Source of the DNA: Sunxiuqinia indica
Lineage (GTDB): Bacteria > Bacteroidota > Bacteroidia > Bacteroidales > Prolixibacteraceae
Length of the DNA: 64,000 nucleotides
Assembly: GCF_009847015.1 (NCBI RefSeq)
Contig: NZ_WVEM01000008.1
Location: 62,001-126,000 of the forward strand
Reading direction: 5' to 3'
Shown: piece after piece, positions 1 to 64,000 of the stretch
Layout of the letters: every line of letters starts with the position of its first letter
Numbering within the stretch: the stretch's first letter is position 1
Position numbers and translations under genes: made by a program
The notes under the pieces: generated by a model
Told to the model about the DNA's origin: nothing
The model's input: the letters and a program-made list of their open reading frames with translations, nothing else
Databases searched by the model: none

Positions 1-205
1 ATGCCGAAATTGTTAGAATACGGGCAAGAAGAATCAGCAATTGCTTCAGGTTGCTCTTTTTCCGGGTATCTTCCTTAACGGCTTTTAAAAAGTTAACCTG
101 ACTGAAATAAACTGTCTTATACCGTTTAAAATGCAGAAAATGAATCAGTATAGGCAGACAGATTAACAAAAGTGCCGTTAAAAACTCAGGATAGATAAAC
201 CTCAT
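1..205 (-). CDS. BatA-like membrane protein, N-terminal fragment (cut by window edge)
   Basis: The reverse strand encodes about 68 residues from an ATG at 205, beginning MRFIYPEFLTALLLICLP and continuing with a hydrophobic segment, the pattern IHFLHFKRYKTVYFS, a basic stretch (EDTRKKSNLKQ) and a second hydrophobic segment running off the window. This is the layout of the BatA/aerotolerance-regulator N-terminal domain, which in Bacteroidota opens large double-membrane-anchored proteins of unknown precise role. The rest of the gene lies outside the window, so full length and later domains cannot be judged. Family assignment rests on pattern recognition of the conserved N-terminus. Confidence 0.75.
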   Translation of the reverse strand, partial: MRFIYPEFLTALLLICLPILIHFLHFKRYKTVYFSQVNFLKAVKEDTRKKSNLKQLLILLARILTISA

Positions 206-518
206 TTCATATGATTAAAATTGTTTATTTAAAAGGTATCATATGGAACTCGCATATAAGCATCCTTGTTTGTGCCAGAACTTTTACATGCTCGTTTCAT
301 ATTGCTTAATTATTGAAGACCAAAATTAATGGAATTGTTTAATCGCGAAAACTATTCATCGTCGATTCAGGTTTTTTAATTCGCTCGACAATGTTTACTA
401 TATTTGCAAAATTATTAAACAAAACAGAATTAACTCTTGTTAAGTTTAGTAATTCCCGCAAAAGTGAACGTGGAGGGATTAGAGACGATATTGGAGAGTT
501 TAATCTAAATTGCCATCA
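206..518. other. Divergent intergenic region between BatA-like gene and MerR gene
   Basis: This stretch of about 310 bases lies between two genes that point away from each other, so it should hold promoters for both. I see no open frame with protein-like composition and no RNA gene. The only recognisable signal is the minus-7 box at 399-406. Confidence 0.5.
399..406 (+). promoter_or_regulatory. Bacteroidota minus-7 box, MerR gene
   Basis: TATATTTG fits the Bacteroidota minus-7 consensus TAnnTTTG exactly. No good minus-33 TTG is found at the usual spacing; only a T-rich run lies at 372-377. The box is about 110 bases ahead of the MerR start. This is a weak call. Confidence 0.35.
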
Positions 519-1403
519 ATGAATTACTATACCATAAAAGATATGGAAACCTTGTCAGGTATCAAGGCACATACCATTCGCATATGGGAAAAGCGCTATG
601 GTTTGCTGGAACCACAACGCTCAACAACAAATATTCGCTATTATAGCGATAACGAACTACGAAAACTCCTCAACGTATCGATGTTAGTGAAACATGGCTA
701 CAAGATCTCGAAAGTTTCAAACTACGAAAACGGTCAAATTCAGAAGGAAGTGCTGAAACTGAATGAGAAATCGCTTCCATCCGAAAGCATGATCGATCAG
801 CTTGTGGTGCACATGGTGAATTTTGATCATAAAAGTTTTGAAGATTTATTGCTTCAGCAAATCGACCAGATTGGTTTTGAAGAAACCTTTATGGAAAACA
901 TTTTTCCTCTATTTGAAAAAGTTGGTATTTACTGGCAAATTGGAACCATCTTCCCTGCTCAGGAACACTTTGTTTCCAATATCATCCGTGAATTGCTCAT
1001 CAAAGAAAGCTCAGGAATTAATAATCACGATTCCACTTCTACCGTTTTGTTTTTTCTGAAGGAGGGCGAAATGCACGAAATCAGCTTGTTGTTCTATCAT
1101 TATCTCGCCTTAAAATCGGGCTATAAAACAATTTACCTTGGTCAAAATGTCCCCTTCGAGGATTTGGTCAAAATGGACGGTGTGCAACAGTTCGATCGGA
1201 TTTTCACTGCTTTTATCAATGGAATAGATGAAAAAGAACTGGAAGACTACATTACTGAAATGTATAAAGCATTTAAACGCAAAAAAATCTTTGTAACTGG
1301 TGCTCAAATTTCCATGGTTAAATCAAAACTCCCTTCCAATTTTAAGTTGATTACTGATACAAAAGCGTTTAAAAAATACTTTGGTGGTGGCTTATTAGGC
1401 TAA
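519..1403 (+). CDS. MerR-family regulator with cobalamin-type (CarH/LitR-like) sensor domain
   Basis: The 294-residue protein has an N-terminal MerR winged helix (about residues 3-70, with TIRIWEKRYGLL) followed by a domain like the B12-binding regions of CarH/LitR photoreceptors. W139 followed nine residues later by E149-H150 reproduces the W-x9-EH signature of that family. H186 lies where the cobalamin lower-ligand motif (D/E)xHxxG is expected, but here it reads EMHEIS, so the glycine is lost. The family typically represses carotenoid or stress genes until light destroys the bound adenosylcobalamin; whether this member binds B12 is inference. I chose ATG 519; an in-frame TTG at 510 sits better behind a GGAGAG (493-498) but would add only three residues. 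The gene stands alone and converges on the RpiB-type gene. Confidence 0.8.
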   Translation: MNYYTIKDMETLSGIKAHTIRIWEKRYGLLEPQRSTTNIRYYSDNELRKLLNVSMLVKHGYKISKVSNYENGQIQKEVLKLNEKSLPSESMIDQLVVHMVNFDHKSFEDLLLQQIDQIGFEETFMENIFPLFEKVGIYWQIGTIFPAQEHFVSNIIRELLIKESSGINNHDSTSTVLFFLKEGEMHEISLLFYHYLALKSGYKTIYLGQNVPFEDLVKMDGVQQFDRIFTAFINGIDEKELEDYITEMYKAFKRKKIFVTGAQISMVKSKLPSNFKLITDTKAFKKYFGGGLLG

Positions 1404-1412
1404 TTCACTCGC

Positions 1413-1862
1413 TTACTTTTCGCCTGATTCGTAATCGTGTAGCTTCTGAATTCGTCTTAAATGGCGACCACCCTCAAAGCTTTCGTTTAACCAACGATCC
1501 ACAATTTCAAGAGCCAGTTCTTCAGAAACCATCCGACCACCCAGTGCAATCACATTCGCATTATTATGCTGCTTGGCTAAAGCAGCTGACTGTACACTCC
1601 AACACAATGCACAACGCACTCCCTTCACTTTGTTTGCAGCAATGGCTTCGCCATTTCCACTTCCGCCAAAAACAATTCCTAAATCTGCTTCACTCCTGGC
1701 CACAGTTTCTGCTGCGGGAATAACAAAATCAGCATAATCTACCGCCTCTTCCGAATCGGTTCCCAAATCAACAACCCGGAAACCATTATTTGATAAATGC
1801 TTTTTTACCGCTTCTTTTAGGAGAAATCCGGCATGATCGGTACCTAATGCAATCGTCTTCAT
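1413..1862 (-). CDS. rpiB: RpiB/LacA/LacB-family sugar-phosphate isomerase
   Basis: This 149-residue protein matches the ribose-5-phosphate isomerase B family, which interconverts ribose 5-phosphate and ribulose 5-phosphate in the cytosolic pentose phosphate pathway; some relatives act on other sugar phosphates. It opens with MKTIALGTDHAGF, the conserved substrate-binding start. The segment GGSGNGEAIAANK lacks the catalytic Cys of E. coli RpiB (in CGTGIG) and carries Glu72 instead, as in the mycobacterial type that uses a glutamate as the base. I chose ATG 1862 because it gives the family's usual length; a longer in-frame reading would run into the end of the AraC gene. Its stop is ten bases from the end of the converging MerR gene. 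It may be cotranscribed with the AraC gene 28 bases upstream. Confidence 0.85.
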   Translation of the reverse strand: MKTIALGTDHAGFLLKEAVKKHLSNNGFRVVDLGTDSEEAVDYADFVIPAAETVARSEADLGIVFGGSGNGEAIAANKVKGVRCALCWSVQSAALAKQHNNANVIALGGRMVSEELALEIVDRWLNESFEGGRHLRRIQKLHDYESGEK

Positions 1863-1890
1863 TTTTTTTATAAAATTTGCTATTGAAAAT

Positions 1891-2754
1891 TTATCTCCTG
1901 AACTCAGTCGGGCTCTTCCCCACTTTATTCTTAAACAAACGGCTAAAATAGTGAATAGTTTGAAATCCGAGCTCATAACTAATCTCTTTAACGCTTTTGT
2001 CAGTAACTAACAAAAGTTCCTTAGCTCGCATGATCTTAAGTTCCAGATGATATTTATGAGGAGCCATTCCGGTATAATTTTTAAACATTTTCCTGAAGTA
2101 CGAATACCCAATGTTATATTCCCTTGCCATCAGAGTCATGTCCAATTCCTGATCCACGTTTTGCCTGATCTTAAATCGTGCATCCTCGATAATCCCCGCA
2201 ATACGCTTTCCTGTAAATTCCTTTTGCTTTTCGAAAGAAATTAAGTAGCCGAGCATTTTCACAATCAGTCCACTTGCAATCTGCTGAAAACCAGGCTGCT
2301 CTTCCTGAACCAGATCAAACACCTTGTAATAAGTATCAATAATTTCTTCGTGAACCCCAATATGCAAAACGGATTGTTTCCCTGCGAATATTGGATGTTG
2401 AAATAGCTTTCGAGCCATTTCACCATTAAATCCAATATAATGCTCCTGCCAACCTACTGTTTGATTCGGCTGGTATCGGTGCCAAACACCAGGCTTAATC
2501 AGAAAAACACTCCCCTCAAGAAGTGAAAACTCTCCATTTTCAGTTTCTAAAACCCCGTTTCCCTTTGTAATATAGTTGATCTGATATTCTTGTAAAACCC
2601 GTCCACTATTCCAGTTAAAATAATATCCACTGGGGTGCCTTATCGGTGGATAGGGCTGATTTGGCGGTGAAGTATAGGCTCCGGTAACATTCAAATAAAG
2701 TCCCCAGTGTTGATCTTCTTCACCGGCAGTTAAATACTTAAAAAAATCCTCCAT
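1891..2754 (-). CDS. rhaR: AraC-family regulator of rhamnose operon (RhaR-like)
   Basis: The protein of about 287 residues has an N-terminal cupin-like sugar-sensing domain (EYQINYITKGNGVLETENGEF followed by PGVWHRY) and a C-terminal AraC double helix-turn-helix (about the last 100 residues, ending LGFQTIHYFSRLFKNKVGKSPTEFRR). Bacteroides thetaiotaomicron RhaR, an AraC-type activator of rhamnose catabolism, lies in the same position beside the rhamnose genes, so the role is inferred from family and context. It is divergent from the RhaT-led operon, with an inverted repeat and promoter between them. ATG 2754 is preferred; an upstream in-frame start at 2778 would be TTG and adds eight non-conserved residues. 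Confidence 0.8.
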   Translation of the reverse strand: MEDFFKYLTAGEEDQHWGLYLNVTGAYTSPPNQPYPPIRHPSGYYFNWNSGRVLQEYQINYITKGNGVLETENGEFSLLEGSVFLIKPGVWHRYQPNQTVGWQEHYIGFNGEMARKLFQHPIFAGKQSVLHIGVHEEIIDTYYKVFDLVQEEQPGFQQIASGLIVKMLGYLISFEKQKEFTGKRIAGIIEDARFKIRQNVDQELDMTLMAREYNIGYSYFRKMFKNYTGMAPHKYHLELKIMRAKELLLVTDKSVKEISYELGFQTIHYFSRLFKNKVGKSPTEFRR

Positions 2755-2793
2755 ATCAGTATCAAAAAGTGCAAACAATCTGCCAGAAAGTGT

Positions 2794-2825
2794 ATTGATA
2801 GACTGTAACTATCAAGCTACTTTTG
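2794..2825 (+). promoter_or_regulatory. Rhamnose operon promoter with internal inverted repeat
   Basis: A minus-33 TTG (2795-2797) is followed after 20 bases by TACTTTTG (2818-2825), an exact TAnnTTTG minus-7 box. A perfect 7-base inverted repeat, TTGATAG (2795-2801) and CTATCAA (2809-2815) separated by 7 bases, fills the space between the boxes and overlaps the minus-33 element. The repeat is a candidate operator for the divergent AraC regulator, although that family more often binds direct repeats, so the identity of the binding protein is open. Confidence 0.6.
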
Positions 2826-2898
2826 ACATCAACTTATGTTTTATAAAATCAAAATTACTAAATTCCTGCCTTATAGCAGGACTAAATCGAATTAAACT

Positions 2899-3999
2899 AT
2901 GCAAGCAATTTTAGGAATTCTTTTTCACTCGCTCGGTGGTGCTTCATCGGGGAGTTGGTACATGCCATATAATCTTGTAAAAAAATGGCACTGGGAAGTC
3001 TATTGGATTATTGGAGGACTTTTCTCGTGGCTAATCATGCCTTTTATTGCGGTGTTGCTAACGACTCCGGAGTGGCAGGGAATTATATCAGCTGCAGATT
3101 CTTCAGTCGTACGAACTACTTACATTCTAGGTGTTTTGTGGGGAATCGGAGGACTTACCTATGGCTTAGGTATTCGCTACCTTGGCATGTCGCTTGGAAA
3201 TTCGGTGTTACTTGGAATTACCTCGTTGGTGGGCTCGTTAGGCTTACCGATTCTTCGTGATGTCGGTAATTTAGTGGAAGTTTTACCAGCAGGAGATTCG
3301 TTTACCGATATGTTGTCAACCCAGAGTGGTCGTGTCGTTTTGTTCGGCATTTTTGTGCTCATGATCGGAATTGTCCTTTGCGGTAAAGCTGGTCTAATGA
3401 AAGACAAAGATCTACTAGGCCATAAAGAGGGCGTTAATACCGAATTTAAATTAACAAAAGGTTTGATTATTGCCGGTATCTCTGGTGTTTTAAGTGCATT
3501 CTTCAGTTTTGGTATTGATGCCGGGAAACAGATGGGTGAAGCCGTTCGTGAAATTGCCGTTACAAATCAATTCCCTTTTGTTAGCGACGGAACCTACCTG
3601 TTTGAGAACAATATCATCTTCTTAGTCATTCTTTGGGGAGGGCTAACGACAAACTTAATCTGGTCGGTCGCGCTTATTCTTAAAAATAAAACCGGAGGCG
3701 ATTTGGTTGATTCAACATCACCATTACTGAAAAACTACTTATTCTGTGCATTAGCCGGTACAACTTGGTTCCTTCAATTTTTCTTCTACGGAATGGGAGA
3801 AACAAAAATTGGCAATGGTGCCAGTTCTTGGATTTTACACATGTCTACGATTATTCTTACGGCGAACTTCTGGGGATTTTATCGAAAAGAGTGGGCAGGT
3901 GTTTCGAGCAAGACCCGATCTACCATTTTTCTTGGAATTGGCTTGATACTATTGTCCATCATCATTATGGGTATTGCTAAAAGTGATTTCTTAAATTAA
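2899..3999 (+). CDS. rhaT: L-rhamnose/H+ symporter RhaT
   Basis: This 366-residue inner-membrane protein is built of about ten hydrophobic segments. Its opening (FHSLGGASSGSWYMPYNLVKKWHWEVYW) parallels E. coli RhaT, as do WGIGGLTYGLGIRYLGMSLG in the middle and TTWFLQFFFYGMGETKIG near the end. RhaT imports L-rhamnose with protons. It is the first gene of the operon behind the promoter at 2794-2825, and RhaM follows after 12 bases. Neighbours encode the complete downstream pathway, which supports rhamnose as substrate. Length is close to the E. coli protein (344). Confidence 0.93.
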   Translation: MQAILGILFHSLGGASSGSWYMPYNLVKKWHWEVYWIIGGLFSWLIMPFIAVLLTTPEWQGIISAADSSVVRTTYILGVLWGIGGLTYGLGIRYLGMSLGNSVLLGITSLVGSLGLPILRDVGNLVEVLPAGDSFTDMLSTQSGRVVLFGIFVLMIGIVLCGKAGLMKDKDLLGHKEGVNTEFKLTKGLIIAGISGVLSAFFSFGIDAGKQMGEAVREIAVTNQFPFVSDGTYLFENNIIFLVILWGGLTTNLIWSVALILKNKTGGDLVDSTSPLLKNYLFCALAGTTWFLQFFFYGMGETKIGNGASSWILHMSTIILTANFWGFYRKEWAGVSSKTRSTIFLGIGLILLSIIIMGIAKSDFLN

Positions 4000-4011
4000 A
4001 ACACAAATAGT

Positions 4012-4326
4012 ATGAATCGTTTAGCATTTAAAATGCACCTCAACGAAGGACAAAAAGAGGAATACAAAAAGCGTCATAACGAACTGTGGCCAGAGCTACG
4101 AAAGCTATTAAAAGAGGCCGGAGTTAGCGAATACTCCATCTTTATCGACGAAGAGACCAACACCCTGTTTGCATTTCAAAAAGTTGCGGGCGATGGTGGT
4201 TCTCAGGATTTAGGTAAAACAGAAATCGTCCAAAAATGGTGGGCTTTTATGGCTGACATCATGAAAACGAACCCCGATAATTCTCCGGTAAGTTCAGAGC
4301 TGGAAGAAGTATTTTATATGGAATAA
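4012..4326 (+). CDS. rhaM: L-rhamnose mutarotase RhaM
   Basis: The 104-residue protein matches RhaM along its whole length: KRHNELWPELRKLLKEAGV near the start, QKWWAFMADIM in the middle, and NPDNSPVSSELEEVFYME at the end. The family converts beta- to alpha-L-rhamnose, feeding the isomerase. The conserved His of KRHN is the presumed catalytic residue. It lies between the permease and the isomerase with only short gaps (12 and 9 bases), so it is part of the operon. Confidence 0.95.
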   Translation: MNRLAFKMHLNEGQKEEYKKRHNELWPELRKLLKEAGVSEYSIFIDEETNTLFAFQKVAGDGGSQDLGKTEIVQKWWAFMADIMKTNPDNSPVSSELEEVFYME

Positions 4327-4335
4327 AATCTAAAA

Positions 4336-5613
4336 ATGAATAAAATGAAATCAAAAGAATTAATTGAAAAAGCTTACGCAATCGCAAAAGAAGAATATGC
4401 TGCAATTGGCGTTGATACCGATGCAGTTTTGAAAAAAATAGACAAACTTGCTATTTCACTGCATTGCTGGCAAACTGATGATGTTGGTGGTTTCGAAACT
4501 CCCGATGCCGAACTTGGCGGTGGTGGTATTCAAACAACAGGAAACTATCCGGGAAAAGCAGGCACAATTGAAGAAATGCGTGCTGACTTGGATAAAGTAA
4601 TGTCATTACTTCCGGGAAAACAACGCTTAAACTTACATGCAATATATGGTGATTTTGGAGGCGAATTTGTAGATCGCGACCAAATTGAGGTAAAACACTT
4701 TCAAAGTTGGATTGACTGGGCTAAAGAGCGTAAAATGGGATTGGATTTCAATGCGACCTGCTTCTCTCATCCTAAAGCTGATGATGGCTTTACGCTGTCG
4801 AGTAAAAATGAAGAAAACCGTAAATTTTGGGTAGAGCACGTAAAACGTTGTCGCGCTATCTCTGCCGAAATGGGTAAACAATTGGGTACCCCCTGTGTGC
4901 ACAACACCTGGATTCCTGATGGAACAAAAGACATTCCGGTAGATCGTAACGGGTACCGTGTCATTCTTAAAAAGTCTCTTGATGAAGCTTTTGCCGATGA
5001 ATATCCAAAAGAGTACATGAAAGACGCTGTTGAAAGTAAAGTGTTTGGTATTGGAGTAGAGTCAATGACTGTCGGTTCTCACGACTTCTACCTGGGATAT
5101 GCCATCAAAAATAACAAGCTAATCTGCTTAGATAGTGGTCACTTCCATCCAACAGAAGTTGTTGGCGACAAGATTTCTTCTTGTTTACAGTTTGTTGATG
5201 AATTATTGCTTCACGTAACTCGCCCGATTCGCTGGGACTCTGACCACGTAGTTACATTGAACGAAGATGTGCAGTTAATTGCTTCAGAAATCGTTCGTAA
5301 TGACTTCCTGAGTCGCGTGAATGTTGGTTTGGATTTCTTTGATGCTTCAATTAACCGTATTGGCGCCTATGTCATTGGAACTCGTGCCGCTCAAAAAGCA
5401 TTCCTGATTGCGATGTTAGAACCAACCAAATCATTAGTTGAGTTGGAAGAAGCAGGTAAAAACTTCGAACGCTTAGCAACACTGGAAGAACTGAAGACAA
5501 TGCCTTTCAACGCTGTATGGGACTACTACTGCGCTAAAGAAGGTGTTCCTGCCGGAATGGACTACATTGCCGACATTCAAGCGTACGAAAAAGAAGTATT
5601 AAGCAAACGATAA
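4336..5613 (+). CDS. rhaA: L-rhamnose isomerase RhaA
   Basis: The 425-residue TIM-barrel enzyme converts L-rhamnose to L-rhamnulose. It aligns by eye with E. coli RhaA (419 residues) throughout: ISLHCWQTDDVGGFE, GNYPGKAGTIEEMRADL, AVESKVFGIGVESMTVGS, the metal-site segments DSGHFHPTEVVGDK and RWDSDHVV, and LDFFDASINRIGAYVIGTR. The metal-binding His and Asp residues of those segments are all present. ATG 4336 is followed by a second ATG at 4345 that is equally plausible. It lies 9 bases after rhaM and 20 before the kinase. Confidence 0.96.
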   Translation: MNKMKSKELIEKAYAIAKEEYAAIGVDTDAVLKKIDKLAISLHCWQTDDVGGFETPDAELGGGGIQTTGNYPGKAGTIEEMRADLDKVMSLLPGKQRLNLHAIYGDFGGEFVDRDQIEVKHFQSWIDWAKERKMGLDFNATCFSHPKADDGFTLSSKNEENRKFWVEHVKRCRAISAEMGKQLGTPCVHNTWIPDGTKDIPVDRNGYRVILKKSLDEAFADEYPKEYMKDAVESKVFGIGVESMTVGSHDFYLGYAIKNNKLICLDSGHFHPTEVVGDKISSCLQFVDELLLHVTRPIRWDSDHVVTLNEDVQLIASEIVRNDFLSRVNVGLDFFDASINRIGAYVIGTRAAQKAFLIAMLEPTKSLVELEEAGKNFERLATLEELKTMPFNAVWDYYCAKEGVPAGMDYIADIQAYEKEVLSKR

Positions 5614-5633
5614 GCACACTGACGTACAGCACA

Positions 5634-6980
5634 ATGAAAAAAGTTATTGCTATATTCGATATAGGCAAAACAAATAAGAAACTTTTGCTCTTTGATGAAC
5701 ACTTTCAAGTCGTGTTTCAGCAGGAGCAAAAGTTCCCTGTTACCGCCGATGATGACGGATTTGAATGTGACGACATTGACCTGATTACATCGTGGATAAA
5801 AAATGAATTAAAGACCTTGGCTCACAGTACCAAATTTGAGTTGACGGCAGTCAATTTTTCAACTTACGGCGCATCGCTCATGTTTCTGGATGAAAATGGC
5901 AACCGCCTCACTCCGGTCTACAATTACCTGAAGGAAGCACCATCATCGATCTCCGAAAGCCTTTTTGAAAATTACGGTGGCAAAGAAGAGTTTTGCCGAA
6001 AGACAGCAAGTCCGGCTCTTGGATTGCTTTTAAATTCAGGAATTCAGATTGCCTGGCTGAAGCAGGAAAAGCCGGAAGTTTACCAACAAGCAACATCCAT
6101 ATTACACTTTCCGCAGTACTTATCATACGCTCTAACCGGGAAAGTCGTGTCGGAACCAACTTCCATAGGCTGCCACACGTTTATGTGGAATTTCGACAAG
6201 ATGAGCTATCACCAATGGCTGGCAGATTACGGCATTCATTTGCCCGATCCAATCACAAACGACCTTGTTTCAACCATCGAAATTGAAGGCAAAGAAGTTC
6301 AAGTTGGCACAGGAATTCACGACAGTTCATCGTCGTTGGCGCCCTATTTAAAAGGAACCAGCGAACAGTTCATTCTTGTTTCAACCGGCACCTGGTGTAT
6401 CAACATGAACCCGTTTAACAGCGAACCTTTAACTGCCGAACAACTGGAACAAGATTGCCTTTGCTTTTTAAGTCCAGACAAGCAACAAGTGAAGTCTTCG
6501 CGTTTGTTTATGGGGCATTTTCACGAAGTGTGGGCCGAAAAGCTTGCCAAGCATTTTAATGTGAAAACGGATAGCTTTCGCGATGTAAAGTACGACAACG
6601 GTTCGATTAAAAGCATCCAAAATCAGTTTGGAAACAGCTCTGTCTTTTTTCCAAATGGCAAGGAAAGTTTTGAAGATGGTATAAAAACAGTCGACCTAAG
6701 CCAATTTAGCGATTACAACGAAGCATACTCCAAACTAACCATCGACTTAACAAGCTTGTGTATTGAATCAATTCAACTTATCATTCCGCAAGCTGACGAA
6801 ACCACCACCCTCTATATTTCAGGAGGATTTGCCAGGAATGATATCTTCATTAATCTGTTATCCGATCAATTCTCCAATAAGAAAGTGATCACCTCTGAGA
6901 TTGACAATGCCAGCGCACTGGGTGCCGCTTTGGTCATTGCAAAATCGGTTGGGTTTGACAACTCGTTGGAGATGCTATAA
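5634..6980 (+). CDS. rhaB: FGGY-family carbohydrate kinase, probable rhamnulokinase
   Basis: The 448-residue protein has the two-lobed FGGY/actin-like kinase pattern: an N-terminal phosphate loop FDIGKTNKKLLLFDE, a middle STGTWCINMNPF segment, and a C-terminal ATP-site segment ISGGFARNDIFINLLSDQF. Placed between rhamnose isomerase and the aldolase, it should phosphorylate L-rhamnulose to rhamnulose 1-phosphate (the role of RhaK in Bacteroides). Sequence alone cannot separate it from L-fuculokinase-like members of the same family; assignment is by operon context. Confidence 0.82.
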   Translation: MKKVIAIFDIGKTNKKLLLFDEHFQVVFQQEQKFPVTADDDGFECDDIDLITSWIKNELKTLAHSTKFELTAVNFSTYGASLMFLDENGNRLTPVYNYLKEAPSSISESLFENYGGKEEFCRKTASPALGLLLNSGIQIAWLKQEKPEVYQQATSILHFPQYLSYALTGKVVSEPTSIGCHTFMWNFDKMSYHQWLADYGIHLPDPITNDLVSTIEIEGKEVQVGTGIHDSSSSLAPYLKGTSEQFILVSTGTWCINMNPFNSEPLTAEQLEQDCLCFLSPDKQQVKSSRLFMGHFHEVWAEKLAKHFNVKTDSFRDVKYDNGSIKSIQNQFGNSSVFFPNGKESFEDGIKTVDLSQFSDYNEAYSKLTIDLTSLCIESIQLIIPQADETTTLYISGGFARNDIFINLLSDQFSNKKVITSEIDNASALGAALVIAKSVGFDNSLEML

Positions 6981-7018
6981 TTAATTCAAAAAAAACAAAA
7001 GCTAAAAATTGGTTTAAA

Positions 7019-8173
7019 ATGGAAAGTGCAAAGAGAATTTATTTGCCACCTTTAAGTTTGATTGGGCCAAACGCCCTGATGGAACTTAAAGAGGACTTAA
7101 AAAGCAGTTCGTATAAAAAAGCAATGCTTATTACCGACGCTGTATTGGTTCAACTAGGAATTGCTAAAAATATTGAGGCCATTCTATCTGAAGTTGGAAT
7201 CGACTACATTATTTTTGATCAGGTAAAAGAAAACCCGACCGTGAAAAATGTGAACGACGGACTGAAAGTTTTCAAGGAAAACGCATGTGATTGCATTATC
7301 ACCTTAGGTGGCGGATCTCCTCAAGATTGTGGTAAAGCTGTTGGCATCTTGGCAACAAATGGAGGAAAGATTGAAGATTACGAAGGTATTCATCGATCAA
7401 AAAAGAAATCGGCTCCACTTATTGCCATTAATACAACTGCCGGAACAGCCAGCGAAATCACGATCAATTACGTGATAACTGACGAAAAACGAAAAGTAAA
7501 GATGGTTATGGTTGATAAAAACTGTTTGGTTGATATCGCGGTAAACGATCCAATACTCATGCTAAACAAGCCCAAAAGCTTGACCGCCGCAACAGGAATG
7601 GATGCATTAACTCATGCCATTGAAGCATATGTTACTGCCGGTGCTTTCGATTGGTCTGATAATTTGGCCTTGCATGCAATTAAACTAATTGGCGAAAGTT
7701 TACGGGACGCCGTAAATGATGGCCAAAACATTGAAGCCCGCTCAAAAATGGCATGGGGACAATTTATTGCAGGACAAGCATTCTCTAATTGTGGTTTGGG
7801 ATTTGTACACTCAATGGCTCATCAACTGGGCGGAATGTATGACCTACCTCATGGCGTATGTAACGCTGTATTGCTTCCTTACGTTGAAGAGTTTAACGCT
7901 CCTGTTTGTGGCGACAAATTTCGGAATATCGCAGAAGCTTTGGGAGTTGACACAACAGACATGACAATCGACGAAGCAACCCAAGCAGCAATTGATGCCA
8001 TTAAGCAATTATCGAAAGATGTTGGCATTCCTACAGGTCTTGAAGCATTAGGAGCTAAAAAAGATGATTTTAAAACCATGGCAGAGATGGCATTGGTAGA
8101 TGTTTGCGCAGGAGGAAATCCCAGAGAGGTATCATTGCAAGATGCAGTTGACATTTATACCGCTGCATACTAA
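7019..8173 (+). CDS. fucO: Lactaldehyde reductase (iron-dependent alcohol dehydrogenase)
   Basis: The 384-residue protein is a group III iron-containing alcohol dehydrogenase, like FucO (382 residues). It shows the NAD-binding GGGSPQDCGKAVGI, the segment NTTAGTASEI, and metal-site motifs DALTHAIEAYV and GFVHSMAHQLGGMYDLPHGVCNAVLLP that carry the iron-binding His residues. In this operon it reduces the L-lactaldehyde released by the aldolase to 1,2-propanediol, regenerating NAD+; Bacteroides call the equivalent gene rhaO. Its downstream spacing to the aldolase is 35 bases. Confidence 0.92.
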   Translation: MESAKRIYLPPLSLIGPNALMELKEDLKSSSYKKAMLITDAVLVQLGIAKNIEAILSEVGIDYIIFDQVKENPTVKNVNDGLKVFKENACDCIITLGGGSPQDCGKAVGILATNGGKIEDYEGIHRSKKKSAPLIAINTTAGTASEITINYVITDEKRKVKMVMVDKNCLVDIAVNDPILMLNKPKSLTAATGMDALTHAIEAYVTAGAFDWSDNLALHAIKLIGESLRDAVNDGQNIEARSKMAWGQFIAGQAFSNCGLGFVHSMAHQLGGMYDLPHGVCNAVLLPYVEEFNAPVCGDKFRNIAEALGVDTTDMTIDEATQAAIDAIKQLSKDVGIPTGLEALGAKKDDFKTMAEMALVDVCAGGNPREVSLQDAVDIYTAAY

Positions 8174-8208
8174 GCTGTTCAATCCATAATTTATTCAAAA
8201 AAAAAGAG

Positions 8209-9504
8209 ATGAGAAAATTAAACACCAAATGGATGCATCCTCGTGATCAGATTACGATGATTATCGATAAAATTTATAAAAGTGGAATGACCACCACTTC
8301 CGGAGGAAACATTTCTATTATCGATGACAACGGAGATGTTTGGGTAACTCCATCAGCTATCGATAAAGGAACGCTGCGCCCATCAGATATTATTTGTGTA
8401 AGAAAAGATGGTACCATTGAAGGTCGTCATAAACCATCATCAGAGTATCCGTTTCACATTGCTATTTACAAATGCCGCCCTGAGATTAAGGCCGTTATTC
8501 ATGCTCACCCACCGGCATTGGTATCATTCAGTATTGTTCGTCAAATACCAAATACAAACGTTATTCCACAGGCCAAGCACATATGCGGTCCAATTGGCTA
8601 TGCTCCATACGCACTACCCGGAAGCGAAGAGCTAGGCGACGTTATTGCCGAGGAGTTCAAAAAAGGAGTCAACGCTGTTATCATGGAAAACCACGGGACT
8701 GTTGTTGGTGGATCTGATATGACTGACGCGTTCCAGCGTTTTGAAACAATCGAGTTCTGTGCCCGAACATTGATCAACGGAAGTACAATTGGGAAACCAA
8801 ATTATCTTTCCGACGAGCAAATCGCAGAGTTTGAAAACCAGATTCCACGCTTACTTCCTGAAATGGATGAAGTAAACCATCCATCTGACGAACAAGAAAT
8901 CAGAGAGCAAATCAGAAATATTGTATTGCGTGCTTGTGACCAAGGAATGATGATCAGCTCCTACGGAACGGTATCGGTTCGCTGGCGTGAAAACGACTTC
9001 CTGATTACCCCAACCAATGTTCCGCGTTGGGATATTCAGTTGAAAGACATCGTTCAGATTAAAGATGGCAAACGTGAGCCAGGTAAAATTCCAAGCCGCT
9101 CAACTTGGTTACATCAGGAAATCTATAAACGAAATCCACATGTGAATTCAATCATCCTGACTCAAACGCCCTACCTGATGGCTTATGGTGTAACAGGAGA
9201 AAAAATTGACGTCCGCACCATTCCTGAGAGTTGGATCTTCTTGCAAGATATTCCGAACATGCCATTTGGTTCACACTTCACAGGCGAAGAAGCTATTCTA
9301 AAAACAATTTCAAAAGATACTCCAGCAGTTATTATCAATAACGACTCGGTATTGGTTACCGGCGACAAGTTGCTAGGAACTTTCGACCGCTTGGAAGTTG
9401 CCGAATTCAGTGCAAAATCGCTTACCATGGGAGCTTGCTTGGGTGATTTAGTTCCTATTAATGACAATCAGGTAGAAGACCTTAGAAAGAAGTTTTTGAG
9501 CTAA
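8209..9504 (+). CDS. Tandem class II aldolase, probable rhamnulose-1-phosphate aldolase
   Basis: This 431-residue protein consists of two class II aldolase/adducin domains in series (about 1-215 and 222-431), twice the length of E. coli RhaD or FucA. The first has all active-site residues of the family: Glu79 in SSEYPFH and zinc-ligand His98, His100 (HAHP) and His162 (ENHGT). In the second the matching places read SRSTWLH, LTQTP and NNDSV, so the acid/base and all zinc ligands are gone. The first half should split rhamnulose 1-phosphate to dihydroxyacetone phosphate and L-lactaldehyde; the second is probably structural. Bacteroides rhamnose loci carry an aldolase of similar size. It is the last gene of the operon. 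Confidence 0.88.
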   Translation: MRKLNTKWMHPRDQITMIIDKIYKSGMTTTSGGNISIIDDNGDVWVTPSAIDKGTLRPSDIICVRKDGTIEGRHKPSSEYPFHIAIYKCRPEIKAVIHAHPPALVSFSIVRQIPNTNVIPQAKHICGPIGYAPYALPGSEELGDVIAEEFKKGVNAVIMENHGTVVGGSDMTDAFQRFETIEFCARTLINGSTIGKPNYLSDEQIAEFENQIPRLLPEMDEVNHPSDEQEIREQIRNIVLRACDQGMMISSYGTVSVRWRENDFLITPTNVPRWDIQLKDIVQIKDGKREPGKIPSRSTWLHQEIYKRNPHVNSIILTQTPYLMAYGVTGEKIDVRTIPESWIFLQDIPNMPFGSHFTGEEAILKTISKDTPAVIINNDSVLVTGDKLLGTFDRLEVAEFSAKSLTMGACLGDLVPINDNQVEDLRKKFLS

Positions 9505-9544
9505 CTCATTGATTGGCTCAATTTATAGAGACTATTTAATTCAC

Positions 9545-9584
9545 AAGTGGTTATTGATTCAATTCAATAGCCACTTTCTTTTTT
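9545..9584 (+). terminator. Rho-independent terminator, rhamnose operon
   Basis: A 13-base-pair stem (AAGTGGTTATTGA at 9545-9557 with TCAATAGCCACTT at 9564-9576, one G-U pair) is followed by a T-rich run. It lies 41 bases after the aldolase stop. Confidence 0.85.
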
Positions 9585-9639
9585 AAGAAATGTACAGCAT
9601 ATTTATATTTTGTTAAGATTTCGGCAAAGAAAATTCAAT

Positions 9640-9647
9640 TACTTTTG
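9640..9647 (+). promoter_or_regulatory. Minus-7 box for small lipoprotein gene
   Basis: TACTTTTG is an exact TAnnTTTG match. It predicts a transcript start near 9653, after or at the first ATG (9658), which favours the internal ATG at 9676 as the translation start. The minus-33 element is unclear. Confidence 0.4.
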
Positions 9648-9675
9648 ACCGCTAACTATGATAAAATTTGTGTGC

Positions 9676-10014
9676 ATGATAAAACGCAATTTCAACATTC
9701 TGATTTTAACCGTTCTACTCAGTGCTTGTAGTATGCAGGCAAAACTCAATCGTCATTATACCGGCGAAACAATTGAATCTGCAACTGAGGAATTTAAAGA
9801 TATACCTTCAAGCAAAATACCACTCAACAACGGAAATACAAAATTCATTTTTACCAAAGAGTCATTTTTGGGAGCTACCACCATCAATCAGGGCAGCGCA
9901 ACACTCGATCCCATAACCACTCCTCCGGTAAAGAAAACCGAACAGTTTATTTTTACAGTTGATACCGCTGGGGTAATTATAAAAACAGACTATGATGTAA
10001 ATTATCAGCAATAA
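9676..10014 (+). CDS. Small lipoprotein of unknown function
   Basis: The 112-residue protein begins MIKRNFNILILTVLLSAC, a good lipoprotein signal with lipobox LSAC, so it should be lipid-anchored in the envelope. The mature part is short and hydrophilic with no motif I recognise. ATG 9676 is chosen because it gives a standard signal peptide and leaves a leader behind the promoter box; an upstream ATG at 9658 adds six residues. It lies alone between the rhamnose operon terminator and tRNA-Leu. Confidence 0.6.
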   Translation: MIKRNFNILILTVLLSACSMQAKLNRHYTGETIESATEEFKDIPSSKIPLNNGNTKFIFTKESFLGATTINQGSATLDPITTPPVKKTEQFIFTVDTAGVIIKTDYDVNYQQ

Positions 10015-10128
10015 TTGCAATGGCGTGAATAATTTTACAATTTAAGATCGCCATTATTGTTTTTTTTATAGTTTTGCACACACGTTTTAGCACACACTGC
10101 TAAACCCTGCAAAAAATTATTTGCTAAC

Positions 10129-10212
10129 GCCCAGTTGGCGGAATTGGTAGACGCGCTAGTTTCAGGGACTAGTGTCCTTTTGGACGTGAAGGTTCGAGTC
10201 CTTTACTGGGCA
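10129..10212 (+). tRNA. tRNA-Leu (anticodon CAG)
   Basis: The acceptor arms GCCCAGT (10129-10135) and ACTGGGC (10205-10211) pair fully. The anticodon stem CTAGT/ACTAG encloses a seven-base loop with CAG at 10163-10165. A long variable arm (GTCCTTTTGGAC) and GGTTCGAGTCC in the T arm confirm a class II leucine tRNA. CCA is not encoded. Confidence 0.95.
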
Positions 10213-10235
10213 CAACTTTTAAAACAAAGAAGATC

Positions 10236-10272
10236 AAAAGTGCTTAAATTTAATGATTTAAGCACTTTTATT
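10236..10272 (+). terminator. Terminator after tRNA-Leu
   Basis: A perfect 14-base-pair stem, AAAAGTGCTTAAAT (10236-10249) with ATTTAAGCACTTTT (10256-10269), ends in a T-rich stretch 23 bases after the tRNA. Confidence 0.85.
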
Positions 10273-10357
10273 TTGAAGTGTCCATAAAAAAAATGGACAC
10301 CAAGATACCGCTTCATTCACCTGAATTATGATATTCTCTGATATGAATCGACACAAC

Positions 10358-10411
10358 AAAGAGCATCAAAAGCCGATAAATTGTATGATTTACCGGCTTT
10401 TGATGCTCTTT
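10358..10411 (-). terminator. Long hairpin downstream of tRNA-Pro
   Basis: AAAGAGCATCAAAAGCCG (10358-10375) pairs perfectly over 18 bases with 10394-10411. It lies just beyond the 3' end of the minus-strand tRNA-Pro and probably ends that transcript; the run of T afterwards is weak. Confidence 0.7.
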
Positions 10412-10426
10412 GATTTCCCATTTTGG

Positions 10427-10500
10427 TCGGGATGACTGGATTCGAACCAGCGACCCCGTCGTCCCGAACGACGTACGCTACCAGACTGCGCTACATCCCG
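10427..10500 (-). tRNA. tRNA-Pro (anticodon CGG)
   Basis: On the reverse strand, CGGGATG pairs with CATCCCG to form the acceptor stem. The anticodon stem CGTCG/CGACG surrounds the loop TTCGGGA, giving anticodon CGG. The T arm reads GCTGGTTCGAATCCAGT. CCA follows directly in the genome (10424-10426). Confidence 0.95.
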
Positions 10501-10610
10501 TAGTTTTCGAGTGAAACAAAAGTACAACTTTTGCTCAATTCGCATCCATATTTTCGTGAAAAATTCCACCATATTATTATGATTTTCTTTAGAAAATCAG
10601 ACTAAAGACA

Positions 10611-10642
10611 TTTGACTCTTTTATTTAAAATCAGTAACTTGT
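10611..10642 (+). promoter_or_regulatory. Probable promoter of the lysis-like cassette
   Basis: TTTG (10611-10614) is followed after 20 bases by TAACTTGT (10635-10642), which is one base short of the TAnnTTTG consensus. It lies 27 bases ahead of the amidase start. Confidence 0.45.
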
Positions 10643-10668
10643 ATACAATAAACTAATTACAAAAATTC

Positions 10669-11397
10669 ATGCAAGTCAAAAACCTGATTCGAGTTCTTCC
10701 ATGGCACGAAAGTCGTGTTTGGCGGAAACGTGAGCTACGGCAAATCGACAAGGTAATCCTGCACCAGGAGCTGGGAGAAAGTACTGTTGAGAATGTCAAC
10801 ACTTACCACACTTCTGTTAGTCCCCAAAATCATATTACGCCCAAGGGATGTCCGCATATATGTTACCATTATGCTATTCGCAAGAATGGTGAAATAGTAC
10901 AGACCAATGAGTTGTCTGATATTACCTGGCATTGCAAAGGGCAAAATACATCATCGGTTGGAATCATGGTTGTGGGTAATTTCTCAGGACCGGGCTATGA
11001 TATGGGCACCAGTGAACCAACACCGGAGCAAATGCAATCGGTAGAGGAGCTTGTTGACTTTCTGCTCGAAAGCTTAGGCCTTGACAATGCTGACCTGTTT
11101 GGGCATTATCATTTTGGAAAACCTGCTTGCCCCGGTTATGTATTGCAGGAATGGATAGAAAAAAAACGGGGAAACTTAAGCGCTCATTTAGTAGAAGAAA
11201 AAATAGAAAAATCGATTTCTGAAATTCAATCCCGCTTAAATAAACTGGGATACAGTTCTGGTAAAGTTGATGGCATTATGGGAATGAAAACCCAATCGGC
11301 TATTCGCCGCTTTCAGGCCGATCAGCATTTGATTGCCGATGGCATTGCAGGTCCACAAACCTGGTCGAAATTACTAAACCTAACACTTCAGTCATGA
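10669..11397 (+). CDS. N-acetylmuramoyl-L-alanine amidase with peptidoglycan-binding domain (endolysin-like)
   Basis: The 242-residue protein has an Amidase_2/PGRP domain (about 1-165) with zinc ligands H32 (ILHQ), H146 (GHYH) and C154 (ACPG), then a C-terminal PG_binding_1 domain (about 185-240: IQSRLNKLGYSSGKVDGIMGMKTQSAIRRFQ). Such enzymes cut the bond between muramic acid and L-alanine in peptidoglycan. It has no signal peptide, as in phage endolysins that rely on a holin. Its stop overlaps the next start by four bases (ATGA at 11394). Together with three small membrane proteins it forms a compact four-gene cassette between tRNA-Pro and the tmRNA region. Confidence 0.85.
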   Translation: MQVKNLIRVLPWHESRVWRKRELRQIDKVILHQELGESTVENVNTYHTSVSPQNHITPKGCPHICYHYAIRKNGEIVQTNELSDITWHCKGQNTSSVGIMVVGNFSGPGYDMGTSEPTPEQMQSVEELVDFLLESLGLDNADLFGHYHFGKPACPGYVLQEWIEKKRGNLSAHLVEEKIEKSISEIQSRLNKLGYSSGKVDGIMGMKTQSAIRRFQADQHLIADGIAGPQTWSKLLNLTLQS

Positions 11398-11894
11398 CAC
11401 AAACAAAAAGCAACATTAGTCAGGAGGAATTTTATACCGTCACTCAAAAGGAATTTTGGTTAAAATGGACATCGAAGCTCATGTTTACGCTAATATCAGT
11501 AAAACTCTGGGGATTAATTGCCTGCACTTGGGTCTCTACTTATTTGCTCCTTCACCATCAGCTCGTTGAGATTGGGCAAAATGCTTATGAACTTGGAATT
11601 ACCGGCGGACAGTGGGTCACATTTAACACAACCATCTGGGGATTGATTTTTGGTATGAAAGAAATATTCCGCGTGATGGAGAAAAAGGACCGGAATGATG
11701 AAAAAATCATCAAAGCAGATAATAAGACGAAGCATGAGATTGCCCAAATAAATGCTGATACATTGAAAGAAGACAATAAGGCGAAAAAAGAGATTGCCAA
11801 AATTAATGCCAGTACTGTAAACGGTTCTGCCGCAGGTGCCCAACCGAGCTACACCGCAGAAGGAAAAGAAGTTGTTGGAGACGAACCTAATTAA
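11394..11894 (+). CDS. Small membrane protein with C-terminal coiled coil (holin-like topology)
   Basis: The 166-residue protein has two hydrophobic segments (about residues 30-53, FTLISVKLWGLIACTWVS, and about 75-92, TTIWGLIFGMKEIF), then a highly charged helical tail with two near-repeats, KADNKTKHEIAQINADT and KEDNKAKKEIAKINAST. I recognise no named family. Coupled by ATGA overlap to the endolysin-like amidase, it is a candidate holin or lysis accessory protein; this is inference from size, topology and position only. Confidence 0.6.
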   Translation: MTQTKSNISQEEFYTVTQKEFWLKWTSKLMFTLISVKLWGLIACTWVSTYLLLHHQLVEIGQNAYELGITGGQWVTFNTTIWGLIFGMKEIFRVMEKKDRNDEKIIKADNKTKHEIAQINADTLKEDNKAKKEIAKINASTVNGSAAGAQPSYTAEGKEVVGDEPN

Positions 11895-11903
11895 TACACA
11901 ATC

Positions 11904-12317
11904 ATGGAAAAGAATGTAAAAATTATCGTCATTGGATTGGTTGTGTTGGCAGTTGTTGCTTCGTTGATCTTTGTCAGTTTTAAAATTGAAGGTCCGGGAA
12001 CACTCATTGGAGGCTTGGCTGTATTGTGGGCCGGAGTAAAATCGAAAGTTTTCGGCAGAAAAACTACAGAAGATAAGATTGAGCAAGTAAGAAGTGACCA
12101 CAACCTAAAACGAGAAGAATGGCAAACAGCCAAGGAAGAATACGATTCTAAATTTCGACTGCTACAGGCTCAAATGCAGTATATCGACTATAAATCAGCC
12201 TTAATTTCAGAAAAAATAAGCAATCTGGATGATTACCAAAAAAAGAAGATTGCTGAAATTGAAAATGCAAACAGCGACCAACTATTGGAACTATTAAACG
12301 AAAGGACTACTCAATGA
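11904..12317 (+). CDS. Small membrane protein with coiled coil, unknown function
   Basis: The 137-residue protein carries an N-terminal hydrophobic segment (VKIIVIGLVVLAVVASLIFVS), a glycine-rich second one (GTLIGGLAVLWAGV), and then a long charged helix rich in Lys, Glu and Gln (about residues 55-135). It follows its neighbour after nine bases and overlaps the next gene by four (ATGA at 12314), so it is translationally coupled. No family is recognised. Its place in the cassette suggests a role with the amidase, perhaps as an inner-membrane partner of the next protein. Confidence 0.6.
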   Translation: MEKNVKIIVIGLVVLAVVASLIFVSFKIEGPGTLIGGLAVLWAGVKSKVFGRKTTEDKIEQVRSDHNLKREEWQTAKEEYDSKFRLLQAQMQYIDYKSALISEKISNLDDYQKKKIAEIENANSDQLLELLNERTTQ

Positions 12318-12748
12318 TTAAACACGCCATACTACTTAGCTTTGTTATACTTTTAGCCGTAGGTTCACGGGCACAAAGCAGCAAGTTAATACCCGGTAAA
12401 AGCTTTACCAATCAAAGTACCGATACCTTATTTGTCATTCCAATGGATCGGGTAAAATTGCTTTTATCGAGCGAAGTAAACAACGACATTAACCTGCAAA
12501 AGCTGGAGCTGTACAAAAAGAAAATCAGCCTTTTTGAAGAAAAATCAGCCCTGGCCGACAGTGCGATCACAATCAAAAAGTTGGAAGCTGACTATTGGCA
12601 TGAACAACTCCTTCAGCGCGACCAACTTCTGGAGAACCAACAAATAGAGAATCTGAAGCTGATTGACGACAAGAACCGCATCAGACAATCGCGCATTTAT
12701 TACCTGATTGGCGGTCTGATTGCCGGAGCTGTCGTATTTTCGCTGTAG
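12314..12748 (+). CDS. Exported coiled-coil protein with C-terminal membrane anchor
   Basis: The 144-residue protein starts with a signal peptide (MIKHAILLSFVILLAVGSRAQ), followed by a periplasmic helical region rich in Glu, Leu and Lys with heptad spacing (about 55-120) and a C-terminal transmembrane segment (IYYLIGGLIAGAVVFSL). A periplasm-spanning coiled coil beside an amidase and holin-like proteins recalls the spanin function of phage lysis modules, but the topology (C-terminal anchor) is not that of classical Rz/Rz1, so this is a hypothesis. It is the last gene of the cassette and ends one base before the converging dehydrogenase gene. Confidence 0.6.
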   Translation: MIKHAILLSFVILLAVGSRAQSSKLIPGKSFTNQSTDTLFVIPMDRVKLLLSSEVNNDINLQKLELYKKKISLFEEKSALADSAITIKKLEADYWHEQLLQRDQLLENQQIENLKLIDDKNRIRQSRIYYLIGGLIAGAVVFSL

Positions 12749-13948
12749 CTATTCTTTCAGAAATCGGTTCAGGTAGCTAAAAGCTGGTGTAAGTTCTCCA
12801 TCATTCAAAATGGTCGCTCGCTCAATAATTTTATGCTGATCGTCGCCAAAAAGCGAAGGAAAAACCTCGTGATACATTTTACGGGCAAATGTTCTGGATG
12901 CATCAGCTGGCAGTGCTGCCGGAAGGTTGTCCACAGCACATACCGTGACATAATTTGACGAACTGAAAGCCTCCTCCTCTTCAAGGCCGTCGGGCTCGAC
13001 ATCGTAAAATGGTTCTTCAATCGTCGAAGTACGCAAAGTTGTTGGAATTGGCCCCGGCACATCGCAACTAACATCGGAGATAACTGAAATACTAAAGTCC
13101 GGCGATTTCAGATCATCAGCCATAAAGAAAACCGGAGATTGCTGATTCCAAAAATGCGCAGCAATGTATACGTCAGCCTCCTTGGTATAGGGTGTGAATG
13201 ATGTTTCATATTCAGTCGGATTTTCATAGAAGTGTTTCAGGTCAAATTTACCTTGCTTTCTCTTGACATAGTCTTCCGGATCAAGCCGGGTGTAAACAGC
13301 ATGCTCATATTCTCTGGTTAAAAAATCGTTCGGCAGCACTTCATGGACTCCCATTCCTTTCACAATCTCTAAGACACCGCTGGCAACCCGCCCACCACCG
13401 GTAATCAATATTTTTAGAGCCGGCAATTCCAACGCTTTCAGTTGATGGTGAAGATCGCTTAAGTCGCGACACTGCTCAGGCCCCGGGATCGACAAATGGC
13501 AAAAGCGCTTACCGGCAGCCATAAAAGCGTAGTAAGCTCCAACAACTCCTGCCCAAAAACCAAAAGCGACGAGCCTCGAACGATGCTTGTCGACAAAATA
13601 TTCATAATCTATCAGGGTGATATTTTTTTGAGCCATTAGCTTAAAGAACTCCTGATTATGCACCTGTTCTTTTGCAACATGCGAAAACATGATGTATGTT
13701 TTCCCGTCGATGAGCGCTTCGTTCGCTACCTCCTTTACGCCAATCAGCAAATCACAATGTGAAACATCTTCTACAACCGGAATCCCTATGGCAGCATATT
13801 CCTCGTCCTTATGCACTCGCAATTCACTTGACTGAACCACCAATTCAACATCCGGATAATTTTTCAATATCAATTCAGCTGTTTCCGGTGTTATGGCCAC
13901 TCTCCTATCCTTCCAACGTCGGGTTTCCCTTAATATTCCAATCTTCAT
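12749..13948 (-). CDS. NAD-dependent saccharopine/alanine dehydrogenase-type oxidoreductase
   Basis: This 399-residue protein opens MKIGILRETRRWKDRRVAITPE, the start of the alanine dehydrogenase/pyridine nucleotide transhydrogenase N-terminal domain, with a following Rossmann domain marked by LITGGGRVASGVLEIVKGMG. Later parts (ISDVSCDVPGPIPTTLRTSTIEEPFYD) resemble lysine-forming saccharopine dehydrogenases rather than alanine dehydrogenases. The reaction would be NAD-linked formation or cleavage of saccharopine, but the physiological direction is unknown. ATG 13948 is chosen because it starts the conserved domain; the longer frame to 14041 adds 31 unrelated residues. Confidence 0.78.
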   Translation of the reverse strand: MKIGILRETRRWKDRRVAITPETAELILKNYPDVELVVQSSELRVHKDEEYAAIGIPVVEDVSHCDLLIGVKEVANEALIDGKTYIMFSHVAKEQVHNQEFFKLMAQKNITLIDYEYFVDKHRSRLVAFGFWAGVVGAYYAFMAAGKRFCHLSIPGPEQCRDLSDLHHQLKALELPALKILITGGGRVASGVLEIVKGMGVHEVLPNDFLTREYEHAVYTRLDPEDYVKRKQGKFDLKHFYENPTEYETSFTPYTKEADVYIAAHFWNQQSPVFFMADDLKSPDFSISVISDVSCDVPGPIPTTLRTSTIEEPFYDVEPDGLEEEEAFSSSNYVTVCAVDNLPAALPADASRTFARKMYHEVFPSLFGDDQHKIIERATILNDGELTPAFSYLNRFLKE

Positions 13949-14357
13949 GTTTCTTCTGATTTTCGTTTGCCTAAAGATAACAATTATCATGATTTCCAAA
14001 GATCGCAAACTCCTTTTCAGAATGGCTAAAAAGACATACATGGTTGCCGTTTGGGTATTTGCTATGCTTCAGACGAACACTCGCCGAAGGAAGTATAATT
14101 AGGCGTATTCGGAAACCTTGACAAAGCATTTCTGAATGGGCTTAACCGTCACTCCATGTACAAAGGGCATCACTTTCCGGAACTAGTTTTTATCGTCTAA
14201 GTGAAAGTAACACATAATGACGAATTCAGACGACTCGACTTTCTACCCACGGAGAGGTAGCACGTCAGATCTAATTGGTATTATCAAATAGATTCAAGTC
14301 CTCATCACGATTTTTGATAAGGCCTTGCTGTTTTTAGGGAAATGTTAAAAAATATTG
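13949..14357. other. Intergenic region upstream of tmRNA
   Basis: About 400 bases without a gene I can support. It must hold the promoter of the minus-strand dehydrogenase and, at its right edge, that of ssrA. Short open frames here lack any protein-like pattern. Confidence 0.4.
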
Positions 14358-14365
14358 TACTTTTG
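14358..14365 (+). promoter_or_regulatory. Minus-7 box of ssrA
   Basis: TACTTTTG matches TAnnTTTG exactly and ends 17 bases before the mature 5' end of tmRNA, allowing for a short processed leader. The minus-33 region holds only a T-rich run (14331-14335). Confidence 0.5.
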
Positions 14366-14382
14366 CTCGTCCTCAAAATACC

Positions 14383-14780
14383 GGGGCTGACTGGTTTTGA
14401 CAGCGGGTAGAAGAGGTGTGTAAGCATGGCGAGCTTAGGTTGTTGGCTCGTTAATCCTAATGATCAAACTTTTAATTGGCGAAAACAATTACGCTCTTGC
14501 TGCGTAACCGAATTAACAGTAGGTTAACCGCTTAATCCCGGTACCAGGTACTGGGACAAGACATCGCCCGGATGCTATTGCTTTGAGGCTATCCGGTCAG
14601 GCGGTGCAAAAAATCGAGGCTAGTTGAATGGTTGCTTCGTTCATTCAGCGAAAATTAAGAAGCTAAGGTAGTGGTCGGTGGCCTTGATCCAGCTACTACT
14701 CGAAAACCAAGTCGAGGCTAATCATGTAGAAAGCACATTGCTTCCTCGTTTGGACCCGGGTTCGATTCCCGGCAGCTCCA
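14383..14780 (+). ncRNA. ssrA: Transfer-messenger RNA (tmRNA)
   Basis: The 398-base RNA rescues stalled ribosomes. The 5' end GGGGCTGACTGGTTTTGACAG and 3' end GGTTCGATTCCCGGCAGCTCCA form the alanine-like acceptor (GGGGCTG with CAGCTCC, one G-U) and T arm. The tag frame at 14478-14507 encodes GENNYALAA followed by TAA, the usual Bacteroidota tag; the first alanine comes from the charged tmRNA. CCA is not encoded. Its 3' end is the apparent attachment site of the islands that follow: near-copies occur at 26,328-26,347 and 60,087-60,106. Confidence 0.97.
14761..14780 (+). repeat. Left attachment site (att-1): 3' end of ssrA
   Basis: These last 20 bases of tmRNA match the copy at 60,087-60,106 at 18 of 20 positions and the copy at 26,328-26,347 at 17 of 20. 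Integration at tmRNA 3' ends by tyrosine recombinases is well known; the integrated element restores the tmRNA end. A decayed integrase gene follows at 15,037. Confidence 0.75.
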
Positions 14781-14814
14781 CTTTTTTACATACAATTTAC
14801 AATCAAAAAACATT

Positions 14815-14842
14815 AAAGCACTGAAATTCAGTGCTTTTTTTT
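14815..14842 (+). terminator. Terminator after tmRNA
   Basis: AAAGCACTG (14815-14823) pairs with CAGTGCTTT across a short AT-rich loop, followed by a run of eight T in all. It lies inside the putative island, so it would be supplied by the element. Confidence 0.85.
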
Positions 14843-14891
14843 ATTTTTCAGGATACCAGATAAAATCAAATAAAACCATAATTTAGGTGAA

Positions 14892-14946
14892 CAATTCGGT
14901 TAACAAATCTCCAATCCATTTTTGTTAACCGAATTGCTCCTATTTC
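14892..14946. repeat. 13-base inverted repeat beside ssrA (possible integrase arm sites)
   Basis: CAATTCGGTTAAC (14892-14904) is repeated as its exact reverse complement GTTAACCGAATTG at 14934-14946, 29 bases apart. The same core (GAACRATTCGGTTAMC) recurs close to both other attachment repeats, at about 26,259 and 60,019. That placement fits binding sites for the element's recombinase or excisionase. Confidence 0.55.
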
Positions 14947-15036
14947 ACTGTTAAACAATGTGTTAAAAGGGTCTAAATTTTACTATTTAAAATTATTTTT
15001 CTTAATTTACACACAAAAATCAGTGAACATTTTAAC

Positions 15037-15954
15037 ATGAATACATTCTATACGTTTAATCTTCTTTTTTACTTGCGCACAGATCGCAAAAAAGATGACT
15101 CTCTTTATCCAATCTATATGCGGTTACAGTAGATGGGAAACGAGCCGAACTATCAACTAAACGATTCATTAATCGCGACAATTGGGACTCTAAAGCCAAT
15201 ATGGCCAAGGGATTTAAAAGTGAGGTTAAGCAGCTGAATCAATTTTTGGAATCATTGAGAACGCTCATGAATGATTACCACACAAAGATGGTAAAAATGG
15301 GTGAAGAAGTCACTGCTCAGCACCTTAAAAATAAATTTCTCGGCATTTCAGAAGACAGAAGAATGCTCATTGAGGTGTTTGAATATCATAATCACCAACT
15401 AAAAGAATTGGAAGGGACAAGTTATGCATCAGCAACGATTAAACGATATACAACTACACTAGACCATATAAAAGCCTTCCTGGTGTTTAAGTATAAACTT
15501 AATGATATTCCTCTAAACCGTTTAAAATATTCTTTCATCACAGATCTGGAGCATTATTTCAAAGTAACCAGAAAGTGCAACCACAACACGACAATTAAAT
15601 ACATTAAGAATTTTAGAAAGGTAATTAACCTGGCGATTAAAAATGGATGGTTGTTCATACAGCAGGTATCCGAACAAGAAAACAGAAGATCACATCTTCC
15701 CTATTTTCACAAATCAAAGAATGAATGCTTATTTAAAAGAAATTGCCGATTTAGCATCTGTCGATAAAAACCTGACTTTCCATATTGCAAGACATACTTT
15801 CGCCACGACAGTTACACTAGCCAATGGTGTACCAATCGAATCTATAAGCTCAATGTTAGGCCATAAGAGTATCCGAACAACTCAGATTTACTCGAAAGTC
15901 ATTAATGCAAAAATCAGTAAGGATATGGATAAGCTAAAAAGGAAATTAAGCTGA
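15037..15954 (+). pseudogene. Tyrosine recombinase (integrase) pseudogene 1
   Basis: A Bacteroidota-type phage integrase is recognisable but broken. It begins at ATG 15037 (MNTFYTFNLLFYLRTDRKK), meets a stop at 15130 through a one-base frameshift, and resumes in the next frame with TVDGKRAELSTKRFINRDNWDSKA, through the SAM-like core-binding domain (TIKYIKNFRKVINLAIKNGW). The frame then shifts again near 15,640 and roughly 100 residues carrying the first catalytic Arg are missing. The C-terminal catalytic part is intact: HIARHTFATT (HxxR), LGHKS and the tyrosine of TTQIYSKV. Lying 256 bases inside the ssrA attachment site, it is the likely integrase of island A, now inactive. Confidence 0.85.
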
Positions 15955-16304
15955 GTTGAGGGTTAACATTAAGAATTAGAAGCTAATTTAAGTATTTACA
16001 AATTGAGATTTTTTTCTTCTCCACTGGATTGAGATTGGAATCGTGATGACCCAGAATATAATCAAACAACACCCTTTACTTTTTATTGATCTGTCACACG
16101 TACAAAGCTTTTTTTAACAAGAAGGTGATTCAAATAATACCTTAATGACATTCTATTTAGTAAAGCAGCTTTGAATAAAGTTTTCAATTTTAACCTACTG
16201 CAGAATTATCCAATTTTCGCTTTCTGTCTAATTTGAATCTCTTCAAAGTTGTCTATCTTCCAAGAGAGGCTGATAACACCTATGTTGTGTTGTGATCCCC
16301 CACG
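15955..16304. other. Intergenic stretch without recognised features
   Basis: About 350 AT-rich bases between the integrase remnant and the first cargo gene. I see no protein-like frame, tRNA or clear hairpin terminator. Confidence 0.4.
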
Positions 16305-16335
16305 ATTGTATTATATGATATTTGATGTATTTTTG
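16305..16335 (+). promoter_or_regulatory. Promoter of the GNAT/Crp gene pair
   Basis: ATTG (TTG at 16306-16308) is followed after 19 bases by TATTTTTG (16328-16335), a full Bacteroidota promoter match, 31 bases before the acetyltransferase ATG. Confidence 0.6.
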
Positions 16336-16366
16336 CTCTCTAAAATATGTGACGACTCCGAATATT

Positions 16367-16855
16367 ATGAAAACTACAATTGCAAAATCAGATGATCTGA
16401 AAGAGATCATTTCACTTTTCACAAATACGATTAATTCAGTTTGTGCCAAAGATTACTCACCTCAACAGCGTGCAGCCTGGACTGCCGGAGCTAAAAACAC
16501 CGAACGGTGGCGAACGAAACTCGAACAGCAATATTTTATAGTGGCACGACAGGAAGAAACGCTCCTTGGTTTTGCTTCGCTCGACAACAACTATATAGAT
16601 TTCCTCTTTGTACACAAAGATTTCCAGGGACTCGGAATTGCCAAACAATTGTATGACGCATTATTGCAAAAGGCCATCGAAACGAGTGTTGGAACCCTTA
16701 GATCTAATGTAAGCCTCACCGCCCGTCCCTTTTTCGAAAAAATGGGCTTCGAGGTGATCCGAAAACAGGACAATCCAACCCGAGGAGTGAATCTTACCAA
16801 CTTCAAAATGGAAAAACGTCTAGAAAAGAAAACAGAAATCGAATCTTTACAATGA
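16367..16855 (+). CDS. GNAT-family N-acetyltransferase
   Basis: The 162-residue protein has the GNAT fold pattern: LGFASLDNNYIDFLFVHKDFQGLGIAKQLYDALL (motif A, with the acetyl-CoA loop QGLGIA) and a C-terminal ARPFFEKMGFEVIRKQ (motif B). Such enzymes move an acetyl group from acetyl-CoA to an amine; the substrate is unknown. ATG 16367 is chosen because it starts the conserved domain (MKTTIAKSDD) and follows the promoter at 16305-16335 with a usable leader. The Crp-like regulator gene begins five bases after its stop, so the two are probably cotranscribed. Confidence 0.8.
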   Translation: MKTTIAKSDDLKEIISLFTNTINSVCAKDYSPQQRAAWTAGAKNTERWRTKLEQQYFIVARQEETLLGFASLDNNYIDFLFVHKDFQGLGIAKQLYDALLQKAIETSVGTLRSNVSLTARPFFEKMGFEVIRKQDNPTRGVNLTNFKMEKRLEKKTEIESLQ

Positions 16856-16859
16856 TTTT

Positions 16860-17417
16860 ATGGAACAACTGATCAACTATATAGAAGAATTCGTTAAACT
16901 CGACGATGACGCTAAAGCCGCTTTGCACGAATTGACAGAAATGGAACATTTCTCTAAAAACAAATACATCCTCGAGCCGGGTCAGCGTTGCAATAAAATT
17001 TGGTTTCTCAAACGAGGTATGGTTCGAAAATTCTATCTCAATGACGGCCAGGAAGAAACCGTGTGGATTCATACTGAAAATCAAACTTTCACATCTCTGG
17101 AGAGCTATGCGCAAAATACTCCTTCCAAGGAATACTTGCAAGCATGTGAAGATTCTGAACTTATTTGCATTACAAAAGGCAATAGCGAAAAGCTGGCTGA
17201 ATTTCCAAAGATTGTTGCCTTTGTAAATGCAATGATGGGTAGGGAATTTGCCAACATCGATAAACATACCAAAGCCCTTAATCAGCGCGATGCAAAAGGG
17301 AAATATGAATATTTGAGAGAAATTGCTCCTGAACTCCTTAAAAGGGCAAAACTCGGCCACATCGCTTCAATTATTGGTGTCTCAAGGGAAACTGTCAGCA
17401 GGATTAGGAAAGCATAA
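16860..17417 (+). CDS. Crp/Fnr-family transcriptional regulator 1
   Basis: The 185-residue protein has a cyclic-nucleotide-binding-like beta barrel (about 25-115, with GQRCNKIWFLKRGMVRKFY) and a short C-terminal helix-turn-helix (LGHIASIIGVSRETVSRIRKA). The phosphate-binding residues of true cAMP receptors (RxA in the GExA loop) are not evident, so the ligand is unknown, as in most Bacteroidota members of this family. It follows the GNAT gene after five bases and precedes an alpha/beta hydrolase. It is a clear paralogue of the regulator at 18,725, sharing GQRC, QACED, and a KYEYL..APE..KRAKLGHIAS block. Confidence 0.82.
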   Translation: MEQLINYIEEFVKLDDDAKAALHELTEMEHFSKNKYILEPGQRCNKIWFLKRGMVRKFYLNDGQEETVWIHTENQTFTSLESYAQNTPSKEYLQACEDSELICITKGNSEKLAEFPKIVAFVNAMMGREFANIDKHTKALNQRDAKGKYEYLREIAPELLKRAKLGHIASIIGVSRETVSRIRKA

Positions 17418-17485
17418 TTTTGTGATCTACATCAAAAGAAAACCTCTTTTTCCTTTTCAACTTTGCCAAATAAATTTTTTAAGAA

Positions 17486-18328
17486 ATGGCAAAGAAATCA
17501 ATTTACAAAACAGAAAAAGGAAAACAACTTATTCAAAACAACTACTCCCAATTACTTTCAAACTGGGCGCAACCCTGTAAACAACAGTTTATAAAAACTC
17601 AGCTTGGCGATACTTTTGTGTTGGAAAGTGGAAAGGTTGATGCCCCAGCAGTAATTTTATTGCATGGTTCCGGTTCAAATTCGGCAATGTGGATGACCGA
17701 TGCTAAAATATTATCCGAGCGCTATCATGTATTTGCTGTTGATATCGTTGGCGAATGCGGTAAAAGTGCTGAAACACGCCTTCCTTTCAAGAACAACAAT
17801 TACTCTGACTGGCTGCTTGAAATAATCAACCAGTTAAATATTTCAACAACAGCTATTATCAGCAATTCACAGGGTGGATGGATTGCCCTCGATTTTGTAA
17901 TTAAATATACCGAAAGAATTACCAAACTGGTTCTGATTGCAACAGCGGGCGTAACGAATATCCGCCTAAAAACGTTTTTTTGGATTATAGTAACATCACT
18001 ATCCGGGCAAAAAGGATTCGATAAACTCAACCAGATGGTTTATGGCGATTTAGAAATTGACCAACAGAGTCTGGCATTTGCAAATCTTGTCAGGCAACAT
18101 TATGTGCCTAGAACCGATGCATTACCTACATTTTCGAATGAGCAACTACAACAAATCAAGTGTCCGGTTTTATTTATTGGTGGCGAAAACGATTGTTTTT
18201 ATGTTTCAGAAAAAACGGCTAAACGCCTTGAACAGAATATTGAAAACGCTAAAACATTGGTTCTTAAAAATTCGGGACATGTTGTCATCAATCAAATAAA
18301 TACGATCATTCCATTTTTGGAAAATTAA
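17486..18328 (+). CDS. Alpha/beta hydrolase
   Basis: The 280-residue protein has the alpha/beta hydrolase fold with oxyanion-side motif LLHGSGSNSAMW, nucleophile elbow SNSQGG (in place of the common GxSxG), acid in GGENDCF, and catalytic His in NSGHVV. No signal peptide is present, so it is cytosolic. Family members are esterases, lipases or other hydrolases; the substrate cannot be read from sequence. It lies 68 bases after the first Crp-like regulator, and might be its target. Confidence 0.8.
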   Translation: MAKKSIYKTEKGKQLIQNNYSQLLSNWAQPCKQQFIKTQLGDTFVLESGKVDAPAVILLHGSGSNSAMWMTDAKILSERYHVFAVDIVGECGKSAETRLPFKNNNYSDWLLEIINQLNISTTAIISNSQGGWIALDFVIKYTERITKLVLIATAGVTNIRLKTFFWIIVTSLSGQKGFDKLNQMVYGDLEIDQQSLAFANLVRQHYVPRTDALPTFSNEQLQQIKCPVLFIGGENDCFYVSEKTAKRLEQNIENAKTLVLKNSGHVVINQINTIIPFLEN

Positions 18329-18724
18329 ATATATGAAATAACGACAGAAGTATTTGATAAAAATGAAACATGGCGCATAAAGTATTACGACATATGTGCA
18401 GTAGTTACACATATTTTGCTTTCAAATAACATTGCAAGTCAACAAAATATTATATTTTTGCAGTGCATGAATATACAATTTAATTCTACATCTACCCGAC
18501 AATTGATGTCGGTATAACAGACAGGTAACCACGAATATACCCATTGCGGATTATTCATACCTGTCATTCTATTCTGTTTGATGTTAAAGCAACATCCTAA
18601 AGTGGTGTGTACTTTAATATCTCAGTGATTATTTCCATTTTTCAAATAACCTTCGATGAAAAGCCTTTGTGTTTTCCATCAAAACAACTGCATTAAACGA
18701 TGATGTGGTTTTAAATTGTTGAAA
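18329..18724. other. Intergenic region ahead of second Crp-like regulator
   Basis: About 400 bases with a strong promoter at 18,431-18,460, a small palindrome (CGACA/TGTCG near 18,495), and a 16-codon open frame starting at 18,466. I cannot tell whether that frame is translated. No other signal is visible. Confidence 0.4.
18431..18460 (+). promoter_or_regulatory. Promoter upstream of Crp-like regulators 2 and 3
   Basis: TTG (18432-18434) is followed after 18 bases by TATTTTTG (18453-18460). It is 265 bases from the next gene, implying a long leader. Confidence 0.55.
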
Positions 18725-19282
18725 ATGTATCAACTGATTAACAAAATAGATTCTACCAAAAAACAGAATTACAAAATTATAGAGCGATTGAACGAAATTG
18801 CCTCACCTGAACTCTATTCAAAAAATCAATACCTGCTTGATTACGGACAGCGCTGTCATAAAATATGGTATTTAAAATCGGGTATGGTTCGGCGCTATTA
18901 TATACACGAAGGCAAGGAAATTACCTTGTGGTTGTATGCTGAAAATGAAATTTTTACAGAATTTCAAAGTTTCTCGCGCCGTATGCCTTCCGGAGTTTAT
19001 ATTCAAGCTTGTGAGGATACTGAAGTAGTAAGCATTTCACGATCTGAATATCTAAGTCTCAGACAAAATCCTGAAATGTGGTTATTCTGTATTTTGATGA
19101 TTGAAAATGTTTTTCTCGACATTGACCAGCATCTGCGTAATCTTCAAACAAAAGATGCAAGAGGAAAATACGAATACCTGCAAGAGCAAGCTCCCGAAAT
19201 AATCAAACGTGCCAAGCTGGGGCACATTGCTTCAATGCTCGGAATCTCGCAAGAAACTTTGAGCCGGATACGCAGAGGCTGA
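18725..19282 (+). CDS. Crp/Fnr-family transcriptional regulator 2
   Basis: The 185-residue protein has the cNMP-binding-like barrel (GQRCHKIWYLKSGMVRRYYIHEGKEITLW) and a C-terminal helix-turn-helix (LGHIASMLGISQETLSRIRRG). It is a paralogue of the regulator at 16,860, by eye near half identical, with the same length. ATG 18725 is used; an upstream in-frame TTG adds three residues. Regulator 3 follows after 23 bases. No ligand-specific residues are recognised. Confidence 0.82.
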   Translation: MYQLINKIDSTKKQNYKIIERLNEIASPELYSKNQYLLDYGQRCHKIWYLKSGMVRRYYIHEGKEITLWLYAENEIFTEFQSFSRRMPSGVYIQACEDTEVVSISRSEYLSLRQNPEMWLFCILMIENVFLDIDQHLRNLQTKDARGKYEYLQEQAPEIIKRAKLGHIASMLGISQETLSRIRRG

Positions 19283-19305
19283 ACATTAAATTCTTAATTT
19301 TGAAC

Positions 19306-19896
19306 ATGACTGGATCGATCCAAAACTTCAGAAAATTTATTGAAAGCTACATTCCGATAACTGATGCAGAGTGGGAAACAATTTGTTGCGACTTTAGGTT
19401 GAAGTTATTTGAGAAAGACGATTTGATAGTTGAACAAGGGAAGATATGCCGCCATTTCTATTTCTTTGAAGAAGGCATAATCCGCGTTTTCTATAATATT
19501 GATGGTAACGATATAACCAAATCATTTGCCATTCCTCCGTATTGTTTTACCTCGAAGATCAGTTTCAGAAACCAGATTCCATCGGAAGAAAGTATTCAGG
19601 CGCTTGAGAATACAGTGGTTTGGGAAATCACTTACAGACAATACAGAAGACTGGAGAAAATAGAGACGTGGAACCGTTTTATGCATAAGCTCATTAATGA
19701 GATTCAGGAGTATACTGAAAAACGTATGCTAGAATCTAAAATATACACAGCCGAACAAAATTACGAGCTTTTACTTAATCGATATCCGGCACAACTGATG
19801 CAAAAAATTCCATTAAAACATCTGGCATCATTCTTAGGAGTAGCACCTCAATCTTTAAGCCGAATTAGAAAAAAGTTACATAATAGCAGAAGTTAA
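19306..19896 (+). CDS. Crp/Fnr-family transcriptional regulator 3
   Basis: The 196-residue protein shows the same barrel plus helix-turn-helix layout (VEQGKICRHFYFFEEGIIRVFY; C-terminal LKHLASFLGVAPQSLSRIRKK) but is much more diverged from regulators 1 and 2, resembling the large Bacteroidota cAMP-binding-like group with a QAL(E) motif in the barrel. It begins 23 bases after regulator 2, and 60 bases later an HSL-type hydrolase starts, so the three may share a transcript. ATG 19306 is preferred to a TTG six bases upstream. Confidence 0.8.
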   Translation: MTGSIQNFRKFIESYIPITDAEWETICCDFRLKLFEKDDLIVEQGKICRHFYFFEEGIIRVFYNIDGNDITKSFAIPPYCFTSKISFRNQIPSEESIQALENTVVWEITYRQYRRLEKIETWNRFMHKLINEIQEYTEKRMLESKIYTAEQNYELLLNRYPAQLMQKIPLKHLASFLGVAPQSLSRIRKKLHNSRS

Positions 19897-19956
19897 CATA
19901 GGTGAATTTGCTTTTGCAAACAAAGCGGGAACTTTGTAGCCGAAAAGAAAATCATT

Positions 19957-20883
19957 ATGGCAAGTTTTAAAAGTAAAATCCTGATTGGTATCATGCGAAA
20001 GCGCCATTGGTTTAATGGGCAATGGAAAAAACCGGAAATAGCAAACTCTGTGGAAGCAGTACTGGCTTTTCGGACTGAATGTGAAAAAGGCGCCGAACGG
20101 TTTGGCAAAATTCCGGATGGCATTGAAGTAAAGCCCGAGGTAATTAATATGATTGTTTCGGAATGGCTGATACCGGAAAATGCAGTGCCCGATAAACTGC
20201 TTTTTTATGTACATGGTGGCGGTTATGTTTCGGGCTCGTGCAACGATCACCGAAGCATTGTTTCGAAAGTGTCTAAAGCTACACGATTAAAAACCCTGCT
20301 TTTCGAATACGGACTGGCTCCTGAAAATCCTTTCCCTGCGGCATTGAATGACACGATAACGATATATCAGGAAATATTGAAAAAAGGTTATTCCCCCAAA
20401 AACATTATCATGATGGGTGAATCGGCAGGCGGCGGACTTTGTCTGGCAAGTTTGCTTGCGATTCGCGACCAGAATATTCCCCTGCCCAAAGCAGTAGTAG
20501 TCATTTCGCCCTGGACCGACCTGAGTTGTTCTGGGGAATCGTACAGCACAAAAAACAAAGTGTCACTGGCGCCGCTGAATAGTTGGACAGTCTTCAGTGG
20601 TTTTTATGCTGCCGGGAGCAATATCACTGATCCGTACATTTCGCCTTTATTTGGAGATTTGAAAGGATTGCCGCCCCTGTTTATCAACGCCGGAAATGCC
20701 GACGAACTGTTTGATGATTCCCTCCGTTTATACGAAAAAGCCAGACATGCAGGAATCGATGTCGCCTTTCGCGAAGGCAAAGATATGATACATTGTTATC
20801 CTTTACTGTCTCCTCTTTTTCCAGAAGCCACGGACGCAATGAACGAAATTACTGCGTTTATCAAACTTCACCTCGAAAAGTGA
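19957..20883 (+). CDS. Alpha/beta hydrolase, hormone-sensitive-lipase (acetyl esterase) family
   Basis: The 308-residue protein carries the HSL-family oxyanion motif HGGGYVSGS and nucleophile elbow GESAGGG, with acid in NADELFDD and catalytic His in MIHCYP. These enzymes hydrolyse short acyl esters. No signal peptide is visible. It sits between Crp-like regulator 3 and a GNAT acetyltransferase within island A. Substrate unknown. Confidence 0.85.
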   Translation: MASFKSKILIGIMRKRHWFNGQWKKPEIANSVEAVLAFRTECEKGAERFGKIPDGIEVKPEVINMIVSEWLIPENAVPDKLLFYVHGGGYVSGSCNDHRSIVSKVSKATRLKTLLFEYGLAPENPFPAALNDTITIYQEILKKGYSPKNIIMMGESAGGGLCLASLLAIRDQNIPLPKAVVVISPWTDLSCSGESYSTKNKVSLAPLNSWTVFSGFYAAGSNITDPYISPLFGDLKGLPPLFINAGNADELFDDSLRLYEKARHAGIDVAFREGKDMIHCYPLLSPLFPEATDAMNEITAFIKLHLEK

Positions 20884-20963
20884 TTTCTTGACCTATGTCA
20901 AAAATATTCCAAAGGGCTTTTCGGTCCTTTGCTGCCAATTAGAAACAAACAAATAATGCCTCA

Positions 20964-21521
20964 ATGACAACTGAAAACATTACAATTAGAGAAACAGAAA
21001 ACAACGATCTACACACTATTTGCGAAGTAGAGAAACTCGCATTTGGTTACGACAAAGAAGCCCAATTAACAGTGGCTCTTTTGAATGATTCAACAGCCAG
21101 ACCTCTATTGTCCCTTTTGGCATATCACAACGAAAAAGCAGTCGGGCACATTCTTTTTACAAGAGTTTATATAAATGAAATGTCGGAAGATCAACCCTTG
21201 GTTCATATTCTAGCGCCGCTGGCCGTTATTCCTGAATACCAGAAACAGGGAATTGGCGGAATGCTGATAAAAGCCGGGCTGGAAAAGCTCAAAAAAGCTG
21301 GATCGAAAATGGTATTTGTACTCGGTCATATCGGGTATTACGATAAACATGGGTTTATTCCCAACGCCGGGAAACTGGGCTACCAGGCTCCTTACCCAAT
21401 TCCTGAAGAATTTGCCAACGCCTGGATGGTGCAGTCGCTAAATACGGAAGATTTTACAGTAAAAAAAGGAACGGTTGTATGCGCCAACGAATTGAATAAA
21501 CCCGAACACTGGAGAGAATGA
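20964..21521 (+). CDS. GNAT acetyltransferase (YhbS-like)
   Basis: The 185-residue protein has GNAT motif A (HILAPLAVIPEYQKQGIGGMLIKAGLEKL) followed by VLGHIGYYDKHGFIPN, the arrangement of the YhbS group of putative N-acetyltransferases. The target amine is unknown. Its last four bases overlap the start of the leucine-rich-repeat gene, so the two are translationally coupled. Confidence 0.85.
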   Translation: MTTENITIRETENNDLHTICEVEKLAFGYDKEAQLTVALLNDSTARPLLSLLAYHNEKAVGHILFTRVYINEMSEDQPLVHILAPLAVIPEYQKQGIGGMLIKAGLEKLKKAGSKMVFVLGHIGYYDKHGFIPNAGKLGYQAPYPIPEEFANAWMVQSLNTEDFTVKKGTVVCANELNKPEHWRE

Positions 21522-22417
21522 CAAGCAAAGAATTATATACGAAATTGACCGAGGCCTATTCTCAGGAGAACCTGAACAGGATTACCGGGAAACTGATTCT
21601 TCTTTACAAAAACAGGAATTATGCGAGCATCCGGGCAATCGCGAATAAGATTTCGAAGTACGTTGACATCAACGAAGAGAGAGATGCCAAATGTTTCTCG
21701 AAACTGGTGGTGTTGTATCATCCCGATAAAGGCCATGCCATACGCGAAGAAATTCAGCAACTGTACGAGCAAAACAAGTTTGAAAGCTTGCAAAAATTTG
21801 CCCACATCCATCTTGTTCAGGACATCGAGAACCTGGTAGTTAAGGTTGTTGATGAAAGTATTGATTACCGACCCGAATATGTATGGGACACAGAAAGTGA
21901 TGACGGAGAATACCCAGACCCGGGAGCCGATGAAGACACTTACTACGATAATCAGGATGACGTTGACATCGAACGTTCATTTTTCAACCTTATAAAAATC
22001 AGGGAATACGGAAGAACAAACATCGAACTTCCGAATTACTACCTCGAAGATTTTGAGGAGTTTGAACTGGCTGAATCGGAACTGGATTTACTCGATGGCG
22101 TGGAATATTGTACACACATTAAAATTCTGGACGTGTCGAATAATAATTTAACCGATATCAGCAATTTATGGGATTTAAACGATTTGGAAGAACTGTATCT
22201 CTCCAACAATCAAATCGGTTACATCGATGCGTTGAGTAATCTTTCCAAACTCAGGATCGTTGATCTGTCGGGGAATGAAATCGATGACATCAGTCCACTT
22301 TTCGATTTGGAAAATCTTGAATATGTGAATTTGGTTGGAAATCGGATCCCAAAAATCAGCTGGCAGAACTGGAGAAGAAAGGTTGTGTTGTCGTTAATTG
22401 ATAATAAAATAGTATAA
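21518..22417 (+). CDS. Leucine-rich-repeat protein
   Basis: The 299-residue protein has a helical N-terminal half (about 1-125), an acidic linker (residues 125-150, DTESDDGEYPDPGADEDTYY), and about four leucine-rich repeats of SDS22/internalin spacing at the C-terminus (ILDVSNNNLTDISNLWDL, ELYLSNNQIGYIDAL, IVDLSGNEIDDISPLFDL, YVNLVGNRI). No signal peptide or anchor is seen, so it is probably cytosolic and protein-binding. It overlaps the acetyltransferase gene by four bases and is followed one base later by a hydrolase gene. Specific role unknown. Confidence 0.8.
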   Translation: MTSKELYTKLTEAYSQENLNRITGKLILLYKNRNYASIRAIANKISKYVDINEERDAKCFSKLVVLYHPDKGHAIREEIQQLYEQNKFESLQKFAHIHLVQDIENLVVKVVDESIDYRPEYVWDTESDDGEYPDPGADEDTYYDNQDDVDIERSFFNLIKIREYGRTNIELPNYYLEDFEEFELAESELDLLDGVEYCTHIKILDVSNNNLTDISNLWDLNDLEELYLSNNQIGYIDALSNLSKLRIVDLSGNEIDDISPLFDLENLEYVNLVGNRIPKISWQNWRRKVVLSLIDNKIV

Positions 22418-22418
22418 T

Positions 22419-23306
22419 ATGAAGCAAAAATTAAAAATATATTTAGGATGGGTTTTAATTATTATAGGGTTAATATTCCTTGCAACTAAGCTAAAAGCCC
22501 AATCAAATTACCCTCAAATGGTTGCATCGAAAGATGGTACGCAAATATCGTATGAAGTTTACGGTACAGGTGAACCGACACTTGTGTTTGTACATGGCTG
22601 GAGTTGCGATGCAAGATACTGGCAGAAACAAATAGCTGAGTTTTCCCGAAACAATCGAATTATTTTGATAGACCTTGCGGGACATGGCCACTCGGGAATG
22701 ACCCGTGAAAAATATACCATGAAGGCATTTGGAGAAGATGTGCAGGCGGTGGTGGAAGCAACCGAAAGCAAAAATGTGCTGCTTATCGGTCACTCATTTG
22801 GTGGAACCGTTATTGCCGAAGCAGCGCGGTTAATGCCCAAAAAAGTGAGAGGACTTATCGGTGTCGATACGTTTGAAAACATCGAGTACCCCCTAAGTCG
22901 CGAAGAGTTAAATGGAATGCTGCAGCCATTTTCAGAAGACTTTCAGGCCGGAACACGACAATTTGTTCAACAAATGCTACTTCCTGACAAAGATACCTTA
23001 CGACGGAATTGGATTATTGCAGACATGTCTGCAGCACCTCCATCTGTAGCTGTAAACGCTATGAAAGATTATTTGACACAAAGTGTAACCGGTGAGGCTG
23101 CCCAAATTTTCGAAGATATCCATTTGCCTGTTTGGGTTGTAAAAGGAGATTTATGGCCGGTCGATTATGAGGCGAATCGAAGACACATGCAATCTTACGA
23201 GGTTATTGAAATAGAAAATGCAGACCATTTTCTTATGCTGAATCGACCAGATGAATTTAACCAGGCATTAAAACAAGCCATTGAGACACTTACTTATAAA
23301 AAATAA
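22419..23306 (+). CDS. Exported or membrane-anchored alpha/beta hydrolase
   Basis: The 295-residue protein begins with a hydrophobic signal or anchor (KIYLGWVLIIIGLIFLATKLKAQ). The hydrolase domain has FVHGWSCDARYW, nucleophile elbow GHSFGGT, and a C-terminal acid and His (NADHFLMLNRP). The domain resembles the haloperoxidase/epoxide-hydrolase-like branch, but the substrate is unknown. It follows the LRR gene after one base and precedes a methyltransferase by 29 bases. Confidence 0.82.
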   Translation: MKQKLKIYLGWVLIIIGLIFLATKLKAQSNYPQMVASKDGTQISYEVYGTGEPTLVFVHGWSCDARYWQKQIAEFSRNNRIILIDLAGHGHSGMTREKYTMKAFGEDVQAVVEATESKNVLLIGHSFGGTVIAEAARLMPKKVRGLIGVDTFENIEYPLSREELNGMLQPFSEDFQAGTRQFVQQMLLPDKDTLRRNWIIADMSAAPPSVAVNAMKDYLTQSVTGEAAQIFEDIHLPVWVVKGDLWPVDYEANRRHMQSYEVIEIENADHFLMLNRPDEFNQALKQAIETLTYKK

Positions 23307-23335
23307 TAATTACAAATTAATAATACGCGTTAAAC

Positions 23336-24105
23336 ATGAGCAATGAAAATACTTCAATTCACGAATTCGATTTGAATGTAATTCACGAATATTTTCTTAA
23401 TACAAAAAGGCAAGGACCGGGAAGCCCTAAAATAACACGTAAAGCACTGAGTTTTATCGATGGCCTTAATGAGAAGTCAAAAGTGGCAGATATTGGTTGT
23501 GGTACAGGTGGCCAAACAATGGTTTTAGCTGAAGATATTATTGGTGAAATTATCGGGATCGATTTACATTCGGGTTTTATAAATCAATTTAACCAAAATG
23601 CACAAACATTAGCTATGCACAACAGGGTAAAAGGCCTTGTTGGTAACATGGAAGATCTTCCATTTCAGGAAGAAGAGTTAGACTTGATTTGGTCGGAAGG
23701 TTCGATATATAATATTGGATTTGAGCGTGGATTAACCGAATGGTGGAAGTTTTTGAAACAGGGCGGTTATGTTGCAATAACTGAAAATACCTGGTTTTCC
23801 GATGAGCGCCCTGCTGAAATAGAGGAATTTTGGCAAAAAGCATATCCAGAAATAGATACTATCCCGAACAAGGTTCATCAAATGCAGAAAGCTGGATATT
23901 TTCCGGTTGCCACATTTAGAGTCCCCGATACTTGTTGGACAGACTATTATGCTGCTATGGAAAAATACAAAATTCTTTTCTGAAAAAACATAAAGGAAAC
24001 AGAACCGCAGAAGAATTTATAAAATATCAGCAATATGAAGCAGCGTTATACGACAAATACAAAGCCTATTATGGTTATGCGTTTTACATTGGGAAAAAGC
24101 TGTAA
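23336..24105 (+). pseudogene. Class I SAM-dependent methyltransferase, frameshifted near C-terminus
   Basis: The open frame (23,336-23,983) encodes 215 residues with methyltransferase motif [14 protein letters not shown], an acidic motif II ([11 protein letters not shown]) and [15 protein letters not shown]. It ends in MEKYKILF and a stop, but the next frame continues directly with KKHKGNRTAEEFIKYQQYEAALYDKYKAYYGYAFYIGKKL to 24,105. One extra base in the run near 23,975 explains this. The lost 40 residues look like the natural C-terminus. The catalytic domain is whole, so residual function is possible, or the shift could be a sequencing error. Confidence 0.75.
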
Positions 24106-24655
24106 AAACAGTAAAGAATGAAAAGGAGAATTATTCTAATAGCGTTTGTTATAGGATGTTTCGTGCAATCATATTCGCAATCTTCGTCTATGAATTCGGT
24201 TTTAAAAGGTGGTGATAAAGTAACTTTTTTTACCAGGCCTTTTTCCAGAACTAAATGGTTCAATTAGGCGAGAATTGTAAAAAGGTTTATAGGATAGTAA
24301 GTCAATAAACCATTAGTTAACACTGTAATTTTTGAATTCATAAAGTATTTAATATCAAATATTTTAAGAAGACCTCAATCATGAAAACAGTTTACATTTT
24401 ATTATTAATGTTTCTAATTACGTTACAATAATGCAGAAAAACGATACCTTGATTAATTGTTAGTGGTTAGTGAAATTTCAAACGAACTTGAAACAAAAGG
24501 AGAAAACATTGAGCAATTCCTGTTTATTTTTGGGAACAATCTTAAAATTTAACACCCCATATGCCGCTCATTTTAATCATACACTCCCTATATGCGCCCA
24601 TAATTCTTGAATTACGCCCATTTTATTTCTATATTGCACTTGAAATTCTACAAAA
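24106..24655. other. Degenerate region before fic
   Basis: These 550 bases hold only gene scraps. The clearest is a 49-codon frame at 24,118-24,267 that starts with a signal peptide (MKRRIILIAFVIGCFVQSYSQ) and then stops, and a second stub at 24,381 (MKTVYILLLMFLITLQ). Both look like 5' ends of lost envelope genes. The last 100 bases resemble, loosely, the sequence ahead of the second fic copy at 59,420. Confidence 0.45.
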
Positions 24656-26224
24656 ATGAACAATAGCACCCATTTTTCTCAAACCACACCTACTTTTCAT
24701 GGGAAACAATGTCCTGAAAAAGGATATATAGTTGGCTACGCTGCAATCATCGAAGAATTAAGACTACCAATACCAATTCCGTATCAAATTACTTTGGTAT
24801 GTAACCAGAATAAAAACTATGAAACCGATGATTGGAAAATCCTTCCCAAATCATACCTACCTGAGGATAATTCTGAAATAACAGAAATTGAAGCATTGTA
24901 CAAACATTTGGTTTTTGCACTGAAATATGAAGGGATCAACCTCCTGGTATTTCGAAAAATTACTCAGCATTACTCAACGGAACAATTAAGAAACCTGGTT
25001 GATATTGAACCGACCGGTCAGTACAGCAGGAGAATATGGTTTTTAATAGAATGGATTACAGGGAAACAGTTAGAGGGGAAAGAAGACCTCACCCGGAAAA
25101 GTTATGTTCCTTTGGTTGATGAAAAACTTCAATTTGCAGTATTGGGAGAAAAATCTTCCCGACAGTTAGTAATAAACAACCTTCCCGGAACTCAGGAGTT
25201 TTGCCCACTAATCAGAAAAACACCAAAACTTGAAAATTATATTCAGTCTCAATTTTCTGAAAAAAACAGGTTATTTCTAAATGATGTACATAAAGATATT
25301 TTGCAACGAGCTTCTTCATTTCTGTTATTGAAAGATTCCAAAGCATCATTTACAATTGAAGGAGAAAGCCCTAAGGCTAAACGTGCTGCCCGTTGGGGGC
25401 AAGCCATAGGACAAGCTGGCAGTAAAGATTTAAGTTTTGAAGAACTGGCCCGACTACAACAAATCGTTATTGAAAACGACCGCTTCGTTGAAATGGGTTT
25501 TCGAAAAAAGGGAGGTTTTGTTGGTGAACATGACAGAACTACAGGAGAGCCTATACCAGAGCATATTTCAGCAAGATGGCAAGATATTGAAACCTTAATG
25601 GCCGGTCTGATTGCCACGAATAAGTTATTAATAGAAGATGAATTTGATGCAGTTTTAGCTGCTTCAATGATAGCATTTGGTTTTGTTTTTATACATCCAT
25701 TTGAAGACGGAAATGGCCGGATTCACCGTTATTTAATCCATCACACACTGGCTAAGAAAAATTTCTCACAACAAGGTATAATATTTCCGGTTTCAGCTTC
25801 AATACTGGATCATATTAATGATTACCGGATAATATTAGAAAAATATTCTCATCCTCTTTTGGAACATACTGAATGGAAAGAAACTGCAGATCATAATATA
25901 GAGGTATTAAATGATACAATTGACTATTACCGTTATTCCGATATCACTCCTCAAGCAGAATTTCTTTACGATTGCGTAGTCGATACCATTGAAAATATTA
26001 TACCTTCGGAGGTATCCTATCTTGGGCATTACGATGAATTCAAACGTTTTGTAGATGATGAATTTGAGATGCCCGATAAAATGGTAGCTTTATTGGTTCG
26101 TTTTTTAGAACAGAACAATGGAGAACTTTCTAAACGAGCCAGAGAAAAAGAGTTTGAAGCTTTATCCGAAACTGAAGTTAATCAGATTGAAATGAGGTAT
26201 AACGAAATATTCAAAACGCAGTAA
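24656..26224 (+). CDS. Fic-domain protein (probable AMP transferase) with inhibitory helix motif
   Basis: The 522-residue protein has the FIC active-site motif HPFEDGNGR at residues 347-355 (catalytic His347, nucleotide-binding Asp351, Arg355). SFTIEG at 231-236 fits the inhibitory motif (S/T)xxxE(G/N), lying N-terminal to the Fic core as in class II, self-inhibited Fic proteins. Such enzymes usually transfer AMP from ATP to a protein hydroxyl; the target is unknown. The N-terminal 200 residues belong to the Fic/DUF4172-type family common in Bacteroidota. It ends 104 bases before the middle attachment repeat. A deleted copy of the same gene lies at the same distance before the right repeat, so Fic appears to be an element-borne gene. 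Confidence 0.9.
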   Translation: MNNSTHFSQTTPTFHGKQCPEKGYIVGYAAIIEELRLPIPIPYQITLVCNQNKNYETDDWKILPKSYLPEDNSEITEIEALYKHLVFALKYEGINLLVFRKITQHYSTEQLRNLVDIEPTGQYSRRIWFLIEWITGKQLEGKEDLTRKSYVPLVDEKLQFAVLGEKSSRQLVINNLPGTQEFCPLIRKTPKLENYIQSQFSEKNRLFLNDVHKDILQRASSFLLLKDSKASFTIEGESPKAKRAARWGQAIGQAGSKDLSFEELARLQQIVIENDRFVEMGFRKKGGFVGEHDRTTGEPIPEHISARWQDIETLMAGLIATNKLLIEDEFDAVLAASMIAFGFVFIHPFEDGNGRIHRYLIHHTLAKKNFSQQGIIFPVSASILDHINDYRIILEKYSHPLLEHTEWKETADHNIEVLNDTIDYYRYSDITPQAEFLYDCVVDTIENIIPSEVSYLGHYDEFKRFVDDEFEMPDKMVALLVRFLEQNNGELSKRAREKEFEALSETEVNQIEMRYNEIFKTQ

Positions 26225-26327
26225 TTAATACCAAAATAAATGTAAAAACAACGCTGGTGAACGATTCGGTTACCACTCTAAGCAGCCCCTCAATAAATAT
26301 CTGATTTAAAGCCTAATGCCGATATTA

Positions 26328-26347
26328 CTCGGTTCCCGACAGCTCCA
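26328..26347 (+). repeat. Middle attachment repeat (att-2), tmRNA 3'-end copy
   Basis: The sequence ends in CAGCTCCA and matches 17 of the last 20 bases of ssrA. It lies 104 bases after the fic stop and 240 bases before a second integrase remnant, so it appears to be the junction between two tandem islands. Confidence 0.65.
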
Positions 26348-26371
26348 GTTTTTCAAAAAGCATTCAAAAGC

Positions 26372-26409
26372 AAACTCCTGTAAGCACCACATTTACAGGA
26401 GTTTTTTAT
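26372..26409 (+). terminator. Terminator after att-2
   Basis: AACTCCTGTAA (26373-26383) pairs with TTACAGGAGTT (26393-26403), followed by T-rich sequence. Its place mirrors the terminator that follows ssrA, fitting an element end that supplies a terminator to the tmRNA gene. Confidence 0.75.
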
Positions 26410-26587
26410 TTTTGACTCCTGCAACAAAGTGCATAAAAACGCATATTCGAAGGTGCAAATTCGGGAGTTCATTGTTAACAACAAAAGACTCCCGAATTAG
26501 ACTCTAACGCACTGAATTAAACTATTTTGCATTTTATGGCGTTTGACGTTTGCGATAGCTTTAAAGTCTAATTTAAACGTTTAAAAG

Positions 26588-26985
26588 ATGGCAAAACATG
26601 CTACGTCTAGTGTTATTTTCGTGCCAAGGGCAAAGAAAAACACTGAACAAAAGAGAGAAAAACTGTATGCGCGTATTACAGTTGACGGTCTAAGAGTAGA
26701 AATGAGCCTAGCAAGAGACTTATCGACTGGCTTATTTAATACAAAACTCAGAGGTGTTTAGGAACCAACTCAGAGAGTAGGCAGATCAATGATTTCTTAT
26801 CGATAGTCAACAGTGACCTAAACGAGATTCGAAAAAAACTCATGCTTGAAGGGAAAGAAATCACGGCTGAATTAGTCAAAGCTCGTTACAAAGGCTTACC
26901 CGATCCGGATGATATCCCAGACCCGACGATTTTAAAACTATACGACAACCGCAAGTTTAAAGAGTTAATTGGGACTAAAAACCAT
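26588..26985 (+). pseudogene. Tyrosine recombinase (integrase) pseudogene 2, N-terminal part
   Basis: From ATG 26588 the frame reads MAKHATSSVIFVPRAKKNTEQKREKLYARITVDGLRVEMSL, an arm-binding domain of the Bacteroidota integrase type, then stops at 26,757-26,759. A one-base shift restores the frame from 26,761 (SRQINDFLSIVNSDLNEIRKKLMLEGKEITAELVKARY, through LYDNRKFKELIGT). The catalytic half is missing and an insertion-sequence fragment follows. Its position just inside att-2 mirrors integrase pseudogene 1 inside att-1. Confidence 0.75.
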
Positions 26986-27003
26986 TCCCCTTCCACCTGT
27001 TGA

Positions 27004-27320
27004 ACTGTTATAATCGATTTATTTGACCGCAAGGTAGTAGGATGGTCAATGAGCAAAGGATTGAGTGCTAAAGAAACCACAATTACTGCAGGCAGGATTG
27101 CAATTAAAAACAGACCTGTTACCCAAAAACTCATTTTTCACTAGGACAGGGGGATTCAACATGCTTGTTCGGCATTTACCAATGTATTGAATGCAAACAA
27201 ATGGGGTTGCTGAACTATGAGCAGAAAAGGAAATTGCTGGGATAACGCAGTTGCCGAAAGTTTCTTTAAAACAATAAGAGTTGAGTTTGTATATAAAAAT
27301 CAGTTCATTAATTCACCCAA
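27004..27320 (+). mobile_element. IS3-family transposase fragment (OrfB, DDE core), degenerate
   Basis: The frame reads [17 protein letters not shown] and then [32 protein letters not shown], and finally [24 protein letters not shown]. These are the signature blocks of IS3-group transposases (integrase core, with Asp and the final Glu in AVAESFF). Two stops break it: one replaces the Ser of HSDRG, the other lies before MSRKG. The 5' part and the inverted repeats are not seen. Confidence 0.8.
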
Positions 27321-27421
27321 TTTGTCGTCTACATATGTTACAAGTGCGTAATATGCCCGATATATTTATTTTATATGGTTTGCAAAAGCGAAAATAATTT
27401 TATTCCTTGATTGTTCACTTT

Positions 27422-28972
27422 TTAAAATTCACCGATAGCCACTATCCAATCGGATAGATAAGGAAATTTAATTATTTGCGATTTCGCTGTCAAATCACCA
27501 AAATTAATTTCGTAGTATTCTCGTTTGGTATCTACCATAATTGCAGGCTGTTTTTTTTGTAAGCTACTTAAATCAATTTGTACCGTATTTGCATCTTCGC
27601 GATAAAGAACTAAACTATTAGCTCCCTCACTGAGAATAATATATGTATTGTCATCGGTACTGAGATTGTTGGCTCTTTTCATATCTTTTAAAAACCGATT
27701 TTTTTTATCAAAAAACACAGACCAGGTCTTAATCCATTTTTTATTAAGAAAAACTCCGCCAGGCTCTAGTTGTGGACTCAACCCCCAAATATTTCCAACA
27801 CCACCGGCCATGGTCGATTGGTAAACTCCTCTTCTTACCAGTTCTTCTGTATAATCTTTACCTTTATATCTTTTTTCATTGCGAATCCTAAAACGATCTT
27901 CCGAAAGCACCGGTTTTCCAGGTATGGCTTCAATTGAATTCACGTACACTTTGTATGTGGGTCTGTGATGTTCATAACTGCTATAGTCAAGTCGTTTGTT
28001 CCATTTAGCATCCTTTGTGTGATCCACCCCCCTGTTCGGACCTTCTGGTCTGCCTCCAACGAAATGATGCCATCCCATGTAAGAATGCATAGAATCCCGC
28101 CAGGTTGACAATTGGTATGCTGTGACCCATTCATCTAAATCAAAACCATATCCTAAACTCCACCCTGGAACAGGCCCTAATCGTGAAGCAATATACCGTT
28201 GCAAACGCCTGTCTTCAACTCCTCCTTTCTTACCCTTCAACCGCAAAGGCGTCTGTGAACGTTGATCATCTCCCCAAAGCCAGATGTGCACCATTCCCCC
28301 TGCTTGATGTACTTTTGTAATTAACAGCTCCAATGCTTCAAAAGTCCTGAAATCAGGATGTTGCATAGTAGGTTTCACTTGGTTATCGGGAGAATCAAAA
28401 TTGAACCACCAACCTGCAATTGCAGGAACATGGAAACCGTTAAAACCGTGTTTGTTTATAAAAAGATCAAGTTTATTTTCAATCAATTCTGGACTTTTAT
28501 AATATGCTTTCGGACTCTTACTTTCCATAATATAATCCAACATAACCAGTTGTGGAACAAAAGGCTTTTCTGTTCCCTCCCATCCCCATTTACTGTCGAA
28601 ATTGGTTAAAAATCCATGAGCTTCTTGATTTGAATTTTCAGTAATTAATACGTCCCCTTTCAATCCGTCCAAATCAGGATCAACACTCTCAGTTATAAAA
28701 TCCCACATTCCGATTTCAGTTCCTGTAAATCTGAATCTCCAAACGCTATCTCCGCAATAAAACATCTGCGTAAAATGGGATATCTTGCTTTTTTTGTGTT
28801 GAAAATGGACATTAGCAACAATATCGAAAGGATTTCCTGAAAAGGTACTGTTTACGACTTCCCATTCAATATAAGGATACCAAATCGTTCCTGTTTTCTC
28901 TGGTAAATTGTTATCAGTTACACAGGAAAAGGAAATTAATAACATGATGACTAGTAATGAGTTTGCTTTCAT
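27422..28972 (-). CDS. DUF5060-domain lipoprotein, putative glycoside hydrolase
   Basis: The 516-residue protein starts with a lipoprotein signal (MKANSLLVIMLLISFSC). An N-terminal beta-rich domain (about 30-115: YPYIEWEVVNSTFSGNPFDIVANVHFQH...WRFRFTGTEIGMWDF) matches the DUF5060 pattern found at the head of Bacteroidota glycoside hydrolases. A large TIM-barrel-like part follows (GFNGFHVPAIAGWWFNFD, HIWLWGDDQR, GYGFDLDEWVTAYQLSTWRDSM), and a short beta-sandwich-like C-terminus. The specific CAZy family is not certain. It is the last gene of the PUL in transcription order. Confidence 0.65.
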   Translation of the reverse strand: MKANSLLVIMLLISFSCVTDNNLPEKTGTIWYPYIEWEVVNSTFSGNPFDIVANVHFQHKKSKISHFTQMFYCGDSVWRFRFTGTEIGMWDFITESVDPDLDGLKGDVLITENSNQEAHGFLTNFDSKWGWEGTEKPFVPQLVMLDYIMESKSPKAYYKSPELIENKLDLFINKHGFNGFHVPAIAGWWFNFDSPDNQVKPTMQHPDFRTFEALELLITKVHQAGGMVHIWLWGDDQRSQTPLRLKGKKGGVEDRRLQRYIASRLGPVPGWSLGYGFDLDEWVTAYQLSTWRDSMHSYMGWHHFVGGRPEGPNRGVDHTKDAKWNKRLDYSSYEHHRPTYKVYVNSIEAIPGKPVLSEDRFRIRNEKRYKGKDYTEELVRRGVYQSTMAGGVGNIWGLSPQLEPGGVFLNKKWIKTWSVFFDKKNRFLKDMKRANNLSTDDNTYIILSEGANSLVLYREDANTVQIDLSSLQKKQPAIMVDTKREYYEINFGDLTAKSQIIKFPYLSDWIVAIGEF

Positions 28973-29836
28973 AGAGAATGTCTTAAAATGATTTTTTTAT
29001 TTTGTATTGTAATCAAGTAGTTTGTGTCTTATGAATTTTATGACATGGTATGTTTTAGTCTGTTACCTCTGATAAATAGGTAATCACTATAAGTTTCATT
29101 CGCGGTGACCATAATGCATTGATTGTATTTTTTATGTTATCGGGATCACCTACCATCCTGGCATTTAAAATATCCCGGCTGTTTTTTTACGCACGGACAA
29201 ACGGCCCTGCAGGGTTTGGGTCTGGATCGGTTTCAGCGGTAAAAGCAGCATCAATCATTTATAAACCATCTATTTTTTTCAACATCCCAATTCTATCGGA
29301 GAAATTCTCGCATGAATGGTGGACCGCCCCCCCCAAAAGCTTTTCCCATTTTTTACGATGGTTTTACAAATGGCAGGTAAGTTTCAGGCGATCATCACTA
29401 CATTGCCATCGCCCATCGACACCGGAAATTCTCCTTTGGTCTGCTCCTGGAAATACTCAATCATTTGTAATAAATGATTACCAACGTCGGTTCAGTTTAA
29501 CTCCATATGCACGACAGACATCAACCGGAAAATCGACTACTTTAACCGAATCAATGGAGCTTGCCTGTGTAAAGTTGCTACATTGGAGTAGATAGACTTT
29601 TAATATTCGCAAATCGGGTTTATAATTTCTCATCCATATAATATACTTGATAGTAGTGGAAATTCGCTTTTGGCATGGTGCTTATCTCTGTTTTCATAAT
29701 CTCAAAGAACGATTATCGAACGTATTTGGGAACTTTAGCAATTAAACGACTTTATATTTTGACTAATACTTTATTGTGTCAAAATAAATGACATTTTAAA
29801 GTTCCCCATGAGTATTTACAGGTATTCAATAAGCCA
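28973..29836. other. Long gap in the PUL with degenerate coding remains
   Basis: These 860 bases break the otherwise tight PUL. On the minus strand between about 29,600 and 29,100 short protein-like pieces appear in different frames, interrupted by stops (for example IDSVKVVDFPVDVCRAYG, GEFPVSMGDGNVVMIA and TAETDPDPNPAGPFVRA, then DILNARMVGDPDNIKNTI). They read as one decayed gene of about 170 residues or more that I cannot name. An open frame of 158 codons on the plus strand here is just the complement of this remnant. Confidence 0.45.
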
Positions 29837-31279
29837 TTAATCCATTTTTGACTTTTCAATAAAATACGCATTAAAGTTATAGCGACTATACATAGAATTG
29901 TCAGCCCAACATTTAGGAATGAATTGTTTTAATGTCTTTATTATCTCCTGGTACTCACTCTTTTTTGCCAGGTTGAACCATTCATTTGGATCAGTTACTA
30001 AATCATACAGCTCCAATGAACCATCTTCGTATTGTATCAGGCGAAATCGTTCTCCTCTTACTGCCACATTACCTTTCCCATAAAAAGAGAGGGCTGGATG
30101 TGCCCAGTCTTCATCTGCATTATTAATCAAATTTGTTAACGAATGTCCTTCTGCCTGTTGATATGGCGGTAAATTGCATAGTTCCAATAGCGTTGGATAT
30201 ATGTCCAGAAGTTGCACGGGCTTATCACATGTTTTCCCTCCTTCATTATTTATATCTTTAAATATTAGAATCGTTCTCGTATCCCTTTCCCATAGAGCTT
30301 GTTTGGCAAATCTGTTTTTTTCACCTAAATGGTAGCCGTGATCTGACCATAAAACCACGATAGTATTATCCTTATATCTTGACGCTTCAAGTGCCGACAG
30401 CACTTTTCCTACCTGTGCATCAACAAATGCAATACACGCCATATATGCCTGTACGGCATTTTTCCACTCACCCGACTGTATCAGCTCTTCTGTTGTTGGC
30501 ATCATAGGAGCATTGGTCACCCTTTCTCCTAACTCAGGAATATCATCATAATCATCTGGGTTATATGGAGGAGTCTCGATTTGATCCAAAGGAAACATAT
30601 CGAACCACTTCTGAGGAACATACCATGGCACATGAGGACGGATAAATCCTACTGCCAGGAAAAAAGGTTGCTGATATTCCTGCTGAAGTTTATTTACTGC
30701 CCACTTCGCACTCTGAAAGTCAGCCATTAAACTATCATCTTCAGGATATGCCCCCCAGTCAGTCATTGTACTACCAATTTTCCCTTCAATTTTTGATGGA
30801 TCATAATTTATTCTTTTTTTAGGCATTGGTCCATACCCCGCAAACTTACCGCCATATTCATCGAAGGTATTTGCAACATCTCCATTGTGGTAAATTTTCC
30901 CAACAGCCATTGTTTTATACCCTTGTTTTTCAAAAAAGTCGGGCATAAAAACAGCATCTTTACTTACCATATTTGATTTTTTTATATCCACATCATTTAT
31001 CTGCAGGTAATTTCCTGTGGTTGAAGGATACAAACCAGTCATAATGCTTGCCCTCGAAGGACCGCATATTGGAGCCTGACAATGGGCATTGGTGAACAAT
31101 ACGGCCTGTTGAGCCAACTTGTCGATATTAGGAGTAGGTACATTAATTGAACCATCCATACAATTCACATAGTCGTTCAAATCGTCAATTGCAATAAATA
31201 GCACATTGGGTTTATCCTGACCGAACGCACTTAATTTTATAACAATTAAAAAAGCTGTTAGTACTTTAATTATTTTCAT
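29837..31279 (-). CDS. Sulfatase, S1 family (iduronate-2-sulfatase-like)
   Basis: The 480-residue protein has a signal peptide (to about residue 21) and a type I sulfatase domain. Cys72 in CGPSRAS is the residue converted to formylglycine; PNVLFIAIDDLND gives the metal-binding Asp pair and WSDHGYHLGEKNR the second metal/substrate cluster. The pattern HCQAPICGPSRASIMTGLYP and HVPWYVPQKWFD resemble iduronate-2-sulfatase, suggesting action on a 2-O- or similar sulfate of a uronic acid or sugar. Its start lies 14 bases inside the end of the upstream GH28 gene. The substrate is inferred from family and PUL context. Confidence 0.88.
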   Translation of the reverse strand: MKIIKVLTAFLIVIKLSAFGQDKPNVLFIAIDDLNDYVNCMDGSINVPTPNIDKLAQQAVLFTNAHCQAPICGPSRASIMTGLYPSTTGNYLQINDVDIKKSNMVSKDAVFMPDFFEKQGYKTMAVGKIYHNGDVANTFDEYGGKFAGYGPMPKKRINYDPSKIEGKIGSTMTDWGAYPEDDSLMADFQSAKWAVNKLQQEYQQPFFLAVGFIRPHVPWYVPQKWFDMFPLDQIETPPYNPDDYDDIPELGERVTNAPMMPTTEELIQSGEWKNAVQAYMACIAFVDAQVGKVLSALEASRYKDNTIVVLWSDHGYHLGEKNRFAKQALWERDTRTILIFKDINNEGGKTCDKPVQLLDIYPTLLELCNLPPYQQAEGHSLTNLINNADEDWAHPALSFYGKGNVAVRGERFRLIQYEDGSLELYDLVTDPNEWFNLAKKSEYQEIIKTLKQFIPKCWADNSMYSRYNFNAYFIEKSKMD

Positions 31280-32768
31280 TCTCTTTACCGGTATTTTGAA
31301 ACCAATTCCCTTCCAATTGTAGATTTGTTGTGTTTTTCGAATTCAAAAATGTTTTGGTTGATTGATTAGCACGACTATTTCGGATATAAATGTCATTACT
31401 ATCAGTCAACTTTATAATCGCCTCTTTTCTATGACCACTATTTGATATGAAACCATCTATGTCAATTCCGTCACCCTGATAAATGCTTAATGAATTTCCT
31501 TGTTCGTTATTAATTGTAACATCTTTAAACCTGGCATTTTTCAGGTGCGAAATATCCAATCCTGCTTTGGATGTAAAGTTTGAATTTGATAAAGAAAAAC
31601 CCTCAACAGGAGCCTCAGGTAAACCTTTTATAATAATAGCATTTTCTACATTAACTGCAGTAATATTACTTAACTGAATATTCTTAAAGAAAGGAGTCTC
31701 GATGGTAACCGGCACCTTTGTTGAATCCTCTCCGCCATAATACATATCAATGGAAATTGCAGTTGTAATATTATTCATTACAATATTATCAGCCCGGTAA
31801 TTTTCAACTACACCTCCCCGTCCTCGTCCTGTTTTAATTCTAATCCCCCGCAAAGTTCCATTAAATACACAATTAGAAATAGTGACATTTCGAACATCTC
31901 CAGACATTTCGCTACCGATACCAATGGCACTACGCCCATGAGCAAAAGTGCAATTACTAATAACGATATTTTCGCAAGGTTTTGCCACCCTTCTCCCGTC
32001 TTCATTATATCCCGACTTAATTGTAATACAATCATCTCCACAATCAACAAAACAATTTAATATTCTTACATTTTTAGATGATTCGGGGTTAATTCCATCG
32101 GTGTTTGGAGACTCATAAGGTTGAATTATTGATATTTTTTCAATAACAACATTTTCGCAGTAAACCGGATGAATGGTCCACGAAGGCGAATTCTTGATCG
32201 TTAATTCAGAAATTAAAACGTTGGTACAATTATATAAATTTATCATTCTTGGTCGTGGCACCTTTAACGGACTTCCGGCAGGATTATCAGGTTCTCTTTC
32301 TGTTATTCCGTTTTGTATTCGAAGATCCCGGGTTTCGTAAAACGCTTCCCACCAAGCACTTCCCTGGCCATTAAGCGTACCTCTTCCGGTAATGGTTACA
32401 TTTTTTAGATCATGGCCCGTAAACAATGAGGCATATACTTTTCGTTCAATCCCTTCCCATCGGCCGTCAACTACCGGGCAGTTTTCAATATTATCGCTAA
32501 ATAAGATTGTAGCTCCCGAAAAAACCTCAAAACAGATGTTACTCTTTAAAAACAATGGCCCCGATAAATAATTTCCCGGGGGCACGATAACCTTCCCCCC
32601 TCCATTGGCATTGCAGCTGTCGATAGCTGTTTGAATGGCCCAGGTGCACAAAGTAGTTCCATCGCCAACAGCGCCATAGTCTTTTATGTTATATGTGCCG
32701 TCTTGCTTTGAGAAACTCAAAAAAGGAAGACTTATAATTTGTATAAACAATAGTAACTTTCTCATCAT
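31266..32768 (-). CDS. GH28 polygalacturonase-family hydrolase 1
   Basis: The 500-residue exported protein (signal peptide to about residue 20) has a pectate-lyase-like N-terminal repeat (YNIKDYGAVGDGTTLCTWAIQTAID) and a right-handed beta helix. GH28 active-site motifs are present: NTDGINPESS (first Asp), GDDCITIKSG (Asp pair), AHGRSAIGIGSE (catalytic His) and RIKTGRGRGG. GH28 enzymes hydrolyse galacturonic-acid linkages in pectin, rhamnogalacturonan or xylogalacturonan by inversion. The next gene overlaps its end by 14 bases. Confidence 0.92.
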   Translation of the reverse strand: MMRKLLLFIQIISLPFLSFSKQDGTYNIKDYGAVGDGTTLCTWAIQTAIDSCNANGGGKVIVPPGNYLSGPLFLKSNICFEVFSGATILFSDNIENCPVVDGRWEGIERKVYASLFTGHDLKNVTITGRGTLNGQGSAWWEAFYETRDLRIQNGITEREPDNPAGSPLKVPRPRMINLYNCTNVLISELTIKNSPSWTIHPVYCENVVIEKISIIQPYESPNTDGINPESSKNVRILNCFVDCGDDCITIKSGYNEDGRRVAKPCENIVISNCTFAHGRSAIGIGSEMSGDVRNVTISNCVFNGTLRGIRIKTGRGRGGVVENYRADNIVMNNITTAISIDMYYGGEDSTKVPVTIETPFFKNIQLSNITAVNVENAIIIKGLPEAPVEGFSLSNSNFTSKAGLDISHLKNARFKDVTINNEQGNSLSIYQGDGIDIDGFISNSGHRKEAIIKLTDSNDIYIRNSRANQSTKTFLNSKNTTNLQLEGNWFQNTGKENENN

Positions 32769-32806
32769 GTATTATTTTGTATTTAAGCCATTTGGCGATT
32801 ACAGTA

Positions 32807-34387
32807 TTACCTAATATTAACCTCACCTTCAGAAACTTCTTCACCAACATCTAAATACACTTCATCATTCGAATCACCTGACAATGTTATTTTTCCCGTT
32901 CTTTCTCCCCGAATCTTTAAATGCCGTGGTGTATCGGAATTGTAGAATATCTCTACGTTGTCAATATCACTTAAAACAATTCTTTTTCTTGCATTATCTC
33001 GTGTTCTTAAATTACTGATATTTAGATTTTTTAAATACTCTCCGGCAATAATTCCATCGGTATCTGTAGACATAAACAGGTTACTAACAGATATTCCATC
33101 CACATTTTTAAGGTGAATCCCGTCAGTCGATTTAATGTTGAAATTTGAAAAACTTAAATTCCTGAAATTACTTTCCCCCAATCCGTATAAGTAAACGGGG
33201 TATTTTATGTCTGCCATTGAGATGTTTGAGAAATGAATGTTTTCGATTTTTGGTGTGCTTTTAGTTACGGGCATAAATTGAGTAGAATCTTTATCGTAAT
33301 ACATGGCGTTAATATGTATCGCTGCAGGAAAACCATCAAAACAATAAAGAATATTCCTGATTATAATATTATTTACCCTTATGTTTTTAATAGACCCACC
33401 GCGTTCTCTATTGGTTTTAATATGAATTCCTTTTCCTGTGTTTTCGATAATACAATTGCTAATTACCACATCTTCTACACCTGCCGACATTTCACTACCT
33501 ATTGCAACGCCCGCTGCACCATGTATCATGGTACAATTACTTATCTGTATATTTTTTGAAGGTTTATAGTTTTCGCGAGCCTCAGCTCCTTTTCCCGATT
33601 TAATGGCAATACAATCATCGCCAACATCTATAACACAATTGGTAATTTTTACATTTCTACTGGATTCAGGATTAATACCATCGGTATTTGAAGATTCTTC
33701 GGGGTTTTTAATATAAACGCCGTCTACGGCAACATTTTCACAATCTACAAAATGAACGGTCCAAAATGGTGCGTTCACTATTTTTATATCCTTTATTTTA
33801 ATGCGCGAACTATTTAAAAACTGGATAAAAAGAGGTCTTTGAAACCCCGACTGATCCAGGTTCGTTTTATCAGGATTGTTTTGGGCAAAAATCTTTTGCC
33901 ATTTATTCGGTTCGTTTATTATTCCTTCCTTTTTATTTTTTCGAATGGCCTTAATCGCTTTTTGCCACACCTCTCCCTGACCATCGATAGTTCCCATACC
34001 AATAATTGAAACATTCTGAAGATTGTTGCCATAAATTAAAGGAGAAAAACCAATACCATTTACCCCCTGAAACCTTGTTGGAACCATAGGAAGATAATCG
34101 TCAAAATCCTCGCTGAATTTTACAATTGCCCCTGCATCAATGTGTAACGTAATATTGCTTTTTAAATGAATTGGCCCCGTGAGGTAATCGCCTGCAGGGA
34201 AATAAACCGTTCCTCCGCCTTGTGATGAGGCTTCTTCGATAGCTGCCTTAATTGCCACCGTATTTTTATACACACCATCATTTTGGGCTCCGTAGTCGAG
34301 TACATTTATAACATTTTGTGCATACCCTGTCGGTACAACAAAAAGCAAAATCATTTTAAGTAACAGGCTCAAAAGAATCTTATTCAT
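32807..34387 (-). CDS. GH28 polygalacturonase-family hydrolase 2
   Basis: The 526-residue exported protein (MNKILLSLLLKMILLFVVPTGYAQ) repeats the architecture of its neighbour: INVLDYGAQNDGVYKNTVAIKAAIEEA, then NTDGINPESSRNV, GDDCIAIKSG, MIHGAAGVAIGSEMS and HIKTNRERGG. All four GH28 active-site regions are kept. Compared with the gene at 31,266 it is a diverged paralogue, so the two probably cut different linkages (for example endo against exo, or galacturonan against rhamnogalacturonan); this is inference. Confidence 0.92.
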   Translation of the reverse strand: MNKILLSLLLKMILLFVVPTGYAQNVINVLDYGAQNDGVYKNTVAIKAAIEEASSQGGGTVYFPAGDYLTGPIHLKSNITLHIDAGAIVKFSEDFDDYLPMVPTRFQGVNGIGFSPLIYGNNLQNVSIIGMGTIDGQGEVWQKAIKAIRKNKKEGIINEPNKWQKIFAQNNPDKTNLDQSGFQRPLFIQFLNSSRIKIKDIKIVNAPFWTVHFVDCENVAVDGVYIKNPEESSNTDGINPESSRNVKITNCVIDVGDDCIAIKSGKGAEARENYKPSKNIQISNCTMIHGAAGVAIGSEMSAGVEDVVISNCIIENTGKGIHIKTNRERGGSIKNIRVNNIIIRNILYCFDGFPAAIHINAMYYDKDSTQFMPVTKSTPKIENIHFSNISMADIKYPVYLYGLGESNFRNLSFSNFNIKSTDGIHLKNVDGISVSNLFMSTDTDGIIAGEYLKNLNISNLRTRDNARKRIVLSDIDNVEIFYNSDTPRHLKIRGERTGKITLSGDSNDEVYLDVGEEVSEGEVNIR

Positions 34388-34404
34388 AATTATTTATCAA
34401 TTTG

Positions 34405-36657
34405 TCATTTTAATTCGGTTACAGCCCTCATATCGTCTACCAGTATTGTAAAGCTTCCCTTTTCCACAACCCGTTCCATATTTTGGTTCCATAATGAAAA
34501 TGCTTTATATGGAATTTTAATTTCAACTGGCTTTGTTTCATTTGGTAATAATTCAACCTTATAAAACGCCGCTAATGATTTCACAGGTGTTGTAACTGAA
34601 GCATAGTCATCACTTACATAAACAAGTATAGTCTCGTTAACAGGCAGGTTGCCGCTATTAAGCACATTAAACTTAACGCTTACCGGTTGTTCATTCGTAA
34701 GTTCACGATCTACCACCAGGTTACTATAAGTAACTGTGGTATAGTGCATACCCGAACCAAATTCATATAAAAACCCGGTTGGTTCGTCGTTATACTCCCT
34801 GAAATAGGCTGCCGGCCGGTGATTATAAAACGCAGGCAGCTGACCAGAACTTAGTGGAAAGGTTACTGGCAGTTTTCCGGAAGGATTATAACGACCAAAA
34901 ACAATATCGGCCAGAGCTTGTCCGCCAAACTCGCCTGGTTCCCAGGCGTAAATAATGGCACTGGCCAACTCTTTTGCTTTTTTAATGGCTCTGGGTTTAC
35001 CCGAAATAATAATAACTACAACAGGTTTACCGGCATCATAAGCAGCTTGTATCAATTCATCCTGCCTGCCAAATAAATCGATATTTGCTCCATCAGAGTT
35101 TTCACCACTGGTACGAACAACCGCTGTACTACGGGTAGGATTATCTCCCAAAACCAAAAACGTAATATCAGATTCTGATGCCCGTAACCTGGTCTCTTCA
35201 ATATCCTTATCAGAAATATTACTGTGGTCTCCACATGCGTAGTAATCCAAAGTAGGTTGTTCACTTTTAAAGGCATCAAAAATTGTAATCACCTGATCAT
35301 CCTTTTGCCTTGCCGACCAATCTCCCAGCACGGTTTGGTTGTTGGCATTAGGACCGGTTAAGAAAATCCGCATTTGTTTTAAATTTTCTAATGGCAACAC
35401 CTTGTTTTTGTTTTTCAACAACACCATCGATTTCTGTGCTGCTTCCAGTGCTATTGCCTTTGCCGTGTCTGATCGTAAGTTAACTGTAGAGGGATTTACC
35501 AATACCTGCTCAAAAAGGCCTAACCTGAACTTATGCCGTAAAATACTTTTTACAGCTTGTTCAATTCGTTTTTCAGGAATTTTGCCTTCTTCCACTTGAG
35601 CTACCAGCGTTTCAAAAAATCCAGGGCCATGCATATTGATATCAATACCGGCATTAACAGCTAATCTATTTGCGTCCTCTTGCGACGAGGCTATCTTATG
35701 TAGTGAATGAAGTCGTATCACATCCATCCAGTCACTAACTACAAATCCATTGAATCCTAATTTTTCCCGAAGTCGTGTTTTAAGTAAATATTCGTTGGCA
35801 TGACATGGAACACCATTCAAATCGTGATGAGCGGCCATAATGGTAGCAACTCCCTCGTTAATAATACTTTTAAACGGAGGCAACCATATTTCATTCAGCG
35901 CTCTTTCTGACACATCCATCGGGCTAAAATTAAGACCTCGTAAAGGTTGGCTTCCTGCCACAAAGTGTTTTCCACAAGCCAGAACACTTGCTTCCAATTC
36001 GTTATTTTGATACCCTTTAACCATAGCACGTCCCATTTCGCCAACCAAAAACGGATCTTCTCCAAAGGTCTCTCCTAAGCGGCCCCATCGCGCATCGCGA
36101 GCCACATCTACATTTGGAGAAAAGGTCCAGTGATAACCGGTTTGCCTCATTTCGTTAGCTGTAATGCTTGCGATTTTTTTCACCAGTAAAGTATCAAAAG
36201 TACTCGCCATCCCAATTGGTGTAGGAAAAACGGTTGCTCCTTCATACCGGGCATGACCATGTATAGCATCTTCAGCAATAAGCAATGGAATTTTAAGTCG
36301 GGACTGTAATGCTATGTTTTGAAGATAATTAGCTTCGTCTACTCCTTTAACAAGTAAAAAGGAACCAATCTCACCCTTTTTTATCTTAACTATTACATCA
36401 TTAACTCCCAGCCCCGGATAGAACTCTTTTTTATCGTGGTTCTCGATATCATCCATTTGGTCTGAACTTGTTAAGCCCTGCATGTACTTTAATCCTACAT
36501 ACTGGGTCATCTGACCAACTTTTTCTTCTAGTGTCATCCGGCTATAAAGGTCGTTAACACGCACCTCAACCGGAAGCCGGGGATTGAGATAGTCCTGTGA
36601 AAACGCCAGGAAAGCGTTTCCGATTAAAATGATAAAGATTATAGTTTTTCGAACCAT
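34405..36657 (-). CDS. GH3 beta-glycosidase
   Basis: The 750-residue protein has a signal peptide (to about residue 20), a GH3 N-terminal barrel with KHFVAGSQPLRG and the catalytic nucleophile Asp309 in VVSDWMD, a GH3 C-terminal domain (NANNQTVLGDWS, GDNPTRSTAVVRTSGENSDG), and a C-terminal fibronectin III-like domain (about 650-745). GH3 members are beta-glucosidases, beta-xylosidases or related exo-enzymes; the motif set resembles the beta-glucosidase/xylosidase branch. It would trim oligosaccharides in the periplasm. It lies 17 bases before GH28 gene 2. Confidence 0.93.
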   Translation of the reverse strand: MVRKTIIFIILIGNAFLAFSQDYLNPRLPVEVRVNDLYSRMTLEEKVGQMTQYVGLKYMQGLTSSDQMDDIENHDKKEFYPGLGVNDVIVKIKKGEIGSFLLVKGVDEANYLQNIALQSRLKIPLLIAEDAIHGHARYEGATVFPTPIGMASTFDTLLVKKIASITANEMRQTGYHWTFSPNVDVARDARWGRLGETFGEDPFLVGEMGRAMVKGYQNNELEASVLACGKHFVAGSQPLRGLNFSPMDVSERALNEIWLPPFKSIINEGVATIMAAHHDLNGVPCHANEYLLKTRLREKLGFNGFVVSDWMDVIRLHSLHKIASSQEDANRLAVNAGIDINMHGPGFFETLVAQVEEGKIPEKRIEQAVKSILRHKFRLGLFEQVLVNPSTVNLRSDTAKAIALEAAQKSMVLLKNKNKVLPLENLKQMRIFLTGPNANNQTVLGDWSARQKDDQVITIFDAFKSEQPTLDYYACGDHSNISDKDIEETRLRASESDITFLVLGDNPTRSTAVVRTSGENSDGANIDLFGRQDELIQAAYDAGKPVVVIIISGKPRAIKKAKELASAIIYAWEPGEFGGQALADIVFGRYNPSGKLPVTFPLSSGQLPAFYNHRPAAYFREYNDEPTGFLYEFGSGMHYTTVTYSNLVVDRELTNEQPVSVKFNVLNSGNLPVNETILVYVSDDYASVTTPVKSLAAFYKVELLPNETKPVEIKIPYKAFSLWNQNMERVVEKGSFTILVDDMRAVTELK

Positions 36658-36718
36658 TTATTTTCGATTTAGATTAGTGTTTATAATTCATACACTTTAA
36701 GGTTGAACAATTAAAGTT

Positions 36719-36784
36719 TCATAGCTCAACTCTTATATTAGTTACTTCTCCGGTATAATCTGTTTTATCAGTTCCTGGCTTTAG
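36719..36784 (-). pseudogene. C-terminal scrap of a lost PUL gene
   Basis: In the 140-base gap between the GH3 and esterase genes, the minus strand reads LKPGTDKTDYTGEVTNIRVEL and then TGA. This looks like the natural C-terminus of an exported glycan-active protein. No start or body remains, so a gene seems to have been deleted here. Confidence 0.4.
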
Positions 36785-36797
36785 GCGCGTCTATGAT

Positions 36798-38093
36798 CTA
36801 CTTTTTCAAGTTTTTATAAAGCCATTCATCAACCTCTTCCCATTGTTCAGGAAAAGTCCAATGTTCTGTTTCCAGATAAATATTCAGTTCTTTTGGCGCG
36901 TTTATTATGTTATAAGCAGCAAACATAGATGTTGGCGGGCAAGTGGGATCATTATACCCCCATGAATACCATCCCGGAATTTTTATTCTTTTTGCAAAAT
37001 TTACCGCATCATAATAAGGAGCTACCTTAACCCAATTGGGATGCTCTGCTTCGTTATAATTTCGGAACATATGAGGCCAACCTCCTGCCCGTCCTTGTAA
37101 ATACCCGGTAAAATCGCATAGCGCCGGGTAAAAGACTGCTAAATATTTTATTCGTGAATCCAAACCAGCAGTAACCAGAGACAATCCTCCGCCCTGGCTA
37201 GCTCCATAAACGGCAATATTTTCTCCATCAAATTCGTCCATCGAAAAAATATAATCAACAGCCCGAACACACCCCAGGTAAACCCGCTTATAGTAGTAGT
37301 TATCTAAATCATCTAATTTATTAGCCCAATAGGTTTTAAGCGCTCCACTTTTTAAATTTTTATAAACCTCATCGTCCATTCTCACAGAAATGCCATGTAT
37401 CCCTATTTTCAGGGTAATAAAACCATCCTCGGCTCTAAGATCCGAATCATAAGACCGCACTCCTGCTCCCGGCACTCTTAAAATTGCCGGATATTTACCA
37501 GGGGCTTTCGGTATTGACAAAACACCATAAATTCTGCTGTTTTTTATGTTGGCTATATTGAGTTCATAAACATTTATTTTTGAAGTACATAACTCCGGCA
37601 AAAGCCTAAGTTTTGCATCAATAGGTATCGCTGCCAATTCTGCTTTTGCTTGTGCCCAAAATGCATCAAAATCGGTTGGATTTTTTACTGTTGGTAAAAT
37701 ATTCTGAGGCTCAAAAGCAGCTCTTCCTTTGCCTTTATATATCCTGTTATTTACACTTACTGATACTTCGCACCCCAAAAAACCGGGAGTATTAATTTTC
37801 ATTCCAACAATATGGGCTTGCCCGGTTTCGGATAGAATATCACCTTCTTCCATGGGAGGCATTTTCTCCAATCCGAGTGTATACTGAATTTTAACATCGG
37901 GCACCAACCGGCCATCTTGCAAAATTTGCACATCAAAATTGGCCTTTTCGCCTAATTTATAGTTCCAGTCGGTGTGGTCTGGAGTTACTATAACTTGTAC
38001 TCTTGATTTCGCCGGTTGGGCATAAAGCGTGTTGATGCTTTCTATCGAAAATAGGACAACAACACATAATATCCTTATTAATTTTAGTTTCAT
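36798..38093 (-). CDS. Acetyl-xylan-esterase-like (CE7-type) alpha/beta hydrolase
   Basis: The 431-residue exported protein has a signal peptide, a beta-sandwich N-terminal region (about 30-130), and an AXE1/CE7 domain from NPTDFDAFWAQAKAEL. The catalytic set is visible: nucleophile Ser in GASQGGGLS, Asp in YNDPTCPPTS, and His in ETEHWTF. CE7 enzymes remove acetyl groups from sugars. In this locus the likely job is deacetylating the glycan or its fragments. It ends the gap containing the 36,719 gene scrap and starts two bases before the stop of the jelly-roll gene. Confidence 0.87.
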   Translation of the reverse strand: MKLKLIRILCVVVLFSIESINTLYAQPAKSRVQVIVTPDHTDWNYKLGEKANFDVQILQDGRLVPDVKIQYTLGLEKMPPMEEGDILSETGQAHIVGMKINTPGFLGCEVSVSVNNRIYKGKGRAAFEPQNILPTVKNPTDFDAFWAQAKAELAAIPIDAKLRLLPELCTSKINVYELNIANIKNSRIYGVLSIPKAPGKYPAILRVPGAGVRSYDSDLRAEDGFITLKIGIHGISVRMDDEVYKNLKSGALKTYWANKLDDLDNYYYKRVYLGCVRAVDYIFSMDEFDGENIAVYGASQGGGLSLVTAGLDSRIKYLAVFYPALCDFTGYLQGRAGGWPHMFRNYNEAEHPNWVKVAPYYDAVNFAKRIKIPGWYSWGYNDPTCPPTSMFAAYNIINAPKELNIYLETEHWTFPEQWEEVDEWLYKNLKK

Positions 38094-38095
38094 AA

Positions 38096-39058
38096 TTATT
38101 GTTTATCAGTACTATTCCAAACTTTGTAATCATCCCAGTACAGGCGTGTAGACTTCCCTTTGGAATTTATATAGTTTATAATTTCGCCCGAGGTATAAAG
38201 CTTAAATGGATTATGATGCGTAAGTCCATCGGGGCTGGCACATTCCGGATGATGTGTCCAGTTGTGGATATTAAAAATTTCTGTTTCTTTTTCATCAACA
38301 ACAGCTACAAGTTGGAACCTTCCATGAATCTTGTCGCCTTCAACAAAATTCACTTTAAGTGCCATCCATTTACCTGTAGGTACTGCAAAATTATTTTGGG
38401 TTTCATCCCATATAACTTCTCCCGGTTTTCTGGGCTCCTGAACATAAACCTGCCCATGTATGGCAAATCTTAAAGAATCAATGCCTTTGCCTGGTTTATT
38501 TAAACCAACTGTTATACGAAACCCTGTTTCCGGTTTTTCCCATGGAGAATCGTTCCAAAACTCCATAAGTGTAAACCAGGTAAAGGCATTTGGATAGGAC
38601 TTTAAAACATCCAAATCTTTAGGCAAAAACAAACGAATGGAATAGGTTAACGTCTTAAATCCTTCTCTACAATTATACATATTGGCCTGTATACGACCTT
38701 TTTTCCCGTTGAATACATTGGGCTTGTCGATTTCAAAAAGAGCGACTTTGTTTTCAGGGTCTAAAGGATCAGGAACAATCGTGGCACTGCGCATAGATTC
38801 GTCTCCATCCTGATAGTATATTTTAAATTCACAATTATTGGGGTCGCCTTCAAGATTGGTTTCCCAGTTTCCTTTTGAGGTATTTAAGCTATCTGTGCCT
38901 TTTACTTCGGCATCTTTGTTATCAATTTGAGTAATGGTAGTTCCTTTTTCAAAACCCGAACTGAAAATTAATTCATTCGATTGGCCAAAGGCAAACGGCA
39001 CCAAAAACATGCACATTGCTATACAAACCAATCTGATTTTACTATTGTAGTGTTTCAT
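38096..39058 (-). CDS. Exported jelly-roll protein, candidate polysaccharide lyase
   Basis: The 320-residue protein has a signal peptide (cleavage near AFGQS) and a single concanavalin/jelly-roll-like domain: a beta-strand pattern with GRIQANMYNCREGFKTLTYSIRLFLP, HGQVYVQEPRKPG, PTGKWMALKVNFVEGD and the end STRLYWDDYKVW. The layout recalls the heparin-lyase-like polysaccharide lyase group, but I cannot point to catalytic residues, and a binding role is also possible. A lyase would make the 4,5-unsaturated ends that the GH88 enzyme encoded next to it removes. It overlaps the GH88 gene by 17 bases. Confidence 0.6.
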   Translation of the reverse strand: MKHYNSKIRLVCIAMCMFLVPFAFGQSNELIFSSGFEKGTTITQIDNKDAEVKGTDSLNTSKGNWETNLEGDPNNCEFKIYYQDGDESMRSATIVPDPLDPENKVALFEIDKPNVFNGKKGRIQANMYNCREGFKTLTYSIRLFLPKDLDVLKSYPNAFTWFTLMEFWNDSPWEKPETGFRITVGLNKPGKGIDSLRFAIHGQVYVQEPRKPGEVIWDETQNNFAVPTGKWMALKVNFVEGDKIHGRFQLVAVVDEKETEIFNIHNWTHHPECASPDGLTHHNPFKLYTSGEIINYINSKGKSTRLYWDDYKVWNSTDKQ

Positions 39059-40247
39059 CGCTATTCAGTTTTAGTAATGCCTCAAGGAAATAATAGTCGG
39101 CATAAATTAAAGGAGCGTCTATTTCCGAGTTTTTAGGAAAATGCCCAACACTGTGCTTTAAAAGAAACCCGCTATTTGTTTCAATTTCAGCTAAATATTC
39201 CGGCCCCGACAATGTGGAAAGCATTTTCGTTGCCGATTGGGCATACCATAAAGCATCTTCCTCATTTACAAAATCTTTCAACTCCAGAAGTGCGGAAGCG
39301 ATAACAGCTGCCGCCGATGCATCACGTTTTGCCGCGGGAATATCCGGCGCATTAAAATCCCAATACGGTATCATATCATCAGGCATATTAGGATGGTTAA
39401 GGATATAATTGGCTATACCTTTTGCATGATTCAAATATTTCTGATCTTTTGTGAACCGATACATCATTGTAAATCCATAAAGCCCCCAACCTTGTCCTCT
39501 GGCCCATGCTGATTCATCGGCATAACCCTGAAATGTAGTTTTCTTTTCTACAGCGCCGGTAATCGTATCATATGATACTACATGATAGCTGCTAAAATCA
39601 TCTCGAAAATGGTTTTGCATCGTTTTATCGGCATGAGAAATGGCAATTCTGGTGAGGGTGGAGTCGGCGAATTCTTTTCCAGCCCACATGAGCATTTCCA
39701 AATTCATCATATTGTCGATAATAACCGGGTATTGCCATTTTTTATTCCATGATGAAGAATCCCATGACCGGATACAGCCTACCACGGCATCAAAACGTGT
39801 AGCGAGAGAATAAGCAGACTCTTTAATTACATTTTTATAAGTTTCGTTACCGGTTATTCTGTAAGCATTTCCGAAGCTACAAAACATCATAAAACCAAGA
39901 TCATGGGTCGTTGTGTTCGTTTTTTCCTTTTCTAAAACCGCTAAACTTCTTTCAGCCTGCAATAGTAATAGCGAGTCTTGTGTTTTCTGATAAACATAGA
40001 ATAAACAACCGGGGTAAAAACCACTACACCAGTCATTTGATTTACGCGCAATTAGCTTGTTATCTTCGGCACTTCGTGGAAATTTATTATAGGGAAGTAA
40101 ACCTGCCAGGTATTTGTATTGCGAGTTTGCACGCTCAAAAACAGAATCGATAATTATTCTGTCCGGAACGTCCTTTTCTTGGTTATTACACCCACAAACT
40201 ACAAATAGTAATACCGTAAAGCATGTCAATATTAATGTCTTCATCAT
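39042..40247 (-). CDS. GH88 unsaturated glucuronyl/galacturonyl hydrolase
   Basis: The 401-residue lipoprotein (signal TLILTCFTVLLFVVCGC) is an alpha/alpha-barrel enzyme of GH88. It has WCSGFYPGCLFYVYQ, THDLGFMMFCSFGNAY and IIDNMMNLEMLMWA, the two regions with the catalytic and water-activating Asp residues, and ESAWARGQGWGLYGF. The family removes 4,5-unsaturated uronic acid from oligosaccharides made by lyases, so its presence implies a lyase step. ATG 40247 (or 40244) is used; the in-frame TTG at 40256 is less likely. Gene ends overlap on both sides. Confidence 0.92.
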   Translation of the reverse strand: MMKTLILTCFTVLLFVVCGCNNQEKDVPDRIIIDSVFERANSQYKYLAGLLPYNKFPRSAEDNKLIARKSNDWCSGFYPGCLFYVYQKTQDSLLLLQAERSLAVLEKEKTNTTTHDLGFMMFCSFGNAYRITGNETYKNVIKESAYSLATRFDAVVGCIRSWDSSSWNKKWQYPVIIDNMMNLEMLMWAGKEFADSTLTRIAISHADKTMQNHFRDDFSSYHVVSYDTITGAVEKKTTFQGYADESAWARGQGWGLYGFTMMYRFTKDQKYLNHAKGIANYILNHPNMPDDMIPYWDFNAPDIPAAKRDASAAAVIASALLELKDFVNEEDALWYAQSATKMLSTLSGPEYLAEIETNSGFLLKHSVGHFPKNSEIDAPLIYADYYFLEALLKLNSDETLQ

Positions 40248-40252
40248 AACTA

Positions 40253-41938
40253 TCAATTAAATCTTGCTTTCATTTCCCTTGCACTTTCAACTCTGTCGAT
40301 ATTCACATCTTCATACATCTCTTCCAATTTGAAAACCATGTCTTCATACAAGGAAGGTTTTTCTTCTGACAAATCATTTGTCATTTGCGGATCCGCCTCG
40401 ATATCGTATAATTTATAGCTGTTGGGTTTCTGATATACCTTATCACTATAAGCATACAGCACATAGTTATTGTGCCTGATAACAACCTGTGGTGGAATCC
40501 CCTCTTTTAAAGGCTTATTCCCAACATACCTTTGGTTATATCCCTCGCCCTTCAGTTCCCAGTTCTGCCTGCGTTTTTCAAACTGCCAGTACAAAGGATT
40601 TTCACGTTCAACGGGTTTGTTGTTTAGCAGATAATCGTAAATACTTACGCCATCTGTTTTTAGATCAGAATTTAGACTGACATTAGCAAAATCACATATT
40701 GTTGGCAGCACATCGTAGTTTACATTTGGAATGTCGCACACGCGAGGAACTATTTTTTCTTTCCACGAGATCAGTCCCGGTACCCTGATACCACCTTCGT
40801 ACAACTGTCTCTTTTGTCCACGTAACGGATAACTCGTTCCAAAACACCGGCCCGAGGCAGGGTTGGTTCTCCACACTTCCGGCCCGTTATCCGAAGAGAA
40901 AAAGATTATCGTATTTTCTCTTAACGCCATAGAATCCAAAGCTTCGATTAACCGGCCTATTTGATGATCGAGATAGGTTACATTTGCGTAGTACTGGTCT
41001 TTATCGGGGTCTCCGGTAGTATACATGTTATTGTATTCATCAGGGTTGGAAATAAATTCGTGAACGGCATCGTACGACAGATACAAAAAGAAGGGCGTAC
41101 TTTTATCTTTAGTTTTAGATAGCCATTTCAACGCATTATCTGTAATAATTTTACTTGAAAATCCCTTAATTACACCAAGTGGGTGCCCATCTAAATCAAA
41201 GAAATCTCCCGGATTTTTTTGTGAATTTTTCTTTAGAGCTGTTGTTAAATGCGGATTTTCTTTGGTTACCATTCCATAATCAAAACCCTGCTGTTTCGGA
41301 AAAGATCCTGTTTTACCGGTCCAGGCGTCAGGGTCATTCCAATCGGCACCATTCAAATGCCATTTCCCAAAGATGGCGGTACTATAACCTTTTTCCTTTA
41401 GAAGCTCGGCTATTGTAATCTCTTTTCCACTTAAAAAAATGCGATCATTATCTTTCTCGTCGCTTATAAACAAATCAATATTAACCCTATTTGGTATTTT
41501 CCCGGTTAAAAGACCTGCCCGTGACGGGGAACATACCGAAGAGGAGGCATACTGTTGGGTAAAAACTACAGATTGCTGCGCAAGTTGGGCTAACTTTGGA
41601 GTTTTTATATGGGGGTTACTAAATTTATTCAGTCCCTGAATCTCGAAATTAACATCCCCATATCCTAAATCATCTGCCAGTATGTATATAATATTAGGTG
41701 CGGAAACTGCTTCATTATTTGATGGATTATTAAACGAATAAAAAACCGCCACTACCAGTACAATTGCCCCTGTGAAGATTAAAACAATCGATTTTTGAGC
41801 AAGCGACTTCCCCCGAACTTTAACATTCGGTTGCTGCTGATGCATCATTCCATTTCGAAATATGAAAAATAGCTGCACCTTTGCGAAGCCTGCAAATGCA
41901 AGTATTGATTGGCAAAACCTTATGATGATTGATTTCAT
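40253..41938 (-). CDS. Sulfatase, S1 family, with unusual membrane-anchored N-terminus
   Basis: The 561-residue protein is a type I sulfatase with Cys136 in CSPSRAG (formylglycine site), NIIYILADDLGYGD (metal Asp pair) and FFSSDNGPEVW. Its N-terminus is odd: about 80 residues with two hydrophobic stretches (about 10-28 and 48-68, KSIVLIFTGAIVLVVAVFYSF) instead of a plain signal peptide, so the enzyme is probably anchored in the membrane. A start at Met31 or Met32 (41,848 or 41,845) would leave only the second segment. Substrate sulfate position is unknown. Confidence 0.88.
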   Translation of the reverse strand: MKSIIIRFCQSILAFAGFAKVQLFFIFRNGMMHQQQPNVKVRGKSLAQKSIVLIFTGAIVLVVAVFYSFNNPSNNEAVSAPNIIYILADDLGYGDVNFEIQGLNKFSNPHIKTPKLAQLAQQSVVFTQQYASSSVCSPSRAGLLTGKIPNRVNIDLFISDEKDNDRIFLSGKEITIAELLKEKGYSTAIFGKWHLNGADWNDPDAWTGKTGSFPKQQGFDYGMVTKENPHLTTALKKNSQKNPGDFFDLDGHPLGVIKGFSSKIITDNALKWLSKTKDKSTPFFLYLSYDAVHEFISNPDEYNNMYTTGDPDKDQYYANVTYLDHQIGRLIEALDSMALRENTIIFFSSDNGPEVWRTNPASGRCFGTSYPLRGQKRQLYEGGIRVPGLISWKEKIVPRVCDIPNVNYDVLPTICDFANVSLNSDLKTDGVSIYDYLLNNKPVERENPLYWQFEKRRQNWELKGEGYNQRYVGNKPLKEGIPPQVVIRHNNYVLYAYSDKVYQKPNSYKLYDIEADPQMTNDLSEEKPSLYEDMVFKLEEMYEDVNIDRVESAREMKARFN

Positions 41939-41981
41939 TTTTTATTTATCTGAATAAATAATCTTAACTACTACTAACAAA

Positions 41982-43502
41982 TTACTTTCTATGTTTTATC
42001 TCATTTAATACACCTTTCATTTCCTCCACCTTTTCTGGAAATTCACTGGCAACATTTTTAGTTTCTCCCGGATCATCATCTAAGTTGTACAGTTGTGGTG
42101 TGTTCGTTAACCCTGTTTCAACGTCTTTATTTAGCAACCAACCGGGTGTTGATTGTTCCTGAGGCTCGATATATTTCCAGCTTCCAGCCCTTAATGCCAA
42201 TGTAAAGGCTTCTTCAACCATTATCTCCCTACCGTTATTGCTCTTTCCCAACCAGGCATCAATATGGTTTTCACTATCAGGCGCACACTCCTCTGAAAGT
42301 TTCCCTCCGGCTAAACTTGCCAGCGACGCAAACAGATCAACCTGATTGAGCATTGCAGAACTTTCTCCCGGTTTTATCTTTCCGGGCCAGAATACAATTG
42401 TTGGCATTCGGGTACCTGCCTCATAAATTGAATATTTAGCCCCTCTGTAAATACCTGCCGGTTTATGATCTCCGAGTAACTCTACAGCCTTGTCAGCATA
42501 TCCATCATCCAGTATAGGCCCGTTATCACTGGTAAAAATCACCAAAGAGTTTTCAAGAAGCTTTGACGCTTTCAGGTGATCTATTAACGCTCCAACACAC
42601 CAATCCATTTGAGCAATTGCATCGCCACGTGGCCCCATTGAAGACTTTCCTATAAACCTTTTATTTGGTGCACGAGGCACATGAATATCATGAAAAGCGA
42701 AATAGAGAAAAAAAGGATTTTCCTTATTCTCTGTAATAAAGTGTTTTGCCTTATCGGTAAGTACAAATGGAAAATTCTCATCTTTCCACAATGCCTCTTC
42801 ACCGCCACTCATGTAGCCAATTCGGCTGATGCCATTAATTACTGTTTGGCTATGTTGCGGATCTGCTTTTTGTTTCAGGCTATCTGGATTTTCAAATCCT
42901 GTTGGGTACCCATCCAATTTTTCTAAATAATTAACTTCTATGGGGTTATCAGGACTCAAGCCCATTACCCGCTGATTTTCAACAAATACACAAGGTACAC
43001 GATCTCCCGTAGCCGGAATTAAAAAACTATAGTCAAACCCAATTTCTTTGGGGCCAGGAGTAATTTCCTTATTCCAATCTACCTTTCCCATTCCTAAACC
43101 TAAATGCCACTTGCCAACAACAGCCGTTTTATATCCATTTTTTTGGAGCATAGAAGGTAATGTTTCACTATCGGGGTTGATTATTAAAGGAGCATCTCCG
43201 GGTAGTACTTTGGCCTTATTACGAAAAGCATAACTCCCTGTTAATAAAGAATAACGCGATGGTGTACATGTTGCAGCAGAGCAGTGTGCATCCTGATGGT
43301 TTATTCCGTTTTGAGCTAAAAAATCAATATTGGGTGTTTTCACGCCTTTAGCGCCATTAATTCCAATATCGCCAAACCCAAGATCATCGGCATAAATAAT
43401 AATGATATTAGGTTTAGAAACAGCCACCTCTTCTTTCTGCGGTTTAGATGTACAGCTAAAACTAAAGATTAATAAAATCAGGTATATTTTGTATGTTTTC
43501 AT
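41982..43502 (-). CDS. Sulfatase, S1 family lipoprotein (arylsulfatase A-like)
   Basis: The 506-residue protein has a lipoprotein signal (IFSFSC) and a full type I sulfatase domain: NIIIIYADDLGFGD, formylglycine Cys79 in CTPSRYSLLTG, GKWHLGLG and FTSDNGPILDDG. The segment HCSAATCTPSRYSLLTGSYAFR is typical of exo-acting arylsulfatase-like PUL enzymes. It lies between two other sulfatase genes with short gaps (43 and 21 bases). The precise sulfate removed is unknown. Confidence 0.9.
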   Translation of the reverse strand: MKTYKIYLILLIFSFSCTSKPQKEEVAVSKPNIIIIYADDLGFGDIGINGAKGVKTPNIDFLAQNGINHQDAHCSAATCTPSRYSLLTGSYAFRNKAKVLPGDAPLIINPDSETLPSMLQKNGYKTAVVGKWHLGLGMGKVDWNKEITPGPKEIGFDYSFLIPATGDRVPCVFVENQRVMGLSPDNPIEVNYLEKLDGYPTGFENPDSLKQKADPQHSQTVINGISRIGYMSGGEEALWKDENFPFVLTDKAKHFITENKENPFFLYFAFHDIHVPRAPNKRFIGKSSMGPRGDAIAQMDWCVGALIDHLKASKLLENSLVIFTSDNGPILDDGYADKAVELLGDHKPAGIYRGAKYSIYEAGTRMPTIVFWPGKIKPGESSAMLNQVDLFASLASLAGGKLSEECAPDSENHIDAWLGKSNNGREIMVEEAFTLALRAGSWKYIEPQEQSTPGWLLNKDVETGLTNTPQLYNLDDDPGETKNVASEFPEKVEEMKGVLNEIKHRK

Positions 43503-43523
43503 TTTAATTGATTTATCAAAAGT

Positions 43524-45467
43524 CTATTGTCTATAATTTGTATTGTTAGGCACCAGCCCCAGGCTTCCTAAAAAATCCATACATGCTGCTTTAACATTAT
43601 AGGACCGTCCTTCTTTATCGTGCGCCAGTTTTATGGTCTCTATAAAAGGCTCTTTTTCATCTATATACAAAAGATAATTCACAGCCATAAGTGCTAAATC
43701 TTCGTTATTGCTCAGGCAAAATGACTGCAATAACTGACGTGCCCTGGAATCGTGAAATTGTTGATAAGCTATAGCTGATGCAATCACAGAAACAGGAGGG
43801 TAATCATCATCCATAGCGTCCCGGATTTCTGAAGCATACTTTTCCAGTAGTTGCGCATTTTGAGAACGCAGCCCCATAGCTGCCCAATAACGAACAATCT
43901 TGTTTGTATCCTGCAAAAAAGCTATCTGCTGTTGGGCTACATTGCTGCCTACATATCCTGACAAAGAAGCCACTTTATATATTTCAGCTATAGGATACCT
44001 GGTAGTATCCAATCGGTAATTATAAGGTGCAACCGTCTTATTTACCAAGCTTAATTCGTATTCGGGTAAGAACATGATGTCTTTAGATTGTAATACCTCA
44101 TCCATCAGCTGCGACTCCATTTTTCCTACTATTTCTTTATAGTTAGGGTTATTTGCCAAATTTTGCGTTTCCCAGGGATCGGCTTCCAAATCAAAAAGAA
44201 AAACAGGTGGACGTTGCGCGAAAAGGTTATTTTGAAGCCGATCTAATTTACCAGCTTTATAATCCTCACGCATTTGCTGTTTTATTTCACCAATTTCCAT
44301 GTACCTGATGTACCTGAGTTCCGGCATGTAAGGCATAAAATTTCTGGAATACACATAACGACCGTCGGTTACCGTCCGAACCATATCTGGTCCATTGTCT
44401 GATCGGTCAGAAGAAATGACCAAGTGATTTGTTGGTTTTTGACGTTCGCTCCCAAAAAGAATCCTGCCTTCCATGTATTCAGGAACCTTTCCACCCGTCA
44501 GACTGATTAATGTTGGTGCCAAATCGGTAAAATCCACCAACTCATCGGTAACAACTTCTGTTCCCCAGGGAGAAAGCTCTTTATATTTTTCAGGAAACCA
44601 AACCACAAAAGGAACTCTGTAGCCATAGTTAATTCCGTTGGTTTTTCCTCTAGGCATACCCTCTCCGTGATCGGCATAGAAGAAAATTATGGTTTCGCCC
44701 AGCAGGCCATCAGCCTTTAATCGTTGAAGCAATTGTGCAATTTTTTTATCAGTCAGCTTTAAAGCATTGTAAACTCTTGCAAACTGTTTTCGCATCTCCG
44801 GACTATCATGATAAAACGGGGGCATTTCAAACTCATCATCTTTTATGATTTCGTCTTCATCTAAATTGGCTATAATGTTTCCTTTATACCATTCGTAGCT
44901 TTCTGTCATGGTACGCGATTGGTGTGACTCCGTAAAGTTGAAGACAGAAAAGAATGGCTGGCCTGTTTCCCGGTTCCACCAACCAGCTTTTCCAGAGCTT
45001 TCATTCCAGGCTTTAGCAATAAAACGCTCTTCGTCTTCAACATTATAGTCTGTTTTTTTATTGTTGGATGTGTAGTATCCAACTTCCTGCAAATACGCAG
45101 GAAACCCCTTTATAAAATCCGGCATTTGAATATCACTACGGTGATTGCCTGTACCTGTTTTGTATGTTTTAACACCTGTTATAATTGCCGTTCGGCTGGG
45201 AGAACAGACTGTGCCGGTAGAAAAAGCATTGGTAAACCGCACTCCTTCGTTTGCTAATTTATCCATAGTTGGGGTTCGCGCATCCTGGTTACCATAAACC
45301 CCCAAAAACTGTGGCGATGTATCTTCAAAGGTAATCCACAGGATGTTGGGTCTCTTTTCTTTTTCGGTACAGCCACTAATTAGCCACACCAAAGATGCCA
45401 AAATACAATATGTCTTGGCATTTCGTACTATTCCAACAAGGCAACTATAAAGCTTACTCTTTTTCAT
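43524..45467 (-). CDS. Sulfatase, S1 family, with C-terminal HEAT-like domain
   Basis: The 647-residue protein has a long lipoprotein-type signal (ASLVWLISGC) and a sulfatase domain with formylglycine Cys88 in CSPSRTAIITG, NILWITFEDTSP and FYADHGEGMPRGK, similar to heparan-N-sulfatase-like enzymes. After the domain (about residue 480) a helical region (QQQIAFLQDTNKIVRYWAAMGLRS, then ASAIAYQQFHDSRARQLLQ) has HEAT-like repeats, seen in some larger PUL sulfatases. The substrate is not known. Confidence 0.9.
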   Translation of the reverse strand: MKKSKLYSCLVGIVRNAKTYCILASLVWLISGCTEKEKRPNILWITFEDTSPQFLGVYGNQDARTPTMDKLANEGVRFTNAFSTGTVCSPSRTAIITGVKTYKTGTGNHRSDIQMPDFIKGFPAYLQEVGYYTSNNKKTDYNVEDEERFIAKAWNESSGKAGWWNRETGQPFFSVFNFTESHQSRTMTESYEWYKGNIIANLDEDEIIKDDEFEMPPFYHDSPEMRKQFARVYNALKLTDKKIAQLLQRLKADGLLGETIIFFYADHGEGMPRGKTNGINYGYRVPFVVWFPEKYKELSPWGTEVVTDELVDFTDLAPTLISLTGGKVPEYMEGRILFGSERQKPTNHLVISSDRSDNGPDMVRTVTDGRYVYSRNFMPYMPELRYIRYMEIGEIKQQMREDYKAGKLDRLQNNLFAQRPPVFLFDLEADPWETQNLANNPNYKEIVGKMESQLMDEVLQSKDIMFLPEYELSLVNKTVAPYNYRLDTTRYPIAEIYKVASLSGYVGSNVAQQQIAFLQDTNKIVRYWAAMGLRSQNAQLLEKYASEIRDAMDDDYPPVSVIASAIAYQQFHDSRARQLLQSFCLSNNEDLALMAVNYLLYIDEKEPFIETIKLAHDKEGRSYNVKAACMDFLGSLGLVPNNTNYRQ

Positions 45468-45478
45468 CAGTCATTTTG

Positions 45479-46948
45479 TTAAATAACATTTACAATTAGT
45501 CTTCTGTATGAAACAAGATTAGGCGTACCATCATCCTTAACTTCCAGAATGATGTGTATTTCTCCTTTTGGAGCCTGCTTAGGTATTTTCAATTTTGTAT
45601 GGGCTTTATTTTTATTCGTTATAATGCCAAACGTGGTGGAGACTTCATGATATATCCACCAATTGAACGATAATTTATTCCCATCAGGATCTGAACTGGC
45701 ACTGGCATCAATAGTAATGGCCTCTCCTGGTTTCACTCTTTTCAGAATGATTTTTTTACCGGAATCGCCATTGATTGAAGCCGCCGGATTATGGTTCGTT
45801 TTTTCAAAAGAAGACACACACCAATGCATTCGGGCTGCAAAATCATTTTGGTAAGCTTCTCTCCAGCGGGCTATTGCCCATTTTCTGCGTAATGCTCCAT
45901 CTTGTTCGCCCGACCAATGATCATCTTGAGTATCAACGAAGTGATTACCCGAAAAGTGCTCAAAACGGCCACCCCATCCACCCCATTCCGGATGCCCGGG
46001 AGCACTTAACCCGTTGGTCAAAAAATAAAACCAAGATGGCGTATCTCCTTCCTTAGTTCCTTTGGTATTTCTTGAAGTATTTGGATTTTGATTGACAATT
46101 GGGTAATCTTCACCCAGCTCGCCTTTGTTTAATATCGCAGACTGTAACCATTCTTTAGAACCGAAATACTCAATACCCGATTTCACAAGCGGTAATGTGG
46201 CATAATCTCCGCCTTTACTGTCGTTTTGATACATTCCGCGAAACGACGCAGCCTTAGTATCCATCCATGAGGGGCCACTTTCTATATAAAAAACTGTAGG
46301 GAAACTTGTATAAATCCATTCACCTGTTCCGATATTAAATCCATTAGGATATTGATCGGCAATGGCATAGATTCTTATTTTTGAAATAAATATTTTTAAA
46401 TCGTCTTCCGACCTGGTGTCTTTTACGTTTAGCAAGGCCTGCGCCAAATCATGCGAACCACCCCACACCACAATATTCAGTATTTCGTCGCCGCTATCTA
46501 CCGTTTTAATAATATGCTCTGTTCCGGGCGTGGTCTTACCTGCTTGCAAAAAACCACTACCGGCCTTGGCTTCTCCTTCAAAAACCAAGGCTCTTAAAAC
46601 CTCCGCTTTGGGATACCCCGATGCGTGTTTACTAAGCTGTTTTTGAACCCGTTGATAGTCATCAATAATCGGATCAATTAAATAGCTGTTGATTTTAAGT
46701 TCGGGCTGTCGTCTGTTACCTGCTGCTGTTACAATAATACCGGTTAACCTAAATTCGTTGGCGTAAAGCAATAAACGTCGTAAAGACTGTATATCATCAG
46801 GATCGGCACCAATATCGGTTAATACCAGCAAACGCGGTTGTTCCTCTTTTTCAACCTGTTGTGCCAAAGCACAATTTACCAACGTAATGGTTATTAAAAG
46901 AAGGCAACCATAGCTTCTGACCCTATTTAAAAGAGTTTTTTTAATCAT
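45479..46948 (-). CDS. DUF1593 (nucleoside-hydrolase-like) exported protein
   Basis: The protein of about 489 residues has a signal peptide, then a DUF1593 domain that starts QPRLLVLTDIGADPDDIQSLRRLLLYANEF, whose Asp-rich DxxxDPDD pattern is that of nucleoside-hydrolase-like metal sites, and a PKD/Ig-like C-terminal domain (AITIDASASSDPDGNKLSFNWW). Family members occur in PULs of plant and algal glycans, but the reaction is not established. ATG 46948 gives a normal basic signal-peptide start; ATG 46972 adds eight residues. Confidence 0.82.
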   Translation of the reverse strand: MIKKTLLNRVRSYGCLLLITITLVNCALAQQVEKEEQPRLLVLTDIGADPDDIQSLRRLLLYANEFRLTGIIVTAAGNRRQPELKINSYLIDPIIDDYQRVQKQLSKHASGYPKAEVLRALVFEGEAKAGSGFLQAGKTTPGTEHIIKTVDSGDEILNIVVWGGSHDLAQALLNVKDTRSEDDLKIFISKIRIYAIADQYPNGFNIGTGEWIYTSFPTVFYIESGPSWMDTKAASFRGMYQNDSKGGDYATLPLVKSGIEYFGSKEWLQSAILNKGELGEDYPIVNQNPNTSRNTKGTKEGDTPSWFYFLTNGLSAPGHPEWGGWGGRFEHFSGNHFVDTQDDHWSGEQDGALRRKWAIARWREAYQNDFAARMHWCVSSFEKTNHNPAASINGDSGKKIILKRVKPGEAITIDASASSDPDGNKLSFNWWIYHEVSTTFGIITNKNKAHTKLKIPKQAPKGEIHIILEVKDDGTPNLVSYRRLIVNVI

Positions 46949-47015
46949 TATTTCAAATTGTGTGCGCAACATTTACGGTTTTACAATGAGACGCGTTTTA
47001 ACTTCAATAGATTTT

Positions 47016-47720
47016 CTATTCATTGCAAATTGCTCTTAATGAACCTGCTATATAAGCTGCCTGAAGCTCACGAACTTTGTCGTTGTAGTGAACATGGTCG
47101 ATATAGCTGCTATCGCCACCAATGTTTTTTGTAAATGTATACAGGTCAATTACCGGGATATTGGCATCGTGCATCAAACTATCGGCAATTTTATTGTAAG
47201 CTATCACGTCTGCGGCATGTCGTTGAAAAGAATCTTTTCGCCTAGGTGGATTATGAATAGAATCTACAACAGCCGTTGTTCTTACCCAAACCAACTGAAC
47301 ATTTTTATCTTTGATTAATGCTAAAACAGCTTCTAAATTTCTTTTATAATCTTCTGAATTAACCTGATAGCTCCCATCCTTTGGATTTACTTTTACATCA
47401 TGAAGTCCGCAATTAAGCAGTAAAACATCCGGCGAAAAAGAAGGACTTTTGTATCTTTCTGTTAAATATGCAAGGGCACTTCTCGAGTCTCCTCCATTAC
47501 TTCCTCTCATAATACCACTAGATTTAGGTAAGCCTAAATCATCTCGCTTTCTATCAAAGGAAAAATCTTCTTTTAAATAACCTTCCAAATACTTTCCATA
47601 ATGTTCTGATATACTATCTCCCAACACAAATAATTCTGATTTTCTTTCCTGTAATCCCATTGAAAGCATTAAAAATGCGATGGGTATTACCAGAAGAATC
47701 TTCACTTGTTTTGATTTCAT
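47016..47720 (-). CDS. SGNH/GDSL-family hydrolase, copy 1
   Basis: The 234-residue exported protein (signal KILLVIPIAFLMLSMG) has the four SGNH blocks: GDSISEHYG (nucleophile Ser), RGSNGGDS (Gly), LLNCGLHD (Asn) and DHVHYND (catalytic His). It is a probable esterase acting on acyl groups of the glycan. It is one of two tandem copies with the same length; this copy keeps the normal GDS block. ATG 47720 is used; the TTG 24 bases upstream derives from the adjoining duplicated fragment. Confidence 0.85.
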   Translation of the reverse strand: MKSKQVKILLVIPIAFLMLSMGLQERKSELFVLGDSISEHYGKYLEGYLKEDFSFDRKRDDLGLPKSSGIMRGSNGGDSRSALAYLTERYKSPSFSPDVLLLNCGLHDVKVNPKDGSYQVNSEDYKRNLEAVLALIKDKNVQLVWVRTTAVVDSIHNPPRRKDSFQRHAADVIAYNKIADSLMHDANIPVIDLYTFTKNIGGDSSYIDHVHYNDKVRELQAAYIAGSLRAICNE

Positions 47721-47727
47721 TTTATTC

Positions 47728-47944
47728 CTAATTTTCAAATTCAACTTTTATATTTTCAATTCTCGATTTATCCTTTGGCAAACAACCAATTAGCTCTAAA
47801 TCTTTAAGACTTTTTATCTGTTTGCCCTCCACAACAAGGTTTATAAAGGTGATCTTACAATCGTAACCCGGTTCTGCATGTAGAAATAATCCTGCGAACT
47901 GTTCCTTGTATCTTCCTTTCCAGTCTTATACACCGCTAAATTTT
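47728..47944 (-). pseudogene. 3'-end fragment of beta-helix hydrolase gene (duplication by-product)
   Basis: The minus strand repeats the last 70 codons of the gene at 48,657 (YKTGKED, later VEGKQIKSLKDLELIGCLPKD-like text), with its own stop TAG at 47,728-47,730. A one-base loss after KED shifts the frame. It has no start and arose with the 929-base duplication. Confidence 0.8.
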
Positions 47945-48649
47945 CTATTTACCATAAATAGATCTTAATGAACCTGCGATATAAGCTGCTTGAAGTTCGC
48001 GAACCTTGTCATTGTAATGAATATGGTCTACATAGCCATTTTCGCCAGCAATATTTCTTGTAAATGTATACAAGTCAATTACAGGTATATTTGCATCGTA
48101 CATCAAATCATCTGCGATCTTATTATAAGCTACCACGTCTGCAGCATGTCTTTGAAACGAATTTTTCCGTCTGGGTGTATTATGAATAGAATCTACAACA
48201 GCCGTTGTTCTAACCCAAATCAATTTTACATCTTTTTCCTTGGTTAGTTCTAAAATTGCTTCCAGATTTTTTTTATAATCTTCTGAATTGACCTGATAGG
48301 TCCCATCATTTGGACTTACTTTTATATCATGACTTCCGCAATTAAGTAGTAACACATCTGGTGAGAAAGAAGGGTCTTTAAATCGTTCTGTTAAATAAGC
48401 AAGGGCACTTCTGGAATCTCCTCCATTACTTCCTCTCATGATACCAGATGATTTAGGTAGGCCTAAATCATCTCGCTTTCTATCAAATGAAAAGTCTTCC
48501 TTTAAGAAATCTTCTAAATATTCCCCATAATGTTCTGATATACTAGTTCCTAAAACAAATAATTTTGCCTTCTTTTCCTGCATTCCCATTGAAAGCATTA
48601 AAAATGCGATAGGTATTACCAGAAGAATCTTCACTTGTTTTGATTTCAT
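47945..48649 (-). CDS. SGNH/GDSL-family hydrolase, copy 2 (altered GDS block)
   Basis: The 234-residue tandem copy of the gene at 47,016 has the same signal peptide and the blocks RGSNGGDS, LLNCGSHD and DHIHYND. Block I reads GTSISEHYG in place of GDSISEHYG: the nucleophile Ser remains but the neighbouring Asp, nearly invariant in the family, is Thr. Whether this changes activity or specificity is unknown. The gene starts eight bases after the stop of the beta-helix gene. Confidence 0.82.
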   Translation of the reverse strand: MKSKQVKILLVIPIAFLMLSMGMQEKKAKLFVLGTSISEHYGEYLEDFLKEDFSFDRKRDDLGLPKSSGIMRGSNGGDSRSALAYLTERFKDPSFSPDVLLLNCGSHDIKVSPNDGTYQVNSEDYKKNLEAILELTKEKDVKLIWVRTTAVVDSIHNTPRRKNSFQRHAADVVAYNKIADDLMYDANIPVIDLYTFTRNIAGENGYVDHIHYNDKVRELQAAYIAGSLRSIYGK

Positions 48650-48656
48650 TTTATTA

Positions 48657-50165
48657 TTAGTTGTTAAATTCAACTTTTACATTTTCAATTCTCGATTTAT
48701 CCTTTGGCAAACAACCTACCAGCTCTAAATCGTTAAGGCTTTTTATCTGCTTGCCCTCCACAACAAGATTTATAAAGGTGATCTTGCAATCATACCCCGG
48801 CTCGGCATACAGAAATAGTCCGGCAAATTTTTTCTTGTTATCTTCTTTTCCGGTTTTATACACCGTTAAATTCTCTATAGTCATATTGATATTCCCTCTA
48901 AAAGCCTCTGTGGTTCCCATAAAATCGACGGCACTTATTTGCAATATTGAAGTTTCGGCATACTCAATTGTTGCGTTTTTAATATGAAGCGACTTTATGT
49001 CACTTTCCTTATTTCTGTCGCTAAACTTAAACTGCCCTGTGTGAATTATATCTAAACCATCTACCACAATATTGCTTATATCGCTTGAAGCCTGAGTACC
49101 GATTTTAAAACCACTGGCCTGGCCGTTTCGTACAACATTATTGGTTATCTTAAAATCAGTCATCGGAATATAGGGTACCTCCATTGTCTTCGGACAAATA
49201 GCGTCATCTCCGGTTAAAAGAATATTATCCGATATTTCAACATGCTGACAATTGTCCGGGTCTATGCCATCGGCGCCATGTGGATAACGTAACACAGCAA
49301 TGTTGTTTATTTTAAGATAGTTGCAATAATGAGGAACAACGGCAAAACCGCCTCCCCGTATTTTTACCCCATTTTTATGCACACGGGCTCCTCCCATCCT
49401 GATTATAATTCCTTCAACGGTGAGATTATCACAATTTCGGGGTTCTAATACAAAACTGGTAGATGGGAAATTGGTTTGAAGCGCCCCTCTCCCACTAATT
49501 GTAATATGATCTTTATCTTTTATAACGAGTGGAGTTTGGTTACTGCTGATGATTGCCCCGCTCTCCAAATACACAGTTGTATTACTCTTTTTTACCGTAA
49601 ACTGCCCCCGGTAAATACCTTTAGGGAAATAAACTGTTCCACCCGAAGGGCACTGATCAAAAGCACGTTGCGGACTGGAATAATCTAAAACGTTCAATAC
49701 GTTGGCATCCGAAACATCAGGAACATCCTCTTCTTTTGGCATAGCAATAATGGCTAAAATCCCTTCTTTTTCAACATCCTGATCGTTATCGTTAGGAGTA
49801 TTAATTCCTAAAATCAGTTTTTGAGGTTTATCAATCGTAAAGGTTAAAACCTTATCTTCAATTTTATACGGAATATTTTTTCGCAAAGGACTCAACCAGG
49901 TACTGTTTGGATCAATCAGATCCTTAAACGTAACCTCCACCTCTACTGGCTCATCCATATCAAAATGCACATAACTTACAAAGTTATATTCCTGATCGTA
50001 CGCAGGCTCATACACCTTGTAATGATGCACATAGGCTCTCTCTCCATTTATTTTTACAGAATAAAATGTGCTTGCCGGATCAATGTGTTCTCCTCCGTGC
50101 ACAATAACTTCTCCAAATGAAAAGATGGGAAAAAGCAGAAATAGTAAATAAAGATTTTTTTTCAT
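48657..50165 (-). CDS. Beta-helix glycoside hydrolase (GH28/GH49-like)
   Basis: The 502-residue exported protein (signal to about residue 18) has an N-terminal beta-sandwich (about 20-140) followed by a right-handed beta helix. DGIDPDNCQHVEISDN and LTGDDAICPKTM carry an Asp triad like GH28/GH49, but the usual GHG and RIK motifs are replaced by NGQASGFKIGTQAS. The sandwich-plus-helix layout is closer to GH49-like enzymes than to its two GH28 neighbours. It may act on another uronic or neutral linkage. Its 3' end was duplicated with the SGNH gene. Confidence 0.72.
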   Translation of the reverse strand: MKKNLYLLFLLFPIFSFGEVIVHGGEHIDPASTFYSVKINGERAYVHHYKVYEPAYDQEYNFVSYVHFDMDEPVEVEVTFKDLIDPNSTWLSPLRKNIPYKIEDKVLTFTIDKPQKLILGINTPNDNDQDVEKEGILAIIAMPKEEDVPDVSDANVLNVLDYSSPQRAFDQCPSGGTVYFPKGIYRGQFTVKKSNTTVYLESGAIISSNQTPLVIKDKDHITISGRGALQTNFPSTSFVLEPRNCDNLTVEGIIIRMGGARVHKNGVKIRGGGFAVVPHYCNYLKINNIAVLRYPHGADGIDPDNCQHVEISDNILLTGDDAICPKTMEVPYIPMTDFKITNNVVRNGQASGFKIGTQASSDISNIVVDGLDIIHTGQFKFSDRNKESDIKSLHIKNATIEYAETSILQISAVDFMGTTEAFRGNINMTIENLTVYKTGKEDNKKKFAGLFLYAEPGYDCKITFINLVVEGKQIKSLNDLELVGCLPKDKSRIENVKVEFNN

Positions 50166-50290
50166 ATCGTTTAATTCATGACAGTTACTGGAATAAAATG
50201 AGTTTTCATCAATAATGCTTCACAGGCTAGAACTCAACAGAACAGGTAATATCTTAACTGTCAAATCATTTGACAATCCGATTTCACAGA

Positions 50291-51592
50291 CTAAACAAGT
50301 TCTACTGCGTCGGCATATATTTTTCTAATTCGTTCGTTGGTTTTCACTATTTGCTCTTGTGCCATTTTGTAATTCACATGAACAGTCATAAGCTGATCTG
50401 CAATTTGTTTTCCTTCAGTTTCCATAATTTCGAATACCCAGTCGTCGTAGCCCAAATCATAATACATCTGCCCCTTGATCGTATCCTCAGGCTGTCGTAA
50501 ATAAAATGCAGGAGTCCCATTGTGCAATGCAATAATTGGGGAATGACACTCAAAACTCAACACACTATGAGCGTTTCTATAGACCGAAGCCGCTTCGTCG
50601 GGCATCCAGTATCCACGTTTTACCACATAAGGTTTTACATCTTCAGGCAGAGGATCAATAAGAAGTTCATCCATAATTTCAACTTCATAAACCATTTCCG
50701 GACAAACCAATACTTTGTTTCCTGTTTCTCTCACCCAACGTATCATTGCCTCTCGCAGTTTTGCATGGTCTTCTTCTTTGTATTTCGAGTTCGTTTCTTC
50801 TACATTCTTAATTCTTTCTTCCGACCATTTCCAATCGGTGAATTTATAATACGGAGTGCGGCGTAAACGTGGCACGGCACATATAAACTTCTTAGTTTCC
50901 AATCCGTTTTCAGCTAAAAATGCTGCAGCTCTCTGGTCATCACGAATCTCCATAAAGAAGGTCGCATCGGGGACAAATGAAACATGTTCTCCCGAAATAC
51001 CACTTTCTGACAGGACTTCTAATGATGCCGTTTCTCGTGTATATATAAAAGAAGCTTTAGAAAGTAATTCTTTTAATGATTTGCCTACCGATTGAATGGT
51101 TACACCAAATATCCCAAAGGGCTTTCCGGTAGCTGCCAGCCAAGCCTCTAGATTTTTTTGACCTTGAACAGAAGGCCCAGAACCATGAATCATGATATCT
51201 GATTCCTTAAATGCATCTAGTACTTCAACACTTGTTACTTTTTTGTCATCATCTACATTTCCATAAATTACCTTAACATTTGGAAAGTTCCTATGCAGAA
51301 GTTCTTTTACCGGTTCTATTGCCAGACTCCTTTTCCAGAGGATGACTTTTGCTTTTGGCAAAAAGGTTAGTAAAACACGAAGAAGACCCGGAGTATGGGC
51401 AATATCCCCAATATTGACATCCTGCCAGCCCGAAAGCAAAAGGATAGTTCTCCCTTCTCCCAAGTTCACATCTTCATTCTGAGAAGGTAGCAGCTTTTCT
51501 TCACTCTTAACCATTTCCGGAGTAAAAAGCATTGCAAACACAGTTGATGAACTTAGGTTCAAGAATCTACGTCGGTTTATTTTCTTGTTCAT
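50291..51592 (-). CDS. Tat-exported polysaccharide pyruvyl transferase-like protein
   Basis: The 433-residue protein opens MNKKINRRRFLNLSSSTVFAM, a twin-arginine (Tat) signal. The rest follows the polysaccharide pyruvyl transferase (WcaK/CsaB-type) pattern: LLSGWQDVNIGDIAHTPGLLRVL, IMIHGSGPSVQGQ, GVTIQSVGKSLKELLSKASFIYTRETASLEVL and HSVLSFECHSPIIALHNGTPAFYL. Known members use phosphoenolpyruvate in the cytosol to add pyruvate ketals to surface polymers, whereas export here would place it in the periplasm, away from that donor. Its place among degradative genes suggests another role, possibly on pyruvylated sugars; this is speculation. Confidence 0.75.
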   Translation of the reverse strand: MNKKINRRRFLNLSSSTVFAMLFTPEMVKSEEKLLPSQNEDVNLGEGRTILLLSGWQDVNIGDIAHTPGLLRVLLTFLPKAKVILWKRSLAIEPVKELLHRNFPNVKVIYGNVDDDKKVTSVEVLDAFKESDIMIHGSGPSVQGQKNLEAWLAATGKPFGIFGVTIQSVGKSLKELLSKASFIYTRETASLEVLSESGISGEHVSFVPDATFFMEIRDDQRAAAFLAENGLETKKFICAVPRLRRTPYYKFTDWKWSEERIKNVEETNSKYKEEDHAKLREAMIRWVRETGNKVLVCPEMVYEVEIMDELLIDPLPEDVKPYVVKRGYWMPDEAASVYRNAHSVLSFECHSPIIALHNGTPAFYLRQPEDTIKGQMYYDLGYDDWVFEIMETEGKQIADQLMTVHVNYKMAQEQIVKTNERIRKIYADAVELV

Positions 51593-51899
51593 AATAGATT
51601 ATTTCATCCCAATTAATTCTTTCGAAATTAGTTGAGAAGTATGTTATCGGATTTGATATTCTGTCGCCTAACTCGTCAATACTCTTTCACGTCAGGATTT
51701 CATCGAAACTTTATGTACAACAGTTGAATATGGAAGTAGTGTGAATACAATTCTTATATTTTTTTAGAAAAGATTTTCCCTGCTTAATTTAAAATTCTAT
51801 CCGCTCAAGAAAACCAAAGTATTCTTAAGTTTGTAAGAAATGGCCCCCGGAAAGCTTAGAATATTCATTTGGCAAAACCGAAAACAATTTTGCTGAATA
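51593..51899. other. Intergenic region between SusD gene and enzyme genes
   Basis: About 300 bases with no protein-like frame. It separates susCD from the long block of enzyme genes and should hold a promoter for the latter; I could not place one with confidence. Confidence 0.4.
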
Positions 51900-51934
51900 C
51901 CCTCTCCCGGGTTTTACCAAACACCGGAAGAGGG
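51900..51934 (-). terminator. Hairpin after SusD gene
   Basis: CCCTCT-CCCGG (51,900-51,910) pairs with CCGGAAGAGGG (51,924-51,934), 16 bases beyond the SusD stop. It could weaken read-through from susCD into the enzyme genes. No long T-run follows. Confidence 0.55.
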
Positions 51935-51950
51935 ATGTTTCAACTAAAAC

Positions 51951-53756
51951 TTATTCCCAACCTGGATTTTGTTCGATATTTGGATTAAGTACGATTTGAT
52001 TTGAAGGAATAGGGTACAAATAATAGTAATCCGGAAAAGATGGCCCCTCTTTGAAAATCTCATTATTTGAATAATAAATATATCCCTCGCTTGCACCATT
52101 GTCAATTGGAATTTGGTTGTCATAATCAGAACCGACTATCCATCTTCCAAGTTTCTTTTCAGCAGCATAATCCATCTTCTTCCAACGTCTCAAGTCATCG
52201 AATCGAAAAGGCTCAGCCATTAATTCAATAGCTCGTTCTCGCCTAATCTCCCAAAGAACTGGATTAATATCCTGATCGCGGGTAGGATCAAAGTCGGCTC
52301 CAATATTAGCAACGACCATTGGGCTTACATCTCCCCTTTCTCTCAATTTATTAATTGAAAGGTCTGCAACTGTCTGATCAAATTGCCCAAGCTCCCATTT
52401 CGCTTCAGCATAGTTAACTAAAACTTCACCCATTCGAAATATAGGCGCGTCATTTATTCCCTCATGTTGTATATCGGTAATTCTATTGTAATATTTAAAT
52501 ACCTGATAACCGGTTCTTGTAGCAAAGAATGCTTCTCCAATATTATAATCTTTAAAATGCGGAGATGTATGCAAAACATTTAAACCACCTGTTTGTCTTG
52601 CTGGCAGGTATTTATGCTTATCATCAGATATAGTCATCATCAAATCAATATATTCCCGATCTGCTGCGATTCCGGTATATTCGAAATCAGCAACATCTCC
52701 TACCACTTTATCAACATTATAAGGAGGCAGCACTGTATAATAAAGGCGCCTATCCCTATTTCTAAATTCATCAAATGCATTATGGTCTCCGTCAAATAAG
52801 GGGCTCGTCCATCTGGTCTGCCCATCTTTTAACAAATACATATCAACTGCCTTTTTGCTCAAATCCCAACTATTATTCCGGTTGTAAAAAGGAAGCCCAT
52901 GATCAATAATTCCTAATTCATATTGTTTATAAAATAAGATTCCAGAAACTCCACTTAAATCTTCACTATTAAAAACCTCATCATAATTTGAATGCAAGGT
53001 GGGATGATCCTCAATTAACTTCTCTGAAGCTTGGACACAGGCAGTTAAGTACTTATCAGAGTCGCCTAGTCCATGGTACTTTCGCCATGTTCCTTCAAAC
53101 AAACCAAACCTTGATATTAGCGCTCTGACAGCATCTACTCCAATTGTATTTTCAAGAACATTATTTGTACCTGGCTCCAGTATGTTTTCTTCAGCATATA
53201 TTAAATCGGCCAGAATATTCGAGGCGACTTCATCTCTTGGGGTACGTGAGGCATACAATATTTCTTCATCCGTATCCGAAACAACTTTGTCTATCCATGG
53301 AACATCTCCATACTTGGAAATCTTGGTAAAATAATCATATGCCCTGAAAAAACGACCAACACTTCTCCAATGGTCTATTTCTAATTCAGTCATTTCTGAA
53401 TTATCTATGTTTGCCAGCATCAGATTGATTCTTCTTATAGTTGAAAAATCCCAAGCATCCGATGAAGTAGGAACGTTTATCCTATTCCATACCCAGTCCG
53501 ATCCAAAGATATTTTCATTATCCATAATAAAATCGGCATTAAACTCACTGTTCAACAGATCCCTCCACGGCTCATAACCTTCAAATACGCCATAAAATCC
53601 CATGGCATAAGCTTGAGTACTTTGAAAACTCTGAAATGCGTTTGACTCCGAAAAAGATAATTTTGGGCTTTTATCGAGCGTATCGTCTAAACACGCCGAT
53701 TGACTGACAACAGCAATCAAAAATATATATCGGATTAATTTATTTATATTTTTCAT
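51951..53756 (-). CDS. SusD/RagB-family glycan-binding lipoprotein
   Basis: The 601-residue protein has a lipoprotein signal (FLIAVVSQSAC) and the SusD-like fold pattern: an N-terminal TPR-rich part (AYAMGFYGVFEGYEPW, RRINLMLANID, RSVGRFFRAYDYFTKISKYGDVPW) and a C-terminal RagB/SusD domain (IFRMGEVLVNYAEAKWELG, WEIRRERAIELMAEPFRFDDLRRWKKMDYA, NPNIEQNPGWE). It sits on the outer membrane and binds the glycan for the SusC pore. It follows the SusC gene after 11 bases. Confidence 0.96.
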   Translation of the reverse strand: MKNINKLIRYIFLIAVVSQSACLDDTLDKSPKLSFSESNAFQSFQSTQAYAMGFYGVFEGYEPWRDLLNSEFNADFIMDNENIFGSDWVWNRINVPTSSDAWDFSTIRRINLMLANIDNSEMTELEIDHWRSVGRFFRAYDYFTKISKYGDVPWIDKVVSDTDEEILYASRTPRDEVASNILADLIYAEENILEPGTNNVLENTIGVDAVRALISRFGLFEGTWRKYHGLGDSDKYLTACVQASEKLIEDHPTLHSNYDEVFNSEDLSGVSGILFYKQYELGIIDHGLPFYNRNNSWDLSKKAVDMYLLKDGQTRWTSPLFDGDHNAFDEFRNRDRRLYYTVLPPYNVDKVVGDVADFEYTGIAADREYIDLMMTISDDKHKYLPARQTGGLNVLHTSPHFKDYNIGEAFFATRTGYQVFKYYNRITDIQHEGINDAPIFRMGEVLVNYAEAKWELGQFDQTVADLSINKLRERGDVSPMVVANIGADFDPTRDQDINPVLWEIRRERAIELMAEPFRFDDLRRWKKMDYAAEKKLGRWIVGSDYDNQIPIDNGASEGYIYYSNNEIFKEGPSFPDYYYLYPIPSNQIVLNPNIEQNPGWE

Positions 53757-53767
53757 ATTTCATATTT

Positions 53768-56700
53768 TTAAAAAGTAATGTTTACTCCTGCACTATAATT
53801 CTTCATATATGGATAATTCCCTTCAGATCCTGTTACCTTATCAAGCTCCGGATCAAGTCCATCAGGTAAATGGTCAAAGTTGAATAGATTCTCCCCTGTA
53901 AAAAACACCCTGAAATTAGAAATCCCAAATCTATTGAGAAGGCCTTTAGGAAGGCTATAACCTAAAGTTATATTCTTAACCCTGAGATAGGCTCCATTGT
54001 ATAAATATCGAGTTTGTACTAAACGGCTATACCTGTAATTACCTCGTCCATAAGTGTAGTTTCGTGGGTAAAACGCATCTGTATTTTCAGGGGTCCAATA
54101 ATCTAACTGATGCTTGTAAACTGTTGTCCAACGATGAGTAAAAGGAAATACTTCAGGAGATCCCCCATACCATAAATCACGTTTGCCAATTCCTTGCAAG
54201 AACATACTAAAATCAAAATTTTTATATTCTGCTGAAAAATTGAATCCAAACTGCATCCTCCGGGTATCATTCCCAATTACACTCATGTCTCCTGGATCAT
54301 CAAGTGTTTTATTTCCTTGATAAATAACACCATCATCATTAATATCCACATACCGTATGTCTCCGGGGTTTGGATTTGTGCTTCGATATGGGGCAATATT
54401 ATCCAAAAGTGTTCCTCCTGTGAGGTCATCATTCAGCGTTCCGGGAACAAAATCATCAACCGTAAAGAATCCCATGGTCGTATACCCCCAGATTTCTCCA
54501 AGTGTTTTCCCTTCGTAATACGTATTAAACAGCCCCGCGTCGTTATCGTACTTTGTAATCTCGGTTTGAGAATCATATAAGTTGAATCCCACGCTGTAAT
54601 GGAAATCATTTATCTGATCTTTCCATATAATATCCAATTCCCAGCCCTTAGTCGACAGATCGGCAACATTCTGTAACGGGGCATCTCCCCCAAGTACAGC
54701 AGGCAGTTCTGCACCCTGAGCAAGCATGTCTAATGTTTGACGATTATACCAGTCAAAACTCGTTGATAAGCGATTATTAAACAATCCAAGGTCAATCCCA
54801 ATATTCAACGTTCTTACCGTCTCCCAGGTAAAATCTCCGCTAACCAATTTTGGCGATTTTAAACTGGTAGCTTCAATTCCGGTATTACTATTTATCCAAG
54901 CAACAGAATAAGAATTCATTGTGGGCAAGTAGGCATAATTATCAATATCCTGGTTTCCAATTTCTCCGATTGAGCCTCTTAATTTCAATCTAGAAACAAC
55001 CCGGTCAAGGCTTGTCATGAATGGCTCATTTGAGACTTTCCAAGCTCCACTTAAAGATGGGAAGAACCCAAAGCGGTTTCCTTCTGGGAACCTTGAAGAA
55101 CCATCATATCTTCCATTGAATTCTAATAGATACTTGTCTTTATAGGCATAATTCAATCGACCGAAGAACCCCAATACACCATAGTCTGAATAAAAATCGT
55201 TTGCATCGAGTATTCCTATTCCAGATGACAGGCCTTGCACATCGGGAGTAAGCAGTTCCTGCCTTGATGCTGAGATCCCACTATTGTCGTTTTCCTCTTG
55301 GTTTATTCCAATCAAAACACCAAGTTCATGTTCTCCTATCTTTTTTGAATAATTTCCATATACATTAAGCGCCCGATAGTTACTTTCTGACCTAGATTCT
55401 GCATAGGACGATCTAGTTGGATTATAGGGCTCATAATTAAACGTTGCCGGATGAATCCATCCCGGAACATAATTGGGTGTGCTCTTCCTTCCATTTTTCC
55501 TCTGGAAAGTGTATTCACCGACTATACTGATATCATCTGACACTTGATAGGTTGCTTTCCCAAACAAACGTATCACTTCACTAAGTTCAGTTCTTGCTGG
55601 TGCCAATTTCACCCAATTCGCGGGAGTTCTATATGGAACTGTTTCTCCATTTTCTAAGGTTCCATAACCCAATGGAATCGTAGACGACATATTAATCGCA
55701 TCTTTATATATCTGTTCCCAATCACCTCCGGCAGGATCACTTCTTAAACCATTTTTGTAAATCATGTTAACCGAAGTCGTGAGTCTGGAAGTAAGGTCTG
55801 TTGTAAGATTCATACTTGCATTATATCTCCGATAGGTATCCTTATCTCCTGCCATAATACCATCCTCATCATTATAGCCTAACGACATTCTGTAAGTGCT
55901 TTTCTCAGATCCACCACTAACCGAAAAATTGTGTTGCTGCTGAAAACCCGAATTATTTAGTAGATCGGCAACGGCATTGGTCCCCCGAACAACATACCTT
56001 AACCCATTTTCATCTTTAATTATGCCATCAGGGTAAGCAGAAGGGTTACTCTCGTATTCTTCAATGTATTCAAGCCAGGTATCAACATTTTGACCGGTCC
56101 AAAAATTACTTTGGTTCCAATCTTTCAATGCTTGCATCAATTCCCTTGGAGAAGCTTTTTCCGCATAAGTAGAGGGAGAACTCCATCCAAAATTGGTTGA
56201 ATAGTTGAATTGAGGCTGTTGATTTCGGTTCCCTTTTTTCGTCGTAATCAATACCACCCCGAATGCAGCCCGTGCTCCATAAATGGCAGTAGAAGCAGCG
56301 TCCTTTAATACAGAAACATTTTCAATATCTCTTGGGTTGATATCTTCCAATTGCATCGGCACATTATCTACCAGTATCAATGGCTCTCCTCCATTAATAG
56401 AAGTAAACCCCCGAATATTAATATCTGTTTCACTACCAGGCTGCCCTGACCCATAGGTTATTTGCAAGCCCGGGATAGCTCCCTGAAGCGCCTTTGAGGC
56501 GTCAGTCACAGGCCTGCTCCCCAGTACAGTTGTCATATCAACTGAGCTGACAGCCCCTGTTAAGTTTACTTTTTTCTGAGTCCCATACCCTACGGCTACA
56601 ACTTCTTCAATGCCAATGGCATCTTCAGCCATCACCACATTGATGGAAGTTTTCCCCATCACAGAAATCTCTTGCGTTCTCATACCCACAAATGAGAAAA

Positions 56701-57238
56701 CCAACACACCATCTCCCGGGACATTTGAAAGCGAATAATTACCGTCGCCATCGGTAATTGTCCCGTAAGTAGTGCCTTTTATTACTACTGTAACACCGGG
56801 AAGAGGGGTTCCGCCAGAATCGGTCACTTTCCCATTAACGGTTATATCAACAGAAACGGAACTGAACTTCGATGAATTCAATGCGATCTGCCGGTTATTA
56901 ATATCGTAAGTGATCCCTGTATTGATAAAGACTTTATTGAGTATCTCCGGAACCGACTGGTCTTCGCAATTGATATTTACTTCCTGCGACACATCCACTT
57001 TCGTGGCATCGTACATGAAAAAGAACTGGGATTTAGTTTCTATTTCCTGTAAAACATCTTTTATCTTTGCATCTGCCATATTCAGGCTTAAACGAGTGCT
57101 CTGCGAGTATGAACTGATAGCAAGTACCTGCGAGATTGTAGCTAGAAACAAAACAAGAATTGTCCTCATTGTTTTACATAGTTTAGATCTCCAGATTTTA
57201 TAAAAATCCGGGGCCATTAAAAATTGTTTTTTTTTCAT
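53768..57238 (-). CDS. SusC/RagA-family TonB-dependent receptor with STN signalling domain
   Basis: The 1,156-residue outer-membrane receptor has a signal region (to about 45), an STN domain (about 48-105, SLNMADAKIKDVLQEIETKSQFFFMYDATKV) that talks to a FecR anti-sigma factor, a carboxypeptidase-D-like repeat (GKVTDSGGTPLPGVTVVIKGTTYGT), a plug (VGYGTQKKVNLTGAVSSVDM, NIRGFTSINGGEPLILVDNVP) and a beta barrel ending MKNYSAGVNITF. It imports oligosaccharides with SusD. The STN domain with FecR and sigma genes directly upstream indicates substrate-triggered trans-envelope control. Confidence 0.96.
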   Translation of the reverse strand: MKKKQFLMAPDFYKIWRSKLCKTMRTILVLFLATISQVLAISSYSQSTRLSLNMADAKIKDVLQEIETKSQFFFMYDATKVDVSQEVNINCEDQSVPEILNKVFINTGITYDINNRQIALNSSKFSSVSVDITVNGKVTDSGGTPLPGVTVVIKGTTYGTITDGDGNYSLSNVPGDGVLVFSFVGMRTQEISVMGKTSINVVMAEDAIGIEEVVAVGYGTQKKVNLTGAVSSVDMTTVLGSRPVTDASKALQGAIPGLQITYGSGQPGSETDINIRGFTSINGGEPLILVDNVPMQLEDINPRDIENVSVLKDAASTAIYGARAAFGVVLITTKKGNRNQQPQFNYSTNFGWSSPSTYAEKASPRELMQALKDWNQSNFWTGQNVDTWLEYIEEYESNPSAYPDGIIKDENGLRYVVRGTNAVADLLNNSGFQQQHNFSVSGGSEKSTYRMSLGYNDEDGIMAGDKDTYRRYNASMNLTTDLTSRLTTSVNMIYKNGLRSDPAGGDWEQIYKDAINMSSTIPLGYGTLENGETVPYRTPANWVKLAPARTELSEVIRLFGKATYQVSDDISIVGEYTFQRKNGRKSTPNYVPGWIHPATFNYEPYNPTRSSYAESRSESNYRALNVYGNYSKKIGEHELGVLIGINQEENDNSGISASRQELLTPDVQGLSSGIGILDANDFYSDYGVLGFFGRLNYAYKDKYLLEFNGRYDGSSRFPEGNRFGFFPSLSGAWKVSNEPFMTSLDRVVSRLKLRGSIGEIGNQDIDNYAYLPTMNSYSVAWINSNTGIEATSLKSPKLVSGDFTWETVRTLNIGIDLGLFNNRLSTSFDWYNRQTLDMLAQGAELPAVLGGDAPLQNVADLSTKGWELDIIWKDQINDFHYSVGFNLYDSQTEITKYDNDAGLFNTYYEGKTLGEIWGYTTMGFFTVDDFVPGTLNDDLTGGTLLDNIAPYRSTNPNPGDIRYVDINDDGVIYQGNKTLDDPGDMSVIGNDTRRMQFGFNFSAEYKNFDFSMFLQGIGKRDLWYGGSPEVFPFTHRWTTVYKHQLDYWTPENTDAFYPRNYTYGRGNYRYSRLVQTRYLYNGAYLRVKNITLGYSLPKGLLNRFGISNFRVFFTGENLFNFDHLPDGLDPELDKVTGSEGNYPYMKNYSAGVNITF

Positions 57239-57368
57239 AAATTTGTTTTGATTTGAAATTAGACATCAAATTATTTTGCCCTTCATGCTAATGATTCGGG
57301 CAGAGATTAAAGGGGATGTTACCAGCATCTCCTTTTTTCTTATAATTCTCCATTAATTCCCCATGTCA

Positions 57369-58415
57369 CTATTTTGGGGTTAATAATACTTTCGTTTTAT
57401 TTTCATCATCTCCTTTAATTATTTTGTAATTGACAGAGCATGTGAAAGCAATCGATTTGAGAATATCCTCAAAGGGCTCATCTTTAATAGTGGCCGTGAA
57501 CAATGAATTGAAAATCGCCGAGTTTTCGACTTCAATCTGGATGTCATACTTTCTTTGAAGTATCGGTATAACATCTAACATCGGCTCGTCCCTAAAAATC
57601 AAAAAACCCTCTTTCCATTTTAAAAACCGATCAAGTTCCACTTGCCTCATTGAAACAGTTCCAGATGAAATGGCGTAATGTGCCTTTTGTCCTGGAAACA
57701 GATCGTAATCAAACCCTGTTTCTTCTGGTTTTAGCAATTTAACTTTCCCCGATTCAAGCACGACCTCAATATTTTTCTGTCCGGGATAGGCATTGACATC
57801 AAACTGGGTTCCTAAAACTTTGACCTCCAGTCCACCACAAAAAACGCTTAATGGCATTTTTTTGTTTTTTGTAACCTGAAAAAAGGCCTGCCCCTCAAGG
57901 TAAATTTCCCTTTTTTTGACTGCAAAATCAGTTGGGTATTTTACTTCTGTCCCCGAGTTTAACCAGATTACGGTGCTGTCTGGCAAGATGAGTTTAGAAA
58001 TTTGACCATTTTCAGCAATAGCCGTGGTGAAATTCGCTCCGGATTCCAAATCCTTTGCTGGGTTAAACTTTTGATAAAAGAAGAGGCCCGAAATACAAAT
58101 CGCTAAAAGAAATATTGCTGCATACTTTAGTGCAGGACTGCCCAAAAACCGAAGGTTATACTTTTTCCTGTCCTTTTTTATGCGCTTAGCAATTTTATCT
58201 GCCAATAGTTTCTTTTGCTCAGCACTGATTTTATGATTGGTGATTTGAAATAATCGAAGTTCGTCCCTTAACGCGGTGATAATGATTTTTTCATCTGGAT
58301 TTTTACCAAAATAGAAATCCCAATATTCACTGATATCATCAGAAGGTTCATAAACCCACTTGATGAACAACGGATTGTCAATATATTTTTCGATTCCCTT
58401 CATTTTAATTTTCAT
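57369..58415 (-). CDS. FecR-family anti-sigma factor
   Basis: The 348-residue protein has a cytosolic N-terminal region (about 1-92), one transmembrane segment (YAAIFLLAICISGLFFY, about 96-113), and a periplasmic FecR domain (ANFTTAIAENGQISKLILPDSTVIWLNSGTEVKYP, then GTQFDVNAYPGQ) with a C-terminal STN-like domain (FEDILKSIAFTCSVNYKI). It holds the sigma factor at 58,522 until the SusC STN domain signals substrate. Spacing to the SusC gene is 130 bases, to the sigma gene 106. Confidence 0.95.
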   Translation of the reverse strand: MKIKMKGIEKYIDNPLFIKWVYEPSDDISEYWDFYFGKNPDEKIIITALRDELRLFQITNHKISAEQKKLLADKIAKRIKKDRKKYNLRFLGSPALKYAAIFLLAICISGLFFYQKFNPAKDLESGANFTTAIAENGQISKLILPDSTVIWLNSGTEVKYPTDFAVKKREIYLEGQAFFQVTKNKKMPLSVFCGGLEVKVLGTQFDVNAYPGQKNIEVVLESGKVKLLKPEETGFDYDLFPGQKAHYAISSGTVSMRQVELDRFLKWKEGFLIFRDEPMLDVIPILQRKYDIQIEVENSAIFNSLFTATIKDEPFEDILKSIAFTCSVNYKIIKGDDENKTKVLLTPK

Positions 58416-58521
58416 TGTTTACTGATATAGTAAGGAATTTTGAAAAAGGTGGACAAGAAAAATCGCTTTTTTTTGGGGATGATCCGTTGATGGCTAAAAA
58501 AGCGCTGCGAATGAAGGATAT

Positions 58522-59187
58522 TTAGTTTTTCGCTATTTTCGAAAAGAGGACAAAAAGTTCAATCGCTTTATCTTTTACAATCTCTCGAAACGAGGAAATA
58601 GTCCTGTAAACAAGTTTTTTTACCGAGCTTGGTTTGATCCCAACAATATCAGCGATTTCTGCATATCTCAAACCGCTGTAGAACTTTAAAAAAATTACTT
58701 CTTTTTTTTGTGAGTCCAATTGATTAATGAGGCTCTCGATCAATTCAATCTTTTTTTCTTCTATTTTTTTTTCATGAAGGGCATCAACTTCAAGATAGAA
58801 ATTGAAACCAAATTTCCCGCTTTCTAAATCTGAGTTATCAGATTTTTCCCTTTTCACCTTCTCTAACAGGATTCGTTTATATGCCCTCAATAAATAATAT
58901 CGGATAAAATTTGGTGTGATTATTTGCTCCCGTTTAGACAATATATAAAGAAACAAGTCCTGGATAGCATCTTCCACCAAATCAGAATTTGTTGTTAATT
59001 TTCGTCCGTAGCTAAACAAAAAGTCAACATGCTCATAATAAATCGTATCAAAAGCTTTACGATCACCTTTTTTAAATTTGTCCCAGACCTCCTGCCACTG
59101 AGAACCTTCAATATTTTTATCCAGGCGGTTGTCCACTTTTTGCGCTATTTGAGTAGTAAAGGAAGGATAAATTTTAATATTCTCCAA
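58522..59187 (-). CDS. ECF RNA polymerase sigma factor
   Basis: The 221-residue protein has sigma70 region 2 (about 38-105, WDKFKKGDRKAFDTIYYEHVDFLFSYGRKL and DAIQDLFLYILSKREQI) and region 4 (about 155-210, QKKEVIFLKFYSGLRYAEIADIVGIKPSSVKKLVYRTI). It should direct transcription of the PUL under FecR control. No ATG occurs before the conserved domain: the frame opens with TTG at 59,187, and an in-frame GTG (Val18) is the other option. It is the first gene of the PUL in transcription order. Confidence 0.93.
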   Translation of the reverse strand: MENIKIYPSFTTQIAQKVDNRLDKNIEGSQWQEVWDKFKKGDRKAFDTIYYEHVDFLFSYGRKLTTNSDLVEDAIQDLFLYILSKREQIITPNFIRYYLLRAYKRILLEKVKREKSDNSDLESGKFGFNFYLEVDALHEKKIEEKKIELIESLINQLDSQKKEVIFLKFYSGLRYAEIADIVGIKPSSVKKLVYRTISSFREIVKDKAIELFVLFSKIAKN

Positions 59188-59419
59188 TCGGATTTGAACT
59201 TATGCGGTTCCGTCCATTAAAAAACATCTCTATAAAAAACTGACTTTAAGGGCATAAGTAAATATAACATTGTCTTATTCTGCACACCCATAGAGCAAAA
59301 TCAAATCTTTTCACCATCATTTTTGTCAAAACTCACTTCTCTACAGAAGATGATAATATACTCATTTTTCTTGTATAACACTCATTTCATCCTTACGTTG
59401 CACTTATATTTTTCAAGTA

Positions 59420-59984
59420 ATGAATAATAGCGCTCATTTTACTCAAAAACACCCATTTATCATGGAAAACAGTGTCCTGAAAAAGGATATATAGTTGGCT
59501 ACGCTGCAATCATCGATAAATTAAGACTACCAATTCCAATTCCCTATCAAATTACGTTGATATGTAACTAGGATAAAAACTATGAAACCGATGATTGGAA
59601 AATCCTTCCCAAATCATATCTACCTGAGGATAGTTTTGAAATAACAGGAATTGAAGCATTGTACAAACATTTGATTTTTGCACTGAAATATGAAGGTATC
59701 AACCTCCTGGTATTTCGAAAAATTACTCAGCATTACTCAACGGAACAATTAAGAACTCTGGTTGATATTGAACCGACCTGTCAATACAGCAGGAGAATAT
59801 GTTTTTTTTTGTAGATGATGAATTTGAAACGCCGGATAAAATGGTTGCTTTATTGGTTTGGTTCTTAGAACAGAACAACGGAGTGCTATCTAAACGTGCG
59901 GAAGAAAAAGAATATGAAGTTTTATCCGAAACCGAAGTTAATCAGATTGAAATGAGGTATAGTGAAATATTCAAAAAGCAATAA
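59420..59984 (+). pseudogene. fic pseudogene (second copy, internally deleted)
   Basis: The sequence is near identical to parts of the fic gene at 24,656. It starts ATG AAT AAT AGC at 59,420, loses one base near 59,450, has TAG in place of a Gln codon near 59,570, and then jumps from the codons for QYSRRIW (residues 122-128) to VDDEFETPDK (residues 466 on). About 1 kb, including both the inhibitory motif and the FIC active site, is gone; a T-run lies at the joint. The last 55 codons remain open (59,815-59,984). It lies 102 bases before the right attachment repeat, as the intact copy does before att-2. Confidence 0.9.
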
Positions 59985-60086
59985 TTAATACCAAAATAAA
60001 TGTAAAAACAACGCTGGTGAACGATTCGGTTAACACTCAAATCCACCTCTCCACAAACAGCTTATTTAGTGCCAAATACCTATATT

Positions 60087-60106
60087 TTCGATTCCCGACA
60101 ACTCCA
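60087..60106 (+). repeat. Right attachment repeat (att-3), tmRNA 3'-end copy
   Basis: TTCGATTCCCG followed by ACAACTCCA matches 18 of the last 20 bases of ssrA. It is preceded by the shared block AACGCTGGTGAACGATTCGG (from 60,010), also found before att-2. A terminator-like hairpin follows at 60,112, which may be the original ssrA terminator of the uninterrupted chromosome. Confidence 0.72.
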
Positions 60107-60111
60107 GTTTC

Positions 60112-60146
60112 GCCCTCAAGAGCTTTAGCAACGAAGGGCTTTTTTA
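60112..60146 (+). terminator. Terminator-like hairpin after att-3
   Basis: GCCCT (60,112-60,116) pairs with AGGGC (60,135-60,139), followed by six T. Being just outside att-3, it could be the ancestral ssrA terminator; it could also end the minus-strand gene at 60,226. Confidence 0.55.
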
Positions 60147-60225
60147 TATCCTACACGACTTGCTTCTCCGAAAGCTTGATCATTAAAGACTCGAAAGCGG
60201 CAGGACATTTAATTTTCAAAAACCT

Positions 60226-60828
60226 TTAGGATGGTTCTTGTTGTTTTTCGCTATTCGCTGCTGCAATCTTCTTTTGATATCGTTTTTCTGCCCGGTTTGC
60301 CAAGCGTACTAAAATGAAAGCGAATACTGCAAAAACGAGAAGTAAAGGGATTACAAAGTCAAGTTGAGTGACAAAAACATCCCAACTCATTGGATCATTG
60401 GGTTTATTTTCGGGAATTGCTGAACCCAAAAGCATCATCCCAACAAAAGACAAGCTAATATAAAAGAGTGTATGCAGAATCCAGCCCAAACCAGTATGAG
60501 GGAAATAGGCTAACAGCATTCGTTGCAAAAAGGAATGGTGCATTTCATCTCCATCGGCTGCTGATTTTTTGGTTCCAAATTCTTCCTTCTCTACAACAAG
60601 CTCATCAAAATGCCTGGCAACATCGTCTTTCAACCTGTTAAAACGCTCATCTGTTGAAACTTCACGCTGTGCTTTTAACCACATTTGCCAAAACTCGATT
60701 TGAGCTTTGGCTTTTTGTAAGCTTCTGCGATTAGCTGCTTCATTCGACCGGTCGTTGATCCACTTCGTAACAATAGGAATGGAGCCCAATACTGGAGCAA
60801 CCAGTGCCGCTATTTCAGTTATTTCCAT
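60226..60828 (-). CDS. Membrane protein of unknown function
   Basis: The 200-residue protein has a hydrophobic N-terminal stretch (IAALVAPVLGSIPIVT), a charged helical middle (about 22-95, rich in Lys, Glu, Arg, coiled-coil-like) and two transmembrane segments near the C-terminus (GWILHTLFYISLSFVGMMLLG and DFVIPLLLVFAVFAFILVRLA). No family recognised. It is the first gene of the chromosomal backbone right of the islands. Confidence 0.65.
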   Translation of the reverse strand: MEITEIAALVAPVLGSIPIVTKWINDRSNEAANRRSLQKAKAQIEFWQMWLKAQREVSTDERFNRLKDDVARHFDELVVEKEEFGTKKSAADGDEMHHSFLQRMLLAYFPHTGLGWILHTLFYISLSFVGMMLLGSAIPENKPNDPMSWDVFVTQLDFVIPLLLVFAVFAFILVRLANRAEKRYQKKIAAANSEKQQEPS

Positions 60829-60976
60829 ACATTTTAATCTTAAGTTAGCAGGTGAGAGTCCAAAAACACATCGATTAATAATATTTTAAGACATCTTACT
60901 CTTCTAATTAAAATTAAACAAAATTAGATTCTTTCACAATAGGTATCCAACGCTATAATTTATCGGTATTACGGCA

Positions 60977-61022
60977 GTTAAGTCGATCTCAAAAAGCGTT
61001 GATCTATTCTGGTCGACTTAAC
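60977..61022. repeat. 10-base inverted repeat upstream of lipoprotein gene
   Basis: GTTAAGTCGA (60,977-60,986) and TCGACTTAAC (61,013-61,022) are exact reverse complements with 26 bases between them. No T-run follows, so it is more likely an operator or mRNA structure than a terminator. Confidence 0.5.
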
Positions 61023-61096
61023 AGGCATCAGCCAGGTCATTTTGTTTATTGAATTTGGCACCGTATTTGATGCTTAGTGCAAAAAAACAAAACACG

Positions 61097-61825
61097 ATGA
61101 AAAGCAATCGTAACTATTCCATTCTCTGGTTGATGGTTTTGATCATGAGCTCGTGCAGTGCTCCAAAAAACATTATCAAACTCGAGCCTCAACATGAAGA
61201 TATCAAATGGCTTTTTGGACAATCATTTGCTGTTGATTCACTCTACGGGATTATCTACGAAGTTGGTTTTGACCGTACTGTAAATGATGAATACTGGTTC
61301 GACTTTCACGTCATCAACCGATCCAATATGCCAATATTGATTGATCCTGTTGACTTCTCGTACATGGCCTACGATACACTCATGAATAAACAACTAGTTG
61401 AACCAATGCGTGCCATTGATCCGGAAGAAGAAATCATGGGAATAGACAAAAGCTTATCGGTTAACGAGGCTCGTTCGAAAAACCAACTGGGATTGAGTTT
61501 AATTGCTGCAGGTATCGATATTGCAACAGAAATTGCAGTAATAAGTGATGATAATCCTCGAAATGATCACTGGCGAACTCATCTTTTTGAAACCACCCAG
61601 ATTGAGGGTGTCGAAAATGAAATTGAAACTCAAAATTTAAATATGCTACGCGAAGATTGGGCAAGCAGCACGGTTCGAAAAACGACACTTGAGAGTAATT
61701 ATTCGATGCAAGGAAAAGTCTTTTTTAAGTCAGTACCAAGTGCTCAATTTATAAAACTAATCTTACCGGTAGATGACGATCAAATTGAAATGCTTTTTAA
61801 ACAAGAGCAACACCCTCCGTATTAA
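61097..61825 (+). CDS. Lipoprotein of unknown function
   Basis: The 242-residue protein has a lipoprotein signal (SILWLMVLIMSSC, lipobox MSSC). The mature part has a beta-rich beginning (FGQSFAVDSLYGIIYEVGFDRTVNDEYWFDFHVINRS) and ends FKSVPSAQFIKLILPVDDDQIEM, a pattern seen in extracellular immunoglobulin-like domains, but no named family is clear. ATG 61097 is chosen for the signal peptide; the upstream in-frame TTG at 61,049 adds 16 residues. Confidence 0.65.
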   Translation: MKSNRNYSILWLMVLIMSSCSAPKNIIKLEPQHEDIKWLFGQSFAVDSLYGIIYEVGFDRTVNDEYWFDFHVINRSNMPILIDPVDFSYMAYDTLMNKQLVEPMRAIDPEEEIMGIDKSLSVNEARSKNQLGLSLIAAGIDIATEIAVISDDNPRNDHWRTHLFETTQIEGVENEIETQNLNMLREDWASSTVRKTTLESNYSMQGKVFFKSVPSAQFIKLILPVDDDQIEMLFKQEQHPPY

Positions 61826-61900
61826 GAAGAATACCTGATTCCAGCTACCCTTTTGTATTTATGACTTCCCCAATAGCCATTTAAACTTTTTCTAAATAAC

Positions 61901-61931
61901 TTTTGTTTTTAAATAAAAATATATAGGTTTG
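61901..61931 (+). promoter_or_regulatory. Promoter of leader peptide and aspartate kinase operon
   Basis: TTTTG (61,901-61,905) is followed after 18 bases by TAGGTTTG (61,924-61,931), a full Bacteroidota promoter. Transcription would begin near 61,938, just before the leader peptide start at 61,952. Confidence 0.65.
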
Positions 61932-61951
61932 CATCTCTATTGAAGACAAAA

Positions 61952-62053
61952 ATGGATAACCAAGTAACATATCAGCAAAATTCTACAGCTCTTTTCATCG
62001 GTGCTGCTGAAATGTCTATGTCCATGTCATGCGCAGTTATGTGCATGCGATAG
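61952..62053 (+). CDS. Met/Cys-rich leader peptide (putative attenuator)
   Basis: A 33-codon frame with an ATG 21 bases after the promoter's minus-7 box ends in MSMSMSCAVMCMR and stop: six Met and two Cys in 13 codons. The next gene makes the aspartate-family precursor of methionine and the one after it assimilates sulfide into homocysteine. Amino-acid-rich leaders of this kind, for example for Trp, His, Thr or Leu operons, regulate by ribosome stalling; here the stall would report methionine (and cysteine) supply. Its stop codon abuts a hairpin at 62,053-62,090. The link is inference. Confidence 0.7.
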   Translation: MDNQVTYQQNSTALFIGAAEMSMSMSCAVMCMR

Positions 62054-62090
62054 CCTTCATTCAGTATTGTCATTAGTACGGATTGAAGGC
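62053..62090 (+). promoter_or_regulatory. Hairpin at leader peptide stop
   Basis: GCCTTCA (62,053-62,059) pairs with TGAAGGC (62,084-62,090), with partial further pairing inside (GTA with TAC). The 5' arm starts at the last base of the leader stop codon, so a ribosome at the stop or stalled on the Met run would affect folding. A pyrimidine/T-rich stretch follows after about 30 bases rather than directly, so the type of control (termination or translation) is unclear. Confidence 0.5.
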
Positions 62091-62156
62091 ACCCCACAAT
62101 TTCACCCATCACATTACACCTTTTCGTTTATTTTCGTTTAATTTAATTGAAGATTT

Positions 62157-64000
<1,844 letters not shown>

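Follow-up and report, generated by a model that had tools for sequence, protein, structure and literature searches.

The closest described systems are the ssrA islands of Dehalococcoides, which lie in tandem behind ssrA and combine a 20-bp direct repeat, an integration module at the left edge and catabolic cargo (PMC3146451). In the available text of that report they are interpreted as IMEs, and those without the integration module as possible cis-mobilizable elements (PMC3146451). The Bacteroidetes IMEs, such as NBU1 and Tn4555, have a tyrosine integrase and a MobP-type relaxase and no transfer apparatus of their own, and both the decay of IMEs to CIMEs and their tandem accretion were already described in the accessible part of a review (PMC5704250). 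In addition, 47 loci with SusC and SusD were reported on gut mobile elements, according to the part of that study at hand (PMC6907783).

In this study, we report a locus behind ssrA of Sunxiuqinia indica, analyzed within a stretch of 64,000 nucleotides (hereafter, the window). As far as the available text goes, the layout and the reading of the Dehalococcoides islands are the same as those of the window islands, but they rely on a serine recombinase (CcrB-like, DsiB module), belong to another phylum, carry other cargo and are presented with no mention of fic (PMC3146451). In place of the DsiB module, the window islands and the related elements of G004 and G078 have tyrosine integrases. In the accessible part of the IME review the word tmRNA does not occur, and neither ssrA as a target nor a right-end fic appears (PMC5704250); likewise, the gut PULs come from gut genomes, and tmRNA and fic are absent from the part of the text consulted (PMC6907783). 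A literature search of mainly open-access sources gave no description of a family of ssrA elements in Bacteroidota that ends in fic or uses a tyrosine integrase. What is new is the family of elements, with its hosts and with fic at the right end; the layout, the accretion of CIMEs and mobile PULs were already known. We consider it very probable that the locus is an accretion of decayed, CIME-like IMEs at the 3' end of ssrA, in which the stretch from 26.3 to 60.1 kb is a composite. Its features are provided in Table 1.

Table 1. Features of the ssrA locus, with positions in the window.
Feature	Position	Strand	Basis or remark
ssrA (tmRNA), target gene	14383..14781	+	ARAGORN; Rfam end = 14,783
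att copy 1, 3' end of ssrA	14761..14780	+	repeat search
Hairpin with T-run inside A-type left end	14815..14837	+	hairpin scan
A-type motif, left end	14886..14904	+	105 bases after ssrA; part of inverted repeat 14,889-14,939
Decayed A-type tyrosine integrase	15037..15954	+	frameshifts, ~100 codons missing
Island A cargo: acetyltransferases, cNMP-binding regulators, alpha/beta hydrolases, LRR protein, methyltransferase	16322..23983	+	
fic, open frame	24656..26224	+	PF02661; motif HPFEDGNGR; 94% identical to G078 fic
A-type motif, right end	26256..26274	+	72 bases before att copy 2
att copy 2, 17/20 vs ssrA end	26328..26347	+	repeat search
B-type left end	26348..26471	+	hairpin and T-run 26,372-26,404; B-type motif 26,457-26,471
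Stump of B-type integrase	26588..26997	+	N-terminal ~139 codons, two frames
PUL	27422..59187	-	Pfam-domain annotation
fic remnant	59357..59984	+	1,003 bases missing inside
A-type motif, right end	60016..60034	+	71 bases before att copy 3
att copy 3, 18/20 vs ssrA end	60087..60106	+	repeat search
Hairpin right of att copy 3	60107..60144	+	read by eye; common to att copy on contig C10 of G004

Attachment repeats at the 3' end of ssrA

The preliminary description of this DNA had pointed out that the last 20 bases of the tmRNA recur twice downstream, and all three copies were found where it placed them. Their number was compared with that expected by chance. In 100 order-1 Markov sequences, read on one strand, matches of at least 15/20 occurred 0.19 times per window, those of at least 16/20 0.01 times and those of at least 17/20 never; a further 15/20 match to the ssrA 20-mer (14,761-14,780) at 63,542 is thus at chance level. 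When the merged att pattern was sought with up to 2 mismatches, the 5.25 Mb genome contained 3 copies, all of them in the window and in a single orientation, and the reversed pattern, used as a control, gave 0 copies in the whole genome. That the repeats are short, 20 bases with 2-3 mismatches, would speak for chance matches, but the simulation, the genome-wide count and the conserved flanks leave this reading with a negligible probability, and a chance origin was rejected on the simulation and the copy count. With respect to the hairpins, the automated scan (loops of 3-8) reported none after att copy 3, though one is readable in the sequence.

Two types of element at ssrA in the Prolixibacteraceae

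An apparently intact A-type unit of 28.4 kb was found at ssrA on the single contig of a genome of another genus (G078). It has a perfect 20/20 att copy at +28,418, with fic 110 bases before it, and a 424 aa integrase with arm, SAM-like and catalytic domains. Together with metabolic cargo it encodes a MobA/VirD2 relaxase (PF03432, 76.9 bits, cut-off 24.6), a MobC_2 match (37.4 bits, cut-off 27.5), and DnaI-like and HTH_17 excisionase-like proteins, both detected only below the NCBIfam cut-offs. The Pfam scan, which covered 27 of its 29 ORFs of at least 80 aa, revealed no conjugation apparatus. Of the components of an IME, the unit has its own integrase and att sites plus relaxase and mobilization genes. 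Identity between the window and this unit is 93% in the C-part of the integrase and 89% in the N-part, 91% over the stretch that runs from fic to att, and 78% in ssrA; the 91-93% of the element against the 78% of ssrA fits a transfer between genera. The same can be said of the fic proteins, since those of G004 and G006, from the window's own genus, are only 60% identical to the window fic, against 94% for that of G078; the LysC of G004, by comparison, is 94% identical to that of the window. A plasmid search with the G078 integrase returned 32 records, every one below 60% identity.

Relatives of the integrases were sought in 140 genomes of the family, with up to 13 candidates scored per genome, using as query that of G003 (JAGXIR010000173.1, MAG: Sunxiuqinia sp. 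isolate LH_M90), the one named locus given by a scan of genome contigs with a two-sequence integrase alignment. Eight of the best 12 matches begin 238-265 bases after ssrA (G003, G100, G049, G004, G041, G103, G078, and G087) and two lie at displaced att copies (G004, and G053 with only 12 att bases still exact). The remaining ones are in G149, on a contig without ssrA, and in G104, 86 kb from ssrA and with no recognisable att; the latter is identical to the G078 integrase over the compared part. None of the weaker matches listed is beside ssrA. Intact integrases had been expected at the same place in relatives, and both types were indeed found beside ssrA, for example the A-type in G078 and the B-type in G003, where it starts 238 bases after ssrA. 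When 30 integrases were placed in a tree, the seven of B-type and the four of A-type formed two clades, each 100/100. Both were united in 4% of the bootstrap trees, though they may still share one origin.

Each type has its own end motif. With up to 2 mismatches, the A-motif gave 8 matches in 14 segments, all at element ends, 103-105 bases after att on the left and 71-73 before it on the right; a looser search of four segments added one match off an end (G104 +23,689). The five matches of the B-motif were all at element ends, 109 bases after att on the left and 64-65 before it on the right. From the sequence, we infer that both motifs would be integrase arm sites. The DNA pattern of the left end B matched in 66 of the 140 genomes, in many places unrelated; among 30 loci that were read, 10 are at ssrA and 3 at an ssrA-like repeat, some of them without an integrase nearby.

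ssrA itself was found in 116 of the 140 genomes, and 65 of these were surveyed for what follows it. An A- or B-type integrase or remnant is present within 400 bases of ssrA in 11 of the 65, and a further downstream att copy of at least 16/20 in 5, of which G098 (16/20) is doubtful; these counts are no frequencies, given that the set is enriched for integrase carriers. In addition, several contigs stop a short way behind ssrA, for example at 61 bases in G010 and at 177 in G015. G021 has another kind of integrase at ssrA. A fic-bounded element at ssrA, as proposed earlier, is represented by the G078 unit, in which the integrase and fic occupy the left and the right side, but fic is not a constant part: it was not found in the 59 kb behind ssrA either in G103, with an A-type integrase, or in G041, with a B-type one. 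In these same 59 kb no second att copy of at least 15/20 was found in either genome, the A-type integrase of G103 being intact. This, like the position of the G104 integrase and the A-motif match off an end, tells against our reading of the locus.

Islands behind ssrA in the window and in its relatives

Island A (14.8-26.3 kb) has A-type ends on both sides and, from its sequence, is read as the remnant of one A-type element, with the integrase broken and the mobilization genes gone. The SAM-like and catalytic parts of this integrase are in different frames and match residues 49-225 and 327-424 of the G078 protein, the ~100 codons between them being lost, and no relatives of the G078 mobilization proteins were found in the window. 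Island A, with att on both sides and its integration and transfer genes lost, is thus CIME-like; the intact integrase and mobilization genes of an IME are found in neither of the window islands, whose integrases are decayed. Its fic ends 103 bases before att copy 2.

The stretch from 26.3 to 60.1 kb, the so-called island B, has unlike ends. At the left, the two frames of the integrase stump are 85% and 90% identical to the 408-aa integrase of G003, of B-type. At the right, the end is A-type: the fic remnant is 86-92% identical to the first fic, its missing 1,003 bases are the stretch holding the HPFEDGNGR motif, and its last codon, read by eye, is 102 bases before att copy 3. Because a B-type left end is joined to an A-type right end, we read this stretch as a composite of two element types, which together with island A makes at least three insertions at the ssrA of the window. 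Several earlier statements agree with these data, namely the decayed tyrosine integrases at 15,037 (split frames) and 26,588 (N-terminal stump) and the fic ends 102-104 bases before the next repeat. Others were upheld in part. The same order of parts, from integrase to fic, does occur twice, but the second fic is only a remnant that lost ~1 kb; and of the two tandem islands at ssrA, integration and stacking stand, but the ends of island B speak against a single element.

The nearest of six other genomes of the genus is G004 (LysC 94%; 69-72% for G001, G005, and G006). Behind its ssrA lie the gene of a B-type integrase of 449 aa, restriction- and NACHT-type genes, DUF6371, AAA genes and a reverse fic; an att copy (20/20) comes next, and then a broken integrase of A-type. 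On another contig there is a third att copy (20/20), which is accompanied by the hairpin of window positions 60,107-60,144 and by a fic remnant and adjoins sigma/FecR/SusC-like genes in the window order, ~30% identical. Further att copies were also found behind ssrA in G005, where a different PUL (GH43, six sulfatases, GH2, SusC-type receptor, sigma factor) occupies the interval from ssrA to an att copy of 18/20, which is followed by a B-type left end; no integrase was found at this ssrA locus. The site of G001 is free of islands, as pflB/pflA come after ssrA and further att copies are lacking, and in G006 a reverse fic is located between ssrA and pflB. The particular empty site that had been predicted, with ssrA joined to the hairpin at 60,112 and the gene at 60,226, was not found, and the protein at 60,226 was matched in 1 of 7 genomes of the genus, its own. 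To the right of att copy 3 the window is rearranged relative to G004: the shared block starts at 60,985, and its lysC is 119 kb upstream of ssrA and in opposite orientation in G004. The GC content (islands 37-38%, left backbone 40%, right flank 39%) is not telling.

Two other explanations of these ends must be considered. The locus could consist of two whole tandem islands, the second being a single PUL-bearing element that moved as one before its integrase decayed. The repeated order of parts agrees with it, and so does the first unit of G004, of B-type, which has an intact integrase and different motifs at its two ends; therefore, mismatched ends need not mean two elements. Nevertheless, the left end and the integrase stump are B-type whereas fic, motif and att on the other side are A-type, and we regard this explanation as improbable. 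Alternatively, the fic-att end at 60 kb could be a local duplication of that at 26 kb, in which case copy 3 would not be the mark of an insertion of its own. Even though the two ends match at 86-92%, the first copy is about as near to G078 (91%), of another genus, as to the second copy (92%, 86%), which does not fit a recent duplication; on this comparison it was judged very unlikely indeed. The composite remains our preferred reading: it would comprise the left end of a B-type element, the PUL, and the right end, with its broken fic and att, of another A-type element.

Origin of the PUL and meaning of the site

The PUL, previously described as full and sulfatase-rich, has a SusC/SusD pair plus degradation genes, as the definition of a PUL demands, together with FecR and a sigma factor. 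The Pfam sulfatase domain is present in 4 proteins, and GH28 matches in 3, two clear and the third weak (the proteins at 31,266 and 32,807 are GH28 and that at 45,479 is Sde182-type). A DUF5060 protein, GH3, GH88-like, AXE1-type esterase, two GDSL esterases and pyruvyl transferase-like proteins were also annotated. This gene content suggests a sulfated, uronate-containing polysaccharide as the substrate.

The PUL probably arrived as cargo of an element, although we hold this with some reserve. Gaps of 0.4 and 0.2 kb separate it from the integrase stump and the fic remnant, respectively; among the 140 family genomes, with up to 5 candidates scored in each, no relative of its SusC exceeds 49%, and the best match in G004, the nearest species, is 39%; and the ssrA-to-att space of G005 holds another PUL. 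All of this counts against the PUL being resident chromosomal DNA that was enclosed between the remnants by deletion or rearrangement, in which case the remnants would say nothing of its travel. Such a resident origin is compatible with accretion for the ends, and we take it as a possibility of some weight, if a doubtful one: SusC-like genes lie less than 30 kb from ssrA in genomes that lack the integrases of both types (G001, G014, G076, and others), pflB, which neighbors ssrA in G001 and G006, does not occur in the window, and the right flank is rearranged. In this regard, the former wording of direct evidence for a PUL that travelled in an integrative element was too strong, as no intact PUL-bearing integrative element was found among the relatives examined.

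In the course of events that we infer for the locus, the tyrosine integrase of an incoming circle would recombine its att with the last ~20 bases of ssrA, so that the 3' end of the tmRNA would be rebuilt by the att copy of the element and the hairpin just inside the left end would replace the displaced terminator. Later elements would use the same site and consequently stack. The pieces keep their att copies and are thus CIME-like, and they could perhaps still be moved by a cognate integrase. The element had been depicted as trapped by the decay of its integrase; this goes too far, as att copies remain and the genus has cognate integrases.

The locus points to a concrete site and a family of elements as a means for Prolixibacteraceae to acquire PULs and further cargo. 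In the G078 unit the integrase and the two ends are intact, which makes excision directly testable, and the recurrence of fic at the right end, in three units or remnants, raises the question of whether Fic proteins stabilise such elements. Tentatively, we propose that an undescribed pair of ssrA-targeted IME types may move between genera of the Prolixibacteraceae and deliver PULs and catabolic and defence genes to a single site, with the right-end fic as a maintenance gene and the decayed copies as exchangeable CIMEs. If this is true, ssrA would be a swap site for polysaccharide diets.

Neighbourhood of ssrA in the genus and family

A reverse-strand fic gene stands immediately after ssrA in two genera, in G006 (window's genus) and in G020. 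These genes share 58-59% identity with the fic gene at the right end of island A in the window, and no integrase of A- or B-type, two kinds that occur at the ssrA 3' end, was found next to either of them (in G020, within the 1.5 kb in view). Upstream of ssrA, the congeneric genomes G004 and G005 carry integrases of the same superfamily, located past the conserved genes that in the window follow tRNA-Pro; the window has no integrase at the matching position.

Features within and around the compared loci
Feature	Location	Strand	Remarks
Integrase	L035 (G004), 3113-4167	reverse	upstream of ssrA
Integrase	L039 (G005), 2958-4007	reverse	upstream of ssrA
fic	G006, ssrA +60 to +1583	reverse	
fic	L027 (G020), ssrA +130 to +1500	reverse	
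Imperfect palindrome	window 10357-10412		56 bases, 89%; between tRNA-Leu and tRNA-Pro
GDSL esterase gene, tandem duplication	window 47008-48878		in PUL; copies 85% identical in DNA

A-type ends at and away from ssrA

At locus L238 of G104, an integrase lies about 86 kb downstream of ssrA. It is identical, across the part compared, to that of the apparently intact A-type unit of G078, and is accompanied by the A-type left end, ahead of which no recognisable att (copy of the last 20 bases of ssrA) was detected in G104. This locus is perhaps a secondary integration site.

In the window, the A-type left end (14,782-14,840) is similar to DNA following ssrA or att in genus g11. The stretches likened to it follow att copy 2 in G078 and ssrA in G076, and from these sequences it looks as if the A-type element brings along a copy of an ssrA terminator.
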